Shown piece by piece: positions 1 to 64,000 of a stretch of DNA of 64,000 bases. The first letter of the stretch is position 1. The number at the start of each line of letters is the position of its first letter. Under the pieces are notes generated by a model. That model made no database searches and was not told the origin of the DNA. It saw only the letters and a list, made by a program, of their open reading frames with translations. A program made the position numbers and the translations under genes. Origin of the DNA: Arthrobacter citreus (GTDB lineage Bacteria; Bacillota; Bacilli; Bacillales; Bacillaceae_G); assembly GCA_013200995.1 (NCBI GenBank), contig CP053689.1, positions 124,001 to 188,000 on the forward strand, written 5' to 3'.

Positions 1-407
1 TCCTTCTAAAAATTTTTATTAAGTATATCTCCGCTTTTTACAATATAGTGGATCTATTCTATAATCCTTTTCATGTTTTTTTATTAAATTTTATAAATAG
101 TATTATTAGTAAAAATTGGAATTATAATTATTATACTTAAGATTCATTTTTATGTCTAACACTACTAAAACTTTAAAGATAAAGTTTAAATACGTAATAT
201 TCAATATCAATATAGTGTAAAAGAATGGACGATTATTTTACACTTATATAATTTAGCATATATATTAATTTCTTTAACTTTAATCTTTAACTCGATGGAC
301 ATTCCTATAAAGTATATGTATAGAAAATAAGATTTAAATAGTTTAATATAGTAAGAAATAGTTAATTTTCTATTATTTGGTTATGAGTTGAAAGGATGTG
401 TTTATAA
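1..407. other. AT-rich leader without a gene
   Basis: This stretch is very AT-rich and I see no ORF with a ribosome binding site. It ends in the leader of the recombinase that starts at 408, with a GAAAGGATG-type ribosome binding site just upstream. It may hold that gene's promoter and a recombination site, but I cannot point to one. Confidence 0.4.
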
Positions 408-1574
408 ATGAGGGTTCAAAGTTTATTTCCAGCTAATTATAATCAAGAAGTAATAGTTAATATAAATGATTACCCACTTTCACTAACTAATGAACAAATT
501 CAAGTATTAGATCACACACATGAATTTGCAGAAAAGTATAAGGTAGATATTCATGAGGCATTTTCTGATATTGACATGATTTATCGTTTTGTTTACCAGA
601 GGAAAGAAATTGGAGATTTATATGAAGATGATGAAATTAGTGGGAGTAAAAATAAACAAACGCGTAAAACTTACATAAAAGAACTTTTAACGTTTTATAA
701 TCATTTATTTGAGAATAAACAAATCTTATTAGAAGATACGTTTCAAACTGAAAGTCAAAGTATTTTACGTATCCTAGAACCTCGACATGTTCTTAATTAT
801 CAAAAGTGGTTAGTGGCGGCTCCATTTGGCCGATATAACAAACCTTATAAAAAGACAACAATCGCTAAAAAGACAGTTGTACTGAAAGGATTTTTCAAAT
901 ACTTATATGAACAAAAATATATCGAACGTCCTCTCCATTATTCACTTGTTTCAGCTAATGTAACACGGAATGATCTGCCAAACCGTGATGTGACATATGA
1001 GGAAGTTAAACAAATACTGGACTACTACAAAAGCTCTCCACTTCATTACACAATATTAATTACACTAGCAACAACTGGTTTAAGGTTAGCAGAACTTGCG
1101 ACTGCAAAATGGAAAGATATTTCAAAAGATCATCGAGGTTATTGGTTAAAGATTATGGGAAAAGGTCGTAAAGAACGAGAGGTTTATCTAATGGATTATG
1201 TGTTTGATGAAATAGTAAAGCTTAGAAAAAGAAAAGGATTAGTTATAGATTTAGATTCATTAGATGATTCACATTTAATTTTAACTAGCAATATGAAACC
1301 ATATAGTCCAAATTATTTATCTAAATTCGTTTCAGAAATGATCAGTCGGACAATGTTCCCCTTCCTGCAACACCATTCTCGCAATGGGAAAATCTCTGCA
1401 CATTTTTTCCGTCATTTTTATGCTATATTCAGTCGGGAAAATGGGGCTGATATATACTCTATTTCTACTTCACTCGGCCATGAAAGTATAAAAACAACTC
1501 AGATTTACCTAGCAAAACATGAAAAACGAGATACAAATGTGGGATTGGTATGGAAGAATAAAACTACATTCTAA
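408..1574 (+). CDS. tyrosine recombinase / integrase, 388 aa
   Basis: A site-specific recombinase that breaks and rejoins DNA through a tyrosine. The C-terminal catalytic domain is complete: Arg I in TTGLRLAEL (about residue 225), Lys in GKGRKEREV, His-x-x-Arg in HFFRHFYA, His in GHESIKTT and the nucleophile in TQIYLAKH. The N-terminal half (about residues 75-190) is a SAM-like core-binding domain with an extra leader of about 75 residues, so the protein is longer than XerC/D. It is on the + strand just outside the left end of cassette array 1, with its 3' end facing the array. It could act on the array sites or only on plasmid resolution; the sequence does not decide. Family assignment is firm, substrate unknown. 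Confidence 0.9.
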   Translation: MRVQSLFPANYNQEVIVNINDYPLSLTNEQIQVLDHTHEFAEKYKVDIHEAFSDIDMIYRFVYQRKEIGDLYEDDEISGSKNKQTRKTYIKELLTFYNHLFENKQILLEDTFQTESQSILRILEPRHVLNYQKWLVAAPFGRYNKPYKKTTIAKKTVVLKGFFKYLYEQKYIERPLHYSLVSANVTRNDLPNRDVTYEEVKQILDYYKSSPLHYTILITLATTGLRLAELATAKWKDISKDHRGYWLKIMGKGRKEREVYLMDYVFDEIVKLRKRKGLVIDLDSLDDSHLILTSNMKPYSPNYLSKFVSEMISRTMFPFLQHHSRNGKISAHFFRHFYAIFSRENGADIYSISTSLGHESIKTTQIYLAKHEKRDTNVGLVWKNKTTF

Positions 1575-1721
1575 CTTTATATAAAATCATATCATATATA
1601 ATAGAAGAAACTGAGTAACATATTTATAAAAAAGCATCCTAAAAAGGATGTTTTTAAATTTATTCAGAATCGAAATATAGTATTTTGCTTAACTTTAACT
1701 GTAATCTTCTTGTAGATACTA

Positions 1722-1860
1722 GGAATGTAAAGACAGGAAAATCTTTAGAGAGAGAACTTTCTCTCGAAGAGAAATATAAAAACTTCAAGCACAAAACAAA
1801 CTTTTAATAGTAGAGAATGAATTGTTAAAAAAATCGAAATGATGGAAATGGACCACACAG
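1722..1860 (+). pseudogene. IS3-type orfA remnant
   Basis: Three-frame reading gives pieces such as ELSLEEKYKN and VENELLKKS, typical of the end of an IS3/IS150-family OrfA (helix-turn-helix plus leucine zipper), broken by stops. The remnant runs directly into a cassette-type linker and B half-site at 1855-1902, so an insertion sequence was probably deleted up to the end of the array. Weak assignment from a short stretch. Confidence 0.35.
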
Positions 1861-1902
1861 CCGATCTTGTTGTTCAACTAAAGTATGCGTTAGCTTAATA
1901 AG
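1855..1902. repeat. array 1 left-end B half-site with truncated terminator linker
   Basis: B half-site with arms TTCAACTAA and TTAGCTTAATAAG around AGTATGCG. The preceding ACAGCCGATCTTGTTG is the tail of the AGCCGATC terminator family also seen at 15950, 53064 and 59889. No A half-site remains on the left. This is the transcription-distal end of array 1. Confidence 0.75.
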
Positions 1903-1989
1903 ACTTTATCTTTTATGATGGTGTTTTTATAGATGACTTCTTTTATTGAGTTATTGATATAATTGGAATGAGTTGGAACCTAGATTACA

Positions 1990-2889
1990 TTAATCATTTT
2001 TAATATTTAGATAAAATTCACCTAAATCTGCATTATCCGGTAAACCAGATACTTGTCCATCTCCTAGTTCAATGATTACCCATTCTCCATTTTCCACTTT
2101 AGCGATGTCCATAGTGAAGAAATTGCTTTTAATATCTTGTGCAATTTCTAATAGTGAGTCTAAGTTAGGTAAAATTTTGCCGTAATCCCCCTCATCCCAA
2201 TAATGAAGCATACTAATAGGTTTTCCATTAAGAAAGAATACACGAAACTCTTTAGAAAGAGGCATTTGACTTTGATGATGTTTCGTTAAGAATTCTAAGT
2301 TTAAAAACTCTCTAAAAACAATTCCTTCGTTTAATTCGGAACCTTGCAATTCAATAAATTTTTTTACAGTTTTCTCGACATTCTCTTTGTCACTTGCTTT
2401 AGGAATAAAACAAGCTTCTACCCAATCGTGCTTTCTGGACTTCACGAAGTCTTTAATAATAATAGGATTGTTTCCAAAGGTTTGAACTTTATCAAAAATT
2501 TTATTAAAATTTTCATCAATATCTTCTTTAAGAATCCAAGTTGTTTTGGGTGTTTTGTCTCTTATAACAGAATAGGATTCAGGTAAATAGTGACAATGTT
2601 TATATTCTTCTGGTGTATTTACTAAATATATATTTTTCTTTGTTAGTGCATTGTATAACATTTTATAATAATTAGGTGTTAACATCCAACCACGATAAAT
2701 AGCTTTTTCGGGTTCCTCACTAATACTAACTTTATGTATAGATTTTTTACTATCATCAAAATATAATAAATTCTCTAATGCAATAAGTTCTGTTTTAATT
2801 CCCATATTTTGAGCTACTAAATATTCTTTTTTGTAATCAAAATCTACTTGATTTCTATCTAAGGGATCACTACAAAATAAAATTCTCAA
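1990..2889 (-). CDS. ATP-grasp (R2K clade) protein, 299 aa
   Basis: Probable ATP-dependent carboxylate-amine ligase fold. The C-terminal half shows an ATP-grasp signature: PIIIKDFVKSRKH (nucleotide-binding strand), EGIVFREF, KEFRVFFLNG and the metal-binding end ELGDGQVSGLP, as in the R2K clade families. No ligation substrate can be read from the sequence. I chose the TTG start at 2889 because a strong AAAGGAGGGG ribosome binding site lies just upstream. An ATG at 2955 would add 22 residues overlapping the A half-site and has no ribosome binding site. First intact gene at the left end of array 1, transcribed leftwards, with site B at 1871-1902 downstream. Confidence 0.75.
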   Translation of the reverse strand: MRILFCSDPLDRNQVDFDYKKEYLVAQNMGIKTELIALENLLYFDDSKKSIHKVSISEEPEKAIYRGWMLTPNYYKMLYNALTKKNIYLVNTPEEYKHCHYLPESYSVIRDKTPKTTWILKEDIDENFNKIFDKVQTFGNNPIIIKDFVKSRKHDWVEACFIPKASDKENVEKTVKKFIELQGSELNEGIVFREFLNLEFLTKHHQSQMPLSKEFRVFFLNGKPISMLHYWDEGDYGKILPNLDSLLEIAQDIKSNFFTMDIAKVENGEWVIIELGDGQVSGLPDNADLGEFYLNIKND

Positions 2890-2947
2890 TTTTTCCCCTC
2901 CTTTATTTACATATTTGAAATGTATTCGATGCCAATTAAGTAATTCC

Positions 2948-3002
2948 TTGTTCAACTAATCTGCCAAATACTTAAATAAATAAAGCAGCCATTGACTGCT
3001 TC
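2948..3002. repeat. A half-site plus terminator, B half missing
   Basis: A half-site with left arm TTCAACTAATCTGCC followed by a diverged right part (TACTTAAATAAATAAAG), then a hairpin that on the minus strand reads AGCAG, loop, CTGCT followed by T-rich sequence, hence a terminator. No B half-site follows; the truncated SleB-like gene runs straight into the hairpin. Confidence 0.6.
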
Positions 3003-3187
3003 TGATATGCACCTATTGCTTGTCGTACTGTATCTACATCTTTAAAGTCCGAACAGGTTACTAAGGCACGGTTAACGACTACACAACCTACTGCTAACAT
3101 ACATTGCTTGCCTTCTCCTTCTGCTTCGGCTCGTATTAATCTTGCTAATACGTCTACGTCTTTTTCGTTATACTTTATTCGGCTCAT
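2972..3187 (-). pseudogene. truncated SleB/CwlJ-type cell-wall hydrolase, 71 aa
   Basis: The N-terminal part of a Hydrolase_2 (SleB/CwlJ) domain is clear: VDVLARLIRAEAEGEG contains the conserved glutamate, followed by AVGCVVVNRAL. Family members have about 130 residues in this domain; here only about 60 remain before AYQKQSMAALFI. Those last residues are encoded by the terminator hairpin of the cassette site, so the 3' part was lost at the site. The start is good, with AAGGAGG seven bases before the ATG. Intact relatives degrade spore cortex or cell wall; this fragment is very unlikely to be active. Confidence 0.7.
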
Positions 3188-3288
3188 AAAAAAACCTCCT
3201 TACCTCATAATATGAAGGAAAAGAGAATACTATTTTTGTAATTGAACTTCAGATAATTTAAATAGAGCGAAAAAATGATATTGCAACT

Positions 3289-3326
3289 CGTGTTCTTCAA
3301 ATAAAGCATCAGTTTGTATTACATTA
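3289..3326. repeat. degenerate B half-site
   Basis: Reads TTCAAATAAAGCATCAG then TTTGTATTACATTA, preceded by AACTCGTG, the tail of the CATATAAGCAG-type terminator family. The left arm and centre are recognisable, the right arm has drifted. Confidence 0.55.
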
Positions 3327-3329
3327 TTT

Positions 3330-3629
3330 TCATCTAACCTTCAAATTAATAAATACTCCTCCAGCTATTACAGAAAATACAAGAATACCCAACCACATAA
3401 AAATCTGTGTTGTATTTTGAGAAAAAGGAAGAAATATCGATTCAATTCCTATGATAAAGAAAAATATTCCGTAGTATCGAGCTAATTTACTCTTTTCCTG
3501 CACTTGGCCTTCTTGGTACCCAGCAATTAGAAACAACATTTTCTTCTGCCAAATAAAAAAACTAAGACCACAAAAAAATAGAAATAATAAAGCTGCGATG
3601 GTATACCTAATATACTCTGGCAAGAACAT
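3330..3629 (-). CDS. DUF3784-like two-helix membrane protein, 99 aa
   Basis: Two hydrophobic segments (about residues 8-27 and 52-70) and probably a third at the C-terminus. The stretch KKMLFLIAGYQEG is typical of DUF3784 proteins of Bacillaceae, whose function is unknown. I start at the ATG at 3629, which has AGAAGGAGTG upstream; an upstream in-frame extension to 3689 lacks a ribosome binding site. It lies between B 3289-3326 and A 3699-3730 as a leftward cassette. Confidence 0.65.
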   Translation of the reverse strand: MFLPEYIRYTIAALLFLFFCGLSFFIWQKKMLFLIAGYQEGQVQEKSKLARYYGIFFFIIGIESIFLPFSQNTTQIFMWLGILVFSVIAGGVFINLKVR

Positions 3630-3698
3630 CACTCCTTCTCTAAATACAAGTAATTCAACACATAATTTTATTCTATTTAAAATTATCAAATCCTTTCC

Positions 3699-3730
3699 TT
3701 ATTGAACTCAACTGCCATTTAGTAAAATAA
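3699..3730. repeat. A half-site upstream of the array recombinase
   Basis: CTTATTGAACTCAACTGCC followed by ATTTAGTAAAATAA. The right arm is diverged and no terminator or B follows. It lies between the leftward cassettes on its left and the divergently transcribed recombinase that starts at 3827, the place where an integron would carry attI. Confidence 0.6.
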
Positions 3731-3826
3731 TATTTGATCCTATTTCTAGTTTTAACACTCCTTTTTTAATCATGAATTTCGTCAATAATGCCTGGTAAAA
3801 CACCAACTAATGGAGGGGATTTATTA

Positions 3827-4666
3827 ATGTTATTATCAAATGCATGGAAAAGTTACTATAATGATAAGTTAATTGAAGGATACTCATCAACTACACTAAA
3901 AGCATATAGAATACAGTCAACACTCTTAATTAAACACTTCGATGATATTGAGATTGCTCAAATCACTACTGATGCTTTGAAAGAGTATCTTGTATTTGTT
4001 GGGGAAAAATTAAAACCTGCAAGTTTAGCACATCGAGTTCGTTTTATAAAATCCCTTTTCCGTTGGGCTCATGAAGAGGGTGAAATTCAAAGTAACCCTT
4101 CCTCAAAGCTTAAAGAACCAAAAGCTGGGACCAGAATTCCTAAATTCTTAACTGTTAAGGAAATTGAACTCCTTCGTGAAGCCTGCAATACTCCAAGAGA
4201 ACATGCAATAATTGAGTTTATGTATTCATCAGGATGCCGTATCGGCGAAATTGTCTTAATAAATAAAAATGATATAAACTGGACAAATCACTCGGTAATA
4301 GTACGAGGAAAAGGTGATAAAGAAAGAGAAGTATACTTCAATATTCGAGCTGAAATTTGGTTATTTAGATACTTAAACGAACGACATGATGAAGATCCTG
4401 CATTATTTGTAACCGAAAGAGCTCCGCGTCGGTTAAGTATTGCTCAAACGCGTCATATGATTAAGCAGGTTTCTTTACATGCAGAGTTTAACAAAAAGAT
4501 TTCACCTCACCAATTAAGGCATAGTTACGCAACTCATTTAATGGATAACGGGGCTCCAATTGAAGTAATCCAAAGTTTATTAGGTCACGAAAAAAGTGAA
4601 ACAACACGAATATATGCGAAACTAAGTGGAAAGCAACGTCAAGATCAATATTGTAAATACTTTTAA
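3827..4666 (+). CDS. XerC/D-like tyrosine recombinase inside the array, 279 aa
   Basis: Complete tyrosine recombinase. The SAM-like N-terminal domain covers residues 1-95. The catalytic residues are Arg in SSGCRIGEIV, Lys in GKGDKEREVY, His-Arg in HQLRHSYATHL, His in GHEKSETT and Tyr in TRIYAKL. The start at 3827 has GGAGGGGATT eight bases upstream. The length is that of XerC/D; I do not see the extra IntI-specific segment before the HxxR box. It is the only gene of its kind within the arrays, opposite in direction to most cassettes, bounded by an A half-site (3699-3730) and a B half-site (4705-4737), so it may itself be a cassette. It is the best candidate for the enzyme that moves the array's cassettes, but this is inference. 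Confidence 0.85.
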   Translation: MLLSNAWKSYYNDKLIEGYSSTTLKAYRIQSTLLIKHFDDIEIAQITTDALKEYLVFVGEKLKPASLAHRVRFIKSLFRWAHEEGEIQSNPSSKLKEPKAGTRIPKFLTVKEIELLREACNTPREHAIIEFMYSSGCRIGEIVLINKNDINWTNHSVIVRGKGDKEREVYFNIRAEIWLFRYLNERHDEDPALFVTERAPRRLSIAQTRHMIKQVSLHAEFNKKISPHQLRHSYATHLMDNGAPIEVIQSLLGHEKSETTRIYAKLSGKQRQDQYCKYF

Positions 4667-4670
4667 AAAA

Positions 4671-4694
4671 GAGGACCCGTAACGGTCCTTTTAA
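4671..4694 (+). terminator. terminator of the array recombinase
   Basis: GGACC / GGTCC stem with loop CGTAA followed by TTTTAAT, directly after the stop codon at 4666. Confidence 0.75.
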
Positions 4695-4704
4695 TAATCG
4701 TTCT

Positions 4705-4737
4705 TATAAAACTAATGCATCAGTTAGTTCAATAAGG
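4705..4737. repeat. B half-site
   Basis: AAACTAATGCATCAG then TTAGTTCAATAAGG. Near-consensus B directly 3' of the minus-strand gene at 4740. Confidence 0.8.
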
Positions 4738-4739
4738 TT

Positions 4740-5185
4740 TTATTCTGGAGTATAATCTACCCAACCCTTTTCAGAATGAACTTGAACTATTTTTCCATTC
4801 GTTGTAAATTCAACTAGTTTTCCGTCCACTTTATACTTAACTAATGTGAATGTAAACTTGGCTGAATCGTATTCAGGGTGGTTTTCCATATATGCAACAT
4901 AGGGTGACATCGAATCTATTCCGTCGTGGATTTCATCATACAACCATTCGGTTTGTCTCGTATTGTATTTTTTAACTAAAAGTACTTCGTTATAAGTGTG
5001 ATGTATCGCCTCTACTTTGGTTAACGTTTTAGTGATGGTTGACACTTTCTTAGTTTTTTGAGCACTCATTTTACTATAAGTATTTTGTATTTTAGGAAAG
5101 TTTGCAGCTAGAATTATAACAACAATACCTAACAATAGTATAAAACCTTTAAAACCTTTCCTTTTTCCCTTTCAACTTCAGCCAT
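4740..5185 (-). pseudogene. membrane-anchored small protein, apparent frameshift near the start
   Basis: An ATG at 5185 with TAGGAGTG upstream opens MAEVEREKGK, but that frame stops after 18 codons. The following frame continues as KGFKGFILLLG, one transmembrane helix, then about 110 soluble residues ending GWVDYTPE. A one-base change in the purine run at 5154-5172 (GGGAAAAAGGAAAGG on the minus strand) would join them into one protein of about 147 aa. It is either a recent frameshift, a sequencing error in a homopolymer, or slippage. The soluble part matches no family I recognise. Confidence 0.55.
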
Positions 5186-5278
5186 AATTATGTACACTCC
5201 TAACAAGATTAGTCCTAATATATAGATATTAAAGGTTTAGGGTGAATAATCCTTTTTACACATAATATTCAATGCCTC

Positions 5279-5350
5279 TTGTTCAACTAAACTGCCATTT
5301 TGTTGAATAAGAAAAAGCGATCCTCTATTGAAGAATCGCATCAGTACAAA
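5279..5350. repeat. cassette site: A, terminator, degenerate B
   Basis: A is consensus (TTCAACTAAACTGCC, TTGTTGAATAA). The terminator on the minus strand has stem GCGAT / ATCGC followed by TTTTTC. B is reduced to CGCATCAGTAC. Confidence 0.75.
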
Positions 5351-5388
5351 ATAAAGGCACAACTTATTTTGGTTTCCAACTTATTCTA

Positions 5389-5886
5389 TTATTTTAAAAT
5401 TAATTTCTCAGTGTTTTTGAATTGTTTATAGTCTTTAATAACTTCCTTATGAAATAATGTCCAGAATTCATTCGTGTTTTGAGGTATTTCGTCTAATTTA
5501 AAAAAGATTGCATCATTAGTTTCTTCAGTAGTTTTAACCAAAGAACCATTCCATTCATTAACTAAGAACAAGAATTCAAATAATTGGTACTCATCACCAA
5601 ACTTATTTTTCTGACCATATTTCGCATTAGAATAGATAGAAATCACTTTTGCAGAAAGCACATCTAAACCTGTTTCCTCTTTTACTTCTCGAACTAAACA
5701 CTCAAAAATTGATTCATCTAATTCGATAGAACCAGCAGGCAAACTCCATTTCCCCTCGCCTTTTCTCTTAATAAAGAGGATGTTTCCTTTCTGGTCTTCT
5801 ATAATTGCCCTAATTGAAGGAACTATTAACTTTTGATTACCTACAAGATTTCTAAGCTTCCCGATATAAGATTCTTCCCAATTCAT
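5389..5886 (-). CDS. NUDIX hydrolase, 165 aa
   Basis: Hydrolyses a nucleoside-diphosphate-linked compound; the substrate cannot be read. The NUDIX box is complete, from GSIELDESIFE to REVKEETGL (about residues 52-74), giving the metal-binding glutamates. I start at the ATG at 5886 because of the GTGGGGA ribosome binding site; the longer ORF reading adds eight residues without support. It is a single-gene leftward cassette. One of four NUDIX genes in the arrays and not close to the duplicated pair at 7998/51391. Confidence 0.85.
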   Translation of the reverse strand: MNWEESYIGKLRNLVGNQKLIVPSIRAIIEDQKGNILFIKRKGEGKWSLPAGSIELDESIFECLVREVKEETGLDVLSAKVISIYSNAKYGQKNKFGDEYQLFEFLFLVNEWNGSLVKTTEETNDAIFFKLDEIPQNTNEFWTLFHKEVIKDYKQFKNTEKLILK

Positions 5887-6015
5887 TGTTAATCCCCACT
5901 TTATTATCATTATCGTTAATAACTAAGGACTTAGTTCACGGATGCTAATTTAACTAACTTTGATTGCCCCCATTACTCTATTAAAAGTTTATTTCTCCAG
6001 TTATTTTCTTAGACC

Positions 6016-6120
6016 TTGTTCAACTAATCTGCCATTTTGTTGAATAAGGGAATGAAAAAAGACCACAATTTGTGATCTTACTTTTTCTTATGCAACTAAC
6101 GCATCAGTTAGTTGAATAAG
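6016..6120. repeat. complete cassette site (A, terminator, B)
   Basis: A: TTCAACTAATCTGCC and TTGTTGAATAAG. Terminator (minus strand): AGATCACAAA / TTGTGGTCT then TTTTTT, a family also used at 52478-52505. B: CAACTAACGCATCAG and TTAGTTGAATAAG, a perfect outer inverted repeat. Confidence 0.9.
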
Positions 6121-6125
6121 AACAG

Positions 6126-6524
6126 TTATTCGTTTTCGTAACAACTAATTGATAAATGTACACCTAACTCTCCTATTAACTTAAGAGCATCTGGTTCTAA
6201 AGCAAAATTGCATTGTTCTTTATAAAATACACCTATAACAAAATCAATATCTTCTACTCCACATTTTTTAATATCATCTATAAAATCATATAATGTCTTT
6301 GCAACCCAATAAATCTTATTATTATAATCCAAATACACTATTCCTTCAGGGGGACATAGAACACCTGACCCATATTTTACAGGTTGTTCCTTAAAAGGAC
6401 CTTTTGTTCCAATTTCTCCTACTTCTTTTTTCTGAATCAGTTTTACTCCAGTTAATTCTTCTACCTTTTTTGGAGAAAATTTGTCTCCAGATAAATGACA
6501 TCTAACATCTAATTCTTCTATCAT
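6126..6524 (-). CDS. DUF4279 protein, 132 aa
   Basis: The start MIEELDVRCHLSGDKFSPKKVEELTG is typical of DUF4279, a small domain often found near polymorphic toxins as a possible immunity protein. Middle GVEDIDFVIGVFY and end VHLSISCYE fit the family pattern. Single-gene leftward cassette. The immunity role is only a family-level association; no toxin gene is visible in the window. Confidence 0.65.
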   Translation of the reverse strand: MIEELDVRCHLSGDKFSPKKVEELTGVKLIQKKEVGEIGTKGPFKEQPVKYGSGVLCPPEGIVYLDYNNKIYWVAKTLYDFIDDIKKCGVEDIDFVIGVFYKEQCNFALEPDALKLIGELGVHLSISCYENE

Positions 6525-6612
6525 CTATATCCTCACTTGTTTGATTATTTTACTAAATTAATTTGTTTTTAAATTAATTATATCTAAAAGTAAAAAAACC
6601 TTCATCAATTCT

Positions 6613-6689
6613 AACAAATAAGTAAATAAATAAAGCCGCATTAGCGACTCGAGAACTTATTGAACTAACGCATCAGTTAGTTTAATAAG
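6613..6689. repeat. cassette site with eroded A
   Basis: A is reduced to ACAAATAAGTAAATAAATAAAG. The hairpin GCCGCATTAGCGACTCG is a diverged CATATAAGCAG-type linker. B is TTGAACTAACGCATCAG and TTAGTTTAATAAG. Confidence 0.65.
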
Positions 6690-6918
6690 TTGGCGAATAA
6701 ATATAATCAGTATCAGTATCAATAACAAAATCGATTTCGATTTCATCATCGAAAGGCAACTGTTCAAAACGGTGTAATCGACAAAAAACATCTGGTAGAT
6801 TCCTAATGTCATTTACCATACTTAGTGCCTGTAAATATTTTTGTTTCAATTCTTTTTTAGAACATTTCCTACCTGTAAGTAGTGCTTTTGTAAAGTATCC
6901 GTCAATTTCAATGTTCAT
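6682..6918 (-). CDS. hypothetical acidic protein, 78 aa
   Basis: Not recognised. The C-terminal third is acidic (DDEIEIDFVIDTDTDYIY). The stop codon lies inside the right arm of the preceding B half-site, so the last codons come from the repeat. The ribosome binding site is weak; ATG 6918 is preferred over an in-frame GTG at 6927. Leftward cassette. Confidence 0.5.
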   Translation of the reverse strand: MNIEIDGYFTKALLTGRKCSKKELKQKYLQALSMVNDIRNLPDVFCRLHRFEQLPFDDEIEIDFVIDTDTDYIYSPTY

Positions 6919-6965
6919 AATAGTCACGACTGGTTGCTAACCAATCCATATAGCTTAAATTTTTA

Positions 6966-6999
6966 TTATGTAACTAAAGCATCAGTTAGTTCAATAAGG
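6966..6999. repeat. B half-site without A
   Basis: TAACTAAAGCATCAG then TTAGTTCAATAAGG. No A or terminator between it and the gene on its left. Confidence 0.75.
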
Positions 7000-7007
7000 T
7001 TTAGTCT

Positions 7008-7346
7008 CTATAAAGTAAGTTCTTCAAACCTACAGCTGGAGAATCTCACTCTATTATCGAAAAATATTGTATCTGGAGCATTAGTAGTAGAAATCGCATC
7101 CTCACCATACCATTCCCATTTATTGACAAAATTTTTAAGTATTAACTCCGCTTTTGAAATATTTATTGGACTAACTGTTTCAATATCAAAAACTATTTTA
7201 TACCAGCCATCAAACTTCCAATACGCTTCTTTTAAAAATAGCTTAAAAGAAGACATATATTTGTCATTTAATTTTAAGCATTCATTCATTATTAATAAAG
7301 CCTCTTCTTCGTTGTTACATTCTATAAATAATGTAAGTCTGATCAT
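7008..7346 (-). CDS. hypothetical protein, 112 aa
   Basis: Soluble, no recognisable domain. It begins MIRLTLFIECNNEEEA, with an alternating strand-helix pattern that resembles small ACT- or immunity-like folds, but I cannot assign one. The ATG at 7346 has AGGGAGG eight bases upstream. Single-gene leftward cassette. Confidence 0.6.
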   Translation of the reverse strand: MIRLTLFIECNNEEEALLIMNECLKLNDKYMSSFKLFLKEAYWKFDGWYKIVFDIETVSPINISKAELILKNFVNKWEWYGEDAISTTNAPDTIFFDNRVRFSSCRFEELTL

Positions 7347-7389
7347 TTTTCCTCCCTAAAACCCTTTAGTGATAATTGTATTTAAATAT

Positions 7390-7540
7390 AATTCTACAAT
7401 ACTGCCGTTTACTTTAATAAGAAAAAAGCTACCGAAGCAGCTTAAGTTTGTTCAACTATTGCATGCGTTAGCCATCCATGAATCCTCAGATTCACAACAG
7501 TGAATGGAAGTTTATATCGTACTCCCATGGTAGTTGAATA
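7390..7540. repeat. cassette site with a 66-bp insert in B
   Basis: A: TACAATACTGCCGTTTAC and TTTAATAAG. Terminator (minus strand): AAGCTGCTTCGGTAGCTT then TTTT. B starts TTCAACTATTGCATGCGTTAG, then about 66 bp with a perfect hairpin TGAATC CTCA GATTCA, then GTAGTTGAATAGAG. The same insert interrupts the B at 29240-29332. Confidence 0.7.
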
Positions 7541-7547
7541 GAGATTC

Positions 7548-7898
7548 CTATTTTTTTAACCCACTGTTTACCATGAATTCTTCATATGCTTCATCTATTT
7601 TCTTTTTGCAAATTTCTTTCCACAAGTTTTTAAGATCATTAATTTTTTCTTGACTAACATTTTCGGGCTCCATGTCTCCACCGAAACCAATATGTGATTC
7701 TAAATCCGAAACTAAACCATTTTCATCCGCAAATGCAATTTCATTTGGAGCATATGTTACACCTCGGTTTGCACAATTATTTTCGATACAGTGAAAACCC
7801 GGTTTATGAACTTTTTTACAAAACTCTGGGACCACCTTATTTTCTTCATGTAAACAATATATCTCTAATAGAACATGGTTATAAGAAATAATAATCAT
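7548..7898 (-). CDS. hypothetical protein with cysteines, 116 aa
   Basis: Not recognised. Four cysteines lie in the middle (FCKKVHKPGFHC, NNCANRG), compatible with a small metal or disulfide site, followed by an acidic helical C-terminus. GAAAGGTG directly precedes the ATG, so spacing is tight and the true start may be a few codons later. Leftward cassette. Confidence 0.5.
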   Translation of the reverse strand: MIIISYNHVLLEIYCLHEENKVVPEFCKKVHKPGFHCIENNCANRGVTYAPNEIAFADENGLVSDLESHIGFGGDMEPENVSQEKINDLKNLWKEICKKKIDEAYEEFMVNSGLKK

Positions 7899-7939
7899 CA
7901 CCTTTCACAAAAGAAATGAGCTTTCAATATCTATACATG

Positions 7940-7972
7940 ATCTTCAACTAAGGCATGCGTTAGTTCAAGATT
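7940..7972. repeat. B half-site beside NUDIX copy 1
   Basis: TTCAACTAAGGCAT then GCGTTAGTTCAAG. From GCGTTAG rightwards the sequence is the same as at 51350 onwards; leftwards it differs. This marks the left breakpoint of the duplicated NUDIX cassette. Confidence 0.8.
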
Positions 7973-7997
7973 ATGGATAATTAATTTGGTGGTGTTT

Positions 7998-8468
7998 TTA
8001 TTTAAATACACCTTTTCTTTTGGAAAGCCAATCTTCTAAGGCATCGTTGTGTTGTTTTGTGAATAATTTCGGTATTTGGTCTATTGGGAAGTATTTTAAA
8101 TCTAAAGTCTCAATACCATCTGCGGTAAGTTCCCCATCAATTGACTTGCATTGAAAAAAATGAGTGATAGTCTGAGCTTTATCTCCGTTCGGAAACTCAC
8201 CAGAATATTTAGAGTAGACACCTATAAGATGTTCGACCTCAACATTTAATCCAGTCTCCTCAAGTATTTCTCGTTTAGCGGTTTCTTCAAGAGATTCTCC
8301 AAGTTCCATAGCACCACCTGGAAAACCCCACTCATTTCTATCTCCCCGTTTTTGTAAAAGAATTTCATTTCGTTCGTTATAAACAATACCTCCAGCAAAA
8401 TTAAGAAATATTAAATCGTGCCCTACTTTTCCCCGAATATAACAAATGTAGTCCTTATTTGTAGTCAT
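7998..8468 (-). CDS. NUDIX hydrolase (copy 1 of a duplicated cassette), 156 aa
   Basis: Complete NUDIX box from GGAMELGESLEE to REILEETGL. It hydrolyses a nucleoside-diphosphate-linked compound of unknown identity. The start at 8468 has GAGAGGG upstream. The protein is identical to the product of 51391-51861 except for two residues (Ser versus Pro in CKSIDG, Asn versus Asp in KQHNDA), and the DNA is nearly identical over the whole cassette, including about 80 bp upstream. Identity ends inside the flanking B and A half-sites. A third, more diverged relative lies at 58721. This points to a recent cassette copy or transfer rather than ancient paralogy. Confidence 0.9.
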   Translation of the reverse strand: MTTNKDYICYIRGKVGHDLIFLNFAGGIVYNERNEILLQKRGDRNEWGFPGGAMELGESLEETAKREILEETGLNVEVEHLIGVYSKYSGEFPNGDKAQTITHFFQCKSIDGELTADGIETLDLKYFPIDQIPKLFTKQHNDALEDWLSKRKGVFK

Positions 8469-8550
8469 AAAATTCCCTCTCATTTATATATAAAATACAA
8501 ATTAATTATATATAAAACAAAAAAAAATGGTAATAAAAATGATGTTATTC

Positions 8551-8643
8551 CTTATGCAACTAATCTGCCATTTTGTTGAATAAAAAATGGACTGCCGAAG
8601 CAGCCCAACGCTAACTAACTAATGCATCAGTTAGTTGTATAAG
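8551..8643. repeat. complete cassette site (A, terminator, B), 93 bp
   Basis: A: CAACTAATCTGCCATTT and TGTTGAATAA. Terminator (minus strand): GGGCTGCTTCGGCAGTCC then ATTTTTT. B: CTAACTAATGCATCAG and TTAGTTGTATAAG. The same terminator and the same CCCAACGCTAACTAACT linker recur at 12643. Confidence 0.92.
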
Positions 8644-8671
8644 AACATTGTTATTTATATGTACTTTAGAA

Positions 8672-9115
8672 TTAATCCCAATGATTAAATATAACATCTC
8701 CTATTCTTTCCGGTTTCCAATAAGCTAGTTGATTTAATTCTGCACTGTTCAATTCATTCACATTTTTTATTAAGAGTGGTTCGTTCAGCTCCTTCGTACT
8801 CAATACTCTATAAAATGGACTAAACACTTCTTTTAGTTGAGGATCATCTATAAATATAATTTCACTAAGATTAACGGTAGAAGCAAAAGCTAAAAATGGA
8901 TAATGAGCATTCAAAAGTATATGAAAATGTTTATTGGAAACATTCACTTCCATTGCAAAAAAGTTTGTTGCTACTTGTGGTTCTTGAAATTCCAAAACTG
9001 TTCCTTCATTTTGATTTAAAATACTGAAACATAAACTTTTAAATTGTTTGCCATCAATATTAGGAGGTTCATTTTGTTTTTCATAAAAGCCTGTTATACC
9101 ATTAAGAAGTTTCAT
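8672..9115 (-). CDS. hypothetical protein, 147 aa
   Basis: Soluble protein not assigned to a family. It starts MKLLNGITGFYEK and ends RIGDVIFNHWD. The AAGGTGGTAG ribosome binding site supports the ATG at 9115. Single-gene leftward cassette between B 8611-8643 and a degraded A at 9159. Confidence 0.6.
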   Translation of the reverse strand: MKLLNGITGFYEKQNEPPNIDGKQFKSLCFSILNQNEGTVLEFQEPQVATNFFAMEVNVSNKHFHILLNAHYPFLAFASTVNLSEIIFIDDPQLKEVFSPFYRVLSTKELNEPLLIKNVNELNSAELNQLAYWKPERIGDVIFNHWD

Positions 9116-9158
9116 AGCTACCACCTTAAATATTTTCTCATAGAATATATTCTATTTC

Positions 9159-9234
9159 CTTATTAAACTAACCTTCAGAATAATAAAGTGACTTCAAGGA
9201 GTTATGCAACTAACGCATCAGTTAGTTGTATAAG
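9159..9234. repeat. cassette site with eroded A
   Basis: A-like TTAAACTAACCTTCAG and AATAATAAAG, a short unrecognised linker, then B CAACTAACGCATCAG and TTAGTTGTATAAGG. Confidence 0.7.
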
Positions 9235-9320
9235 GAAATCAACAATATACTTTAACAGAGCCAACAAATAAAATGTTTTGTTATAATTAAAGTGGATCAA
9301 GCAAGAAAGGAAAGGAAACA

Positions 9321-10022
9321 ATGGAAAATAAAATTTGGAAAATTGGAACAAAAAGAGTTTGGTTTTATAGTTTCATATGGATGATCGCATCCTTTTTAGT
9401 GGTTTCAATTGGAGAATTCTTTTTAGAAGAAACTTCATCAACGGTTTTTGCCTTAAGTATGTCAGATAGTTATGCCGTATGGTATCTTGTTGCATTAGAA
9501 CTCATTTTTTTACTATTCGTAGTCCCGTGGATGATAAAAAGACAGATTTGGAGAGCAAATGGGCTACCATCTGTGCAAACCATCGTTCACCAAACATGGA
9601 AATGGATTATTCTCATCAGTTTATTTCTGACAAGTGAGATCCTGATTGGAACCTTATCGTCACCCGAATCAATTTATGCCACCCTGATTCCAACTGGTTT
9701 TTATTATAATCCTGTCGTCACAACTTTGTTTGTAATTATTGTGATGCCATTATTTGAAGAAATCGTGTTTCGAAGACTCATTCTTGGTACATTTTTAGAT
9801 GCAAAAAACAAGCTATGGCACTTGATTGGGATTAGTATCAGCAGTTTCAGTTTTGGAGCATTTTACCTAAACGATCTGCACGACCTGAGACTCTATCCAT
9901 TTTACGTTGTGTACGGAATCCTTCTAAGTGCTGCCTATTTGAAAACGCGAAGATTATATATACCCTTGTTGATGCACCTAATGTACAACGTATTACTACA
10001 TATAATCATGTTCGCCCATTAA
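9321..10022 (+). CDS. CPBP-family intramembrane metalloprotease, 233 aa
   Basis: Abi/CPBP (Rce1-like) membrane protein with about seven hydrophobic segments. The family motifs are present: motif 1 FEEIVFRR (EExxxR, near residue 148), a phenylalanine-rich second motif FSFGAFY, and a late histidine in LLMHLMYN. Substrates in bacteria are poorly known; relatives process peptides or act in bacteriocin self-immunity. Good ribosome binding site (AAAGGAAAGG). It is on the + strand, opposite to most cassettes. Confidence 0.85.
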   Translation: MENKIWKIGTKRVWFYSFIWMIASFLVVSIGEFFLEETSSTVFALSMSDSYAVWYLVALELIFLLFVVPWMIKRQIWRANGLPSVQTIVHQTWKWIILISLFLTSEILIGTLSSPESIYATLIPTGFYYNPVVTTLFVIIVMPLFEEIVFRRLILGTFLDAKNKLWHLIGISISSFSFGAFYLNDLHDLRLYPFYVVYGILLSAAYLKTRRLYIPLLMHLMYNVLLHIIMFAH

Positions 10023-10025
10023 AAA

Positions 10026-10054
10026 AATCATCTGCAAAATGCAGATGTTTTTTT
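10026..10054 (+). terminator. terminator after the CPBP gene
   Basis: CATCTGCA / TGCAGATG stem with a short AAA loop followed by seven T. Confidence 0.85.
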
Positions 10055-10141
10055 ATGGGCTCCGTTAAATTTAAATGTTGATTTTTGAAACTAAAAAAAG
10101 GTTTTCTAATTAGACAACTTTTAGGAACTCTTATTCAACTA

Positions 10142-12083
10142 GTCGAGTAGAATGGAGTCTCTTTACCTTGCGGTAAATTGCACTCCAAACCCTCTCAGAA
10201 CCGTGCTTGCACTATTAATGCACACGGCTCCTCCAGTAATCATTTACATAATGTAGCTAATTTCTTTTCTTAAATCATAAATATTCACCTTAATCCTCGG
10301 AGAGGGTAGTGGAAATTTATCAAGAAATAGTCTGAATTTCTCCCATTTAAAGGATTTCCTTTGACTTCTTCTATTGAGCCATTTAAATACTAAGTTCTCG
10401 ATTTTAACTTTGAAAATGTTAACATTTGGAATATTATCAGTGATGCAATAGTAGTTGAAGTAGCCTATAAGCGAGCGTTTGAATCTGTCCATGATTATAT
10501 GAATATTATTATTTCTATTCTTCTTCAACCATTCTTTAGACTCTTTTACTTTACTTTGTACTTTCTTCCTACTTGATTTCCGTTTCACTCGAAACTTTCC
10601 TTGTTTACTTTTCCCGCAATAGTGCGTAAAACCTAGAAAATCGAAGGTTTCTGGTTTTCCATTTCCCTGATGCTTTCCAAGTTTCTCCGCAAGCCGCCCG
10701 AAAGGAATAATTTTGGTTTTATCTTCGGCTATTTCCAGATTAAACTTCTTGAGTCTTAATTTTAGAGATTGAAAGAATTCCTGAGCCTCATTCTTAAATT
10801 GAAAACAGCACACATAATCATCTGCATACCTTACTAGGTATGCTTGTCCCTCGCACTGTTTCTTAACACTTTTCTCAAACCATAAGTCGAGTACATAATG
10901 AAGATACACATTAGCTAATACAGGAGATATTACACCACCTTGCGGTGTACCATTATCTGTTTTGTATTTCTTTCCTTCTTCCATGTATCCACCTTTAAGA
11001 AACCTACCTATTATTCTTAGTAAGTTTGGGTCAGCGATTCGCAGTTTTAAGAATTCCATCATCCATTTGTGGTCAACGTTGTCAAAGAAGCCTTTTATGT
11101 CTACATCAACTACATAGTTTACTGACCTCTTTTCAATATAGAAGTTCAGTATTTTCAAAGCATCGTGGCAACTACGATTTGGGCGAAATCCGAACGAACA
11201 GTCCAGGAAGTCAATTTCATAGATGGAGTTTAATATTTTCGTAACACCTTTTTGAACAATCTTATCTTCATGTTCCGGTATACCTAGTGGTCTTTTCTTC
11301 TTCGAATTGAGCTTCGGAATATACATTCTCCTAACTGGAACAGGACGATAGCTTTTGCTTTTAAGTCTCCTTACTAAATCCTCTATATTTTCTTTGAGAT
11401 TATCACTGTATTGTTCTTTAGTTGTGCCATTTATCCCAGTTGCTTTCTTATGTGGTAATTCAATGTGACATTGAACTAGTGATTGCTTATCTAATAAATG
11501 TGCAAGAGATGTAAATTGCATTTTAGGATCAGATTTTGCTACTTCTGCTATCCTTAGTAGTTTTGTTTCCATTTGTTATACCTACCTCTGCGTGTAGTAA
11601 ATGTGTCCCTATTAAGGGTGATAAACTGGTAGTAGCCTTTCCTCCATCGGCATTACCCAACTTCATAGGTACTACGCTACTATCCGACTCCCTACATCGG
11701 CATTTGGTTTCCTCACTTTTTATCGTTTGTACACCATACTCTTCTAAAAAAAAAGAAAAGACCGGTAGGGTCTCCCGAGTTGCCGTATCATATCAATGTA
11801 TAACGTGCCAAGGTCTCTGACTCCGGAGAGGTTTTACCTTTCTTGCCTTTAACGAAAGGTAAAATGTAGCTTTCTGCTATGCTTAAGGCATCAGCCCTCT
11901 CGATTTACTAACATTTCGAAGCTCAATCCCTTCAACCATTTGGCTTTCGGCCCGCCATCTAACTGTCTACGCTTAAAGACTAAAGTTACCTTTAGCCCTC
12001 CAAGACTCGCTACGAGCGAATGGCTAGTTCTTACTCGACGGGAATCCCACCCGTTATATGATACGACCTATGCTCGGCCGCAC
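10142..12083 (-). mobile_element. group II intron, probably class C, in a cassette site (1942 bp)
   Basis: On the minus strand the element begins GTGCGGCCGAG at 12083, a group II 5' end of GUGYG type. It ends CTACTCGAC at 10142, an AY 3' end. Domain V is at 10198-10230 (GAGCCGTGTGC, loop, GCAAGCACGGTTC), followed by a domain VI helix. The RT ORF lies in domain IV. Removing the element restores a perfect B half-site, which fixes both ends. The encoded RT lacks an endonuclease domain, as in class IIC. Class IIC-attC introns are known to enter integron attC sites. Confidence 0.9.
10244..11572 (-). CDS. ltrA-like: group II intron reverse transcriptase/maturase, 442 aa
   Basis: Reverse transcriptase that splices its host intron and copies it into new sites. 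RT domain: RPLGIPEHEDKIVQ, CSFGFRPNRSCHDAL, DVDIKGFFDNVDH, GTPQGGVISPVLANV and the catalytic YADDYV. Domain X/maturase (group II-specific): LIGYFNYYCI and the C-terminal basic part. It stops at ISYIM without an HNH endonuclease, so insertion probably uses single-stranded or nicked DNA at replication forks, as in class IIC introns. All RT motifs are intact, so it may be active. Confidence 0.93.
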   Translation of the reverse strand: METKLLRIAEVAKSDPKMQFTSLAHLLDKQSLVQCHIELPHKKATGINGTTKEQYSDNLKENIEDLVRRLKSKSYRPVPVRRMYIPKLNSKKKRPLGIPEHEDKIVQKGVTKILNSIYEIDFLDCSFGFRPNRSCHDALKILNFYIEKRSVNYVVDVDIKGFFDNVDHKWMMEFLKLRIADPNLLRIIGRFLKGGYMEEGKKYKTDNGTPQGGVISPVLANVYLHYVLDLWFEKSVKKQCEGQAYLVRYADDYVCCFQFKNEAQEFFQSLKLRLKKFNLEIAEDKTKIIPFGRLAEKLGKHQGNGKPETFDFLGFTHYCGKSKQGKFRVKRKSSRKKVQSKVKESKEWLKKNRNNNIHIIMDRFKRSLIGYFNYYCITDNIPNVNIFKVKIENLVFKWLNRRSQRKSFKWEKFRLFLDKFPLPSPRIKVNIYDLRKEISYIM

Positions 12084-12138
12084 AAGCATCAGTTAGTTCA
12101 ATAAGAAATACTATGATCAATTCCTAAATCTTAGGTTA

Positions 12139-12369
12139 TTAATACGTATAGAAGCTAATGAAAATAAAAAAGCTGCCCAGTAATAATAAGCAAATTTTAG
12201 AAAACCAATAGGAAACTATATCTGGTAGAGGGTAGAACATATCTCTCAATCTTTTATATTTTTCCCCATATAAAAAATCTTTCTTTTTAACGAATATTAC
12301 CATATGTATTTGGAAGTATCCAAATAGGAAAAAACCTAAAAAATAAAAGAAATCTTCATTAATAATCAT
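12139..12369 (-). CDS. small membrane protein, 76 aa
   Basis: Two hydrophobic segments (FFYFLGFFLFGYF near the start, ICLLLLGSFFIFISFY at the end) around a basic loop. No family recognised. ATG 12369 lies two bases after the stop of the 55-aa gene upstream, so the two are probably translated together; an upstream ORF extension overlaps that gene and is not real. Confidence 0.55.
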   Translation of the reverse strand: MIINEDFFYFLGFFLFGYFQIHMVIFVKKKDFLYGEKYKRLRDMFYPLPDIVSYWFSKICLLLLGSFFIFISFYTY

Positions 12370-12371
12370 AT

Positions 12372-12539
12372 TTATCGACCTTTTCTTTTTATATTTAAAA
12401 ACAATACAATATCCGTAAATACTAATATGAAAAAGTATATAGACCATCCAATATGACCTGTTAAAAATGTGAGAATACTAATGACAAGTGCAAAAACGCC
12501 AAGCAATAAGAATAAATTCGAGCCATTAAATTTCTTCAT
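12372..12539 (-). CDS. small two-helix membrane protein, 55 aa
   Basis: Short gene with TGGAGAAAAAA before the ATG at 12539. The protein starts MKKFNGSNLFLLLGVF and ends FLNIKRKGR; both helices are strongly hydrophobic. It is the first gene of a two-gene cassette with 12139-12369. No known family. Confidence 0.55.
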   Translation of the reverse strand: MKKFNGSNLFLLLGVFALVISILTFLTGHIGWSIYFFILVFTDIVLFLNIKRKGR

Positions 12540-12608
12540 TTTTTTCTCCAATTATATCCAAAAGAATTTATTTTAAAAATAATCATCACTAGTAATTTTA
12601 TCATATTT

Positions 12609-12705
12609 CTTATGCAACTAATCTGCCATTTTGTTGAATAAAAAAATGGACTGCCGAAGCAGCCCAACGCTAACTAACTAACTAATGCATGCGTTAGTTG
12701 TACAA
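12609..12705. repeat. complete cassette site (A, terminator, B)
   Basis: A: CAACTAATCTGCCATTT and TGTTGAATAA. Terminator and linker are the same as at 8584-8611 (GGCTGCTTCGGCAGTCC on the minus strand). B has a different right side: GCATGCG instead of GCATCAG before TTAGTTGTACAAC. Confidence 0.9.
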
Positions 12706-12709
12706 CAAA

Positions 12710-13171
12710 TTACAAATTTATATGTTTTTTAGCCTCTTCAACAATTTTAGTAATTAAAACGTCTTTTGTTATTTTTCCGATATTATCACCATACCGATAA
12801 TCATCAATCATCTCACTAATTTCATACCACACAGATAATTCCTCATTAATGAAATGTTCACGTACAGTTTTATACATCTCATAGGCAAAATCAATTGCAT
12901 TATTTTCATTATCAATAATTTTTTTCGCTAAATGGATTAAATAAGATTCCGCACACTCTTGATGTGAGGGTACACTTAAATTAAGTTCATTTAAAGTCCT
13001 ATTAAAATATTCTTCGACTTCAAAAATATTAAGTGGCTCGTTGAGTGATGCTAAGATATTTAACGAATACGTTGAGTGATTGTTTAATAGCATTTCAATA
13101 GCCCAATTCACATAATCATTAGAAGTTACTTCGAATTCATATATTTTATAGTACAAAATTTTCGTATCCAT
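12710..13171 (-). CDS. hypothetical protein, 153 aa
   Basis: Helical acidic protein of unknown family, beginning MDTKILYYKIYEFEV. Hydrophobic content is low, so probably cytoplasmic. Single-gene leftward cassette. The pattern is reminiscent of immunity-type proteins but no family can be named. Confidence 0.6.
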   Translation of the reverse strand: MDTKILYYKIYEFEVTSNDYVNWAIEMLLNNHSTYSLNILASLNEPLNIFEVEEYFNRTLNELNLSVPSHQECAESYLIHLAKKIIDNENNAIDFAYEMYKTVREHFINEELSVWYEISEMIDDYRYGDNIGKITKDVLITKIVEEAKKHINL

Positions 13172-13193
13172 GATAATTCATCCTTTAGTTCAA

Positions 13194-13228
13194 GTTATTT
13201 CACTATCGCATGCGTTAGTTGTATTAGA
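13194..13228. repeat. B half-site without A
   Basis: TTTCACTATCGCATGCG then TTAGTTGTATTAG. No A or terminator on its left. Confidence 0.65.
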
Positions 13229-13270
13229 AGGCAGGATAATTTTTAGTTTAATTTCAACAATAATAACTTA

Positions 13271-13510
13271 TTAAATAACAAATATTAAGTAATACATACA
13301 TGCTACGAATATTGAACCGCAAAAAAGCAAAGTAACTACTTTCTTTAAGTACCATGGCAATAAATTTATCAGTGATTCAAATATTGCACCTAAAATTTCA
13401 GGACTATGCCCACTGAAAGTCTCATTATAATAAAACTCCTTGCCTTTAAATGATAAACTTATTATTCCTGTAAAAGTTAATATTGCGGTAATTATCACTA
13501 ATATAGTCAT
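13271..13510 (-). CDS. small membrane protein, 79 aa
   Basis: N-terminal helix (MTILVIITAILTFTGII) and C-terminal helix (VTLLFCGSIFVACMYY) with a short hydrophilic loop. No family recognised. GAGGGGAAG supports ATG 13510. Confidence 0.55.
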   Translation of the reverse strand: MTILVIITAILTFTGIISLSFKGKEFYYNETFSGHSPEILGAIFESLINLLPWYLKKVVTLLFCGSIFVACMYYLIFVI

Positions 13511-13559
13511 GTTACTTCCCCTCAATGACTTCTATATTTTCTTTATATCATATCATTTC

Positions 13560-13651
13560 TTATTCAACTAAACTGCCATTTTGTTGAATAAAAAATGGAC
13601 TGCCGAAGCAGCCCAACGTTATACAACTAATGCATCAGTTAGTTGCCTAAG
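13560..13651. repeat. complete cassette site (A, terminator, B), 92 bp
   Basis: A: TTCAACTAAACTGCC and TTGTTGAATAA. Terminator is the GGCTGCTTCGGCAGTCC family. B: CAACTAATGCATCAG and TTAGTTGCCTAAG. Confidence 0.92.
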
Positions 13652-13660
13652 TATTATGTA

Positions 13661-13840
13661 TTAATTATTATTTGGATCATATTTTTCAAAATATCTTACC
13701 AAAATGAATGAACAAACTACAATTCCAATTATTACTCCTATAAATTCACTAATTCCCAATAATTTAGATATCATACTAAATACTAAAATAGATAAACCAT
13801 TAATTACAATTTGTATAAGTATATATATTTTACGGTTCAT
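13661..13840 (-). CDS. small membrane protein, 59 aa
   Basis: Starts MNRKIYILIQIVINGLSIL; two hydrophobic helices, then a polar tail (EKYDPNNN). AGAGGAATAA ribosome binding site before ATG 13840. Function unknown. Confidence 0.55.
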   Translation of the reverse strand: MNRKIYILIQIVINGLSILVFSMISKLLGISEFIGVIIGIVVCSFILVRYFEKYDPNNN

Positions 13841-13901
13841 TATTATTCCTCTTGTTTTTATTTTATTTATGAGAACAGTTTGCAGAATAACCACCTGGTA
13901 A

Positions 13902-13933
13902 TCTTCAACTAAAGTATCAGCTAGTTGTATAAG
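13902..13933. repeat. B half-site with vestigial A
   Basis: TTCAACTAAAGTATCAG then CTAGTTGTATAAG. A possible worn A lies at about 13870-13892 (GAACAGTTTGCAGAATAA). Confidence 0.65.
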
Positions 13934-13937
13934 ATTT

Positions 13938-14396
13938 TCATTTCTTTAATTCGATGTTGCTTAATAAAGTGGGAATAGCACGTTTAATATAATTAACTAA
14001 CTGTTTCATTTGCTCAAAAAAATGTTCATTATCAGGTTCGCCAATATTCACTGCTGTTTGTAGACCATTATATACCTCGTTAAATAAATGAATATCACGA
14101 TTATACTGTTGCTTGATAAATTCTTTATGTAATTCACTCATACCAATAATAAGATCGAACTTATCAAAGCAAGATTCATCAAATTGTAATCGATTGAACC
14201 CAGTAGTATCAATTCCCATCTCATTCATTACATTAAAATGAATTGTAGAGTATTTACTAATATCGCTATTAGCCCTAATACCCGCAGATGCCACTTTAAC
14301 TGATGTGTTATTCGTTTTTTCTAGATGATCTTTCATACAAAATTCAGCAATTACGCTTCTAGTAAAATTATCGGTACAAACAAATAGAATGTTCAT
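13938..14396 (-). CDS. low-molecular-weight phosphotyrosine phosphatase-like protein, 152 aa
   Basis: LMW-PTP fold. The P-loop CTDNFTRS fits C-x5-R-S/T near the N-terminus (residues 7-14), preceded by the hydrophobic strand MNILFV. The usual C-terminal acid motif DP is replaced by EPDNEHF, where the general acid may be displaced. Arsenate reductases of the same fold usually have a different resolving-cysteine pattern. Single-gene leftward cassette. Confidence 0.75.
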   Translation of the reverse strand: MNILFVCTDNFTRSVIAEFCMKDHLEKTNNTSVKVASAGIRANSDISKYSTIHFNVMNEMGIDTTGFNRLQFDESCFDKFDLIIGMSELHKEFIKQQYNRDIHLFNEVYNGLQTAVNIGEPDNEHFFEQMKQLVNYIKRAIPTLLSNIELKK

Positions 14397-14466
14397 TGTT
14401 GCTCCCCTCCATAAAACCTTAATACCCCTTTATTTATCAAAAAAATTTATTTTTATTATATCATTC

Positions 14467-14557
14467 CTTATGCAACTAAACTGCCATTTAGTGTAATAAA
14501 AAAGAGTCACCGAAGTAACTCTTAATCTTCAACTAATGCATCAGTTAGTTGCATAAG
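14467..14557. repeat. complete cassette site (A, terminator, B), 91 bp
   Basis: A: CAACTAAACTGCCATTT and AGTGTAATAAA. Terminator (minus strand): AAGAGTTACTTCGGTGACTC then TTTTTT. B: TTCAACTAATGCATCAG and TTAGTTGCATAAG. Confidence 0.9.
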
Positions 14558-14582
14558 AAATGATTGTAGATACATATAGATA

Positions 14583-15129
14583 TTAGTGAATGCTAAGTTT
14601 TTCTTCGCAATACTCGACTATATATTCATAAATTCCTTTATTCCCACATTTTTGGGGTCCTGTGTCACCTTTACTTATTAACTCATTAGCGCTGTTTAAT
14701 GCACTAATGAATTTTCCACTTTGCAAATAAGCTAACATTTTCATCAAATCTACTTGATAAAAATCTGACTGTTGTAGAACGAATTTATTGAAATTTTCTA
14801 CATTTTTTTCCATTGAATTTATAAACGCTTCATATGTATCAATTAATTCTATTACGGTTTGTCGAATATCATCTTTAATATTCTCTAAACTGTTTATCAC
14901 AATCTCAATCTCTTTAATAGGATAGGTTGGTGCTACAAATGCTCCAATTGCTCTTAAGCTCATAGGTTCTTTTGTATTTTCCTTTATATCAAATACTTCC
15001 CAAAATAAATCATTTATTATATAAACTGAACGACCTTTTTTTAAAACCAAATTCTTTAGACAACTCTCTCATAGACTTTTCTTGAATTTTTTCAATTTCT
15101 TTTAAAAAAGTCTTTTGTTCTTTTTTCAT
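14583..15129 (-). pseudogene. hypothetical protein with a frameshift in an A7 run
   Basis: An ATG at 15129 with an AAGGTGTGG-type leader opens MKKEQKTFLKEIEKIQEK and continues MRELSKEFGFKK. At a run of seven A (about 15030-15045) the reading moves to the next frame, which continues as KKGRSVYIINDLFWEVF to the stop at 14583. Joined, the product is about 180 aa and its start resembles the DUF4304-like pattern GFKKKG-x-Y. It could be a frameshift mutation, sequencing error or slippage on TTTTAAAAAAAGG. Confidence 0.55.
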
Positions 15130-15243
15130 AATAAATCCACACCTTATCTCATTTAATTCTTCAAAAAAAGTCTATATAAATCCTCATATTCAAATATTAT
15201 TTTAACAAAAAAACACATCATTATCATATGACTAAACAAGAAT

Positions 15244-15336
15244 CCTTATTGAACTAATCTGCCATTTTGTTCAATAAAAAACGAGCCACTTTTATGCCCC
15301 GTAATCTTTAACATACGCTTGCGTTAGTTGCATAAA
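15244..15336. repeat. complete cassette site (A, linker, B), 93 bp
   Basis: A: TTGAACTAATCTGCC and TTGTTCAATAA. The linker GAGCCACTTTTATGCCCC is a weak hairpin whose relative is at 59283. B: TTTAACATACGCTTGCG and TTAGTTGCATAAAG. Confidence 0.8.
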
Positions 15337-15356
15337 GATACCAACAAAAATTCAAG

Positions 15357-15839
15357 TCATTTTTTTAAAATTACTTTTTCTTGCCAGACCTTCATTAATT
15401 TTTTGTGATATTCCTTTGGCTTTTCGACTAAAAACCAATCAATTGAATGTGCTGTTGTAGGCATCGATTTGTTCCGACGAACTCTAATCTTTTCGTGATT
15501 TGTATAGTGCGGATAAATCACTGTGGATTTCATCCCTCTAACACTGGAATATTTAATGCTTTCTATTTCATTCCAATAAACCTTATTACCGTTCAAATCA
15601 ATTACAATTCCTTCATCATCCCAATAAAATCCCTTACCTTCTTTTCTTTTCCTCCAAAGGTAAATAGCATAGCCAATAAAAATAAATGGAAAAATTAATG
15701 AAATCATATATGTTAAAGAAATCCCTTCTTTTAAACCCAAAATGAACAGGAGACACCATAATAATCCAATGCTTATAAAAGCTAATATTGGTAGCAAAGA
15801 AATTCTATACATTCTAACTTGTTCCAGATATAACAACAC
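15357..15839 (-). CDS. membrane protein with PH-like cytoplasmic part, about 150-160 aa
   Basis: Two adjacent helices (LLPILAFISIGLLWCLLF and a second ending IGYAIYLW), then a basic linker and a soluble domain starting FYWDDEGIVIDLNGNKVYWNEIESI, a beta-strand pattern like YcxB/PH-type domains. The start is uncertain: TTG 15839 lies next to AAAAGGTG, or ATG 15812. Function unknown. Single-gene leftward cassette. Confidence 0.6.
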   Translation of the reverse strand: MLLYLEQVRMYRISLLPILAFISIGLLWCLLFILGLKEGISLTYMISLIFPFIFIGYAIYLWRKRKEGKGFYWDDEGIVIDLNGNKVYWNEIESIKYSSVRGMKSTVIYPHYTNHEKIRVRRNKSMPTTAHSIDWFLVEKPKEYHKKLMKVWQEKVILKK

Positions 15840-15919
15840 CTTTTATACTAATTTATTTTTATTTTATCATTGAACTAAAATGTATTAATCAATCAAAAGG
15901 CTCATGAAATCGAAAAATT

Positions 15920-16012
15920 CTTATTCCACTAAACTGCCATTTTGTTGAATAAAAAAAAATCGACTAAACAGCCGTTCATGTTGTTCAACTAATGCATCAG
16001 TTAGTTGAATAA
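15920..16012. repeat. complete cassette site (A, terminator, B), 93 bp
   Basis: A: TTCCACTAAACTGCC and TTGTTGAATAA. Terminator: ATCGACTAAACAGCCG family, T-run on the minus strand. B: TTCAACTAATGCATCAG and TTAGTTGAATAAC. The B right arm contributes the last codons and stop of the HD gene. Confidence 0.92.
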
Positions 16013-17137
16013 CTTCACAGGTGTGGGAAGCATAAAGTAATACTCTACTATAGGTAAAAGTGATGATTCTAGTAAATAATCAGAAATATCTTTTGCGTCT
16101 ATTACATTAGTACTTGTTTCTACTAATACGTTTGATTCATATGCGTAGTATCCTTTATTGTGTTGAATATATGAAATGATTGATTCTTCATCATTTGACA
16201 ATTCGGCTTTATTTAAAGAATACAGTAAACTTTGTTTTTCACTAAGATACAATTTAATAAGTTCTTGTATATATTCATCTACGTTTTCAAAATCTTTAGC
16301 TTCCTTTAGTAAAACTTCATCAGTTAGAGCCAAATAAGACTCAATAGATGTATTTTCAATTGAATTTAATAAAACTTCTTGAATTAATTTAGAACGAATA
16401 TAATTTCGGTTCTTTAATTCTGATAAAATCACCTTTAATAATATGTCCTTTCCAATGACAACGGGATTTCCAAATCCTGAGTGAAAAAGAGAATTTTTAA
16501 TTAAAGTCATCTGTTCGATATGATTAATTCCATTTTCGTTGATTACCACTTCATGCTTCCAAATTTTCATATGATTAAAAAGAGAATCCAGATCCATTTT
16601 GTTTAACTTTAAATCTGAATGAATTAGGTCTCTATTCCAAAAATCTAATTGATCTAATCCTAATGCTCCAAATAGAATTTGTTCAATTAACTTAAATTTT
16701 CCTGTACAGCTTAAAATTTCAATAACATCCTCAAACAAACCAGGTATTCTATCTAAAATGTTTTTAATTTCGTCAGATTCCTTAATCAGTTTGATTGTCC
16801 ATTCGTGATGAGATTGGTTTGATATTCCCTCAAAGCAATGAGAAAATGGTCCGTGACCGATATCATGTAGTAGTGCAGATATTAAAAGTATTTTTTTTTC
16901 ATAATCTGTAAATTCATTATGAAATTTACTAATAAATATAGAAGCCAGGTTATGTACGCCTAGACTATGTTCAAGCCTAGTATGAGTTGCATTAGAATGA
17001 ATAAAAAAAGTATTTCCCTGTTGTTTGATATATCGTAATCTCTTTAATACACTTGTTTCGATTAAAGCTAGAATTTCTGGATCTTCAATAATTATTTTTC
17101 CATGTACTAAATCTTCATAGTTCATTTTAATATCCAA
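16001..17137 (-). CDS. HD-domain phosphohydrolase, 378 aa
   Basis: Metal-dependent phosphohydrolase of the HD superfamily, related to dGTPase-like and SAMHD1-like proteins. The metal site is visible: the His of TRLEHSLGVHN (residues 50-60), HD in ALLHDIGHGPFSHCFEG and the later Asp in LGLDQLDFWNRD. TTG 17137 has TAGGAG upstream. The final residues LFN and stop are read from the B half-site. A nucleotide-depleting defence role is possible for this superfamily but is not shown by context. Confidence 0.8.
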   Translation of the reverse strand: MDIKMNYEDLVHGKIIIEDPEILALIETSVLKRLRYIKQQGNTFFIHSNATHTRLEHSLGVHNLASIFISKFHNEFTDYEKKILLISALLHDIGHGPFSHCFEGISNQSHHEWTIKLIKESDEIKNILDRIPGLFEDVIEILSCTGKFKLIEQILFGALGLDQLDFWNRDLIHSDLKLNKMDLDSLFNHMKIWKHEVVINENGINHIEQMTLIKNSLFHSGFGNPVVIGKDILLKVILSELKNRNYIRSKLIQEVLLNSIENTSIESYLALTDEVLLKEAKDFENVDEYIQELIKLYLSEKQSLLYSLNKAELSNDEESIISYIQHNKGYYAYESNVLVETSTNVIDAKDISDYLLESSLLPIVEYYFMLPTPVKLFN

Positions 17138-17198
17138 ATTTGAAACTCCTATTCTTTATTTTCTTAATATATAGATTATATAACAAATACTAATTTCC

Positions 17199-17230
17199 TT
17201 ATTCAACTAAACTGCCATTTTGTTGAATAA
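17199..17230. repeat. A half-site without terminator or B
   Basis: TTCAACTAAACTGCC and TTGTTGAATAA, consensus. The 3' end of the anti-sigma gene follows about 50 bp later, without a B half-site. Confidence 0.8.
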
Positions 17231-17282
17231 TGATTTAAGAATTCTTTAATAAATCTAATCTTAATTTAGTAATAATAGACTA

Positions 17283-18131
17283 TTATTCAAATTTTGGATT
17301 ACTCTCTGATTTTTCCATATATAATTCATATTCTTTTTTCTGTTCTGCTGTCATTGATTCTGGTTTACTAGCATCAATAACATGTGCTCCGTTAGGTGTT
17401 TTGATTTCAAAGATACTTTGAGAAATATCGACATTAAAATCAAGTTTACTTAATTTAGAACTTTCAATTTGAGTATGTTCAGGATTAATTTCAATTTCTC
17501 TTACTAAAAAATCTGTTTTTTTATCAAACCATAGTTCTATTTTTTCTGTTTCTGACAGTTGAACTAAATATTTATTAACTGTACGTTTAAAAAAGGTGTC
17601 TGTTCCAAGGTCTTTTATTTGTGAAGAATCCAATTCTAAGAACATTTTTTTCGCCTCTAAATATCCTTCACCATCGTTTTTTTCGATCAGGAAGATATTT
17701 GATGTCTTATCGTATGAAGCAATGATTTTTCCATCTGAAATCGAATAGTTTCCATTTTCCCACTCATCTCTTTCCTTTTTTCCAGAAATATAAGTAGTAA
17801 GAATATGACCATTCTTATACTTTTCAACTGCCATAAATTTAGTCTCAGATGGGAGATCATCCATTTTCTCAAACTTGTCTTTAAGTAACATATTTAATGC
17901 CGTTTCAATTGATGCTTTGACGGGTGGAATAGTCATTGAACTGAAACCCAATACAATGATTACACAACAAGCTGCTACTGGTTTTTTCCAACTCTTCATT
18001 GATTTTTTTTTATTAATTGTTTGTTTTAAAACTCTTTTTACTTTAGCCTTTTCAAATTCACTTACTTCCATTTCCTCAAATTCATTTACATCTATGTCAA
18101 TTTCATTTAATAATGCATAAATATCTTTCAT
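17283..18131 (-). CDS. membrane-anchored anti-sigma-like protein, 282 aa
   Basis: Probable partner of the ECF sigma factor. A cytoplasmic N-terminus of about 50 residues is rich in charged residues (ALLNEIDIDVNEFEEMEV). One transmembrane helix (PVAACCVIIVLGFSSM, about residues 50-66) is followed by an extracytoplasmic domain of about 200 residues with beta character. No classical zinc-binding anti-sigma domain is seen; DUF4179-like regulators have the same layout. It overlaps the sigma gene by 4 bp (ATGA), a sign of co-translation. Confidence 0.7.
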   Translation of the reverse strand: MKDIYALLNEIDIDVNEFEEMEVSEFEKAKVKRVLKQTINKKKSMKSWKKPVAACCVIIVLGFSSMTIPPVKASIETALNMLLKDKFEKMDDLPSETKFMAVEKYKNGHILTTYISGKKERDEWENGNYSISDGKIIASYDKTSNIFLIEKNDGEGYLEAKKMFLELDSSQIKDLGTDTFFKRTVNKYLVQLSETEKIELWFDKKTDFLVREIEINPEHTQIESSKLSKLDFNVDISQSIFEIKTPNGAHVIDASKPESMTAEQKKEYELYMEKSESNPKFE

Positions 18132-18694
18132 ACTATACTACCTCCTAGATTAAGATTCGTAGCTTTTTTAGAAAGTTTCTTTTTTCCCCTATAAATCCGA
18201 TTATCAATGGAAGCTTTAGTCAAACCGAGTTTTATAGAGATATGCTCCGTTTTTAATCCCAGAAAGAACTTCATTATAAAAATATCTCGATCAAGTGGAT
18301 CTAATTGATTGATTAATTTAATTAGCTCAGATTTGTCTTCCAATTCAATTAATTCATCTTCAACTGATTCTTCAGCATTCAAATCCATATAATTTGAAGG
18401 GAACTCTTTTTCTTTACTAATTCTTCTGTAATAATCAATCGACTTAAACTTCGCAATCGCACAAATCCATTTCTTGAAATCACTTGAATTTCCATCGAAC
18501 TTTTTCGAATGGCTCCATATTGAAAGAAAAATATCATTTATACATTCTTCTATAATTCCATCATTTTTAAGGGGAGCGAGGACTTGATAAGCCACTCCCT
18601 TTATTAATGGCAAGTATTGATCAACTATATATTCTAATGCATCTTCTTTTTGTCGCTGTAATCGCTGAATAAAATTTTTATCATTAGACTTCAT
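18128..18694 (-). CDS. ECF-type sigma factor, 188 aa
   Basis: RNA polymerase sigma-70 family, ECF group. Region 2: EYIVDQYLPLIKGVAYQVL and IEECINDIFLSIWSH, then WICAIAKFKSIDYYRR. Region 4: LINQLDPLDRDIFIMKFFLG and the recognition helix near TKASIDNRIYRGKKKL. First gene of a two-gene operon with the membrane regulator. This regulatory pair sits among cassettes, which is unusual cargo; its regulon is unknown. Confidence 0.88.
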   Translation of the reverse strand: MKSNDKNFIQRLQRQKEDALEYIVDQYLPLIKGVAYQVLAPLKNDGIIEECINDIFLSIWSHSKKFDGNSSDFKKWICAIAKFKSIDYYRRISKEKEFPSNYMDLNAEESVEDELIELEDKSELIKLINQLDPLDRDIFIMKFFLGLKTEHISIKLGLTKASIDNRIYRGKKKLSKKATNLNLGGSIV

Positions 18695-18780
18695 TTAACC
18701 ATTCCCTTATTTTTTTGGTAAAAGATTTTACATATTATAAAACGTATTAAAAACGATTTTTTCTCACAATTTCAAAATAA

Positions 18781-18816
18781 AAAAAGCATTACTTCTTGAT
18801 TATCGAAGTAATGCAT
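18781..18816 (-). terminator. terminator after the 18878 gene
   Basis: Minus strand: GCATTACTTC, loop, GAAGTAATGC, then seven T. It can also act on the + strand only weakly. Confidence 0.8.
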
Positions 18817-18877
18817 GTTTAATTCTATTTTTAATTTAAAAAGACCTTTTTTTGTTAAACTAGCAGTATTTAATCTA

Positions 18878-19711
18878 TTAAACCAATAAAATTGGTTCGA
18901 ATTCTAAATTTCTGTCCAACTTATTTTTCTTAATAAATTGGAAGAATTCTTGCGAAACGAATATTATTCTTGCACACATATGACCGTCCCCAAAGGTTTC
19001 AGAAGACTTAATTATATCTACGTCTATATTGTCAAATATATTTTTTTTGAATTTCAAACCTCTGCCACTAGTAATAAATTTGGTTCCCCCACATTCTTTA
19101 CAGTGTAATGTGCTAGCTATTGTATCATTTTCTGATAACATTCCAGGATCAAGTTGAACATTGATATAAATTTGGTGTACATCATCAAGTATTACATTAT
19201 CTTTAGCACTTTTTTTAACTTCATAAAAATCAATACCTTTTAGTCTGCTCTTTTGCAATTCGGTCTTAGCTTTGCTACTAATAAATAATTCATCTTCAAT
19301 CCAGTTCAGAATTAAAAAATTCTTACTTGACCATTTAGGTGTCTTTTTTAGTCTAAAACTATCTTTCTGAACGAGTCCACGACCGCAACCATCACATAAA
19401 TTTTCATCGTTATAGGTGATGTGTTCATACGCCATATTTCCTTCTGGCTGAGGATATGCCCATCTCCATTTACTTCTGACACTTAGCCATTCCGCATTTA
19501 TAAACTCTTTCGGCGAATAGATAGTTTCCACTAAAGATAATAAATCATACTGGTCAGCATTTTTATTTATTTCTTCCCAATGTTCATTGTCTTCGAAAAT
19601 TTCAAAAACACCGATACCATACTCCAAATCAAAAGGAATTTCATTTAAAGTAAGAAATTGTTCGAGCTTTTTGTTCCCTTTACTAAAACAATACCTATGT
19701 TTAAATCTCAT
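18878..19711 (-). CDS. hypothetical protein with two CxxC pairs, 277 aa
   Basis: No family recognised with confidence. Two cysteine pairs, LCDGCGRG (middle) and HCKECGGTKF (C-terminal third), suggest zinc-ribbon elements. GAGGAGA before ATG 19711 supports this start; the longer reading to 19747 has no ribosome binding site. The presence among small immunity-like genes suggests, without proof, a toxin-immunity role. Confidence 0.55.
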   Translation of the reverse strand: MRFKHRYCFSKGNKKLEQFLTLNEIPFDLEYGIGVFEIFEDNEHWEEINKNADQYDLLSLVETIYSPKEFINAEWLSVRSKWRWAYPQPEGNMAYEHITYNDENLCDGCGRGLVQKDSFRLKKTPKWSSKNFLILNWIEDELFISSKAKTELQKSRLKGIDFYEVKKSAKDNVILDDVHQIYINVQLDPGMLSENDTIASTLHCKECGGTKFITSGRGLKFKKNIFDNIDVDIIKSSETFGDGHMCARIIFVSQEFFQFIKKNKLDRNLEFEPILLV

Positions 19712-19805
19712 ATTCTCCTCCGTTGTTTTAATACAATAATCAACCAATTCATTTAAGCTATTTTACCATATAATTTTTAAGGTTTTATTAAAAAACTTTC
19801 AAAGT

Positions 19806-19862
19806 CTTATACAACTAAACTGCCATTTTGTTGAATAAAAAATCACACTTAGTTAGTTCCTT
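19806..19862. repeat. cassette site with worn B
   Basis: A: CAACTAAACTGCCATTT and TGTTGAATAA. No terminator hairpin; B is reduced to CACACTTAGTTAGTTCC. Confidence 0.7.
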
Positions 19863-19878
19863 TGAGCATTTAATAATA

Positions 19879-21144
19879 TCAAATATTAGTTGGTGCAGTT
19901 CGTAAGGTATTTGCCTCAATATCCTCTTCATCTAAACTATATAACTTAGAGCTTATGAAAATTAGGCACACCACTCCAAGTACACATCCTGCAATTAAAA
20001 AGTAAAAAGATGCTCCAAAAAATTCTGATAAAACACCTGCAATAGTTGTACCCAACGGAATAGTTATCCAAGCAATCATTCTGAATAGACTGGTACACCT
20101 ACCTAAAAGATAATCGGGAACAATTATCTGTCTTAGAGTCACTGTTTGAATATTCCATGCTATTAGTAAAAATCCAACAATAAATTGAGTAAATAAAATT
20201 ACGATAGGCTCCTTAGAAACTATTAATAAAAATGGTGGAAAAACCTGTCCGATTGTTGAAATAGCAAGTAAAAATCCCATACTGAAACGTTTTTTTATTC
20301 TCCCAATAGTAATCGCACCAACGACCATCCCACAGCTTAAACCAGCCATAATTATTCCAGCCCAATTTGAAGCTAGATGTAATTCATTTTTAATACGGAA
20401 TAGTAAAGCAATGTCTATTCCAGGACCAACCAAATTTACTAGCATTGAAAATAATGCTAATGTTCGTAATAATTTAATTTTCCATACATACTCTAAACCT
20501 TCTCGAACTTTTTTATGTAATTTAGTTTCATTTTTAGATTCATCGTTTTTATTTACTGAAGCTGAAAAAGAGGCACGAATAAAAAAGATCGTTAATATCG
20601 ATATTACATAAGAGATAACATCAAGAGATATCGTATTCGCTGCACCTAATATTGATATCAGTAAACCAGCAATTATAGGTCCTCCAATTCTACTTAGGGA
20701 AAACCCCATCTGCAATGCACTGTTTCCTTCTTGTAGTTCTGCCCGATTAATGATGTTTGGTAAGCATGCCCCGTAGGAAGCATCAAATATTGCCGAGAAT
20801 ACACTTGTACCTGCTTGTACAAAATACAATAATAATATGGGGATATCTCCACTGAATACATGTATTAATGGAATAGAAAGTAGTAAAAGCATACGGCAAC
20901 TATCAGCTATAATCATCAACGTCTTACGATTGTATTGATCAGCCCAAACACCTGCTGGTAATGAGAATAATAGATATGGGATGAACCCAACAGCAAAAGC
21001 TAGACCAGTTTGTGCTGCGGAATTTGTTAGTTCTAATAACAACCAAGGTATAGAAAATGTTGTGATTGATGTACCCAATTGTGATATTGTTCTGCCTGTA
21101 AATAACCACATAAAATTTCTATTTTTCCAAACAGATGAAGTCAT
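19879..21144 (-). CDS. MFS transporter, 421 aa
   Basis: Twelve-helix major facilitator superfamily protein of the macrolide-efflux/enterobactin-exporter type. Typical motifs: FTGRTISQLGTSIT in helix 1, GVWADQYNRKTLMI (motif A, loop 2-3), and a second weak copy after helix 6. Probable drug or metabolite efflux. AAAGGAGG before the ATG. It is downstream of the ArsR-type regulator at 21199 and probably controlled by it. Confidence 0.88.
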   Translation of the reverse strand: MTSSVWKNRNFMWLFTGRTISQLGTSITTFSIPWLLLELTNSAAQTGLAFAVGFIPYLLFSLPAGVWADQYNRKTLMIIADSCRMLLLLSIPLIHVFSGDIPILLLYFVQAGTSVFSAIFDASYGACLPNIINRAELQEGNSALQMGFSLSRIGGPIIAGLLISILGAANTISLDVISYVISILTIFFIRASFSASVNKNDESKNETKLHKKVREGLEYVWKIKLLRTLALFSMLVNLVGPGIDIALLFRIKNELHLASNWAGIIMAGLSCGMVVGAITIGRIKKRFSMGFLLAISTIGQVFPPFLLIVSKEPIVILFTQFIVGFLLIAWNIQTVTLRQIIVPDYLLGRCTSLFRMIAWITIPLGTTIAGVLSEFFGASFYFLIAGCVLGVVCLIFISSKLYSLDEEDIEANTLRTAPTNI

Positions 21145-21198
21145 GTAAGAATCCTCCTTTTCATTTCTCTAATTACAATCTTCCATAAGATGTAAAAT

Positions 21199-22248
21199 TT
21201 AGACATTGCATTCAAAATAAGCTTCCAATTGTTTGTATGCATGTTGTAGTGTAGTAGGCTTCAATACATAAGTTGTACCATTTGAAATAACTAACCTAGC
21301 AGAACGCAATAGAGCAAGATGGTGATGAATGGTTGATTTAGCAAGATCAAGGATCTCCGTTAACTCCTGTAAAGTACGATCTTTTTCATGTAAAATCTTT
21401 AAAATACGTAGACGATTTTCGTCACCTAATGCACGATAAAGTAGAACAAGAGAAGCCGAAGGGCGAAATGGATCATTCATGCCAAACAAACTTTCATCAC
21501 TTACAGGATAGTAATATACTTTCGTATCAGATAAATTAGCTTGAATAGTCCATGGTCTATAAGAAATATGAGGTACCAGTAGTACGTTTCTTTCACCTGG
21601 TTCTGGTACAAATGTTGCACCGATTGCCCACTCTATAAATGCTTCAAAAGACAAGCGACTTTGCATGTCCTGCTTAGAAATTAACTCACGTTGCAAAATG
21701 TTTTCCCACTCTGATTTTCTAGGCGTAATCGCAGCTTCGTACCAACTTTTCATTAAAAAAATCAAATGTTTTTTGAGCTTCTCTACATCTTCATTTAAGA
21801 AAAAAGGAACATAGGTTGAGAAGAAATTATGGTTTGCTGCTGCCTCTATAAGTTTGGTTACTGCATCCCTGTCACCACTTGCAGCTTTAAGCCGTAAATC
21901 TTTTTCTTGTATCCCATCAAGAGGCGGTAAAACTTGAAAACGGAATTCCTCTACTGTTATTGTGCTTAAAAAGTCCAGAAATTCGTCTATATGCGTACTA
22001 TTACTTCCATGAATAAGGCGTAGCAATGCTTGCCAAGTATTATGCTTCGCACAATAATCTAATTCATGTTTTGCTTCTGGCTGTAATCTCAAAATTATTT
22101 CATCCCATTCAAATGTTGTTCGCTCAAGTGTGTCTCTAATTTCATTGTACGTAACAGCAGCTATTCCCAAAGCACATTCAAATAGTAATGACGTACAAAC
22201 TTTTACAGAATATGATTGTTTTTCTAGACTCAAATTCAAAATCGGCAT
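21199..22248 (-). CDS. ArsR-family regulator with large N-terminal domain, 349 aa
   Basis: The winged-helix ArsR/HTH_20 domain is at the C-terminus (about residues 265-335: LLYRALGDENRLRILKIL, TLQELTEILDLAKSTIHHHL). The 260-residue N-terminal part is shared with other Bacillales ArsR regulators located next to MFS genes and probably senses a ligand. No metal-binding CxC motif is seen in the wing. Divided from the transporter by 55 bp, same strand, so probably autoregulated with it. Confidence 0.82.
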   Translation of the reverse strand: MPILNLSLEKQSYSVKVCTSLLFECALGIAAVTYNEIRDTLERTTFEWDEIILRLQPEAKHELDYCAKHNTWQALLRLIHGSNSTHIDEFLDFLSTITVEEFRFQVLPPLDGIQEKDLRLKAASGDRDAVTKLIEAAANHNFFSTYVPFFLNEDVEKLKKHLIFLMKSWYEAAITPRKSEWENILQRELISKQDMQSRLSFEAFIEWAIGATFVPEPGERNVLLVPHISYRPWTIQANLSDTKVYYYPVSDESLFGMNDPFRPSASLVLLYRALGDENRLRILKILHEKDRTLQELTEILDLAKSTIHHHLALLRSARLVISNGTTYVLKPTTLQHAYKQLEAYFECNV

Positions 22249-22388
22249 AATCTTCCCTCCATAAAAAATGATATGGAATTATTAATTCCATAAAAATAGA
22301 ACGATACCTTCTATTTTTTTCGAATTTATGTAAATAATTATTCCTTCCACTATAAGTTAGGCTGATCTAACAACAGAATTAAATGTAA

Positions 22389-22458
22389 AAAAAGACTAGT
22401 AATGTATCACTAGTCCTTTAGAATTTTTTTGAACTAACGCATGCGTTAGTCGAATAAC
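22389..22458. repeat. terminator and B half-site without A
   Basis: Terminator (minus strand): GACTAGTGA, loop, ACTAGTC then seven T (22389-22421). B: TTGAACTAACGCATGCG and TTAGTCGAATAAC (22428-22458). Confidence 0.8.
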
Positions 22459-22465
22459 GGATTAT

Positions 22466-23407
22466 TTACAAATAGGCGAAAGCTTTCAACTGTTTATATC
22501 TATTAACAGCAAGAATTCCCTTCCAATAATGTCTTGCAGTTTCAAAGTATTCAGGGTAACTTCCCCAACTCCACGAAATGTCCCAAACACCATCCTCATT
22601 AATTTGTTGTATATAAAAATCTAGATTTTTTTCTACTAGATGACCGAACCTTGCACAAAGTGGGTGCCCAGGTTCATCAATAAAATCCAATGGAAGAGCT
22701 TTATATCCTTGTATCCAAGTAGATACATCCTTATCCACACATTTCTCAGCGAAATCCAATATTTTTTCAGACAAATTGTTTAAAGAGTAATGAGTTCTAT
22801 GCTCAAAAGTTGACTCATGTGGTTTTATAATTTTAATTAATTGCTGATAATTTTTTATTTCATGTCTGTCCATTTCATTCTTATTCATAAAATAATGTAC
22901 TGCCTTTTCAATTGAATTCCATCCTATTTCCGCAGCTTCACTTTTATCTTCAGACCAATGTATTAGGAACGCAGCTAACTCAACTCCTGGATTAAACATC
23001 CAATTCTCTTGAACACCATCCTGCCAATGCCACCATGGTGCATGTGGAAATTCGTTGGTCTCAGGTAGCACAGAATCCCACATTCCTGTTTCTATATTAT
23101 TTGTGTTAATCAAATAATCTACCATAAACTTTACAATTCGTTCATCCTTTTCAGCACCTATTTCCGTTAATATCTGCCCAGCTGCCCATGTAGCCATCGG
23201 TGATGATGAGGGTAACCAAAAATCTGGCTCTATGCCATTTCCAAACCCGCCATCCTCATTCTGAAATGTTTTTAAATATGTTAGAACATTTTCCTTATTT
23301 CCACCCTCAAACTCAAATTCAAACCTTGACTGTTCTAATTTTCTAGCCTTTGTTTTTATAAATACTTTCGCTTTGTCAAAACGTTCTTTAAGAATATTAT
23401 TTACCAA
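22466..23407 (-). CDS. prenyltransferase/squalene-cyclase-repeat-like protein, 313 aa
   Basis: Alpha-alpha barrel type repeats. QNEDGGFGNGIEPD is a QW-like motif as in squalene-cyclase and prenyltransferase-beta repeats, with further tryptophan-rich repeats (MATWAAGQIL, DGVWDISWSWG). No catalytic DxDD of terpene cyclases is present, so a cyclase reaction is not supported. TTG start with GGGAGAGG upstream. Translated 16 bp after the paralogous gene at 23424. Confidence 0.65.
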   Translation of the reverse strand: MVNNILKERFDKAKVFIKTKARKLEQSRFEFEFEGGNKENVLTYLKTFQNEDGGFGNGIEPDFWLPSSSPMATWAAGQILTEIGAEKDERIVKFMVDYLINTNNIETGMWDSVLPETNEFPHAPWWHWQDGVQENWMFNPGVELAAFLIHWSEDKSEAAEIGWNSIEKAVHYFMNKNEMDRHEIKNYQQLIKIIKPHESTFEHRTHYSLNNLSEKILDFAEKCVDKDVSTWIQGYKALPLDFIDEPGHPLCARFGHLVEKNLDFYIQQINEDGVWDISWSWGSYPEYFETARHYWKGILAVNRYKQLKAFAYL

Positions 23408-23423
23408 ATAAAACCTCTCCCAT

Positions 23424-24278
23424 TTATGAAATCATTTGGTGATTTTTAAGTGTTCTTAATATTTCCATTGTCACTATACTTTTCCATTCCTTTTCTCCCA
23501 AACCAGCTTCCCAATTTAAAATAAAATTACCTTTGATATCTTGAGTAATAATCTCATTCTCTAGACATGCAATAACATGTTTCTTTATAAGAGAATAAAT
23601 TGGACTTTGAGGTGAAGGAGCGTACCAAAAAGGTTTTGCACAGTATTCGTTTGACCATACTTCCTGCCTAGTATCAATAATTTGTAGAATGAGTGACCTT
23701 ACTTTATCCAATATTTTCTCCCGGTCGGAAGTATTTACCTGTTCGGCTAACCGAAGAAAACAAAGTGTAGCAAACCAGCCATCTTTATTTAACAAATGTA
23801 ATTTCTTCATTGCTATTTCTGTTACATCCAAAAGAAACTGATATGGGACAAGTTCCTTATATTCATATAAATAACCAATTAACTCTGCACATGGATTTGC
23901 CCATTTATCATTTAACATAAACGGTTCAATAGGAGCAGCTGATGGATTTGGATGCCAGTATTTGAGTTCATAATCGTAGGAGTTCACAATATACTTAATT
24001 CCGTTCTGAACAATCTTTTCTCTACTACTTGCTTTGATTTCATGGAGAATTTGAAAAGCCATATTTGTATCCATTGCATTTACCTTTATCCTATCTCCTT
24101 CACCCAAATTTTTGAATCCTCCATTTTCCCCCTGGAACTTACCTAGCTCATCAATAACAGATTTTTTGCTACCATTTTCAAAATGGAACTTATATAATTC
24201 TCGTTCTAAATTTCTGCCATTATTCATTAAATAATCTCTAGCTTTATTCAAATTTTCTTTTGATAATTTTAAATTCAA
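23424..24278 (-). CDS. prenyltransferase-like repeat protein, 284 aa
   Basis: Paralogue of the 22466 product. The same start pattern LNKARDYLMNNGRNLERELYKFHF resembles FDKAKVFIKTKARKLEQSRF next door, and FQGENGGFKNLGEGD is the repeat motif. TTG start with GGAGGGAG. First gene of a two-gene cassette; tandem duplication and divergence are likely. Function unknown. Confidence 0.65.
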   Translation of the reverse strand: MNLKLSKENLNKARDYLMNNGRNLERELYKFHFENGSKKSVIDELGKFQGENGGFKNLGEGDRIKVNAMDTNMAFQILHEIKASSREKIVQNGIKYIVNSYDYELKYWHPNPSAAPIEPFMLNDKWANPCAELIGYLYEYKELVPYQFLLDVTEIAMKKLHLLNKDGWFATLCFLRLAEQVNTSDREKILDKVRSLILQIIDTRQEVWSNEYCAKPFWYAPSPQSPIYSLIKKHVIACLENEIITQDIKGNFILNWEAGLGEKEWKSIVTMEILRTLKNHQMIS

Positions 24279-24338
24279 ATTGCTCCCTCCAATTTCAACA
24301 TATCTACTGAAAATGAATTCTTTAAACGGATACTAATA

Positions 24339-24433
24339 TCCTTCAAATACCTATTTATGTATTATTTCAATAAAAAGAGAGTTGCCAATGGCAACTCTTG
24401 ATATTCAACTAACGCATTAGTTAGTTGAATAAG
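24339..24433. repeat. cassette site with eroded A
   Basis: Vestigial A, terminator (minus strand GAGTTGCCA / TGGCAACTC then T-rich), B: TTCAACTAACGCATTAG and TTAGTTGAATAAG. Confidence 0.75.
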
Positions 24434-24607
24434 AAAAAAGTAATAAAAAGAAGGACACTAAACATTACAAAAGGTCTACTTTTTAAAAAATACACAGGAT
24501 TTATTATGATTAAAATTAATTATTTAATGATAATCGTTAAATGATTATTGTTTTATATTAAATGTCCAAATACAATTAAATTATTATCATATAAATTAGG
24601 AGGACAT

Positions 24608-25165
24608 ATGGATAAGAAAAGTTTATCTTATATGAACGGATATTTAAAATTAGCTAAAGTACTGTATTATTTTACTAAAGGAGCATTTATTATTGCATTT
24701 CTTACGACTGTTGTAGTTGCAATACTGAATACTTCAATTTTTTTTAGAGACACCCCTGTGAAAAATGTATTAAAAAATGCTGGTATTGATATCACTAATC
24801 ACTCTCCATTTACTAATAAATTAATTGGTTTCTTTTTAGATAGTGATATATTAATTGCCTGTCTACTAGCAACTCTGATAATCAAATTGATTAATCAAAT
24901 TATAAGTACTGTAATGAAAAAAAAACCTTTCGCTTATGAGAATGCAGTAAGTATTAAGAAAATGGGATGGGTCTTAATTGCCCAGTCGCTATTCAATTAC
25001 ACTTATAGTATTTTTCAGGAACTTGTTCTACTAAAGCATTCGTTTAATCTATCTTTATTAACACCAGAAACACCTCTGATTTTATTTGGCATTTGTCTCT
25101 TAATCCTTTCAGGAGTTTTTCGTTACGGATGCTTTTTGCAAGAAGAATATGATTCAATGTTGTAA
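24608..25165 (+). CDS. DUF2975 membrane protein, 185 aa
   Basis: Four predicted helices. The DUF2975 pattern is seen in KIIVDIL-type loops replaced here by LATLIIKLINQIISTVMKKKPFAYENAVSIKKMGW, which includes the conserved PF-x-x-EN segment. TAGGAGG before ATG 24608; an upstream ORF extension is unsupported. It precedes the YozG-like regulator at 25178, a common pairing in Bacillus. + strand, opposite to most cassettes. Confidence 0.75.
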   Translation: MDKKSLSYMNGYLKLAKVLYYFTKGAFIIAFLTTVVVAILNTSIFFRDTPVKNVLKNAGIDITNHSPFTNKLIGFFLDSDILIACLLATLIIKLINQIISTVMKKKPFAYENAVSIKKMGWVLIAQSLFNYTYSIFQELVLLKHSFNLSLLTPETPLILFGICLLILSGVFRYGCFLQEEYDSML

Positions 25166-25177
25166 GTGGGGTAATGT

Positions 25178-25387
25178 ATGAGTATTATTATACGGTTAGA
25201 TCGTGTGCTAGCTGATCGTAAAATGCAACTTAATGAGTTAGCTGATACGATTGATATTAGTATTGTAAATCTGTCGAACATAAAAACAGGAAAGATCAAA
25301 GCAATTCGTTTTTCTACTTTAGAAGCTATATGCAAAGTTCTAAAGTGTCAACCAGGAGATATTTTAGAATACATAGATGATATATAA
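25178..25387 (+). CDS. YozG-like XRE-family HTH regulator, 69 aa
   Basis: Cro/C1-type helix-turn-helix over the whole length: ADRKMQLNELADTIDISIVNLSNIKTGKIKA and LCKVLKCQPGDILEY-like end. Probably regulates the preceding DUF2975 gene and itself. 12 bp after the DUF2975 stop, same operon. Confidence 0.85.
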   Translation: MSIIIRLDRVLADRKMQLNELADTIDISIVNLSNIKTGKIKAIRFSTLEAICKVLKCQPGDILEYIDDI

Positions 25388-25393
25388 AGAGAC

Positions 25394-25453
25394 AAAGGAG
25401 CTGAATGACCAGCTCCTTTGTTGTATAACTAATGCATGCATTAGTTGTATATG
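25394..25453. repeat. terminator (+ strand) and B half-site
   Basis: AAAGGAGCTG / CAGCTCCTTT hairpin (25394-25421), then B: TATAACTAATGCATGCA and TTAGTTGTATATG. Here B follows a + strand gene, so this cassette is inverted relative to most others, or the palindromic B has been reused. Confidence 0.75.
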
Positions 25454-25680
25454 ATTCTTCTAGAATTTCCTTTATAATAAACCATTTATTTAATGACTAC
25501 GCTGTAATTAGAATACAAGTTTCTCAAGTTTTGTTACAATACGATAAAGTATAATTGAGATGCCATCAATCAAGCTTTTTAGCATTAATTAATTACATAA
25601 GTAAAATTTTCTAATTAAGTAAAGGATATTTAATGAGTAGTTAAAATTTAAAATACTACCTATCTAAGGAGGTATTGTGT

Positions 25681-27009
25681 TTGGCTAAGCGTTTATTAAT
25701 ATTCCTATTTACTTTATTATTTTTGTTATTATCTCCAGTTTTAAGTGCTCATGCTTTGATTGTATATGAAGTAAAATCGGGGGATACTTTGAACAAAATA
25801 TCTAAACAATACAAATTGAATGTAAAAAGCTTGGCAAATCTAAATGGATTAGAACGGAATGATAAACTTGTAATTGGACAATCTATGATAATTCCTGGGT
25901 CTACTTATTATGTGAGACAAGGAGAAACTTTATGGGATATTGCATTTCGACATTCAATTACTATTAATTCATTGAAAAGTAAAAATAATATTACTAGCGA
26001 TGTAGTAATTCCAGGTCAAAAATTAATTATTCCTTCATCTCCTAAAACCACCATTTGGACCGGTAGTTACTTAATTCCTAAAGATAAAAAATCTAATAAA
26101 TGGATGATTGATTATTATAAAAAGTCACTGACAAGTATTTTTATATTTGAATATCACCCAACTTCTCAAGGAAAATTGATTAAAGTAAAAGAAAATCAAT
26201 CTAATCAGATTGCTTGGAAAAATCACATTTTTCCTTACGCTACATTAACTAATATTAGTAAAAAAGGTTTCGATCCTAACCTAGTGCATTCATTACTAAG
26301 TAAGACAGCAATGCGAAAAAAATTGGTAAATAACATCTATTCTCTTTTAGACAAAAATGATTATAAAGGAATAAGTATAGATTTTGAATCACTAAACCCT
26401 GAAGATAAGAATAATCTCAATTTATTTATGAAAGAATTATCTAAGAAACTTCATTCTTCAAAAATGGAAGTTTTAATGGCAATGCCACCAAAGGAAGCAA
26501 ATCATATTCCTCAATATTATGATGCTTATGATTATGATACCCTTGGTAAGTATGTTGATAAGATGTTTTTAATGACATATAACTGGCATTGGCCGAACAG
26601 TTCCTCCGGTCCAATTGCTCCATTAAATGAAGTGAGAAAAACTTTAAATTATGCTGTTTCAATTGTACCAAGATCAAAATTATTATTAGGAATACCTCAG
26701 TATGCCTACGATTGGCCTATTACTGGGGAAAAGCGAAAAGGTATCGCATATTCCACTCAAAATGCAATTAAAATGTATAAGAAATATGAAAGTGAAGTCT
26801 ACTTTGATCGGGAAACTTTATCACCAGCATTTCGTTACACTGATATTGATGGAATTATCCATGAGGTTTGGTTTGAAGATCCTCGAAGTTTACTAGCAAA
26901 ATTTCACCTTATAAAAGAATATGCTTTAGGAGGATTGGGGTGTTGGCATTTAGGTATTACAGCGCCTCAGACTGAACAATTAGTAATAAATGAATTTAAG
27001 ATTAAATAA
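25681..27009 (+). CDS. LysM-GH18 spore peptidoglycan glycosidase (YaaH/YdhD/SleL type), 442 aa
   Basis: Two N-terminal LysM repeats (YEVKSGDTLNKISKQY and YYVRQGETLWDIAFRH) bind peptidoglycan. A glycoside hydrolase 18 domain follows, with catalytic strand GISIDFESLNPED giving the acid residue of DxxxE-like motif, and MAMPPKE, LMTYNWHW, EVWFEDP. A hydrophobic N-terminus (about residues 3-24, ending SAHA) looks like a signal peptide. AAGGAGG supports TTG 25681. Relatives are N-acetylglucosaminidases of spore cortex turnover. A sporulation sigma promoter is likely but not assigned. Confidence 0.87.
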   Translation: MAKRLLIFLFTLLFLLLSPVLSAHALIVYEVKSGDTLNKISKQYKLNVKSLANLNGLERNDKLVIGQSMIIPGSTYYVRQGETLWDIAFRHSITINSLKSKNNITSDVVIPGQKLIIPSSPKTTIWTGSYLIPKDKKSNKWMIDYYKKSLTSIFIFEYHPTSQGKLIKVKENQSNQIAWKNHIFPYATLTNISKKGFDPNLVHSLLSKTAMRKKLVNNIYSLLDKNDYKGISIDFESLNPEDKNNLNLFMKELSKKLHSSKMEVLMAMPPKEANHIPQYYDAYDYDTLGKYVDKMFLMTYNWHWPNSSSGPIAPLNEVRKTLNYAVSIVPRSKLLLGIPQYAYDWPITGEKRKGIAYSTQNAIKMYKKYESEVYFDRETLSPAFRYTDIDGIIHEVWFEDPRSLLAKFHLIKEYALGGLGCWHLGITAPQTEQLVINEFKIK

Positions 27010-27013
27010 ATAT

Positions 27014-27046
27014 TAGCAGCCAATTTTTAAATGATTGGCTGTTTTT
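27014..27046 (+). terminator. terminator after the GH18 gene
   Basis: CAGCCAAT / ATTGGCTG stem followed by TTTTTTA. Confidence 0.85.
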
Positions 27047-27175
27047 TAGGCTATTTAAATTAAATGTTTCAAAATCACCAAATCTCTCCAAAGTAAATAT
27101 ATGTTCATATTTATTGGGCATTCGGCTTTCTTCTCTTCAATTAACTTATATTCTTATCAAAATTATATCATTTCC

Positions 27176-27209
27176 TTATGCAACTTAAGCATCAGTTAGT
27201 TGAAGTATA
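27176..27209. repeat. B half-site without A
   Basis: TATGCAACTTAAGCATCAG then TTAGTTGAAG. Confidence 0.7.
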
Positions 27210-27245
27210 ATTCTTCACAATCCTTAATAACTATGGATGGAATCT

Positions 27246-27710
27246 TTAAATTTTCCCTGCCATTCTAACAACTTTCCCATCCATCTCAGTTTTTATCTGC
27301 TTCATTCTGTTTTTCTTATAGAATGCAATGGCTTGTTTATTCGTTGAAGAAACACGAAGATGGTATTCGCTAACATTATTGGTTTCAAAGAAGTTAATTG
27401 CATAAACGTGTAAAAGGGAACCTAAACCCTCTCCTCGTTTTTCGGGGATAAGATAATAAAGATTGACATAACCAATTACTTTCCCATCATATTCCTTTAC
27501 AGTTAGTTCGAGTTGACCGATTGGAATATCGTTTTCTACAACTAACACAAAGCCATTAGGGTTTTGTGAGGACTGTTGTTGCAACCAATTTAGATATTGG
27601 TTTTCATCCCCAAAATCTTTATCTGTACCAAAACTAACTATGAAAGAATCTCTACGAAAAGGAATTACATAATCCTTGTGTATGCTAATATCAATTGGCA
27701 CAAACTCCAT
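27246..27710 (-). CDS. GNAT-family N-acetyltransferase, 154 aa
   Basis: Transfers an acyl group from acyl-CoA to an amine. Motif A: YYLIPEKRGEGLGSLL (R/Q-x-x-G-x-G/A pyrophosphate loop) and the C-terminal FYKKNRM helix. Substrate unknown. GTGGGAGG before the ATG at 27710. Single-gene leftward cassette. Confidence 0.85.
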   Translation of the reverse strand: MEFVPIDISIHKDYVIPFRRDSFIVSFGTDKDFGDENQYLNWLQQQSSQNPNGFVLVVENDIPIGQLELTVKEYDGKVIGYVNLYYLIPEKRGEGLGSLLHVYAINFFETNNVSEYHLRVSSTNKQAIAFYKKNRMKQIKTEMDGKVVRMAGKI

Positions 27711-27777
27711 TATCCTCCCACCTCTTTGACTACGAAATATTAATTCCCCATATGTGTGCTTTAGGTCTCATATTTAA

Positions 27778-27873
27778 TCCTTCTTCAAGTAACCTGCCAT
27801 ATACTGCAATAAAAAACGAGCTGCATATAAGCAGATCGTGTTATGCAACTAATGCATGATTTAGTTTAATAAG
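27778..27873. repeat. complete cassette site (A, terminator, B), 96 bp
   Basis: A: TTCAAGTAACCTGCC and ACTGCAATAA. Terminator (minus strand): GATCTGCTTATATGCAGCTC then GTTTTTT, a family shared with 51305 and 51975. B: CAACTAATGCATGAT and TTAGTTTAATAAG. Confidence 0.85.
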
Positions 27874-27878
27874 CAGTA

Positions 27879-27907
27879 AAAAAAGACCTTCATATAAAGA
27901 TCCACTT
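27879..27907 (-). terminator. terminator after the 27909 gene
   Basis: Minus strand: GGATCTTTATATGAAGGTC then TTTTTTT, immediately after the stop of 27909-28277. Confidence 0.65.
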
Positions 27908-27908
27908 T

Positions 27909-28277
27909 TTATTGCTGTAAAGATTTTTTACGCACAAATAATCCAATGAAAATACCAATAAACGCAGGAATCATCCATGATGATCCATTAAAAAATGATC
28001 GATCCAATGCAACTATATTTAACAGGCCGTTATATAGAAATATAAAAAGCATCATAAGCAGAGAACCAATCCATTTATCATTTGGTTTCGTGTTATGTTT
28101 CTTCCTCTTTTTCCCCATGAATCTAATAACCAATAATGCAAACAGTATAAATATAAATAAAGACAATGTTAAAAGTAATGAAGCTGAATTATCTAGTTTT
28201 ATCCAAGTAAAAAAAATAAGAAATCCTACAGTCACTACAGCCATTATTACTGTTTCAATTCGCTCATACTTATTCAT
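27909..28277 (-). CDS. hypothetical membrane protein, 122 aa
   Basis: Four hydrophobic segments (IMAVVTVGFLIFFTWI, LLLTLSLFIFILFALLVI, LLMMLFIFLYNGLLNIV and the C-terminal helix). The C-terminus FVRKKSLQQ is basic and cytoplasmic. AAAGGGGAAAAG ribosome binding site. No known family. Confidence 0.6.
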   Translation of the reverse strand: MNKYERIETVIMAVVTVGFLIFFTWIKLDNSASLLLTLSLFIFILFALLVIRFMGKKRKKHNTKPNDKWIGSLLMMLFIFLYNGLLNIVALDRSFFNGSSWMIPAFIGIFIGLFVRKKSLQQ

Positions 28278-28356
28278 ACTTTTCCCCTTTGATTGTAATT
28301 TCTTAAGTTAAGTTACTATTATTATTTATTCTATTCCCTAATCAAGAAGTCCTTTT

Positions 28357-28450
28357 CTTATGCAACTAAACTGCCATTTTGTTGCATAAAAAATGGACTG
28401 CCAAAGCAGCCCAGCATAATACAACTAATGCATTCTCTAGTTGTTTAATA
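28357..28450. repeat. complete cassette site (A, terminator, B), 94 bp
   Basis: A: CAACTAAACTGCCATTT and TGTTGCATAA. Terminator: GGCTGCTTTGGCAGTCC family. B: CAACTAATGCATTCT and CTAGTTGTTTAATA (right arm worn). Confidence 0.88.
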
Positions 28451-28501
28451 TACACTTAATATCGAAGCGAATTCTGACTGAATTACACCTAGACTTAACA
28501 A

Positions 28502-28777
28502 TTAGCATTTTACATAAATGATTGTTAAACTACCAGGATTGACGACATTATAGTCTACGATACGGAATCCTTTATTAAATAAGCATCTATTTACTTCTAC
28601 AAAAGACATGACTCCTTGAGGAAAACAAGCACCAGAAGCTACTATATTACTTTGGAATACATCTATAAATGAATCAGAAATTGGAATCCATCGTAGAGTA
28701 ACTGTATCTCCTGAACATTTATTTTTAAGAGCTCGTCCCATTTCCATACTTGATTCTGAACATTTACAATTTCCCAT
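28502..28777 (-). CDS. Cys-containing spore-surface-like protein, 91 aa
   Basis: Starts MGNCKCSESSMEMGRA, with a conserved core CSGDTVTLRW, VASGACFPQGV and a C-terminal YVKC. The cysteines (two near the N-terminus, one in the core, one at the end) suggest disulfide cross-linking between subunits, as in small spore coat or endospore appendage proteins. I cannot confirm the family. GAGGTGAATTTG before ATG 28777. Paralogue of 28871-29149, which lies upstream in the same direction. Confidence 0.6.
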   Translation of the reverse strand: MGNCKCSESSMEMGRALKNKCSGDTVTLRWIPISDSFIDVFQSNIVASGACFPQGVMSFVEVNRCLFNKGFRIVDYNVVNPGSLTIIYVKC

Positions 28778-28870
28778 CAAATTCACCTCACACATTTATA
28801 TGGCATTATTTTAAACTAGTCCCAAAGAGAGACGACTTTTATAATATAAGATTTTCCTACTACAAAATAA

Positions 28871-29149
28871 TTAACATTTTACATAAATGATTGCCAATCT
28901 ACCAGGCTCGATGACAACATCAGAAGCTACGATACGAAAACCTTTATTAATTAAGCATTCATTTACTTCGACAAAAGACGTTACTCCTTGAGGAAAACAA
29001 GCACCAGAAGCTAATATACTACTTTGAAAAAGACTTAAAAATGTATTAGTAGTTGGATCCCATTCTAAAGTAACCGTATCTCCTGAACATCCATTTTCAT
29101 GGGCTTGTTTATGTTCAGACTTTGGTTTTGAATCTTTATCTTTTCCCAC
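28871..29149 (-). CDS. Cys-containing spore-surface-like protein, paralogue, 92 aa
   Basis: Same core as 28502: CSGDTVTLEWDPTTNTF, LASGACFPQGVTSF and IIYVKC. The N-terminus MGKDKDSKPKSEHKQ lacks the CxC pair of the paralogue. GTG 29149 aligns with the paralogue start and has GAGGTGAG six bases upstream; an earlier GTG at 29158 lies within the ribosome binding site. A tandem pair suggests co-assembly. Confidence 0.6.
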   Translation of the reverse strand: MGKDKDSKPKSEHKQAHENGCSGDTVTLEWDPTTNTFLSLFQSSILASGACFPQGVTSFVEVNECLINKGFRIVASDVVIEPGRLAIIYVKC

Positions 29150-29239
29150 AAAGCTCACCTCATTTATTATTGATGTTTCATTATATTAAACTTGACCATG
29201 AGTGTGACATTATTTACTAAATATCCGCCTTGACGCTAA

Positions 29240-29332
29240 TCAGCAATAAAAAAGCATTCGTTAGTCAGCCATGAATCCTCAGATTCACAACATTGAAAGG
29301 AAGTTTAAATCTTTACCCCATAGTAGTTGAAT
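29240..29332. repeat. cassette site with the 66-bp insert in B
   Basis: GCATTCGTTAGTCAG then the insert with hairpin TGAATC CTCA GATTCA, then GTAGTTGAATAAG. A is eroded. Matches the insert at 7472-7535 at most positions. Confidence 0.7.
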
Positions 29333-29518
29333 AAGATAGGAAAGGGCTGTCTAAATTGACATTACTTTTTTCAAATATTAAATATCAATAGTTTTCATTA
29401 ACAGAGCCTACTTTTTATATGTATTTATAGTCAATAAACCTATTAAAATGCGAGTCAGGCTAACTACCACATAACTTTAATAAAAGATTTTCGGTGCAAA
29501 AGTTGAGTCAATAATGAT
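29333..29518. other. intergenic, nothing recognised
   Basis: About 190 bp between the 29240-29332 site and the terminator at 29519. It starts GGAAAGGGCTGTCTAAATTG, which resembles some IS ends, but no partner end or transposase is seen. Confidence 0.3.
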
Positions 29519-29562
29519 TAAAAAAAGGATAACTCGTCCGTTCTAGACTTGTTATCCTTTTT
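29519..29562. terminator. terminator after the MerR gene
   Basis: AAAAAAGGATAAC, loop, GTTATCCTTTTT; symmetrical A/T runs make it usable in both directions. Confidence 0.85.
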
Positions 29563-29576
29563 CCACTTGTAAAGTG

Positions 29577-29957
29577 TTAATGTGATATATCTTCATTTGT
29601 AAGATTGTTGAGAAAATCAATCTTCTTATCAAGTTTTTTAATTATATCCTTTAATTCAATTTTTTTTGTAATGATTTCCTTTCTGTAATTTTCCATAAAA
29701 GCTTTCCGAGCCTCGACACTAGAAGTTTTGCTACCGTGAGAATTTTGAAATTGAAGCATATCTTGAATGGATACACCTATCGAACGCAAATAACCGATTA
29801 ATGTAAACCAATCTAGATCAGTCTGCTTATAAATTCTGTACCCGTTTTGATCACGAACAATCTCACCGACTAATCCAATTTTTTCATAATAACGCAATGT
29901 ATCAATACTCATATTCAGTTTTTTTGCAGCTTCTTTAATATGATAGAATTTTTTCAT
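29577..29957 (-). CDS. MerR-family transcriptional regulator, 126 aa
   Basis: N-terminal MerR helix-turn-helix: YHIKEAAKKLNMSIDTLRYYEKIGLV, wing with DQNGYRIY, then a coiled coil (about residues 75-120). No cysteine pattern for metal sensing; the type is like stress- or ligand-sensing regulators. Divergent from the SDR gene 90 bp away, which it probably controls. Confidence 0.87.
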   Translation of the reverse strand: MKKFYHIKEAAKKLNMSIDTLRYYEKIGLVGEIVRDQNGYRIYKQTDLDWFTLIGYLRSIGVSIQDMLQFQNSHGSKTSSVEARKAFMENYRKEIITKKIELKDIIKKLDKKIDFLNNLTNEDISH

Positions 29958-30046
29958 GAAATAAATATAACATAATCTCTTGCTATGGAGTGAACTCTAT
30001 CCTATATACTTCACTATATATTGATGGAAGAAATGAGGGAGAGTAA

Positions 30047-30907
30047 ATGAAAAAACAATATACAAGTATGAACGATAAAATTGTTCTGGTTTCAGGAGGT
30101 ACTTCTGGGGTAGGAAAAGCTGCAGCGATTGGAATCGCAAGGTTAGGGGCTAAGATTGTAATAATTAGTAGAACAAAAGAGAGAGGAATCAAAGCACTTA
30201 AGGAAATAGCACGTACAACGGGTAATAATCAAGGTGAATATATTCTGGGAGACTTATCTTTATATAGAAATGTGAAAAAAATTGCAGATGTTTGTCAAGA
30301 AAGATATCCGCGTATAGATGTTTTAGTTAATGCGGCAGGAGCCATCATAACCAAATCAGCTCGAACATCTGAGGGAATTGATCAAAGTCTAGCCATTAAT
30401 TACTTTAGTCATTTTTGGTTAGCGACAGAGCTAGTAAATCTTTTAGAAAAAAGTGAAAATGGCCGGATTATAACGGTAACCGGTCAACCGATTTTTGTAA
30501 AATATTCTCCCATTATTATTCCTACTGAAGACATGTCAAAGAAAGAAATGAAGAAGCTTGCTTCTTTGGGAACTCTTGCTATGAAAATATTGTTCACGAA
30601 GGCTTTGTCCAAAAGATTAGCAAATACCAATGTAATTGCCAATACTTTTCATCCAGGCTTTGTGCAATCTGAGCTGGGAAGAGATTTACCTTTTCTTCTA
30701 AAATTGATAGGAAATTCCTTGAACTTCATAGGTGTTCGTGAATTAGAAATAGGGAAATTTTTGGCTTCGGCAGCCTCTATTGCAAAAGTGACAGATTCAT
30801 TTTTTGATAATAAAGGTAAACGGATTGATTTACCAAGTAAAAAATATAATGATGACTATGCTGAACGGATTTGGGTATATAGCATGAATGTTACAGAAAA
30901 AATTTAA
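30047..30907 (+). CDS. short-chain dehydrogenase/reductase, 286 aa
   Basis: NAD(P)-dependent SDR with the TGxxxGxG-like nucleotide motif VSGGTSGVGKAAAIG and a basic residue in SRTKERG that suggests NADPH. NAAGA (VLVNAAGAI) is conserved. The usual catalytic Ser-Tyr-x3-Lys is not canonical: after GRIITVTGQ the Tyr/Lys helix is replaced by LAMKILFTKALSKR, where a Lys but no Tyr lies at the expected spacing. The enzyme may be atypical, of the retinol dehydrogenase-like type seen next to MerR regulators. Confidence 0.82.
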   Translation: MKKQYTSMNDKIVLVSGGTSGVGKAAAIGIARLGAKIVIISRTKERGIKALKEIARTTGNNQGEYILGDLSLYRNVKKIADVCQERYPRIDVLVNAAGAIITKSARTSEGIDQSLAINYFSHFWLATELVNLLEKSENGRIITVTGQPIFVKYSPIIIPTEDMSKKEMKKLASLGTLAMKILFTKALSKRLANTNVIANTFHPGFVQSELGRDLPFLLKLIGNSLNFIGVRELEIGKFLASAASIAKVTDSFFDNKGKRIDLPSKKYNDDYAERIWVYSMNVTEKI

Positions 30908-31058
30908 AAAAGAGATATAGAAATGTTTAAGGCACCTATAATGTAGGTTCCTTAAACTTTATAGGATTATTTTCTTGTCCCTACATGCACTCTCGCTTCA
31001 ATCTCATTTATAGCGCCACCTCTTTCAATGAATAAAAAAATCTACTTTTATAAGTTTT

Positions 31059-31115
31059 CTTATGCAACTATTCTGCCATTTAGTTTAAGTGAAGTGATTC
31101 ACAAATAAACTTAAA
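31059..31115. repeat. array 1 right boundary: lone A half-site with conserved extension
   Basis: A: CAACTATTCTGCCATTTAG followed by TTTAAGTGAAGTGATTCAC and AAATAAACTTAAATC. The extension forms an inverted repeat (TTTAAGT / ACTTAAA). A similar extension follows the last A at 60918. Being upstream of all leftward cassettes, it occupies the attI-like place of the array. Confidence 0.65.
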
Positions 31116-31266
31116 TCAGTATCTCTATTCTTAGTGTTTTCTCCACATCAAGCCTATACAAAAGTGTAAACTTTCTCTAATTAGCCATGTGATTGGTATC
31201 ATCATTACATCTATCACTGTTTTCATTCCCGGCGATCCCCCAAAATAAAAAATCGGAAATAACTAA
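31116..31266. other. intergenic, nothing recognised
   Basis: No ORF with a ribosome binding site and no further array site. Confidence 0.3.
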
Positions 31267-31305
31267 ACAAAAAAAGAAGTTATCTAATAAATAGAAACTT
31301 CTCTC
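31267..31305 (-). terminator. terminator of the SASP gene
   Basis: Minus strand: AGAAGTTTC, loop, AACTTCT then TTTTTT. Confidence 0.75.
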
Positions 31306-31325
31306 TTATTACACTTATTTATATA

Positions 31326-31526
31326 CTATCCAGAATACCCACCTAAGCTTTGTTCGGCCATTTGAACTAAACGTTTAGTAATCTCTCCACCTACTGAACC
31401 ATTTGAACGAGCTGTTGAATCTGGACCTAAATGTACTCCAAATTCTGTTGCAATTTCCCACTTCATTTGCTCAATTGCGGATGAAGCATTTTGTGTAGCA
31501 TATTGATTTGAAGAGTTTTTTGCCAT
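31326..31526 (-). CDS. sasP-like: small acid-soluble spore protein, alpha/beta type, 66 aa
   Basis: Coats and protects DNA in the dormant spore. Conserved elements: [11 protein letters not shown] with the germination protease site (W-E-I-A-x-E-F), and [16 protein letters not shown] near the C-terminus. Full length for the family. AAGGAGC before the ATG. Monocistronic, expected to be under forespore sigma G. Chromosomes usually carry several; a plasmid copy is unusual but known in Bacillus. Confidence 0.95.
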
Positions 31527-31802
31527 TATTTTAGCTCCTTATAAATATTATTTGTCTGATATTATTATCAGATTGGAGTTAGTATTACTCAAAAATTAAT
31601 AACTATTCAAATTATCATAAAATTACTAGGAATGGTCTACAACAGTATGAAAAACTCGAATTACAGTCCACCCTTTTATAGAGATTCCCTATAAAAAAAG
31701 CCTGTATAGATTCATTGTTTCAGATTTCTTATCTAGTTTGACAATAGCCACAATAGCAAGCTTTTGTTTACCATACCGGAATAAAATTACCTAAATATTG
31801 AC
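31527..31802. other. intergenic, nothing recognised
   Basis: Upstream region of the SASP gene. A forespore promoter is expected here but I cannot place its -35 and -10 with confidence. Confidence 0.3.
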
Positions 31803-31842
31803 TAAAAAAAATGAACTGTTTCAATTGTCAGCTCATTACATT
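31803..31842 (-). terminator. terminator of the conjugation-like operon
   Basis: Minus strand: GAGCTGACAA, loop, CAGTTC then ATTTTTTTT, after the stop of 31849-32049. Confidence 0.7.
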
Positions 31843-31848
31843 TTTATG

Positions 31849-32049
31849 TTAAATTATTTTATATCTTCTATTTTTACCAGAAGGAGCTTCCAATTTACCT
31901 TCGCTAACAAATTCTCTCATGATCTGAACTATTTCTCCCATATCACCACCTACTACTTTTAAGATTGCACGTAGCCTAGTTTCACTTGTACGATTGATAA
32001 ATTTCCATATCAGTTCCTTCTTTGTAGGTGGCGTATTAGATATTGGCAA
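31849..32049 (-). CDS. small winged-helix DNA-binding protein, 66 aa
   Basis: Compact winged-helix pattern: KKELIWKFINR, TRLRAILKVVGGDMGEIVQIMREF, wing SGKNRRYKII. TTG start, 25 bp after the FtsK-like gene, so probably the last gene of that operon. FtsK proteins often carry a separate winged-helix DNA-guiding domain; this one could serve such a purpose, or repress the operon. Both are inference. Confidence 0.55.
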   Translation of the reverse strand: MPISNTPPTKKELIWKFINRTSETRLRAILKVVGGDMGEIVQIMREFVSEGKLEAPSGKNRRYKII

Positions 32050-32074
32050 TGAGTAGTTTTGTTTTTCTTGAATG

Positions 32075-33886
32075 CTATTTGAAGTGACAAGTTGCTCTTA
32101 TTGCTTCTACTTCACTTTCCGTTGGGGCGACAAGACAGCTTTGTATACGCATAAAGTTTTCCTTACCTTCTAATTGAGCAACACTATCACCTTTTCCCAT
32201 AAGTACGAATGGTGGCTTTCCATCCAGCACGGTTTTGTAATCATGCATACTAGTAAGTCTAAATACAACTCGACTTGGGAGATTTGCTTTGACTAAACCT
32301 GATACCACATTAACTGATGGTCTTTGAGTGCAAATACACAAAAAGATTCCTGCAGCTCGGCTTTTTTGTGCTAATAAACAGACATAATTTTCAACTGATT
32401 TATCAAATAGAAAAAGGTCTGTATACTCATCTATTATGACAACGATGTTCTTTATAATATGCCCTTTCTTACGATAATGACTAATATTGCGAACTTTTTC
32501 TTTTTTAAACAATTCGTATCGTTTTTCCATTTCAAGTACTAAAGAATTTAATAAATTGATTGCTTCAGATGATTTAGTTATTACTTTTTCGACTAGTGGA
32601 GAATCTTCAAAAGGTGAAAATTCAACTTGTTTAGGATCTATCAAATATAGCAATAGTTCTTCTGGTTTCTTTGTGACATGAAAGAATACAAGTAATGTAG
32701 TAAGGAAAACACTTTTACCAGCACCAGTTGCTCCTGCAACGAGCAAATGCGAGATCCTTCCAAAATCATCGAAAACTGGATTTCCTAACATATCTACTCC
32801 TAAGAATATTGGTACTTGGTAAGTTGAAAAATCTTCTTTTGTTTTACTTAATGCGTCTCCTAATGTAACTATACTTCTCTCCTTCCGCTGAATTGAGATG
32901 CGAATTGTATTTGGTTTATTCCCTCCTTCTATACTTAAGTATGTTAAGCCTAATGCTACTCGTAAGTCTTCTGCTAAATTACTGATAGTAGTATATTTTA
33001 GGTTGTTCAACTGAAAATGATATTGATCCAAAGTCGGACCTATTTGTATAGAAAGATATGAAATACCGCCTTTACTATTCAAAGAGTTAAAAGCGGTAAG
33101 AATTTGATTCGAGTAATCTTCTGTCTTTTCTATTTCGATTGATTTAGATAATGGTAAAATTGAATACTGTGGTGGTAGATTCACCTGTTGTACGTCATTA
33201 AACGTGTTTTTGATTGGTGTATAAGGCAATAGTAACGGTTGAACGGCCCCCTTTACTTGTGGAGCAATTTGCCACTGACTTAATTCATTTTCATACATGA
33301 TATTACTATTAAGATAAAAGAAACTAGAAGATTTACTTTCCTTCCTTACTTTCCATTCACCGAATAGCTTATGTAATCGGTGAAAGACACATGGAGAACA
33401 GGAGAAAGTGATACTTACGCGGTAATGTAAACCTATTGCCTTTTCCTCCATACCATCAATTAATGCTCTTTCACTACTACTAATCTTCTCAATGACTTTT
33501 CGTTGAACGATCCGTATTGGAAGAATTAAAGATGGTGTATCGATCCCCTTCTTGAATAAATCACAAAGGTCTAATAAATGTTGCTGCATCTTCATATGGC
33601 ATCTTTTAGCATGAACACTAATGATTAAGCCTTCTCCTTCTCTTAGTATGGCTTGCACTTCTTGCCAATTAGGAACAGAAAAGGGTAAACAAGCTGACAG
33701 CGAATTGATAAAGCTCCCTTTTACTTCATATGAAGTTTCATCTCCGTCAACTTGTTTCCCCCACTTACTATAAGCATTTGAGATTAAACTACTTTTCGTA
33801 ATATGATGTACAACCTTTCGTTCATCGCCAGTAGCAGTCCTATACCAAGACTTCTTTAAAACTTCATCGTAAGGAATACATTTCAT
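32075..33886 (-). CDS. FtsK/SpoIIIE-family DNA translocase, 603 aa
   Basis: The motor domain is at the C-terminal half: Walker A GATGAGKSV (about residue 385), Walker B NIVVIIDEYTDL, sensor CTQRPSVNVVSG and the arginine-finger region LPSRVVFRLT. No N-terminal transmembrane helices are obvious, so it differs from chromosomal FtsK/SpoIIIE and resembles the translocases of Gram-positive conjugative and mobilisable elements. It probably pumps plasmid DNA through the channel formed by the two membrane proteins encoded upstream (34184, 35302). No relaxase is visible in the window. Confidence 0.85.
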   Translation of the reverse strand: MKCIPYDEVLKKSWYRTATGDERKVVHHITKSSLISNAYSKWGKQVDGDETSYEVKGSFINSLSACLPFSVPNWQEVQAILREGEGLIISVHAKRCHMKMQQHLLDLCDLFKKGIDTPSLILPIRIVQRKVIEKISSSERALIDGMEEKAIGLHYRVSITFSCSPCVFHRLHKLFGEWKVRKESKSSSFFYLNSNIMYENELSQWQIAPQVKGAVQPLLLPYTPIKNTFNDVQQVNLPPQYSILPLSKSIEIEKTEDYSNQILTAFNSLNSKGGISYLSIQIGPTLDQYHFQLNNLKYTTISNLAEDLRVALGLTYLSIEGGNKPNTIRISIQRKERSIVTLGDALSKTKEDFSTYQVPIFLGVDMLGNPVFDDFGRISHLLVAGATGAGKSVFLTTLLVFFHVTKKPEELLLYLIDPKQVEFSPFEDSPLVEKVITKSSEAINLLNSLVLEMEKRYELFKKEKVRNISHYRKKGHIIKNIVVIIDEYTDLFLFDKSVENYVCLLAQKSRAAGIFLCICTQRPSVNVVSGLVKANLPSRVVFRLTSMHDYKTVLDGKPPFVLMGKGDSVAQLEGKENFMRIQSCLVAPTESEVEAIRATCHFK

Positions 33887-33981
33887 ATGATATCACCTAG
33901 TTATTTAATCGTTTAGTCACTAAATGTAGCAAATACAAAGTGTTCAAAATGATAAAACTCGTATTAATCAATAGGATCATT

Positions 33982-34179
33982 TCAAACATAATCAATTCCA
34001 ACTTGTTTCATGATAGAAGGTACATTATGATCACTGCCAATATTAATCGCAAACTTCTTTCTTTTTGTTTCGTAGACTAAAATGACATCGTAATTCTGAA
34101 TTTCATCACTATTTTGCACTTTTAATCTTGGATACTTTTCTCTAAATGCAGCTCCTAAATAATACTTCACCTTAATCAC
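33982..34179 (-). CDS. small hypothetical protein of the operon, 65 aa
   Basis: Basic N-terminal half (MIKVKYYLGAAFREKYPRLKV), not recognised. The AGGAG ribosome binding site overlaps the stop codon of the upstream membrane gene, so it is translationally coupled. Confidence 0.55.
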   Translation of the reverse strand: MIKVKYYLGAAFREKYPRLKVQNSDEIQNYDVILVYETKRKKFAINIGSDHNVPSIMKQVGIDYV

Positions 34180-34183
34180 ACTC

Positions 34184-35263
34184 CTATGTTTTTGCTTTAG
34201 TTGGTTTTCTAAATGCTTTCCAAAGCAATGCAGTTGGGTTAGTAGCTAAACTACGTTGAACTTGTGCCACACTAGAATAGACATCAGGTTTTGTTTGCAT
34301 ATAACTATTTAGAAATGCTGGTGGTTGACTAAAGACATGTATCCCACCTAATAAAATTAATAACTTACTAAACACTCCTTGATACGTATCAGGTGTACTA
34401 ATTCCAAACATTATGATATTGAGGACCGATAAAAATGAAGAATAATAAAGCTGAGATAAATAATTTTTCTTTAATGAAGCCCACCATTTTTGATGGAATG
34501 GATGAAATGATGGAAATAGATAACCTAACATAGCAATTGGAGTAAGCAAAGTTAACGACAATACATTAAACCAGCGCCTACCATGCGACAATAGAATAGG
34601 AACCAAGTTGTAGCCAAATAAAATTACAAATGCTACGTATAAAATAGTATCCATTAACCCAGTTACAGGGCGTTCTCCTAATGGATTAACATTTTCTGTT
34701 AAAGAAACCCCAAATTGCAGGATTAAGTTTGTAAGATAACTTAATAACTTCATACCCTCTACGATTAGCAACGGAGCAAAGCCAGTCAATGCCATTACAA
34801 TAGGTAATCGTTGAAGGAGCTGAAGATAGCTCATTGTACTTTTGTTTAAAATTCTCTTTAACCCTTCTAGCATGGTTAAACTCGTGATCAGTCCCATACT
34901 AAGAGCGCCAAATTTCAAAAGTAAGTTTGTAAAATATGCATTATTAAATAGAAAAACAGGGGTATAAATTACTTTTTCTAATAGCGAAAATAAAGCCATG
35001 ATTAATGATTTTAAAGAATCTTTATCTGAGTACTTTTTCGACCATTCATTTAGTTGCTCAAGCATCTTTTTTCCGTTTTGTATCCATTCAAATCGGTCTA
35101 AAAGGCTAGAAGTTTTATCGTGAAGATTACTACTTATGTTAGAAAAGAAATCGTTTAATGAATTTAGTAGATTGAAATGGTCGTGATTACTAATTGAATG
35201 CAATATTGTAGAACTTTCAGTTGTTGAGAATCCAGTTAATAGCGGTATTGTCGTAAACACCAT
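34184..35263 (-). CDS. polytopic membrane protein, TrbL/VirB6-like, about 359 aa
   Basis: At least six hydrophobic segments, including ALSMGLITSLTMLEGL, LPIVMALTGFAPLLIVEG, ILYVAFVILFGYNLVPILL and FNVLSLTLLTPIAMLGYLF, after a periplasm-type region rich in Ser/Asp/Lys. This layout fits the conjugation channel proteins of TrbL/VirB6 type. The open frame extends to 35662, but the first 130 codons are antisense-like low-complexity sequence overlapping the 35302-35793 gene. The start is therefore probably at or near ATG 35263; no strong ribosome binding site is seen. Overlap-type coupling to the upstream gene is possible. Confidence 0.65.
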   Translation of the reverse strand: MVFTTIPLLTGFSTTESSTILHSISNHDHFNLLNSLNDFFSNISSNLHDKTSSLLDRFEWIQNGKKMLEQLNEWSKKYSDKDSLKSLIMALFSLLEKVIYTPVFLFNNAYFTNLLLKFGALSMGLITSLTMLEGLKRILNKSTMSYLQLLQRLPIVMALTGFAPLLIVEGMKLLSYLTNLILQFGVSLTENVNPLGERPVTGLMDTILYVAFVILFGYNLVPILLSHGRRWFNVLSLTLLTPIAMLGYLFPSFHPFHQKWWASLKKNYLSQLYYSSFLSVLNIIMFGISTPDTYQGVFSKLLILLGGIHVFSQPPAFLNSYMQTKPDVYSSVAQVQRSLATNPTALLWKAFRKPTKAKT

Positions 35264-35301
35264 AACAGGAATCCATTTCAATTTTGAATTTCGAATGATT
35301 A

Positions 35302-35793
35302 TTAATAGCTCTTGAAACCTGGAACTAGGAGTAATAGTATTTTTAGAATACTTACTAGCACAAATATAACGGCTGGAGCACTCATTACTTGTATTAACCC
35401 TTTTAGAATATTCGCATTCCAGCCCGACATTTTCTCTTGAAGACCTAGCATTTTTAGCATCCCAGAAACCATGAGACAAAGTGTTGCCATCGATCCGGCT
35501 ACTGCAAGACAAGTGAATTGTAGCGTCTGGAGTCCATTTGTTACTTCCATTGGTAGGGTGTACGTGCTGGATGCGGCTACGTGAGTTGTTGTTGCGAAAA
35601 GGCTGATTACAGTTGCGTTGAATATGTGTAGGATGTTGTTCATCTTTTTCTTGTCTTTGCATGGTAACCTCAATGACTCCTGCTTTGTCTCTTGAAGAAA
35701 AAAATCAATTTTCTCCATTTCTTCCTGTAAATTATTCTTTTTACGGTAGTCATTCATGAATTCTTTGATACTCATTCTTGTTTTTTTAGCCAT
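35302..35793 (-). CDS. two-helix pilin-like membrane protein (VirB2-like), 163 aa
   Basis: Soluble basic N-terminus (MAKKTRMSIKEFMNDYRK) followed by two hydrophobic helices (TCLAVAGSMATLCLMVSGML and VMSAPAVIFVLVSILKILLLLVPG) separated by a short polar loop. This is the topology of TrbC/VirB2-like conjugation pilin subunits of Gram-positive elements. AAAGGAAGTG lies seven bases before ATG 35793, inside the upstream 41-aa gene. Assignment rests on topology and context, not on a motif. Confidence 0.65.
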   Translation of the reverse strand: MAKKTRMSIKEFMNDYRKKNNLQEEMEKIDFFLQETKQESLRLPCKDKKKMNNILHIFNATVISLFATTTHVAASSTYTLPMEVTNGLQTLQFTCLAVAGSMATLCLMVSGMLKMLGLQEKMSGWNANILKGLIQVMSAPAVIFVLVSILKILLLLVPGFKSY

Positions 35794-35911
35794 TCGTTTC
35801 ACTTCCTTTTGCTTTCTTAGCATGTAGAGCGGAAGCAATTGTACTAACGATTGTTGTAATTAAGGCAGTTGCTTGAATTAATCCTAATATTGTTGTAAGA
35901 GTTGAGATCAT
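35786..35911 (-). CDS. 41-aa small membrane protein, first gene of the operon
   Basis: Strong ribosome binding site AGGAGGTGAG seven bases before ATG 35911. The product starts MISTLTTILGLIQATALITT and ends ASALHAKKAKGSETNG, one helix with a basic C-terminus. It overlaps the next start by 8 bp (35786-35793). The expression signals and overlap make it a probable real gene. Role unknown. Confidence 0.6.
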   Translation of the reverse strand: MISTLTTILGLIQATALITTIVSTIASALHAKKAKGSETNG

Positions 35912-36031
35912 TATGACTCACCTCCTGTTTTGCTGCTTATGAGATATGTTTATGTATCCAATTTTTTGTCCTATTCGAAAAACCGAAAAAAAAAACAAAT
36001 TTATTCGAGAAGTCGAACAACTTGTCTTTTT

Positions 36032-36421
36032 TTATCTTATCTCGATATCGAGTAAGTCATGAATTGAAGGTTGACCTATTGATAACCAAATACGTATGAA
36101 ATTTTCTAAACTAGGTAAGCTTCCATTTAATATACCGCTTAATGTGCTTTTAGGTATCTTAGTTTCATTATTAATAATACTTAGCGATTTTCTGTTATAC
36201 ACTGAAGGTATTTTTGATTTAATGATCAATCCTTTTGATTCGATTAATGGACTGGAGTTTAAGTTTAGCGTATTTAAATATAGCATTACTGAACCTTTAA
36301 TCGTATCTTCAACCGTAATTTCTTTATCCGTTCCAAGTAGCTTTTTATTTATATTATAAAAAGAGACATATGCTTCTAATTTCTTTATAGTTTCGTCTTT
36401 AAACTCCACTTCAATTTTCAT
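36032..36421 (-). CDS. putative HTH protein, 129 aa
   Basis: The C-terminal half looks like a Cro/C1-like helix-turn-helix: SLSIINNETKIPKSTLSGILNGSLPSLENF. The N-terminal half is not recognised. GAAAGGAG before ATG 36421. It lies upstream of the conjugation-like operon in the same direction and could control it. Confidence 0.55.
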   Translation of the reverse strand: MKIEVEFKDETIKKLEAYVSFYNINKKLLGTDKEITVEDTIKGSVMLYLNTLNLNSSPLIESKGLIIKSKIPSVYNRKSLSIINNETKIPKSTLSGILNGSLPSLENFIRIWLSIGQPSIHDLLDIEIR

Positions 36422-36487
36422 GAATAGCAAACTCCTTTCATGTGAATACTCTAACTAGACAAAAGTTATCAAAGGTGGGTATTTCTT

Positions 36488-36568
36488 ATGTTAATTTATA
36501 AAGATAAAGATATTGAAGTAATTGAACAATTATTGGATGATTGTATTCGTGAAAGCAAAAATGCATAA
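36488..36568 (+). CDS. 26-aa ORF, divergent from the HTH gene
   Basis: AAAGGTGGG eight bases before the ATG; starts MLIYKDKDIEVIEQLLDD. Very short, so only a possible gene. Confidence 0.3.
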   Translation: MLIYKDKDIEVIEQLLDDCIRESKNA

Positions 36569-36712
36569 TAAAATTAGTAAAATTGCATGTTATGGACGTT
36601 TTAATTATAAATAACAAAAATAGTGTAATCCCTTACTATATCAGTGTTATTCAATTGTTGGTTATGTGAAATGATAAAATCAGCTGGTGAATTTATCCCT
36701 CCATAACCAATA

Positions 36713-37285
36713 TCAACTTTCAATTGGCGTGTTCCAATATTTTACGATTTTGGCCATAATTGATTTTAAATTTCCAATACTTAGTTCATAAATAAAGTCT
36801 GAAACCAAAATTTCTAAAACATCTTCCACTGAATAATAGACGTTATAAACTTCCTCAATCTCCATTAATAAAACTTCAAATTTCAGCGCATCTTCCCTCT
36901 GGATTATACATGAAACCTCCACTACAAATTCATCTTTTAGATGTTTTTGTTTACCTCCTGAAAGTAATTGTAATCGTTTATCTCTGCTTGATATTAACTT
37001 ATACATTTTCAGTAGATCGCCATTATTTTTTCTAATATTACGCATGAAGTCTTCATATAAAATTGTGATAAAATCTTCCATTGAAAATTTATATTCAGCT
37101 AGTTCTTCGACATCTGAACAAAATACTTTTGCTCGTAAATAGTCCTTAGATGGTATCTCAAATTTAAATGGATATTCTTTGTAAAGCTTAACCTTCTTTT
37201 TAAATGAAAAGAAACCCTGCTTTTTTCCTTCTAAATATTCCAATTCTGAACCAATTACGTCGAAATCACTATAAATACTCGTCAT
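36713..37285 (-). CDS. hypothetical plasmid protein, 190 aa
   Basis: Charged soluble protein, two similar halves: FVCSDVEELAEYKFSMEDFITILYEDFM-like and a later copy around YNVYYSVEDVLEILVSDFIYEL, suggesting an internal duplication of about 80 residues. Overlaps the upstream gene by 4 bp (ATGA). Function unknown. Confidence 0.6.
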   Translation of the reverse strand: MTSIYSDFDVIGSELEYLEGKKQGFFSFKKKVKLYKEYPFKFEIPSKDYLRAKVFCSDVEELAEYKFSMEDFITILYEDFMRNIRKNNGDLLKMYKLISSRDKRLQLLSGGKQKHLKDEFVVEVSCIIQREDALKFEVLLMEIEEVYNVYYSVEDVLEILVSDFIYELSIGNLKSIMAKIVKYWNTPIES

Positions 37286-37692
37286 ACAAAATGTCCTTCT
37301 TTCCTTAAACTATTTACAAATACCCTGTGAGCTGCTTTACGAATACTGCAATCCCATTCAACACAATAGCCTTGTAAAATCTTAAACGTCTCTTTGTCTA
37401 GTTTTGCTACCACTAAATGTTTTGACCCAATTGGATATTCGACTTCATCAAACTCCCTAATGCGATAAAGAGCTTCAGTTAGAATATCAGTCGTTAAAAT
37501 TGTTGGATAAGTATTATATTGGAAACTTAATTTTTTTATCAGTTGTTTTATTTCTGGCTTTAATAGAATACGAATATCTTTCTTTTTATCACTACGTTCT
37601 TTACGGACCTTTTTTAACTGCTGAGTTTTAGCTGAAATGATATGATTATTCCCCTTTATACATTCATTAAACATTGGGTTAAATGTATCCAT
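37282..37692 (-). CDS. basic plasmid protein, possible DNA-binding, 136 aa
   Basis: Lys-rich N-terminus (LKKVRKERSDKKKDIRILLKPE) followed by pairs of strand-helix segments that look like ribbon-helix-helix elements (DIRILLKPEIKQLIKKLS). AGAGGGGTG ribosome binding site. First gene of a two-gene operon with 36713. Probably a plasmid maintenance or regulation gene, not proved. Confidence 0.5.
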   Translation of the reverse strand: MDTFNPMFNECIKGNNHIISAKTQQLKKVRKERSDKKKDIRILLKPEIKQLIKKLSFQYNTYPTILTTDILTEALYRIREFDEVEYPIGSKHLVVAKLDKETFKILQGYCVEWDCSIRKAAHRVFVNSLRKEGHFV

Positions 37693-37892
37693 AGAAGCAC
37701 CCCTCTCTTTTTATAAAAAAATAGTTTTTTAGTGTTAAGTTAGGGTTATAGTGTCAAAATGTCATTGTGTCATGTGAAATATATACGATGATGGTGGACA
37801 AGTTAGAACTGAAGAAGCTGAAATTAGGTAGAAATGTATGAAAATTTTCTACAATGGAAATACTAAATAAAAAAATAGTTGGGGTGGAGAAA

Positions 37893-38012
37893 ATGAATTC
37901 TGTAGCAAAACAAGGAGTTTCTAAAGAACTTGCAAAAACATTTGCGGATTTTAAAAACCAAAAGAGCGGAATGAAAATAGTATCTAAGAAAATTAAAAAA
38001 GTTAGTAAGTAG
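37893..38012 (+). CDS. 39-aa basic small protein
   Basis: GGGGTGGAG six bases before the ATG; starts MNSVAKQGVSKELAKTFADF and ends KKIKKVSK. Basic, no hydrophobic helix. Expression signals are good, function unknown. Confidence 0.5.
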   Translation: MNSVAKQGVSKELAKTFADFKNQKSGMKIVSKKIKKVSK

Positions 38013-38970
38013 GATGTCCTATTTACTAGCTTCTTTTTATTTAGAGATGACTTTTGATAATTCTTTAATTAGAATATTTGCACCATCTTTTCACTTAACG
38101 AACCCACCGTTATCAAAAGTAAAGTTGTTATCATTGATTACATCTGTAATCATACATACTTTAACTCAAGTAAATAGCCAAATATATATCCTTTGCTAAT
38201 CAATAAAATGATTTATTGTTACTGGCTTTATTAGTTTGGATTCTTAAAAGAGAAATTGTGGGTAGATAGTGTAATTTCATTCCAAATACTATAAGGTCCC
38301 CGGCCTTAGGTGTAGTTTTTATTTTGTAGCTTCCACCATTACTCAATGTAATTCCTTAATTACTGGTTTTAAAAATTCAGTAAATAATTACAGTATGTGA
38401 AATTTCGTTACTTCCTCATTAAAGGAAAGAACATTTTTATAAAAATAAGGCATAATTTGGTTGTATCACATGGATGAGTAGAATATCAGATTTAATAGTG
38501 TCTTCAACAGTATAAATGTTTAGCTTATGTAAAAGCGATTTTCTCCATTATAGAAACCAACTCTTAACTATAGCGATTGGAACGAGCATAGTAAGTCGGA
38601 GGATGGCAGGTAAAACATCTAATGGATCTACCATGCATAGGCGGTCTAAGGGTACACGGTTCCATATGTATTATCAAAGACTATCGGAGTTGTCTTAGGG
38701 ATTTTGACGATCATTGCTACGTTAGTTTATGAATTTCTCAACATACTTGGTATACCCTTCTTGGGCAAAGCGCTCTACTCCGAAATTGATACATCAGCAA
38801 CTCTACTTTTCTCCTTCTAGCATCAGCTTTCTAAGAATGGTTTTTCACATTTCAGTCCCAATAGGTCCGTTTTATCTTTTACAAGAAGCTTTTGGAACAA
38901 TACTACTTGATTACTAAAATGTACATTTTAAACTATGAATAAGAAAAAATAATAGTTTTTCTATACATTT
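38013..38970. other. intergenic, decayed sequence without an assignable gene
   Basis: Several short frames with uneven composition. A more GC-rich block at 38550-38900 looks like a decayed gene, but I cannot identify it. No array site is present. Confidence 0.4.
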
Positions 38971-39860
38971 TGGTGCGTTTTATTTATTTCAGCGGAACAT
39001 GTGTAGTTTTTGGTGCGTTTTACCTATTTAAGTAGAATCTGTCTAGTATTTGGTGCGTTTTATCTATTTCAGCGGAATCTGTCTAGTATTTGGTCCGATT
39101 TATCTATTTCAGTGGAATCTGTCTAGTATTTGGTCCGATTTATCTATTTCAGTGGAATCTGTAGTATTTGATTCGTTTTTTCAATTTCGGCAGAATCTAT
39201 GTAGTATTTGGTGCGTTTTATCTATTTCAGCAGAACCTGTGTAGTATTTGGTGCGTTTTATCTATTTCAGCTGAACCTGTATAGTATTTGGTGCGTTCTA
39301 TCTATTTCAGCGGAATCTGTGTAATATTTAGTGCGTTTTATCTATTCCAGCAGAATCTGTGTAGTATTTGGTGCGTTTTATCTATTTCAGCGGAATCTGT
39401 GTAATATTTAGTGCGTTTTATCTATTCCAGCAGAATCTGTGTAATATTTAGTGCGTTTTATCTATTCCAGCAGAATCTGTGTAGTATTTGGTGCGTTTTA
39501 TCTATTTCAGCGGAATCTGTGTAATATTTAGTGCGTTTTATCTATTCCAGCAGAATCTGTGTAGTATTTGGTGCGTTTTATCTATTTCAGCGGAACCTGT
39601 GTAGTATTTGGTGCGTTCTATCTATTTCAGCTGAATCTGTGTAATATTTAATACGTTTTATCTATTCCAGCAGAATCTGTGTAGTATTTGGTGCGTTTTA
39701 TCTATTTCAGCGGAACCTGTGTAGTATTTGGTGCGTTCTATCTATTTCAGCTGAATCTGTGTAATATTTAATACGTTTTATCTATTCCAGCAGAATCTGT
39801 GTAGTATTTGGTGCGTTTTATCTATTTCAGCGGAACCTGTGTAGTATTTGGTGCATTTTC
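38971..39860. repeat. about 22 tandem 40-bp repeats, iteron-like
   Basis: Unit: TTGGTGCGTTTTATCTATTT, CAGCGGAATCTG, TGTAGTAT. Units follow each other at exactly 40 bp for most of the block and differ at a few positions (GGTGCG versus GGTCCG or AATACG; CGGAA versus CAGAA), with higher-order 80- and 120-bp repeats in the second half, so copies have spread by unequal exchange. No unique spacers. The block lies directly upstream of the replication-protein-like gene, as origin iterons do. The GGTGC core recurs in the palindrome at 39931. Confidence 0.85.
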
Positions 39861-39930
39861 TGACAGATCTTTGATGTTATAACAATCTTGTGGTGCATTT
39901 TATGATAAAATAGATTAATAGATATAATAA

Positions 39931-39955
39931 AGTGCACCAGATTCTTGGTGCACTT
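39931..39955. promoter_or_regulatory. GGTGCAC palindrome at the Rep promoter
   Basis: AGTGCACC, eight-base loop, GGTGCACTT, immediately after a TATAAT-like -10 (39923-39929) and before the ribosome binding site of the 39975 gene. It is an inverted version of the iteron core GGTGC, so it could be the operator for autorepression by the same protein. Confidence 0.6.
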
Positions 39956-39974
39956 CGAGAGGATGTTCTTATAG

Positions 39975-41849
39975 GTGAAATATGAAACAATACTAGATCA
40001 TCAGATTTTAAACTACGAGATATTAAAAATTTGTATATTTGAAGAAACGAAACGATTATTTCAAGATCGCCAATATATCCTTGAGAACTGGAAAACGGAA
40101 GCCTATCGTATGACAGAAGATGAGGTTAGGTACCAATCCCCCTGCAATGCAATGGGCCCAAGCTTTAGAGCATTATTTTTCTTATTTACTCAAACTTTAT
40201 ATTTTGAAAAATATATAACAAAACAAATGATAAATGAAGCAGTTGAAAAATATGCGGACACCATCAAAGTGATATTGGCTGGCCACTTTATTCACGAGTT
40301 TCCCAATGATGAAGTAAAACGAAGCGTAAATGAAGAAAAAATTGATGACGTGTTAAAACGTGATTATATTTATTCCAGTATGGATATGGACTACCATCTG
40401 ATGAGGGATATCGTGACAAAGAAAAAGGATTTTAAAGAAGGAGAAGAAGGCTACTTGGCAACAGAGATTAAAGACAATCGTGGAAAAGTAAGAGGATTAG
40501 CCGAGCTTAGACCTTTTGAATCACAAAATATCGATTTAACCTCTGATCAACAAGAAATGTGGTTAGAGTTGATTGAATCCACCATCCATTCATTGGATGA
40601 AATGACCGCGGACCTTTTTGATTTAATTACCTATTTATGGATGGTATCACCCAAAAGCAGTGACGGGTATATTGAATTTCATAGTAATGATGCCCTGCGA
40701 CTTAGAAACCTAAAAAAGCGTACATCTAAAGGACAAGTGCTCGATTTTCGTGAAGAGGATCGATTCAATATCATGAAACGGGTTGCTGCTCTTTCGAGTA
40801 TTTGGATATCACTTGGTGATCAAAAAGTAAAAGTGGTAAATACTCAAGAAATTCAGGACAATGAGCTCTATAAGTTCAAAGATTTTCAAAGAATGTTTGA
40901 AATTGGAAAAATACGTGTGGCGTATGACAAAAAATCTGGCGAACCAAAAGGAATTTATGCTGTACAAGTAAAACCAACATCTATTTTGACTCCTTATTTA
41001 GATGGTCCTAACCGATCACTTGGTTTGTTAGATCTAAAAGTCTTTCAGTATAGCCATTTCACACAACGTGAGCACAAACGATTAACACGATACTTAAACC
41101 TCCAATGGAAAATCCGAACGATTAAACGTACATTACAGCAAGCCTTTAAAGTATCAACTCTATTAAAAGTTATGGATATCTCTACTCGTTACAACGGAGT
41201 ACAAAAGAGAGACAAGTTTGAAAACGTATTAGATGAATTACAGAAAGATGGCGTCATCAAAAGTTGGGATTATACGGAATCAGTTAATGAAGAACAAGTC
41301 GGAAAAAAAGGCTGGTTTCAAAACTATTGGTCTAAGCTCAATTTGACCATTCTACCAACTGATATAGTCGTAAAAGAAAATCAAAAAAAACTGTTGGTTA
41401 ATTCGAACTATACAATTGATGAAAAAATAATTGAACGTATGGAAGAATTCAGTTATGAAAAGATAGCATACCAGAGCAATGAAGAACTTCTCACAATACA
41501 ATCAGAAATTGCTAGAAGTGAAATATCTGCATCAGTTGAATACGAATTAGATAAACAAATACCTATTTTGGAATTACAAAAAAAGATGGATCCCAAACCA
41601 ACAACAATAGGTTCCGAGCAACAATCATTCGATTTTACAATTTCAATGGAGGTAACTCTTACACCTGAAAATATGAAAGAGATGATTGCTTCCTTAAATA
41701 TGAGTATTCGCCAGTCTGCAGAAGAAATGGGAATCGCTCACACAACCCTTTCTCGGTATATCCGGAAAGAAAATAAGCGACAGAATAAGAAAAATGATGA
41801 AAAGATGCTCTATTGGCTGAAGGAAAAAGCAAGAAAAACTAAACTCTAA
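39975..41849 (+). CDS. candidate plasmid replication initiator, 624 aa
   Basis: No motif identifies it with certainty. Evidence: the 40-bp iteron block and a palindrome with the same core directly upstream, a large charged protein, and a C-terminal helix-turn-helix (MSIRQSAEEMGIAHTTLSRYIRKE). A second winged-helix-like region is around residues 395-450 (TLLKVMDISTRYNGVQKRDKFENVLDEL). GTG start with AGAGGATG upstream. Strong + strand terminator follows. The alternative is an iteron-binding partition or transcription factor. I do not recognise it as RepX/TubZ or as a Rep_3 protein. Confidence 0.6.
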   Translation: MKYETILDHQILNYEILKICIFEETKRLFQDRQYILENWKTEAYRMTEDEVRYQSPCNAMGPSFRALFFLFTQTLYFEKYITKQMINEAVEKYADTIKVILAGHFIHEFPNDEVKRSVNEEKIDDVLKRDYIYSSMDMDYHLMRDIVTKKKDFKEGEEGYLATEIKDNRGKVRGLAELRPFESQNIDLTSDQQEMWLELIESTIHSLDEMTADLFDLITYLWMVSPKSSDGYIEFHSNDALRLRNLKKRTSKGQVLDFREEDRFNIMKRVAALSSIWISLGDQKVKVVNTQEIQDNELYKFKDFQRMFEIGKIRVAYDKKSGEPKGIYAVQVKPTSILTPYLDGPNRSLGLLDLKVFQYSHFTQREHKRLTRYLNLQWKIRTIKRTLQQAFKVSTLLKVMDISTRYNGVQKRDKFENVLDELQKDGVIKSWDYTESVNEEQVGKKGWFQNYWSKLNLTILPTDIVVKENQKKLLVNSNYTIDEKIIERMEEFSYEKIAYQSNEELLTIQSEIARSEISASVEYELDKQIPILELQKKMDPKPTTIGSEQQSFDFTISMEVTLTPENMKEMIASLNMSIRQSAEEMGIAHTTLSRYIRKENKRQNKKNDEKMLYWLKEKARKTKL

Positions 41850-41877
41850 CCACTGTAAAATGGTTAGAGTTTTTTTG
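41846..41877 (+). terminator. terminator of the Rep-like gene
   Basis: CTCTAACCA, loop, TGGTTAGAG then seven T. Confidence 0.88.
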
Positions 41878-42419
41878 TTTCATTTCCTCTTCATTATAGA
41901 AAATGGTAAAAGGCAAAAGTAAATTAAAAAGGTCAAAAATGATTAGTGAATCTATATAATTTTCTTGATAAATTCAGCACTCAGCTAAGAATTATGATTA
42001 GAACCCTAGTAAAAATTTAAATAAGATATCAAAAACAACACTAACACTTATATTACATATATGTTTATATATACATTGATATATACATTAACAATACATT
42101 GCATATATATCGCGTTTTTAGTTTTGAAATTGGTATTATTATCTACATTCAAAAATTTTAAAATTACTAGATATGTATATAAACTATAGGAATATTAATG
42201 TAAAAAGCACGATTCCATAGCCTTAATATTAGTTCAATACTTCGCAATCTACTAATTGAACCCAAAAAAGCGAAGTCTTTTAAATGCATCACCAAGGTTA
42301 ATTGAACTTGTGATAATAGAAAAGAAAGCTAGATTTATTGTACTCGCATAAAGATATTTTCCACTTTTTTTACCGAAACCTTTGACTCGCCTCTATCTAT
42401 TACATTTTCGACGACAATT
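41878..42419. other. AT-rich intergenic
   Basis: Contains a 42030-42115 block of TATATA-rich tracts (ATATATGTTTATATATACAT), similar in style to the repeat region upstream of parA. No gene seen. Confidence 0.35.
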
Positions 42420-42725
42420 TGCGACCATCAGGTCCGAGGATTTCGTATTATATGGGATGAACCATCCATACGGTCGATAATAACATTTATTGAATCAACT
42501 GAAATTTGGATATTAATACCTCTACCAAATCGATAATTTAGTTCTCCCAATATCCATTTTCTAGAGACTCCTCTCTGCTCAAGCATAATGAGGCATTTCC
42601 AGATGTTACATAGGAGAATTCTTCTTCTCTACGTTCGTAAAGTATCAAAAAACCACATAATTTACACCAAAAAACCATACTGACATCTATATCTGTTATA
42701 AGTAATTCTGGTACAAGCCCAGGTT
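42420..42725 (-). pseudogene. VOC/glyoxalase-bleomycin-resistance-type remnant
   Basis: Minus strand reading gives LVPELLITDIDVSMVFW, CGFLILYERREEEFSYV and TSGNASLCL, the first half of a VOC domain. After a frameshift it continues MLEQRGVSRKWILGELNYR, FGRGINIQISVDSIN and MDGSSHIIRNP. At least one frameshift and loss of the 3' part. Not functional. Confidence 0.7.
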
Positions 42726-42987
42726 CAGTCTGGGTACAATCTTTTCTAACGAGAGCGCGCGTTACTGGAATAACGAATTAGTAATTAGTATTCTAAAAGT
42801 GTAGAGTCAACAAGTTATTTTTACAAGAATCGATTTTAAAATTCATATTAACCCTATCTTTACTTTTTTAATAATATAAAAAGTTGAAATCGTATAATGT
42901 ACTTTTATATGAATCTTCGTTGCATACTAGACCATATTGTGGAAAGAATAAACTCAATTAAGACCGTCATTTTGAGAGGTATCAATA

Positions 42988-43277
42988 TGAGTTTCAATAC
43001 AACAGATAAAGAAGAAGTTTTAACAATTAATCTAAAAGATAATGTTGAAATGATCCAAAAATATTTATGTGAGACAGAAGATTTGGTTGTAAAGGTCATT
43101 CATAAAAACGTCCAAGTTTTTGCTGTTTCATTTCTTGAATCAATGATAAAAATTGAGGCTCTTCAATCATTTATTATTGAGCCTATATTAAGAGAAGAAA
43201 AAGATGAAACAGGCAATATTGTTAAATCTTATGAAATAAAAAACTCAACTAAAATCTCAGAATTAGGAGATAGTTAG
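42988..43277 (+). pseudogene. N-terminal fragment of a GerA-type germinant receptor subunit
   Basis: ATG 42988 with GAGAGG upstream. The product VEMIQKYLCETEDLVVKVI and LQSFIIEPILREEKDE corresponds to the N-terminal domain start of spore germination GerA/GerKA proteins (about 480-500 aa). It stops after about 97 codons at a junction (about 43260) with the inverted subtilase remnant. The rest is missing. A gerAB-type gene sits 11 kb away at 54655. Confidence 0.65.
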
Positions 43278-45137
43278 CGGCAATCCCTGTGACATGTGGG
43301 GCAGCCATCGATGTTCCTGACATCCGATCATACGCAAACTGATAATCATCTGAATGTTCAGAATCTATCATATATGCCGGCACAGTAGATAGAATTTTCA
43401 CACCAGGCGCTGTGACTTCTGGTTTAATATCAAGGTTTTTTATAGACGGTCCACGTGAGCTGAAGTCAGCTAGTACATCCCCCTCTGTATACGTTTCTTT
43501 AAAATTGCTAAACGTAAATTCAGTGTTCCCCTTAGCCAATTGTTCTTTAAATTCAATGCCCCGTTCATAACTTAACGAAAATGTAGGGATAAAGCGCTTA
43601 TCATCTCTTACATTTACAGAAGGACCGGCATTAGGAGTATTACTATATGGAATGACAACACGAGCCCCATGGTTTTTAGCATAAATAACTTTCGATTGCG
43701 TCCCGATCACTCCCGTGTTTACGAATACAATTTTGCCGTTTACATCCTTGCCATTGTAATCTGCTTCTAATCCATTTCCTAAGTCAACAACCTCCTTTAT
43801 TTGTCCATTGAATGATTGAAGATCTGTTACAAAATCACCGTAAAGTATACTCAAATTATAATTTGTATTTACTCCCTTTAGCCTTCCAGTATATTTCGCA
43901 ATAGATAGTGGATTGCTACTTGCACCAACAGTCAGAGCTAGTGCGGCCGCTCCAGGTGATCCAAGTGTATTCGATCCATTCCTACCATTATTCCCGGCAG
44001 ATACGACCGCAGTTACACCACTTAAAACCGCATAATCAACAGATAAACTTAATGGTTAGAAAGGATCGTTTATGTCAGTACCTAATGATAAGTTCATTAA
44101 ATCCATCTTATCTTTCACAGCTTGATCTATACCAGCCATAATATTGCCATATTGCCAGAACTGTAAGGTCCTAATACACGATATACGTACAAGTCTGCAT
44201 CAGGAGCAACTCCTGTTACTGATACACCTCCCGCATTTTTCCCTTGTCCTGAAATCGTTCCAGAAACATGGGTACCATGCTCTGTAAAATATGGAATTGC
44301 ATTTTCGTTATACTTAGGTGCTCCAGATTTTTCCCAATCTTTATATGTCGTTTCCATTGGATCAGAATCGTTACTTACAAAATCGTAACCGCCTTTAAAG
44401 GCATTTTTTAAATCGGGATGATTATAATCAATGCCTGTATCAAGAACAGCTACTTAAACACCTTTTCCAGTAAATCCTTCCTTATGTAGCTTATCTATGC
44501 CAAGAAACGGCACGCTCTCCATCATATTTGAAGAATTCTGATCCAAAGCAGAGTCTGTGTTAGGAGATGGCTCCACACTCAAGCTAACGTTTTTATATAC
44601 CGCTTTTACCGCGTCAGATTGTAGTAGCTTTTGAACTTCATTTGCAGGTAGTTTCATCGAAACACCATTAAATGCTTTTTTATAAACACGTTGAATGCTA
44701 TGATGTGTTTTTTTGCTTTTTTGAGAGGAGGGCAGTAGGTTCTTTACCTCACTTTGAAATGCACTTTGCTCTTCATCTATTTTCTTATTTGCTTGTGCCT
44801 CTGTCAGTACCTTACATTTCCAAGCCGCATCAAGTACAGCAGCTTTTCCAGGCTTGGACTTGAACTCGACAATGACAGACACTTCTTTATCATTCTTTAA
44901 TTCCTCATTGTCAAAGCCTTGTAGTCCGGATCGTTCATCTGCCACTTGCAGTTTAGTAAGCGCTTGTCGCTGTTCTTTTGTTAGCGAAGCGATTATCTGC
45001 TCGGCTGGTGTATTTGTTGCAGCTGTGACAGGTTTTAACCCACTTTGGAACGATGGAACTAGCAAACCGAGAGAAAGAGTCATAGTAGCATAACCTTTGA
45101 TAACTTTTCTAACCATTTGATTCGTTGGTTTTTTCAC
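43255..45137 (-). pseudogene. S8 subtilisin-like protease (Vpr-like), broken
   Basis: Signal peptide and I9-like propeptide (44454-45137), then the catalytic Asp in VAVLDTGIDYNHPD (preceded by a stop at 44454), His in TEHGTHVSG, PA-type insert and Ser in RMSGTSMAAPHVTG. Defects: in-frame stop at about 44454, frameshift near 44140, stop near 44055, and loss of the C-terminus at about 43260. Intact Vpr-type proteases are secreted and about 800 aa long. The open reading frames left are not expected to make active enzyme. Confidence 0.9.
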
Positions 45138-45652
45138 GTAATCCCTCTTTTCAAATTAAATATTCCAACTGTTTAAACTGTCTTTTACAAAGCATTTTCC
45201 CTTCTCTTCTTCGTTTGATTTTCTTTCATCATCCCCTTTTCATTGATATGAAGTGAAAAATAGAATATTAGTTTTATAGATTTTAAATGCTTGTTTAATT
45301 TATAGTAATCAACCAAATTTGTTAAATCACTTATACAAACATCTTTCTACCAAAAAAAGTCTACTCTATCACTCACTATCAATTCTAACTACTTATATTT
45401 CAACGTACAAACAGGGTTTATTTTGTATCATTTTACATAGTTACATAGAAAAGTTGGTAGTAAGTATCTACTGAATATTCGGCATTTTATTGCAGATATT
45501 AAAAAAACAGATAAATTACTATTGATTAATTGGGGTTATGAGAAATGAGAAGTAGAAAATTATAGAATATAAATTATTCCATTTATAGAGTGAAACATTC
45601 ATTTGAAGGAACTACTTATTATATTCTCCCTACACATCTATCTATCATTTAG
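45138..45652. other. intergenic, nothing recognised
   Basis: Upstream region of the broken protease gene, AT-rich. No array site. Confidence 0.3.
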
Positions 45653-45730
45653 ATTTGAATTTACCGCTGTACAAGCGATGAAAGATCGCAACCTAACTAA
45701 AGCTACTTTCTACTAATTGGTCACGACAGC
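45653..45730 (+). pseudogene. serine-recombinase C-terminal remnant
   Basis: The + strand reads FTAVQAMKDRNLTKATFY then a stop; this is the Hin-type helix-turn-helix end (TAVEAM...L..ATFYR) of a resolvase. Only about 25 codons remain. Confidence 0.5.
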
Positions 45731-45785
45731 ATGAAGGAAAATAGGTACTGATATGGGGCTGTTGAGAGATTAAATAGGAGTTTGT

Positions 45786-45820
45786 AAACCTGTGTAGAAT
45801 TTAATCTATACAGGTTTTTT
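45786..45820 (+). terminator. terminator, no intact gene upstream
   Basis: AACCTGT, loop, ACAGGTT then TTTTT. Probably belonged to the decayed recombinase gene. Confidence 0.65.
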
Positions 45821-45889
45821 ATTGGAGGCATTCTTAAAACAGGTTGAAAAGAATTACTTCACCATCAAGATTAAACAGAAGATGTACAA

Positions 45890-46432
45890 TTAACTCTCTA
45901 GATATCTATATAGTGTAGATTTACTTATCCCTGTTTGTTGTTTAATCTCATCTAAACTATATTTTTTACTTTGATACATAACGATTGCACGTTTTATATT
46001 TTCATCTGGTTTTTTCGGACGTCCTGAAATGATGCCTTTTTGCTTAGCCTCATATATTCCTTTTTTAGTGTTTTCACTTATCACATCACTTTGAAAAGAA
46101 AGCAAATGTTTTACAATCATTTTGAAATCATAGCTAGCATTATTACTTGTATTAATATTCTCCGTAAGAGTTTGAATATATGCTCCTTTTAAATCCAAAA
46201 TTTCTAAAACTTCCATAAGATGACGTGTTGAATCAGCTATAGTGAAAAGCTTTGTGACCACAATTCTATCACCTTGTTTGAGATTAGTTATTATTGTATC
46301 AAGCTGGATTCTTTTTTTTGCAGATGAATGATCTTCCGATATTACTTTATCGCACTTTAATTGTAATAACAGCTTCAGTTGTTGTTCACATTTTGGGTCC
46401 TCTTGATGCGGTCTCATATAACCGATAAGCAT
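45890..46432 (-). CDS. serine-recombinase family protein lacking the usual catalytic serine, 180 aa
   Basis: Resolvase/invertase fold: GDRIVVTKLFTIADSTRHLMEVLEIL corresponds to the conserved catalytic-domain segment (normally L-D-R-x-x-R), and the C-terminal Hin-type HTH is YSLDEIKQQTGISKSTLYRYL. The N-terminal motif, normally Y-x-R-V-S-T, reads GYMRPHQEDP, so the nucleophilic serine is absent, and the LDR arginines are weakened. The protein may bind DNA without cutting it. GTTAGGAGATGAG ribosome binding site. It lies next to a perfect palindrome at 46481. Confidence 0.75.
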   Translation of the reverse strand: MLIGYMRPHQEDPKCEQQLKLLLQLKCDKVISEDHSSAKKRIQLDTIITNLKQGDRIVVTKLFTIADSTRHLMEVLEILDLKGAYIQTLTENINTSNNASYDFKMIVKHLLSFQSDVISENTKKGIYEAKQKGIISGRPKKPDENIKRAIVMYQSKKYSLDEIKQQTGISKSTLYRYLES

Positions 46433-46480
46433 ATATACTCATCTCCTAACTATTGTGGGGGCTTTAGATATCATACCATA

Positions 46481-46516
46481 CACTTTTCCCAAAAAGGTTA
46501 CTTTTTGGGAAAAGTG
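46481..46516. promoter_or_regulatory. perfect 16-bp inverted repeat upstream of the recombinase-like gene
   Basis: CACTTTTCCCAAAAAG, spacer GTTA, CTTTTTGGGAAAAGTG. It lies between the divergent genes 45890-46432 and 46603-48066. Candidate operator or resolution-type site for the serine-less recombinase; alternatively a bidirectional hairpin. Confidence 0.65.
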
Positions 46517-46602
46517 GTGATATACTATTTTTTAGATACAGACCTGACTTATTTAAGAGTTAAAATTCAAAAAAGAAATAATGGATATGAGGTGTAAATT
46601 AA

Positions 46603-48066
46603 GTGGTAGAAAAATTAAAAAAAGAATGGTTTTCAAATATTAGAGCAGACGTTTTAGCAGGAATCGTAGTAGCATTAGCTCTTATTCCGGAAGCAATCGG
46701 TTTCTCAATTATTGCAGGTGTTGACCCAATGATTGGATTGTATGCTTCTTTCTGTATTGCTGTTGTTATTTCATTTGTCGGAGGTCGACCAGGAATGATA
46801 TCAGCTGCGACTGGTGCTATGGCTCTTGTATTAGCTGGTTTAGTTAAACAACACGGAATTGAATATATGCTAGCTGCAACAATTTTAACAGGTATCATTC
46901 AATTAATACTAGGCCTCTTAGGAATTGGTAAATTAGTCAAGTTTATCCCCCGTTCGGTTATGACAGGATTTGTTAATTCATTAGCAATTTTAATCTTCAT
47001 GGCACAATTACCTTATTTTGTTGGGGAATCATGGCAGATGTATGCAATGGTTGTTGGTGGATTAGTAATTATTTATTTGTATCCCAGAATTACAAAGGCT
47101 ATTCCTTCACCATTAATCTCAATTATCATAATTAGTTTGATTGCAATTTATACTGGCAGTAATGTAAATACAGTTGGAGATATGGGAAATATTTCGGGAT
47201 TACTTCCAAGTTTCATCATACCGAATGTACCATTTACGTTTGAAACACTAATGATTATTTTCCCTTATGCGATTTCATTAGCATTAGTTGGTCTAATTGA
47301 ATCATTATTAACAGCACAAATAGTTGATGATAAGACTGATACTAAAAGTAATAAAAATAGGGAATGTAAAGGCCAAGGTATTGCCAATATCGTCAATGGA
47401 TTCTTTGGTGGTATGGCTGGTTGTGCAATGATTGGTCAGTCCGTTATTAATGTGAAATCTGGTGGACGTAGTAGATTATCTACTTTTGTTGCTGGTACGT
47501 TTCTTATGTTTTTGATTATTGTCATGAATAAATTAGTTGTTCAAATACCTTTGGCAGCGTTGGTTGCTGTCATGATTATGGTATCGATTAGCACATTTGA
47601 TTGGTCATCGTTAAAGACTTTACACAAATTACCGAAAACAGATACAACTGTTATGGTCGTAACGGTTGGTGCGGTTGTATCGACTCATAATTTAGCAATT
47701 GGTGTCATCATTGGGATACTATTAAGTGCAGTTTTCTTTGCTGCAAAAATTTCAAAAGTAAAAGTGACTACACACCTTGTTACAAATAAACGAATTTACG
47801 AGGTTGAAGGACAATTGTTCTTTGCGTCTGTTTCAGATTTTGTTGAAGCATTTAATTTTAAAGATGAAGTTAAAACAGTCGATGTAGATTTATCAAATGC
47901 TCATGTATGGGATGAATCAGGTGTATCAGCAATTGATAAAATTGTGATTAAATTCCATGAAAATGGGATTAAAACAAATATTATCGGTTTAAATGGAGCA
48001 AGTAAATCAATTGTCGATTCAGTTGCAGTATTTAATAAGCCGGATGGATTAAAACAAGTTATTTGA
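46603..48066 (+). CDS. SulP-family anion permease (bicarbonate/sulfate), 487 aa
   Basis: SLC26/SulP transporter with about 12 membrane segments. The motif [21 protein letters not shown] is at the start, then a conserved [20 protein letters not shown] region ([14 protein letters not shown]). A C-terminal STAS domain (about residues 400-480, [21 protein letters not shown]) is typical. GTG start with TATGAGGTG. The beta-carbonic anhydrase gene 357 bp downstream, same direction, makes bicarbonate a likely substrate, as in SulP-CA pairs. Confidence 0.88.
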
Positions 48067-48281
48067 CATTAATAAAAAATCACTTCAATTAGAAGGAGAA
48101 CTATCATTCTGATCTTGTCTTCAGTGTAAGTAACCGATTAAATGCACTCCAAGAATTAAGTATGGGCCATTACACTTACACTAACCAAAAGATATTATTT
48201 ATATCAACACGAACAAAGCTTTAAAGATAGTATTACCATTGTTTAATAATACTCATAATATATGGCTAAAACCCTTCCTCA
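48067..48281. other. intergenic between permease and carbonic anhydrase
   Basis: No ORF with a ribosome binding site. The terminator at 48282 may end the permease transcript. Confidence 0.3.
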
Positions 48282-48313
48282 AAAGATGATATACATTTCA
48301 TATCATCTTTTTT
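48282..48313 (+). terminator. terminator between permease and carbonic anhydrase
   Basis: AGATGATAT, loop, ATATCATCT then TTTTTTTG. Confidence 0.8.
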
Positions 48314-48423
48314 TTGAGAGAATATAAATGTTATAATTTATGCAAATAGCTATCATAATCGTATCTATAGTCAAGAAGTAATGAAAAAATAATGGAAATT
48401 GATGTAATTTAAGGAGGATTTTC

Positions 48424-48987
48424 GTGAAACTTTTAGATGAAATTGTATCTTTTAACGAGAAATTTGTAGAAAGTAAAGAATATGAAAAGTTCCAAACAGA
48501 TAAATTCCCACATAAACGACTTGTTATTCTTTCTTGCATGGATACTCGTTTGGTGGAACTGCTGCCAAAAGCGATGAATGTAAATAATGGAGATGTCAAA
48601 CTCATAAAAAGTGCAGGTGCCCTTGTTTCACATCCATTTGGAAGTATTATGAGAAGTATACTTGTTGCTGTCTATGAACTTGGGGCCGAAGAAGTTTGCG
48701 TTGTAGGTCATTACGATTGTGGTATGGCAAGCTTAAAAGCAGAAAATACTCTTAAAAAAATGAAAGAACGTGGTATAAGCCAGGAAAAATTAGAAACACT
48801 TCAATACTCCGGAGTGAACTTTAAAAAGTTTTTACATGGTTTTGATTGTGTAGAGGACAGTGTGAAGCACAGCGTAGAAACTATCCGAAATCATCCATTA
48901 ATGCCAAATGATGTACCTGTACACGGATTAGTTATAGATCCAAAAACTGGAAAGTTAGATATTATGGTCAATGGTTATCCGGTCTAA
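48424..48987 (+). CDS. beta-carbonic anhydrase, 187 aa
   Basis: Interconverts CO2 and bicarbonate with a zinc ion. Zinc ligands: Cys in SCMDTRLVELL, His in VGHYDCGM and the Cys in the same motif; Asp-Arg pair in MDTRL. GTG start with AAGGAGG upstream. Functionally linked to the SulP permease upstream: one imports bicarbonate, the other equilibrates it with CO2. Confidence 0.93.
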   Translation: MKLLDEIVSFNEKFVESKEYEKFQTDKFPHKRLVILSCMDTRLVELLPKAMNVNNGDVKLIKSAGALVSHPFGSIMRSILVAVYELGAEEVCVVGHYDCGMASLKAENTLKKMKERGISQEKLETLQYSGVNFKKFLHGFDCVEDSVKHSVETIRNHPLMPNDVPVHGLVIDPKTGKLDIMVNGYPV

Positions 48988-49069
48988 TTTCCATTAAAGA
49001 GAGCGTATACAACCAACTTTCACAAACTACATTCAATCCCAACTATTATCATTAAATTTTAAGAGCCTC

Positions 49070-49823
<754 letters not shown>

Positions 49824-49853
49824 AAAAACACTCAAACAATGTTGAGTGCTTCA
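49824..49853 (-). terminator. terminator after the phage regulator remnant
   Basis: Minus strand: CACTCAACA, loop, TTTGAGTG then TTTTTTC. Confidence 0.75.
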
Positions 49854-49859
49854 GCTATT

Positions 49860-50110
49860 GAAAAGATGGCTTGTCTTTAATATTCGTAGAATTGCTCTTT
49901 ATTCAATCCAAGCTCCGGATAAATATTAATATCTTTTATTCAATTTGGTGAAAGGTATTTCTTTTCGATGATTTCACGTTCAATATCATCTAATGCATAT
50001 TCTAATGCTCGTTCCATTTGCTTTACTTTAAACCGCTTTTCCTTTTCTTTATCAAGGAACTTAGGAAATGGATTTGATACACCCTTTCACCTAATTGTTC
50101 ATGCGCAGAC
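49860..50110 (-). pseudogene. ArpU-like phage transcriptional regulator remnant
   Basis: Minus strand reads KRFKVKQMERALEYALDD, IEREIIEKKYLSPN, then after a stop KDINIYPELGLNKEQFYEY, which fits the C-terminal half of ArpU-type late phage regulators. Several stops and a frameshift. Prophage debris. Confidence 0.55.
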
Positions 50111-50300
50111 CAGCTGCTAAGGTACTTAGTACCATCGATTAATCCAGTTACATAATTGATACTGGAGGTTATGCTTCTTCCATCAACTTAATTAGCTGAT
50201 AAGAAAAGTTTACTTATTTTGATAATTCAAAACTTCCCCTGTAATATCCCTGAATTTATCCTTACTTTTGTCTAGATTTTGTCGATATTTAATTTTAAAA

Positions 50301-50374
50301 AGAAAAAAAGCCACCCTAAATGAGAATGACTAAATTATTTCTTATTCAACTAATGCATCAGTTAGTTCGATAAC
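50301..50374. repeat. array 2 left end: terminator and B half-site
   Basis: Hairpin (minus strand) GTCATTC / GGTGGC with wobble pairs then seven T at 50301-50335, then B: TTCAACTAATGCATCAG and TTAGTTCGATAAC. The B arm supplies the stop of 50362-50586. Confidence 0.75.
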
Positions 50375-50586
50375 AATCTTATAAAACCGAGAAATACAAG
50401 ACCTATCGTCATAATGAAAAGATTGGTTCTAAGTTTTCCTTTTTTCTGAGTTGCCCATACAAAATGCCCTATTCCTAATACAAAAAGTGAATAAGGTATT
50501 AAAGTCCAGAATTGGTTAGTGATAAGCCCGTATACTGACAAAATGATTACAACTAATACCGATAAAAGAGTGAATTTTTCAACCAA
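50362..50586 (-). CDS. DUF3953-like small membrane protein, 74 aa
   Basis: Two helices and the segment FVLGIGHFVWATQKKGK followed by a third helix are like DUF3953 of Bacillus. TTG start with GGAGGCGG. The last three codons and stop are encoded by the B half-site. Confidence 0.55.
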   Translation of the reverse strand: MVEKFTLLSVLVVIILSVYGLITNQFWTLIPYSLFVLGIGHFVWATQKKGKLRTNLFIMTIGLVFLGFIRLLSN

Positions 50587-50662
50587 TTTTCCGCCTCCTA
50601 TTTAATCAATATAAAGTGCCTTTATATACTGGGTTTATTTCTATTTCTTATATCTACATTTC

Positions 50663-50697
50663 CTTGTTCAACTAATGCATCAGTTAGTTACATAAAG
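50663..50697. repeat. B half-site without A
   Basis: TTCAACTAATGCATCAG then TTAGTTACATAAAG. No A or terminator. Confidence 0.8.
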
Positions 50698-50957
50698 ATT
50701 TTATAAAGTAAAAATGGAAGTATGATAAGAATAAAAACTAGAACACAAGTACTTATGATGCCGTTAATCTTTTTATTTGTAATAGATGGGTTTATTTTTT
50801 TCAATATGAACACAGTTACCCCCGACCCAATACCTATAAGCATATAATAAATTACATTCTCGTATTGGAAATGATAATGTAATTTATCTTTAATAAAACT
50901 TAAAATTACCACAAATAATGCAGGTAGACTTATCGCTATTAGCGAACCTAATCTCAA
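50688..50957 (-). CDS. small membrane protein, 89 aa
   Basis: Three hydrophobic helices (IAISLPALFVVILSF, VIYYMLIGIGSGVTVFIL, STCVLVFILIILPFLLY). I start at TTG 50957 because of AGGAGGG five bases upstream; an ATG at 50978 precedes this ribosome binding site. Stop lies inside the B half-site. Function unknown. Confidence 0.55.
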   Translation of the reverse strand: MRLGSLIAISLPALFVVILSFIKDKLHYHFQYENVIYYMLIGIGSGVTVFILKKINPSITNKKINGIISTCVLVFILIILPFLLYKIFM

Positions 50958-50984
50958 AATATCCCTCCTACTTTTCATAATCAA

Positions 50985-51271
50985 TGAAGAAAAATATTTT
51001 TTAAATTAATTTAGTTAATTGGTTAAAAATCCAAAAGTAGGAAATATCTAAAATTTTCATACTATCTAGAGTTATATAAACTAACCAAATGGTGATTACT
51101 GATTTTTTTATCTATATTGCACCTCTTAATATTTTAGAAAGTAGCAATTCTACTTCTTTCAAAATGAATATTTCTAATAAAACTCCTATTTTCATAATAC
51201 TGTGAATTGACGTAATTCTAATTTTGCTATAATACGTAAATTTTAACTTTTCTTCAATTAGTAATGTGATT
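50985..51271. other. intergenic, nothing recognised
   Basis: About 290 bp of AT-rich sequence between the 50688-50957 gene and the A half-site at 51272. Confidence 0.3.
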
Positions 51272-51363
51272 CGTTATTTAACTAATCTGCCATTTTAATG
51301 AATAAAAAGAGCCGCATATAAGCAGCTCGTGTTCTTCAACTATTGCAATGCGTTAGTTCAAGA
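51272..51363. repeat. complete cassette site (A, terminator, B), 92 bp
   Basis: A: TTTAACTAATCTGCC and TTAATGAATAA. Terminator: GAGCTGCTTATATGCGGCTC then TTTTT on the minus strand. B: TTCAACTATTGCAAT and GCGTTAGTTCAAG. Everything from GCGTTAG rightwards matches the B beside NUDIX copy 1 (7940-7972). Confidence 0.88.
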
Positions 51364-51390
51364 TTATGGATAATTAATTTGGTGGTGTTT

Positions 51391-51861
51391 TTATTTAAAT
51401 ACACCTTTTCTTTTGGAAAGCCAATCTTCTAAGGCATCGTCGTGTTGTTTTGTGAATAATTTCGGTATTTGGTCTATTGGGAAGTATTTTAAATCTAAAG
51501 TCTCAATACCATCTGCGGTAAGTTCCCCATCAATTGGCTTGCATTGAAAAAAATGAGTGATAGTCTGAGCTTTATCTCCGTTCGGAAACTCACCAGAATA
51601 TTTAGAGTAGACACCTATAAGATGTTCAACCTCAACATTTAATCCAGTCTCCTCAAGTATTTCTCGTTTAGCGGTTTCTTCAAGAGATTCTCCAAGTTCC
51701 ATAGCACCGCCTGGAAAACCCCACTCATTTCTATCTCCCCGTTTTTGTAAAAGAATTTCATTTCGTTCGTTATAAACAATACCTCCAGCAAAATTAAGAA
51801 ATATTAAATCGTGCCCTACTTTTCCCCGAATATAACAAATGTAGTCCTTATTTGTAGTCAT
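51391..51861 (-). CDS. NUDIX hydrolase (copy 2 of the duplicated cassette), 156 aa
   Basis: Same protein as 7998-8468 except for two residues. Box: GGAMELGESLEE to REILEETGL. The duplicated segment runs from GCGTTAGTTCAAG in B (51351) to CAACTAATCTGCCATTT in A (51967); beyond those points the two copies share nothing. This copy lies next to the AAGCAGCTC linker, copy 1 next to the GGCTGC linker. Confidence 0.9.
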   Translation of the reverse strand: MTTNKDYICYIRGKVGHDLIFLNFAGGIVYNERNEILLQKRGDRNEWGFPGGAMELGESLEETAKREILEETGLNVEVEHLIGVYSKYSGEFPNGDKAQTITHFFQCKPIDGELTADGIETLDLKYFPIDQIPKLFTKQHDDALEDWLSKRKGVFK

Positions 51862-51942
51862 AAAATTCCCTCTCATTTATATATAAAATACAAATTAATT
51901 ATATATAAAACAGAAAAAAATGGTAATAAAAATGATGTTATT

Positions 51943-52034
51943 CCTTATGCAACTAATCTGCCATTTACTTTAATAAAAAAGCCGCATATAAGCAGCTCGT
52001 GTTATGTAACTTATGCATCAGTTAGCTTAATAAT
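51943..52034. repeat. complete cassette site (A, terminator, B), 92 bp
   Basis: A: CAACTAATCTGCCATTT and ACTTTAATAA (left half identical to the A of NUDIX copy 1, right half different). Terminator: GAGCTGCTTATATGCGGC then TTTTTT on the minus strand. B: TAACTTATGCATCAG and TTAGCTTAATAA. Confidence 0.88.
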
Positions 52035-52332
52035 GTTTTACTTTCTTGCTTCTTAGTACTCTTATTGCTAATTTTTGGAAGATAATCATAATTGCACCTA
52101 AATTTAAAATAAAAAAAGATCTCTCATTACGTTCAGCATAAAAATATATAATTATGATACCAATAATTAAAATTGTTAAACCAGATATTAATACTTTTAT
52201 TTCTTGTGGGTTCTTCAAGTTCACCTTCCTAATGCTTAACTCTTTATTTATTGATTTAGAAAAAAACTTCCGAGTAGCTAAAAGAACAAAAAATATGAAG
52301 CTAAAAATTATTAATTGAGTAAAAATATACAT
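52027..52332 (-). CDS. small membrane protein, 101 aa
   Basis: N-terminal helix MYIFTQLIIFSFIFFVLLA, a second and third helix at ISGLTILIIGIIIIYFYA and FILNLGAIMIIFQ. AAAAGGAG ribosome binding site. The stop TAA is in the B half-site. Not recognised. Confidence 0.55.
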   Translation of the reverse strand: MYIFTQLIIFSFIFFVLLATRKFFSKSINKELSIRKVNLKNPQEIKVLISGLTILIIGIIIIYFYAERNERSFFILNLGAIMIIFQKLAIRVLRSKKVKHY

Positions 52333-52437
52333 CACTCTTTTTCTCCTTTTTTGTTAAAAATAGACTCTGATAATAAAACATTACCAGAACCTAACATTAC
52401 TTTCTTAAGCAAAACATCCCGATTATTATTAAAGATT

Positions 52438-52546
52438 TCTTATTAAACTATCCTGTCATTATGTTGAATAAAATAATGAAAAAAGACCACAATTTTGTGA
52501 TCTTTACTTTTTCTTGTTCAACTAATGCATCAGTTAGTTTAATAAG
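52438..52546. repeat. complete cassette site (A, terminator, B), 109 bp
   Basis: A: TTAAACTATCCTGTC and TATGTTGAATAA. Terminator (minus strand): AAAGATCACAAAATTGTGG then TCTTTTTT, same family as 6055. B: TTCAACTAATGCATCAG and TTAGTTTAATAAG. Confidence 0.88.
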
Positions 52547-52964
52547 ATTTTACCTCTTCTTGATACAAATTAAATCTAATGGGTTTTCTTTTCATTGGTA
52601 CTTTAAACTCTTCAAGACTTTCTATATGTATGTAAAAGTCCTCGACATCCCCACCGAAATCAAAATAAAATTCTGATGTTTCCAAATCGATTAATTCTTC
52701 AGTTGGTTCGAATACAAATTCACAATTAAGTTGTTCCATTTGTCCATCTTCCACAATGGTAAATTGTCTAACAAAATTGTAATAAAACAGCTTTTTTCCT
52801 GTTAAATCATATGCACCACATAGAAACATTAGTGTAATTCGATCCTCGCCTTCTACTTTTTCCCTTCCAAATGATTTGAACACGTCCCAAACTTTATCTA
52901 TATCACTTGAATTTTCAGCAATTTTGTCTTTAAGATAACTTTCCGCATCTCTATAATTAATCAT
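52539..52964 (-). CDS. hypothetical protein, 141 aa
   Basis: Soluble acidic protein (FDFGGDVEDFYIHIESLEEF) without recognised domain; overall look of SMI1/immunity-type proteins. Good ribosome binding site (GGAG). Stop supplied by the B arm. Confidence 0.6.
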   Translation of the reverse strand: MINYRDAESYLKDKIAENSSDIDKVWDVFKSFGREKVEGEDRITLMFLCGAYDLTGKKLFYYNFVRQFTIVEDGQMEQLNCEFVFEPTEELIDLETSEFYFDFGGDVEDFYIHIESLEEFKVPMKRKPIRFNLYQEEVKSY

Positions 52965-53034
52965 TATCTTAACTCCTTTTATGTAGATGATTATTTAATT
53001 ATATTACTTATTGGTTCAATAAATAAACGGAATC

Positions 53035-53128
53035 CTTATGCAACTAAACTGCCATTTTGTTGAATAAAAAAAATCGACTCAGCAGCCGATCTTGTTGTGC
53101 AACTAATGCATCAGTTAGTTCAATTAGG
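53035..53128. repeat. complete cassette site (A, terminator, B), 94 bp
   Basis: A: CAACTAAACTGCCATTT and TGTTGAATAA. Terminator: GATCGGCTGCTGAGTCGA then TTTTTTT, AGCCGATC family. B: CAACTAATGCATCAG and TTAGTTCAATTAGG. Confidence 0.9.
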
Positions 53129-53416
53129 TTCAATTATATGTAATCCTTGTTTCTTAGCATGATCGTTTAGTTGTTCTATTAATTTATCTCTATAAATTGA
53201 TGTAGAAATAGGAATTATTCTGGAAATATCAACCGTTGGAAAAGTGTATTCTGGGAAAATAATAAAATTATTTAAGTCCATTTTTTTTATTATATATTCA
53301 TTACACTCGTACTCACCATTCCTGATATTATCATTAATTATAAAATCTATTATGCCATCGTAATAATCCTGATAAGTAATTTCAGTTTCTAAAAAACCAG
53401 TAATGACTTTATCCAC
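53120..53416 (-). CDS. hypothetical protein, 98 aa
   Basis: Soluble, not recognised; begins MDKVITGFLETEITYQDYYD. GTG start with AAAGGGAG. Stop supplied by the B arm. Confidence 0.55.
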   Translation of the reverse strand: MDKVITGFLETEITYQDYYDGIIDFIINDNIRNGEYECNEYIIKKMDLNNFIIFPEYTFPTVDISRIIPISTSIYRDKLIEQLNDHAKKQGLHIIEPN

Positions 53417-53495
53417 TAATAATTCAAACTCCCTTTTAAAATCGTTTTAATATTTAATCTAGATATATATATATTAGCATCTTTTTATTCTGCTG

Positions 53496-53529
53496 CTATT
53501 CAACTATCGCATCAGTTAGTTGCATAAGA
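53496..53529. repeat. B half-site without A
   Basis: TTCAACTATCGCATCAG then TTAGTTGCATAAG. Confidence 0.8.
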
Positions 53530-53530
53530 C

Positions 53531-54253
53531 TTATTTGAATTTAAATCCATAATCCTTAAGGATAATTTTTGTGTTTTCAATATTTGTCGTCACAATTTGA
53601 TTTAGAAATTTAATGTCATTTGATTCAATTGCAATCTTTAATTCATTTAATTCTTTAAGTTCATCTTTTAAGAAAATTTGAAACTCTTCTTCACTATTGA
53701 ATTCACTTCTATGGTTATCAATTATTGCTGAGATGTTTTGATTTATGTATGCTTCTACTACTTTTAATGCATCTTGATAATTTTTGAATTTTAAATATAA
53801 GTTTAGTTTTTCATTACTGATATAACTTATTTCCCCATAATTTCGTATATCAGATTCGATTTCGAATTTCAAAAAATCTTCCTCAGTTTGTACACTTTCA
53901 AAAATTGGTATAATCTCTTTTTTGAACTGATTTTTACATTTTTCAAGTTCTTCTTGAATACTTTTTAAGCTCAAAGGATTATATTGAAACTCACCAGAAT
54001 CGTAATCTCCGAAATTATACAATCTAAATGCCCCTTCTTTTAATAGACTTTTATCGTTATCCCTTGAAAATGGGAAGAGGCCTATATTTAGGGTAAAATC
54101 AATTGGAGAATTTTTAAAGATATTAACAGTTTGAATAATCTCATTATTTTTCACTCTAATAAATAATGAACCTTTTATAATAAACCCTAACGGTAACAAA
54201 ATCTCTTTAAACATTTCTTTATACTGTTTTGTAAGATTAGATGTTAATTTCAA
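53531..54253 (-). CDS. DUF4304-like protein, 240 aa
   Basis: N-terminus KQYKEMFKEILLPLGFIIKGSLF fits DUF4304 (G-F-x-x-K-G then a beta sheet). The C-terminal half is an alpha-helical extension rich in Glu/Lys. Family function unknown; often near polymorphic toxin loci. TTG start with GAAAGGTCG. Confidence 0.65.
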   Translation of the reverse strand: MKLTSNLTKQYKEMFKEILLPLGFIIKGSLFIRVKNNEIIQTVNIFKNSPIDFTLNIGLFPFSRDNDKSLLKEGAFRLYNFGDYDSGEFQYNPLSLKSIQEELEKCKNQFKKEIIPIFESVQTEEDFLKFEIESDIRNYGEISYISNEKLNLYLKFKNYQDALKVVEAYINQNISAIIDNHRSEFNSEEEFQIFLKDELKELNELKIAIESNDIKFLNQIVTTNIENTKIILKDYGFKFK

Positions 54254-54654
54254 TTTTATCGACCTTTCTCAGAAAAAAACTTGGTTTGGAACACAATAAT
54301 AGCAATTAACCAATATTCGACCCAAACTTCTCGGAAAATACATTTTTTATGAATATCGTTTTCAAGTCTAGGTTACATAAATACCCTTCTCAGCAATAAA
54401 AAAATTTGGTGAATATTAACATTCTAATAGGGGAAAATAACCATATTAATTATCTACCCAACGTATATTCCACGTTATAAGTTCTGCTCTTTTAATGTAA
54501 TTGTTATATGCTAGTAAAAATAACCCGAATCGGGATTATTCAAATTATATTTTGTAAGTCATTATAACTCTAAATAGCACTTTTAAAATAGAATTTTTTG
54601 AAAAAAAAATAATTAATCTAGAAGTAAAATTTGAAGTCAAAAAGTAGGAATTAT
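54254..54654. other. intergenic upstream of gerAB-like gene
   Basis: 400 bp without an ORF. Contains a CCCGA / TCGGG hairpin at 54522-54535 and presumably the forespore promoter of the 54655 gene, which I cannot place with confidence. Confidence 0.35.
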
Positions 54655-55788
54655 ATGAATCGTAAATTAAATATAAGTGGCTTTCAATTTTTTTGCACTA
54701 TTTTTTTGTTTATTATCGGCATTGCACCACCAGGAATAATTTACACTAGGGCCAATCAAGATGCGTGGATTAGTTTATTAATAGCGGTTTTTATTGCTTG
54801 TTTATTATTTGCTCTGTATATTAAGTTATATATAATATTTCCTAATTTACAATTTACACAATATATTCAAGTTATTTTAGGTAAATATGTAGGCAAACTA
54901 ATAGCATTAGTTTATATTTTGTATTTTATTTATATGTCAGCACTTCATTTACGTGAAAGTGCAGCTATACTAAGAATTACTCTTTATTCTTCTTCATCTC
55001 TAATTTCAATAGTAATAATAATGATATTATTAGCCATTTATGCACTTAATAAAGGATTTGAAACATTCGCCCGTGCAAACGAATTTATTTTTATGATAAC
55101 AGTAATTATCATTATTTTTTTTATAGGACTCGAAGTCATTTCTAATTTAATAGATATTAATAATTTAAGACCAGTTTTAGAAAATGGATGGAAACCTGTC
55201 CTAAAAGGAGCTTTTCCTATCACAGTCACAAATCCATTTGGTGAAATATTCGCATTTACTATGATCATGCCATTTTTAAATAAACAAGATACTGCAATAA
55301 AGGTAGGTATACCCGCATTCTTAATTTCAGGGGTTACATTAATTTTATTTGCAATATTAAATATTGCAATCTTAGGTGTTACAGCAGTAAATAGAACAAT
55401 TTTTCCACTTCTAACTTCAGTTAGTTATATCAATGTTTCTGATTTTATCCAAAGAATGGATACTTTTATTGTGATGATTACAGTATGTGGTTATTATCTA
55501 AAAATTGTGATCTATTTTTATTGCGCAGTATCTGGAGCTGCTGATTTATTTAATGTAAAGAAAAGTAAACAGTTAGTCTATCCAATTGCAATTATTATTG
55601 TAACCACTACATTATGGTTGGCTTCTAATTTTTTTGAACTACAAAATGAAGGTAGCAATATAGTCACATATTTACTACACATTCCACTTCAAATTATTAT
55701 TCCGCTTAGTTTATTGCTAATTCTCCTATTACAAGGGAAAGTTAACGGGAATAAAGGCTTGAAACAAAAAGGCTCTAGTTTTTACTAG
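54655..55788 (+). CDS. gerAB-like: GerAB-type spore germination permease, 377 aa
   Basis: Ten to eleven membrane helices of the APC superfamily (endospore germination permease). It recognises germinants in the inner spore membrane together with GerA and GerC partners. Start GFQFFCTIFLFIIGIAPPG carries the typical helix 1 motif; middle EFIFMITVIIIIFFIGLEV. ATG 54655 has AAAGTAGGA upstream. No A or C partner follows; the only GerA-type piece here is the fragment at 42988. So it is an orphan, perhaps working with chromosomal partners. It lies within array 2 on the + strand. Confidence 0.88.
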   Translation: MNRKLNISGFQFFCTIFLFIIGIAPPGIIYTRANQDAWISLLIAVFIACLLFALYIKLYIIFPNLQFTQYIQVILGKYVGKLIALVYILYFIYMSALHLRESAAILRITLYSSSSLISIVIIMILLAIYALNKGFETFARANEFIFMITVIIIIFFIGLEVISNLIDINNLRPVLENGWKPVLKGAFPITVTNPFGEIFAFTMIMPFLNKQDTAIKVGIPAFLISGVTLILFAILNIAILGVTAVNRTIFPLLTSVSYINVSDFIQRMDTFIVMITVCGYYLKIVIYFYCAVSGAADLFNVKKSKQLVYPIAIIIVTTTLWLASNFFELQNEGSNIVTYLLHIPLQIIIPLSLLLILLLQGKVNGNKGLKQKGSSFY

Positions 55789-55796
55789 AGCCACTA
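55771..55796 (+). terminator. terminator overlapping the end of gerAB-like gene
   Basis: GGCTCTAG, loop, CTAGAGCC. No long T-run follows (ACTATTATAC). Confidence 0.6.
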
Positions 55797-56043
55797 TTAT
55801 ACTTTCAAATCCGTATTCGTACCTTCGGTTGCAATTCTTCCCATCAATTCAGCTAACCTTACATTATAGATTAACGGAGTTGGAAGTCTTTACATTTTGG
55901 AGTGTCGTTCTAAGCGGAATTGAAGCATATCAAAAAAAGGATAGAATCGCGGCTTATATAATGTTAAGAATAGGTTTCTTAATAATATTTGATTTTGTTT
56001 TGTTAAAGTTTTGGTTTCATAAATATCAACTTAATCTCAATCT
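55797..56043. other. possible remnant of a membrane protein gene
   Basis: A + strand frame contains TFWSVVLSGIEAYQKKDR and RIGFLIIFDFVLLKFW, one helix, ending in the B half-site. No ribosome binding site; a decayed cassette gene is possible. Confidence 0.3.
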
Positions 56044-56127
56044 AATGCAACTAACGCATCAGTTCGTATTATAAGGTCATCCAGTTTTATTTACTGGTTG
56101 ACCATTTTTATTATGGTCTTATGATTA

Positions 56128-56285
56128 AAGTAGTCGGGGCAGAACGAAGCATCAGTGGGGCTTAGACCCCGTCAACTAAACAGTTCACCCCCTACTTATA
56201 GAAACATGATTTGGGCTGGTGGGGACAAAGATCCCGCATAACAAGCGAACCGATGACACTATAAGGGAGTACTAGGGGAACCGAT
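56128..56285 (+). ncRNA. candidate bridge RNA of the IS110 element
   Basis: Two guide-bearing loops are visible. Target loop: GCATCAGT (56149-56156) equals the left flank of the insertion, stem GGGG CTTAGA CCCC, then CAACTAAAC (56173-56181), the reverse complement of the right flank GTTTAGTTG. Donor loop: GCTGGT (56215-56220) equals the right IS end, stem GGGA / TCCC, then CGAAC (56246-56250), complementary to the left IS start GTTCG. Four matching guides around core GT make this a strong candidate. Transcript limits are estimated. Confidence 0.75.
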
Positions 56286-56315
56286 AAATTTAATAGCTTT
56301 AGGAGGAGATAGTTT

Positions 56316-57551
56316 ATGAATCCAGTAGTTGGTCTGGATGTCGCAAAAGGAGAAAGTCAAATACAAGCTTTTTTAGATAGAAAGTCTCCTTTTAAAAGAA
56401 GTTTTAAGATTTCACATACAGTTGAAGGCTTTGAGCAGCTACTTCAATTCTTAAAGAGTATTGAAGAAACAGCGAACACAAAACCAGTATTAATAATGGA
56501 ATCAACAGGGCATTACCATTCACCTGTAATGCAGTTCTTAGATAACTTAAATTATATTTATATCGTTATTAATCCATTAATCTCTTATAGAGCTAAAAGT
56601 TCAAGTTTAAGAAAGGTAAAGACTGATGTCATCGATGCGTATCACCTCTGCGAGCTGTATTACAAAGAAGAGTTAGAGCCACATAAAAAACGTGGTGCAC
56701 AGTTACTAAACCTGCGAAATTTAACCAGACAGCACGATCATTTAACAGGTATTAGTTCTCAGGCAAAACTACATTTTTTAGCGATTCTAGATCAAGTGTT
56801 TCCTGAATATCGAGGTGTATTTGGAGATTTGTATTCTAATGTTTCACTCTTAACTTTACTAGAGTTTCCTTCATCTGAAGCTGTGTTACAAGCAGGTGAA
56901 GATCAACTAGCTAAACGAATCACATCTTTATTTACTAGTCGTTCTAAACAATGGGCAAACGTAAGAGCTAAGCTTTTAATCTCTGCGGCTGAGAAAAATC
57001 CGTTTCAAGTAAATCTTTATAGAAGCCTTACTATTTCGCTTGAGATGCATATTAAAATGGTTCTTCAATACAAAGAACATCTATCCAATTTAAAAGCAGA
57101 GATAGATGTCCTCGTAAAAGAAATTGAAGAATATACTATCATCCAATCGATTCCAGGTATCGGAAAAAAAATCGCGGCAACGATTATCTCTGAAATTGGT
57201 GAAATTGATCGGTTTGATAATCCTAAAAAACTTGTGGCTTTCACTGGTGTTGACCCGAGTGTCTTTGAATCTGGTAAATTCACAGCTAGTAGAAACCGTA
57301 TTACAAAACGTGGTTCTAGTCGATTGAGACATGCGTTATTTATGGCTGTTCGGTGTGCAATTCGTGATAATCGTAAGAGTAAGACAACAGACGAAATCAT
57401 CCCACGAAATAAGCGAATGCGACAATTTTATGATAAAAAGCGTGAAGAAGGAAAACCATTTAGAGTAACAGTTATTGCTTGTGTAAACAAACTATTACAT
57501 TGGATTTATGCCCTGTTAAAAAGCAAAACGACTTTCCAAGATCTAGCTTAA
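56316..57551 (+). CDS. IS110-family DEDD transposase, 411 aa
   Basis: RuvC-like N-terminal domain: VGLDVAKGESQIQAF (first Asp), MESTGHYHSP (Glu), TDVIDAYHLCELY (two Asp). The C-terminal Tnp domain: QSIPGIGKKIAATIISEIG and the serine-bearing SGKFTASRNRITKRGSSRLR. Full length and intact; AGGAGGAG before the ATG. Works with the bridge RNA encoded upstream. Confidence 0.95.
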   Translation: MNPVVGLDVAKGESQIQAFLDRKSPFKRSFKISHTVEGFEQLLQFLKSIEETANTKPVLIMESTGHYHSPVMQFLDNLNYIYIVINPLISYRAKSSSLRKVKTDVIDAYHLCELYYKEELEPHKKRGAQLLNLRNLTRQHDHLTGISSQAKLHFLAILDQVFPEYRGVFGDLYSNVSLLTLLEFPSSEAVLQAGEDQLAKRITSLFTSRSKQWANVRAKLLISAAEKNPFQVNLYRSLTISLEMHIKMVLQYKEHLSNLKAEIDVLVKEIEEYTIIQSIPGIGKKIAATIISEIGEIDRFDNPKKLVAFTGVDPSVFESGKFTASRNRITKRGSSRLRHALFMAVRCAIRDNRKSKTTDEIIPRNKRMRQFYDKKREEGKPFRVTVIACVNKLLHWIYALLKSKTTFQDLA

Positions 57552-57697
57552 AATCTGAACTAACTTCAACTACCATAATCTTCCAATTTTTGAATAAGTG
57601 GAAGATTATTTGGCATGTCAAAAATAGTATAACATGGGTCACTAAATTTTTTTATTGAAAATTATTGACAAACTATTAGCTGGTTTAGTTGCATAAG

Positions 57698-57859
57698 ATT
57701 TTATCAATTAAGTTTAAAAAATGATAAATGTTTTAATATAAGCCTCAGTTAGATTTTAGTGTTGTTTTATCGGCAAATAAAGGATGGATTCGCCTAACGG
57801 ATTTCAATTTCGTGTTTGAAAATGGCTAAGAAGCATTACAAATCACAATGATAAATGCA
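57698..57859. other. intergenic after the IS110 element
   Basis: About 160 bp to the terminator of the ICMT-like gene, no ORF. Confidence 0.3.
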
Positions 57860-57892
57860 AAAAAATTCACTTCAGAAATGGTGTGAATTTAA
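57860..57892 (-). terminator. terminator of the ICMT-like gene
   Basis: Minus strand: AAATTCACAC, loop, GTGAATTTTTTT. Confidence 0.8.
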
Positions 57893-57915
57893 TTATTAAA
57901 TATAAGTTATAATAT

Positions 57916-58524
57916 TTACCAAATAAAAGGAATTAATCTCCATGTGTTAATGCAATATTCGTCAAACTCTTGCCCAAACCTCGTCCTCAATGCCTTTTCT
58001 TCAACTATAATTCTTATTCCAAAACACACAGTAAAAAGAATCAATGATAGTATTACAGCGGTTAAATTTCGCAGAGAAAGAGCAACTCCGATAGTAAAAA
58101 GCAATAAACCTGTATACGAAGGGTTTCTTAGGAATTTATACATACCGTGTTTAATTAACTTCTGGTTAACTGTGGTTTGCACTACAACGGTAAAGGCACG
58201 CTTCAGAGTCAGTACAGACACACAACGAAGCACAACTCCTCCTAACATAAAAAATACTCCAAAGAAAAAAATGAAATTTGGAAGATGCAGTCTTATAACT
58301 GATGAGGACATACTATCATTTGATAGAAAGAAACTTAATTGAAGGCTTCCAAACAAACCGATAATTGCAATAAAAATCGAACCTACGTCCGATGATTTTC
58401 TTTTATTGAAAGAACGCAATCTATTAATATCTGCATATATTTTAATTATGACCTCTGATATTAGAAAAAAAATGAAAAGTAGGGTAAATACATAAAATTC
58501 AACCAGAGATGAAAAGTATGACAT
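57916..58524 (-). CDS. isoprenylcysteine methyltransferase-like membrane protein, 202 aa
   Basis: Five helices and the ICMT/PEMT cofactor region near the C-terminus: KHGMYKFLRNPSYTGLLL (R-N/H-P-x-Y) and EEKALRTRFGQEFDEYC. Such proteins methylate a lipid or an isoprenoid using SAM; the substrate here is unknown. TGGAGG before ATG 58524. Confidence 0.82.
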   Translation of the reverse strand: MSYFSSLVEFYVFTLLFIFFLISEVIIKIYADINRLRSFNKRKSSDVGSIFIAIIGLFGSLQLSFFLSNDSMSSSVIRLHLPNFIFFFGVFFMLGGVVLRCVSVLTLKRAFTVVVQTTVNQKLIKHGMYKFLRNPSYTGLLLFTIGVALSLRNLTAVILSLILFTVCFGIRIIVEEKALRTRFGQEFDEYCINTWRLIPFIW

Positions 58525-58621
58525 TCATTTTGCCTCCATAAAAAAAGATTTTCACAATAAATATTTCGAATTAGGTAATATTCTTCACAGAAATAGAAAT
58601 TCCTTCTTTTAATAAAGAAAT

Positions 58622-58700
58622 CTTATTATACTAAACTACCATTTAGCTTTAAAAAAAATCGACTGATTAGTCGATCATGTTATTAGTAATTCATATTTAT
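58622..58700. repeat. cassette site with worn B
   Basis: A: TATACTAAACTACC and TAGCTTTAAAA. Terminator (minus strand): GATCGACTAATCAGTCGA then TTTTTTT, AGCCGATC-like family. B is reduced to TTAGTAATTCATATTTATAA. Confidence 0.7.
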
Positions 58701-58720
58701 AACAGAACAGTTGGTATCAA

Positions 58721-59191
58721 TTAACGACATACTCCAATTTTTCCTGATAGCCAATCCTCGTATGCGTCTTGATGTTGTTGCACGAATAACTCTGGTAGCT
58801 CATCTTTTGGAAAGTACCTTAACTCCAGAGTTTCTTTTCCATCTATCGTTAATTCACCATCAAAAGGTTTACATTTAAAAAAGAAAGTAATGGTTTGAGC
58901 CTTATCGCCACTTGAATAAAGGTGGACATATTTTGTATAAACACCAATTAGATGTTCTACCTTTACTTTTAATCCAGTTTCTTCATATATTTCACGAATG
59001 GCAGATTCTTCAGCAGATTCCCCTAGTTCCATTGCTCCCCCAGGAAATCCCCATGAATCGCTATCGCCTCTTTTTTGCAATAACACCTCGTTATGCTCAT
59101 TACATACAATTCCTCCAGCAAAATTTAAGAAAATTAAATCCTGTCCAACCTTTTCTCTAATCCACTGGATATAATTTTGTTTTCCATTCAT
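58721..59191 (-). CDS. NUDIX hydrolase (diverged relative of the duplicated pair), 156 aa
   Basis: Box GGAMELGESAEESAIR to EIYEETGL complete. About the same length and start pattern (QDLIFLNFAGGIV) as the proteins of 7998 and 51391, with many substitutions, so an older copy. AAGGATGAG before ATG 59191. The family as a whole seems to be preferred cargo of these arrays. Confidence 0.87.
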   Translation of the reverse strand: MNGKQNYIQWIREKVGQDLIFLNFAGGIVCNEHNEVLLQKRGDSDSWGFPGGAMELGESAEESAIREIYEETGLKVKVEHLIGVYTKYVHLYSSGDKAQTITFFFKCKPFDGELTIDGKETLELRYFPKDELPELFVQQHQDAYEDWLSGKIGVCR

Positions 59192-59248
59192 TAAACTCAT
59201 CCTTACTTTTTTCTTTATTTATTCAATTTGACAGTTAAATAGTCCTTT

Positions 59249-59340
59249 TCTTAATCAACTATACCGCTATTTTTTTAATAAAGAACAAGCCCCTTTTATG
59301 ACTTTTGATATACAACTATCGCATCAGTTAGTTGTATAAG
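59249..59340. repeat. complete cassette site (A, linker, B), 92 bp
   Basis: A: ATCAACTATACCGCTATT and TTTTAATAAAG. Linker: ACAAGCCCCTTTTATG, a relative of the 15277 linker. B: CAACTATCGCATCAG and TTAGTTGTATAAG. Confidence 0.8.
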
Positions 59341-59342
59341 CT

Positions 59343-59789
59343 TTATACAATTAGTCCCTGATTTCCACCATAGTAATCAACAATTTCTTTTAGTTCTGCT
59401 AACGTAGAAGTCAAATAGCTCTGTTCACTTTCAAATTCAAATTGTAAAAAATTCTCCTCTGATGGATACTCTTGAAAACTGCCAAGTATTGTAAATTGAC
59501 CAAAGTCTGCAAATTCGAGCACTAATTTAAGCTCCGATTCAGTATTCGGAAAATTAATTATACCTTTTAATTCCTTGTAGCATTTAAGCAGTTGTTCGTA
59601 GAATTCATATATTTGACCTGTTGAAAACCAAAGTTCGGCATCTTTAACGTAATAGTTTTTACTTTTAATTTCAATTTTCCCCTTAACATCATAGCCTCCC
59701 AAATAACTTGTTCTTTTTGGAAAACCTAAAACCTCAGTTAGCTCAATTCTTATATATCCTTGTTTGCCTCCAAGTTCAAATGCATACAC
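59343..59789 (-). CDS. WapI-type immunity protein, 148 aa
   Basis: Begins MYAFELGGKQGYIRIELTEV, LGFPKRTSYLGGYDVKGKI and ends SYLTSTLAELKEIVDYYGG, the pattern of WapI family immunity proteins that block the CdiA-like toxin WapA. No wapA toxin gene in the window, so it is an orphan immunity gene. GTG start with GAGAGGGATG. Confidence 0.68.
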   Translation of the reverse strand: MYAFELGGKQGYIRIELTEVLGFPKRTSYLGGYDVKGKIEIKSKNYYVKDAELWFSTGQIYEFYEQLLKCYKELKGIINFPNTESELKLVLEFADFGQFTILGSFQEYPSEENFLQFEFESEQSYLTSTLAELKEIVDYYGGNQGLIV

Positions 59790-59857
59790 TTAATCATCCC
59801 TCTCCATTAATTGCCTTTAGTTCAACCTTATCAAAATAAGAGTTATTTTAACAGATT

Positions 59858-59953
59858 CTTATACAACTAAATTGCCATTTAGTCACATAAAAAAAAATCG
59901 ACTAAACAGCCGATCTTGTTGTTCAACTAAAGCATTTATTTAGTTGCATAAGG
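59858..59953. repeat. complete cassette site (A, terminator, B), 96 bp
   Basis: A: CAACTAAATTGCCATTT and AGTCACATAA. Terminator: GATCGGCTGTTTAGTCGA then TTTTTTT, AGCCGATC family. B: TTCAACTAAAGCATTTAT and TTAGTTGCATAAGG. The B arm supplies the stop of the hydrolase gene. Confidence 0.88.
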
Positions 59954-60842
59954 TGGATTGATTTTGAATAAATAAACTGAGCTCTTCACTAAATAAATTA
60001 TTTTCCTCAAGGAATGGATAGTGATTACTCTTATTAAAAATTATCAACTTAGAACTTGGGATCAATTCCTTCATTTCAATAGAATATTCTAATGGGCATT
60101 GCACATCGTTCTTGCCACACATAATTAAAGTAGGTGCAGTGACAAGTGGTAATTTTCTAGTTACATCAAATATTTTCAACTCTCGATTAAAATAGTTCAT
60201 TCTTTTGCCTGACATTTTCTTAGAAATATTTAAATTAAACATTTCTTCATACCTTTCAGGCTCGTATAAGGATAACTTTGTTCTTTCAACACCTAACTCT
60301 TTTCTAGTTTCCACAGTTAAATCACTACGTTTTAACATTTCATTTAATTCTTGCATCCGTGCGTAATGAGGATGTTCCCTATTATAGATACAATGGGGAG
60401 AAAATGTCATATACTCTCTTGCTGCGGCTCCAACAATAATATTATAGCGTAAACTATTTGAGAAATAGACACCATAAATAATCCCTAACATCCCACCAGT
60501 TGAGTGACCTGCAAATCCCCATTGTTTTAAATCTAATGCTTCACGAATTGCTTCTAAGTCAAATATAGTTTCAATCATACTAAGTTGATAAGACTCTGAA
60601 GCTGCTTCGGAACAACCTGTTTCTCTCAAGTTTACTAAAAAAACTTTATGGTTCTTTGTAAACGTTTCTGCAAAATAATCGCCTGTTTCATTAAATTCAG
60701 AATATAGGTGTGTTACACAAAGTGGTTCACCTTCCCCTTTTATAAACACCTCGAAATTTCCACGAGTTGTACTAATTAGATTTCTACTCCATTTACTCAT
60801 ATAATCATCCATTCCATTTAATTTACTATTCAACCATTTCAA
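59940..60842 (-). CDS. alpha/beta hydrolase, 300 aa (start uncertain)
   Basis: Alpha/beta hydrolase fold with all three catalytic positions: Ser in GFAGHSTGGMLG (G-x-S-x-G), Asp in CGKNDVQCP and His in KSNHYPFLEE. Likely an esterase, lactonase or peptidase; the substrate is unknown. Several start options exist (60842, 60812, 60800), with no strong ribosome binding site. Its last residues and stop come from the B half-site. It is the first gene of array 2 in the direction of transcription. Confidence 0.82.
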   Translation of the reverse strand: MKWLNSKLNGMDDYMSKWSRNLISTTRGNFEVFIKGEGEPLCVTHLYSEFNETGDYFAETFTKNHKVFLVNLRETGCSEAASESYQLSMIETIFDLEAIREALDLKQWGFAGHSTGGMLGIIYGVYFSNSLRYNIIVGAAAREYMTFSPHCIYNREHPHYARMQELNEMLKRSDLTVETRKELGVERTKLSLYEPERYEEMFNLNISKKMSGKRMNYFNRELKIFDVTRKLPLVTAPTLIMCGKNDVQCPLEYSIEMKELIPSSKLIIFNKSNHYPFLEENNLFSEELSLFIQNQSTLCN

Positions 60843-60917
60843 TAATATACATTCAAAAACCTTTAGATTTAAAAAATCGTCACAAAAGGTTCAAAAAAGC
60901 ACGAAATTAGATAATTC

Positions 60918-60975
60918 CTTATTCAACTAAACTGCCATTTAGTTTAAGTGAATCCCTTCACAAACTTAAATCCAA
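60918..60975. repeat. array 2 right boundary: lone A half-site with conserved extension
   Basis: A: TTCAACTAAACTGCCATTTA followed by GTTTAAGTGAATCCCTTCAC and AAACTTAAATCC. The same extension, with differences, follows the last A of array 1 (31059-31115). No B follows. It is the attI-like position of array 2. Confidence 0.65.
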
Positions 60976-61719
60976 CGAACATATAAATAACAATTTCGTT
61001 TGAGATCCTTCTTTAATTAAATGGCGCTTTATCGGGATAACTTTATCTTCATTCAACAATTCCTTAAGTCCATTTAATTCAATTGTTCTGTTCCTTACAC
61101 CATAAAATATCTTTTAAAATCATTTAAAGGTAAAAGCTCCATTACTCTATTTAAAGCATCACACCTTTTTTTAATGTATAAAGTTTTTATACCTTAAAAA
61201 ATAGTAACAGTGTAAGCAGTTCTATAGTTTTAACCATACTATATCGATAATATTGTTATTAATATCATCATCATATTTATATATTTATTTTTGTTGTATG
61301 CATTGACATATATGTCTACATTATCATTAGTACCATGAATGTAGATTGTGTTTTTATGTTATTTCAAAAAATCAAGTATAATTTCCTAGTGCATTCATAT
61401 ATTTAATCCAGTAATTTTTTACAACAATAGTATAAGTGATCAATTAAATGTAACACGTAAATCAGGACTTTTTTGAAAAAACCTTCGTATTTAATAGAAT
61501 TAAAATCCCAACTAGTAGAGAAATATTAAAAATGTTATTAAATAAATAATTTATAATACACATATATTGTTATCATACACGTTATATATCGTAGTAATAT
61601 TAGTATAATTAATATGTATATAATGATACTATTTTTATTATCATTATATACATATTAATTAACATATACACCAACATATACGAAGTTATATATTATTATA
61701 TTAAGATATACATATGTCA
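60976..61719. other. AT-rich gene-less stretch upstream of the partition repeats
   Basis: About 740 bp without an ORF of note, becoming more AT-rich to the right with TATATA-rich tracts. Contains inverted repeat ATTAATATGTATATAATGA around 61600-61660. May be part of the plasmid centromere or origin region. Confidence 0.4.
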
Positions 61720-62085
61720 CATTATCAATATTAGTATTATTATTGAAAAATTTATATACAACATTATCATCTTTTCAGTCAAAACTTTATTCAATATAAT
61801 ATATATAATGTCATATATCATTATGTTGATTTATACATATACCACTACATCAATATTGGTATTATTATTGAATCATTTATATAGAACATTATCAATCTTA
61901 CAGTCAAAGCATTACTCACTATAATATATATGATGTCATATATCATTATGTTAATTTATACATATGCCACTACATCAATATTGGTATTATTATTGAATTA
62001 TTTATATACTACATTATCAATCTTACAGTCAAAGCATTACTCACTATAATATATATGATGTCATATATCATTATATAAAAAACTA
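61720..62085. repeat. 125-bp direct repeats upstream of parA, candidate centromere
   Basis: Two full copies and one partial of a unit of 125-126 bp containing GTCATATATCATTATGTT (at about 61810, 61935 and 62060), CACTACATCAATATTGGTAT and CAGTCAAAGCATTACTCACT. Directly upstream of a ParA gene, as in ParABS or ParF-type loci whose centromere lies 5' of the operon. May also serve as operator. Confidence 0.7.
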
Positions 62086-62452
62086 CATATACCATATAAT
62101 CAATGATAAAATTATCATTATTGATTTATCTTACATATTACAATTCTATTGGAAATATTTACACCCTTTTAATGTTTAATGATCTGGTTACACATTTTTT
62201 AGAAATATCAAATGTCAGACAGGAATTTGTATATAAAACTAGAAATCTACTAATTATCTAAGTAAATCAAATAGATTTTCAATAATAACAACAAACGTAT
62301 CATATAGGGTACTATATATAATGCCATATGTTATAATGAGAAATCATACACATACTAGGTTATTGATTTAAATCTTATATTTAGTAGATATATAATCATT
62401 GTTCAATTCATTTTTAAAATATTCATCTATTTTTTTGAAAGAGGTGTTAATC
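62086..62452. other. leader of the par operon
   Basis: No ORF. Contains the presumed promoter; AAAGAGGTG ribosome binding site for parA at its end (62438-62446). Confidence 0.4.
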
Positions 62453-63247
62453 TTGACAGCAAAAATTGTCACATTCGGTATTAGTAAGGGTGGATGCTCT
62501 AAATCAACAAGTAGCGGTATCACTTCCTATCTATTAAGCCAAGAAGAGAAAGTGTTAGCTATTGACATGGATGGTCAAGGGAACTTAACTAGTTTCTTGA
62601 CCGGAGAATATGACATTTGTAGTATCTTTGAAGAGAAGAGCATTTTAGAGGCAATCTTAAACGAAGATGCACGTTCTTACATAATTAAAATTAAAGAAAA
62701 TCTGGACTTAATCCCATCTAATGATTTTCTGGCAACATTACCTAGAAGGATGTACGAAAAGGGGTTAAAGTTAGACGCCTTACAAAAAGCTCTTGAGCCT
62801 GTTATGGAGGACTATGACTGGATTATTATCGATACACCGCCAGCTTTATCCGAACAAACTGTATTACCATTAAGTACATTCTCCGAAGCTGGTAGCTACG
62901 CTGTTGTCATGTTTGATGGTTCCATGTTTGCTTACTATGCGATTCCAAAGTTTTTGGAGATCATCGAAGGGGCAAAAGAACGATACAATCCAACCTTAGA
63001 AACATCTGGTATTTTGTTCTCTTTGATTGATGCAAGGGCGAAAGAAAATGATGTGATGGAAGAAGCAATTGAAGAAGATTATCCTGGTCTAAAATTCCAA
63101 TCTATTATTCGAAGAAAAGCGGCTACGAGACGTTTAGCCATCACAGGTTTTGAGGAAAATGCAGAATTAAAAGCAGCATTAGAATACTATATTCCCTTTG
63201 TGAAGGAGTTGAAGGAACGTGTCCACAAAAATCAACCTCAAAGATAA
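62453..63247 (+). CDS. parA-like: ParA-family partition ATPase, 264 aa
   Basis: Deviant Walker A ISKGGCSKSTSSG (residues 10-22, K-G-G-x-x-K-S/T), Walker A' region VLAIDMDGQGNLTSFL and Walker B DYDWIIIDTPPALSE. No N-terminal HTH, so a short type Ib-like ParA. It drives segregation of plasmid copies. I start at TTG 62453, with GAAAGAGGTG seven bases upstream; the reading frame opens at 62399, which would add 18 residues without a ribosome binding site. Overlaps the partner gene by 29 bp. Confidence 0.92.
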   Translation: MTAKIVTFGISKGGCSKSTSSGITSYLLSQEEKVLAIDMDGQGNLTSFLTGEYDICSIFEEKSILEAILNEDARSYIIKIKENLDLIPSNDFLATLPRRMYEKGLKLDALQKALEPVMEDYDWIIIDTPPALSEQTVLPLSTFSEAGSYAVVMFDGSMFAYYAIPKFLEIIEGAKERYNPTLETSGILFSLIDARAKENDVMEEAIEEDYPGLKFQSIIRRKAATRRLAITGFEENAELKAALEYYIPFVKELKERVHKNQPQR

Positions 63248-63677
63248 AATAAAAAAACCGAATGCTACTCAAACCTTCTTTAATTCATATGAGACTGATG
63301 CAGTTAATGAGAAGGATGACAACAAAGTAGATATCAAAAAAGACGTTGAGAACAATAACACAAATGATAATAACACTGAAAACGTTGAAATTATGAATCA
63401 AAACAATAAAATTGAAAACAAAACATATGTCATCAATGACAACGATGTTATTGTTAATGTTAAAACTGAAGATGAAGAAGATGATTATCTTCGAAATCTC
63501 GCTGCTGGAAAAAAGACTTTGAAGAGAAAAGAAAAGAAAGTCTTTACTTCTTTTTACATGGATCCTGATTTGGCCACTGAAGTGGATAAAATTGCTGCTA
63601 GAGGGCAAAAAGGGGACAAATCAAAACTTATTAATCAGGCATTGCGTAAATTATTAGAAGACTATGGTGTTTTGTGA
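63219..63677 (+). CDS. small partition partner protein (ParB-like/RHH), 152 aa
   Basis: Follows ParA by overlap, with GAAGGAGTTGAAGG before GTG 63219. The N-terminal half is a low-complexity, Asn/Asp/Lys-rich linker. The C-terminal 50 residues (FTSFYMDPDLATEVDKIAAR, GDKSKLINQALRKLLEDYG) form a ribbon-helix-helix-like DNA-binding domain. Such an RHH partner of a short ParA binds repeats upstream of the operon, which here are at 61720-62085. Confidence 0.75.
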   Translation: MSTKINLKDKIKKPNATQTFFNSYETDAVNEKDDNKVDIKKDVENNNTNDNNTENVEIMNQNNKIENKTYVINDNDVIVNVKTEDEEDDYLRNLAAGKKTLKRKEKKVFTSFYMDPDLATEVDKIAARGQKGDKSKLINQALRKLLEDYGVL

Positions 63678-63993
63678 TCCATTAATCAAAAAAAAATGAA
63701 TAAACTAGAAACTAAACAATTATTCTACTAATAAATTCTAGACGATTTGTGTTTACGAATAAACTCAATAGGCAAGAAAGCTGGTCATTACAGATCAGCT
63801 TTTTTATTTTTAAAATTTATTGTTCAGAAAGCCTCTTATTAAATTACAGGATTTCTTTACTTATTAGATTAATAAAAATTGAGTAGTATAAAAAAAAGTA
63901 TTACTAGAGTGTTACTTAACTATTGAAAACGTGTTATAAAAGTGTTATTTTTATACTAAAGGAAAATAAATCCAACTTAGGAGATGATTGTCA
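63678..63993. other. intergenic with terminator
   Basis: Terminator of the par operon at 63776-63806 (AAAGCTG, loop, CAGCTTT then TTTTATT), then the promoter region of the next gene. Nothing else recognised. Confidence 0.6.
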
Positions 63994-64000
63994 ATGGAAT
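63994..64000 (+). CDS. start of a CDS cut by the window end
   Basis: TTAGGAG (63978-63984) about nine bases before an ATG at 63994. Only MN/E of the product is present, so nothing can be said about the function. Confidence 0.4.

What the first reader, a model, noticed from the sequence alone, without database searches (positions are those of the whole stretch)
1855..60975. Integron-like gene-cassette arrays in a Bacillus-type plasmid
About 35 palindromic sites separate small, mostly same-direction genes in two arrays (1855-31115 and 50301-60975). A full site is A half-site, terminator, B half-site, about 92-96 bp. A (CTTATTCAACTAA, ACTGCC, TTGTTGAATAA) and the reverse complement of B (CTTATTCAACTAA, CTGATGCA, TTAGTTGAATAA) align with one extra A in A and two extra bases in B. 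One strand can therefore fold on itself with bulged bases, and the terminator hairpin occupies the tip. The outer arms fit RYYYAAC and GTTRRRY, the R'' and R' consensus of integron attC sites. Seen directly: repeats, folding, gene orientation, two tyrosine recombinases. Known: attC architecture and IntI. Inferred: that this is a mobile cassette system. I do not know of a described system of this kind in Bacillaceae, but cannot search.
Basis: partly seen in the sequence, partly recalled or inferred. Interest (0 to 1): 0.97.

Follow-up and report, generated by a model that had tools for sequence, protein, structure and literature searches.

The report
Gene-cassette arrays in Bacillus relatives
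Soil bacteria related to Bacillus carry long rows of small, mostly same-direction genes separated by short recombination sites and appear to shuffle them as single-gene cassettes, much as integrons do but with different sites and a different enzyme family, and some drug-resistance genes known from staphylococci, enterococci and Listeria lie between sites of the same kind.

Summary
The repeats are real and far beyond chance. The window (part of a 250-kb plasmid of a Gottfriedia-like genome) holds 58 copies of a 34-bp site: 13-bp arm, 8-bp spacer, 13-bp arm. Each is a complete exchange site with its own spacer (about NCTGCCAT and NGCATSNG). Genes and roughly 57-bp terminator units move separately. 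Near-identical cassettes sit in unrelated places, plasmid and chromosome included, with homology switching at the spacer. The likely enzyme (T2, window 3788-4666) is a XerA/XerD-like tyrosine recombinase, not IntI; relatives with like flanking sites occur across Bacillales. Each window array starts at an attI-like site with an extra TTCAC repeat. The arms do not covary as a folded attC should. Group II introns and IS110 elements insert at fixed points of the sites, as their kin do in integrons (recalled). The trimethoprim-resistance genes dfrD, dfrG and dfrK lie between such sites in the Listeria, Enterococcus and Staphylococcus plasmids examined; dfrD is identical in three contexts with breakpoints at sites. 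Verdict: a cassette platform that works like integrons and dif modules but meets the definition of neither. My searches found no earlier description. There is no bench evidence.

The parts
1869..31092 (-). Cassette array 1; genes mostly on - strand, sites on + strand
   Evidence: 41 sites; gene direction over 78 loci
50341..60951 (-). Cassette array 2
   Evidence: 16 sites
3788..4666 (+). T2, 292-aa XerA/XerD-like tyrosine recombinase, candidate cassette recombinase
3698..3731 (+). A-type site 56 bp upstream of T2
   Evidence: similar place in 8 of 13 Gottfriedia-family copies with a 5' end, window included
4703..4736 (+). B-type site 39 bp downstream of T2, after its terminator
31059..31105 (+). 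attI-like start of array 1: A core with TTTAAGTGA arm and TTCAC repeat
60918..60964 (+). attI-like start of array 2: A core with TTTAAGTGA arm and TTCAC repeat
6015..6120 (+). Composite A - terminator unit - B
7388..7480 (+). Composite A - terminator unit - B
8551..8643 (+). Composite A - terminator unit - B
12609..12706 (+). Composite A - terminator unit - B
13559..13651 (+). Composite A - terminator unit - B
14467..14557 (+). Composite A - terminator unit - B
15245..15336 (+). Composite A - terminator unit - B
15920..16013 (+). Composite A - terminator unit - B
27780..27873 (+). Composite A - terminator unit - B
28357..28449 (+). Composite A - terminator unit - B
51944..52034 (+). Composite A - terminator unit - B
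52439..52546 (+). Composite A - terminator unit - B
53035..53127 (+). Composite A - terminator unit - B
59250..59340 (+). Composite A - terminator unit - B
6669..6987 (-). Cassette between two single B sites; 99.1% identical copy elsewhere on the plasmid (L024), about 92% copy in another species (L096)
50345..50695 (-). Cassette between two B sites; 98.0% identical copy in a chromosomal array (L013)
7955..8587 (-). NUDIX cassette, 98.7% identical to 51348-51980 in the other array
51348..51980 (-). Second copy of the NUDIX cassette
6967..7405 (-). Cassette between B and A sites, 98.2% identical copy in a chromosomal array (L017)
10142..12083 (-). Group II intron inserted after base 1 of the right arm of a B site (ends read from the sequence)
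   Evidence: insertion point
56049..57691 (+). IS110-family element with one end inside the left arm of a B site
408..1574 (+). T1, second tyrosine recombinase; probably not part of the system

Best explanation
A gene-cassette platform based on double-stranded sites. Every junction is a 34-bp site: two 13-bp inverted arms (probably one recombinase subunit each) around an 8-bp spacer of which bases 1-7 act as the exchange overlap. Two spacer types occur, A (in gene direction ATGGCAG+N) and B (CTGATGC or CGCATGC+N, with variants). A exchanges with A and B with B. Arrays read A-gene-B-terminator-A-gene-B and so on; some genes are joined directly by a single B. Direct repeats of A or of B let circles of gene+terminator, terminator+gene or gene alone leave and re-enter at any matching site. 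Because gene and terminator lie between unlike sites, a double exchange can also swap one gene or one terminator alone, like recombinase-mediated cassette exchange. The T2 family (XerA-like) carries this out, in trans for arrays without a T2. The array start is an attI-like site with an added TTCAC repeat. Shown by sequence: sites, arrays, mobility of single units, breakpoints at the spacer, T2-site association. Inferred: T2 as the enzyme, circles, spacer matching, double exchange, attI-like role.
For: Homology ends fall inside sites 264 of 1354 times although sites are 2.0% of bases (ends not independent). 48 of 311 non-redundant alignments have both ends within 12 bp of a site, 94 one end. 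Position profile of 57 filtered junctions: the shared arm is inherited, the other arm is at the random-pair level, the switch lies in the spacer. Spacer type is kept: 22 of 23 cassette starts are A/A or B/B and 33 of 34 ends likewise; the B spacer is identical in 13 of 26 ends and 4 of 7 starts against 400 of 3000 random pairs. Terminators are mostly not inherited with the gene: shared in 2 of 14 (following) and 2 of 9 (preceding) gene pairs, 8% of random pairs, yet identical terminator units recur. T2 relatives under 70% identity outside Gottfriedia: 18 of 27 have a site beside the gene, 0 of 2700 shuffled flanks. Outside the genus, genomes with 3 or more B-pattern sites carry T2 in 14 of 22 against 59 of 363 with fewer (not corrected for kinship). 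attI-like TTCAC beside 16 of 17 terminal-type arms, 42 of 710 sites overall. dfrD: 589-635 identical bases between sites in three plasmids.
Against: No circle and no same-species empty site was seen; the two near-identical Peribacillus plasmid stretches compared had no differing cassette, and a search for single-unit insertions between loci gave no clean case at a site. Some genomes have arrays but no T2 found (G006, G010, G015; 8 of 22 non-genus genomes with 3 or more sites), and many T2 genomes show few sites by the one pattern used. The T2-site link inside arrays is partly trivial, because any gene there has a site beside it; 9 of 27 distant T2 loci had no site at the cut-off. Spacer bases follow the left unit in many pairs and the right unit in dfrD, so the exact exchange base is unresolved, and kept spacer type could also reflect carry-over. 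The dfrD 3' site has an atypical spacer (CGGAGAAC).
Confidence: 0.8

Rival explanations
1. A true integron variant: A-terminator-B is one attC that folds as single-stranded DNA, and T2 is an IntI relative that exchanges one strand at the folded site.
For: Layout T2 / special site / co-oriented cassettes; composite length about 80 or 92 bp; A and B arms can pair (outer arms 78% paired); group II introns and IS110 elements in the sites.
Against: Outer-outer pairing equals shuffles (0.782 against 0.786, z -0.75) and inner-inner is below shuffles (z -2.87). Exchange occurs at B as well as at A, and the terminator is mostly not inherited with the gene. T2 is below the integron-integrase cut-off. 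Many sites are single, without a hairpin unit.
Confidence: 0.1
2. A dif-module-like system run by the host's own XerC/XerD or by another recombinase; T2 is only a passenger.
For: Alternating units between unlike, inversely related sites and the rule of matching spacers are as described for Acinetobacter dif modules (PMC13141974, passages). Arrays exist in genomes where T2 was not found.
Against: Both arms share one consensus instead of distinct XerC and XerD halves, and the spacer is 8 bp. T2 relatives at 60-68% identity keep flanking sites in 18 of 27 loci, and sites and T2 co-occur.
Confidence: 0.1
3. Ordinary REP-like or terminator palindromes between genes, with cassettes moved by homologous recombination between repeats.
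For: The sites are short, palindromic, intergenic and often next to hairpin terminators.
Against: The switch is confined to the spacer instead of spread over the repeat; sites keep one strand (374 of 436 neighbours), one order and fixed spacing (165 of 173 close pairs); T2 association; the same cassettes in different species and replicons.
Confidence: 0.03

Closest known systems
Integrons (IntI, attI, attC)
   Same: Arrays of varied, mostly same-direction small genes; a tyrosine recombinase gene reading away from the cassettes; a distinct site at the array start; cassette contents such as GNAT, NUDIX and hydrolases; some degraded recombinase copies.
   Different: Recombinase not IntI; no covariation of the arms; two spacer types; terminators mostly not inherited with genes; cassettes begin and end at two separate sites. 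A survey names one complete integron in Firmicutes, in Limnochorda, and a few integrase-less attC clusters (PMC9024848, passages).
Acinetobacter dif (pdif) modules
   Same: Xer-type sites, alternating modules bounded by unlike ends, matching spacers with one tolerated mismatch position at a spacer edge, single modules that move although their two sites are inversely oriented (PMC13141974, passages).
   Different: 34-bp sites with like arms and 8-bp spacer instead of XerC/6-bp/XerD; a XerA-like recombinase gene with its own flanking sites; long co-oriented arrays, 20 or more sites in many 20-kb stretches; attI-like start; terminator units.
Cre/loxP and Flp/FRT, and recombinase-mediated cassette exchange with unlike lox sites (recalled)
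   Same: 13-8-13 geometry; two distinct spacers flanking one gene.
   Different: Here natural, in arrays of dozens, with a bacterial XerA-like candidate enzyme.
Group IIC-attC introns and IS1111-attC elements of integrons (recalled)
   Same: A group II intron and an IS110-family element insert at fixed positions in the sites.
   Different: The target is the 34-bp site described here; the intron's subclass was not tested.

Membership tests
Integron | IntI-type integrase | tested here: not met
   TIGR02249 93.1 bits, cut-off 265; NF011946 (PRK15417) 54.7, cut-off 435; the best solved structures are XerA and XerD, with IntI4 far lower
Integron | attC conserved as a folded single strand (arm complementarity kept) | tested here: not met
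   No excess pairing over shuffles for outer or inner arms, 164 composites. This tests covariation, not folding itself
Integron | RYYYAAC / GTTRRRY boxes | tested here: not met
   3 of 34 and 7 of 24 window arms
Integron | attI-like primary site next to the integrase | tested here: inconclusive
   A distinct start site with TTCAC exists and lies beside T2 in several genomes; its role is untested
Integron | Attachment site travels with its gene | tested here: not met
   Following terminator shared in 2 of 14 homologous gene pairs
Integron | Match to the attC covariance model of IntegronFinder/HattCI | not testable with these tools
   Model not at hand. Rfam at gathering cut-offs gave only two intron families in the window; whether Rfam holds an attC family was not checked
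dif module | 28-bp site with distinct XerC and XerD arms and 6-bp spacer (length recalled) | tested here: not met
   13-8-13, both arms share one consensus
dif module | Exchange between sites with matching spacers | tested here: inconclusive
   Spacer type kept at 22 of 23 starts and 33 of 34 ends; carry-over of the spacer with a unit would look similar
dif module | Run by host XerC/XerD | not tested
   No deletion data; T2 is below the XerC and XerD cut-offs (200.6 against 335.15, 203.5 against 329.6)

The most novel reading that the evidence does not exclude
A third natural gene-cassette platform, independent of integrons and of dif modules and spread through Bacillales: a XerA-like recombinase, two heterospecific lox-like site types, an attI-like start site and separately mobile terminator cassettes, amounting to natural cassette exchange. 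It is the route by which the DfrD/G/K trimethoprim-resistance genes left Bacillus-type arrays for plasmids of staphylococci, enterococci and Listeria.
Probability: 0.65. Interest if true: 0.97.

Novelty: new variant of a known kind. Interest (0 to 1): 0.93.

Why it matters
Integrons are reported as only very occasional in Firmicutes (PMC9024848, passages). If this holds, a large group of soil bacteria has its own cassette platform that integron software would not be expected to find, because enzyme and sites differ. It suggests a concrete route for a published inference, from phylogeny, that dfrD/G/K came from Bacillus (PMC7725336, passages): these genes sit between the same kind of sites as a DfrD/G/K-type cassette in a Peribacillus-like array. 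It also offers a natural two-site exchange system with ready-made tests.

Tried and rejected
Rejected: attC folding as a selected feature, REP-type repeats, T1 as the enzyme. First matrix run mixed both strands of the palindromes and gave a false GGGCC spacer; redone strand-aware. Terminator linkage was first read from 8 cassette pairs, but in most of them one end was not next to the terminator compared; recounted properly. Two Peribacillus plasmids compared for array polymorphism were 99.96% identical over the 45-kb stretch with no differing cassette. A scan for collinear alignments with one inserted unit gave 27 cases; one touched a site and none was a clean single-cassette insertion. The first junction table suggested exchange at one spacer edge; the filtered set and dfrD support only 'within the spacer'. 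Lysinibacillus dfr-like gene L249: no intact site on either side in the stretch read. PADLOC: 8 models matched among 140 cassette proteins, one of them in 6 members and the others in one each, so no strong defence theme. Papers: the site sequences occur in no held paper; nine topic searches showed no description among the titles and abstract starts listed (not all hits were listed); subscription papers and preprints are not held.
Full report
WHAT IS THERE. The window is bases 124001-188000 of a 250-kb contig (taken as a plasmid) in a 5.47-Mb genome of three contigs. A 13-base arm motif occurs 79 times against 6.8 expected. Each site is arm (13) - spacer (8) - arm (13). In site orientation A is about CTTATTCAACTAA-WCTGCCAT-TTWGTTSAATAAA and B about NTTNTTCAACTAA-NGCATSNG-TTAGTTGAATAAG. 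A lies before B with a hairpin terminator between, usually 57-60 or 46-48 bp start to start; 165 composites in the 78 loci. Of 173 close site pairs 165 have the order A-B on one strand (most of the 8 exceptions are an A and a B on opposite strands at the usual distance, where a nearly palindromic B spacer could make the strand call uncertain); of 436 further-spaced neighbours 374 are on one strand; genes run opposite to the sites in 258 of 296 units.

MOBILITY. I aligned the 78 loci (1.2 Mb: own genome and relatives, chosen around site or T2 hits) with each other. 264 of 1354 alignment ends fall inside sites, which make up 2.0% of the bases (ends not independent, IS and intron copies included). 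Of 311 non-redundant alignments 48 have both ends within 12 bp of a site and 94 one end; 169 have neither. Examples: window 6669-6987 equals another place on the plasmid at 99.1% and a relative at about 92%; 50345-50695 equals a chromosomal array at 98.0%; 7955-8587 equals 51348-51980 at 98.7%; a 520-bp stretch is 100% identical in two chromosomal arrays with different neighbours. Filtered for one shared and one unshared flank, with intron and IS110 junctions dropped, 57 junctions remain: the shared arm is inherited, the other arm is at the level of random pairs, and the switch lies in the spacer. Spacer type stays the same in 22 of 23 starts and 33 of 34 ends. Where the same gene (last or first 120 bp at least 80% alike) stands beside a composite in two places, the following terminator is shared in 2 of 14 pairs and the preceding one in 2 of 9 (pairs not all independent; 8% of random pairs), although identical terminator units recur up to four times. 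I therefore read gene and terminator as separate units between unlike sites.

THE ENZYME. T2 (292 aa) keeps the R, K, H-x-x-R, H and Y positions in its alignment to XerA and XerD (motif recalled). It scores just under the XerA_Arch cut-off (213.8 against 220), well under XerC and XerD, and far under integron integrase. Copies exist in 13 of 19 family genomes, own included, several broken, and 97 of 397 genomes of the order match at E up to 1e-45 (the weakest full-length ones are only 32-44% identical). In the Gottfriedia family an A-like site lies 31-75 bp before T2 in 8 of 13 copies whose 5' end is present, plus one at 135 bp. Of 27 T2 loci under 70% identity outside Gottfriedia, 18 have a site within 160 bp before (12) or 200 bp after (11) the gene, against 0 of 2700 shuffled flanks; a Sporosarcina plasmid shows A-T2-B as in the window. 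The B pattern with spacer AGCACCCG occurs in 124 of 397 genomes, with none for the reversed control. Outside the genus, T2 (E up to 1e-60) is in 14 of 22 genomes with three or more sites and in 59 of 363 with fewer (Fisher P 2e-6, kinship not corrected). Against this, G006, G010 and G015 have arrays but no T2 hit, and G001 has three T2 matches but none to the first A pattern, though it holds 40 sites in 20 kb once matrices are retrained. Co-oriented arrays also occur in Peribacillus-like genomes, G164, G275 and G355, with other spacers (matrices retrained per group, shuffled control one locus each, no hits).

START SITE. Among 714 sites of the 78 loci, 17 arms (16 sites) are of a TTTAAGT type, and 16 of the 17 carry TTCAC a few bases further, against 42 of 710 sites overall. 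Both window arrays begin, in gene direction, with one (31059 and 60918); the same element lies beside T2 in other genera and 5' of dfrK. It is the natural candidate for an attI analogue; its function is inferred.

FOLDING TEST. For 164 distinct composites, pairing of outer arms (0.782) and inner arms (0.661) does not exceed re-dealt arms (0.786, z -0.75; 0.674, z -2.87); arms within A or within B do not covary either. This counts against attC-type selection but does not exclude folding.

PARASITES OF THE SITES. The eight group II intron copies in the listing share one insertion point, after the first base of the right arm; Rfam recognises the window copy. The five IS110-family copies there share one point in the left arm (family), and the same IS end meets a site in Sporosarcina.

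RESISTANCE GENES. In the Peribacillus-like genome G287 a unit between two A sites encodes a protein above the curated DfrD/DfrG/DfrK cut-off (345 against 300 bits). In Staphylococcus plasmids pKKS627 and pKKS966 (two of two fetched) dfrK lies between two sites with spacer CGGGGCAG, the first with the attI-like TTCAC element. In two Enterococcus plasmids (two of two fetched, same context) dfrG has an A-type site before and a B-type site (CGGGTGCG) after it. dfrD of Listeria monocytogenes pIP823, L. innocua pDB2011 and an E. faecalis plasmid (three of three fetched) is identical over 589-635 bases, from the site before the gene (exactly from the spacer in two of three comparisons) to a site after it; the 5' flanks all differ, and at the 3' side the E. 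faecalis and L. innocua copies share one more unit up to the next site. A Lysinibacillus relative shows no intact sites. A published phylogeny derives dfrDGK from Bacillus (PMC7725336, passages); I saw no mechanism for the step in those passages. Direction and timing of transfer are not shown by my data.

CASSETTE CONTENTS. Of 258 non-redundant cassette proteins I scanned 140 (of the 150 longest, ten left out by hand: eight of the very longest, an IS110-type ORF among them, T2, and one more): GNAT acetyltransferases, NUDIX, alpha/beta hydrolases, SUKH immunity-type, VanZ and one Vgb-type lyase model match.

NOVELTY. Integrons and dif modules are the nearest kinds; defining features of each were tested and not met (membership table). 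Ten paper searches showed no description among what they listed, within an open-access library only. I rate it a new variant of the cassette-array kind; the bolder reading, a third platform of its own, is in the section on the most novel reading. Papers: passages of PMC9024848, PMC8618304, PMC13141974, PMC7725336 and PMC8407400 were read; others only as search listings.

Noticed in passing
L219:182-819; L246, L247, L248, L250, L251, L252, L253: DfrD/G/K-type trimethoprim-resistance genes lie between sites of this family, in a Peribacillus-like array and in the Listeria, Enterococcus and Staphylococcus plasmid stretches fetched.
   Followed up: partly
window 10142-12083; L013, L014, L016, L084, L093, L101, L107: Group II intron copies inserted at one fixed position of B-type sites; related introns on Peribacillus, Mesobacillus, Cytobacillus and Niallia plasmids, some matching with a few flanking site bases.
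   Followed up: partly
window 56049-57691; L012, L018, L024, L078; L149:11013-12449: IS110-family elements with one end at a fixed point in the left arm of B-type sites, also in Sporosarcina.
   Followed up: partly
L115:6502-6535: A site whose two arms are both of the array-start type with TTCAC on both sides; possibly an empty attI-like site.
   Followed up: no
L084 and L097, the two 1.67-kb stretches aligned: A 1.67-kb element (82% identical) starting at the A site in two species, with inverted ends resembling TTCGTTCAT; perhaps another site-specific parasite.
   Followed up: no
window 408-1574: Second tyrosine recombinase, paralogue of a conserved roughly 400-aa recombinase of the genus; plausibly plasmid resolution. 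No site in the 9 other copies' loci.
   Followed up: partly
one of the 140 scanned cassette proteins (alignment A1): A cassette protein matches streptogramin B lyase Vgb models (best E 1e-153); I did not identify which one.
   Followed up: no
window 32075-33886: FtsK/EssC/TraB-like translocase (scores below the curated cut-offs) in the stretch between the two arrays.
   Followed up: no
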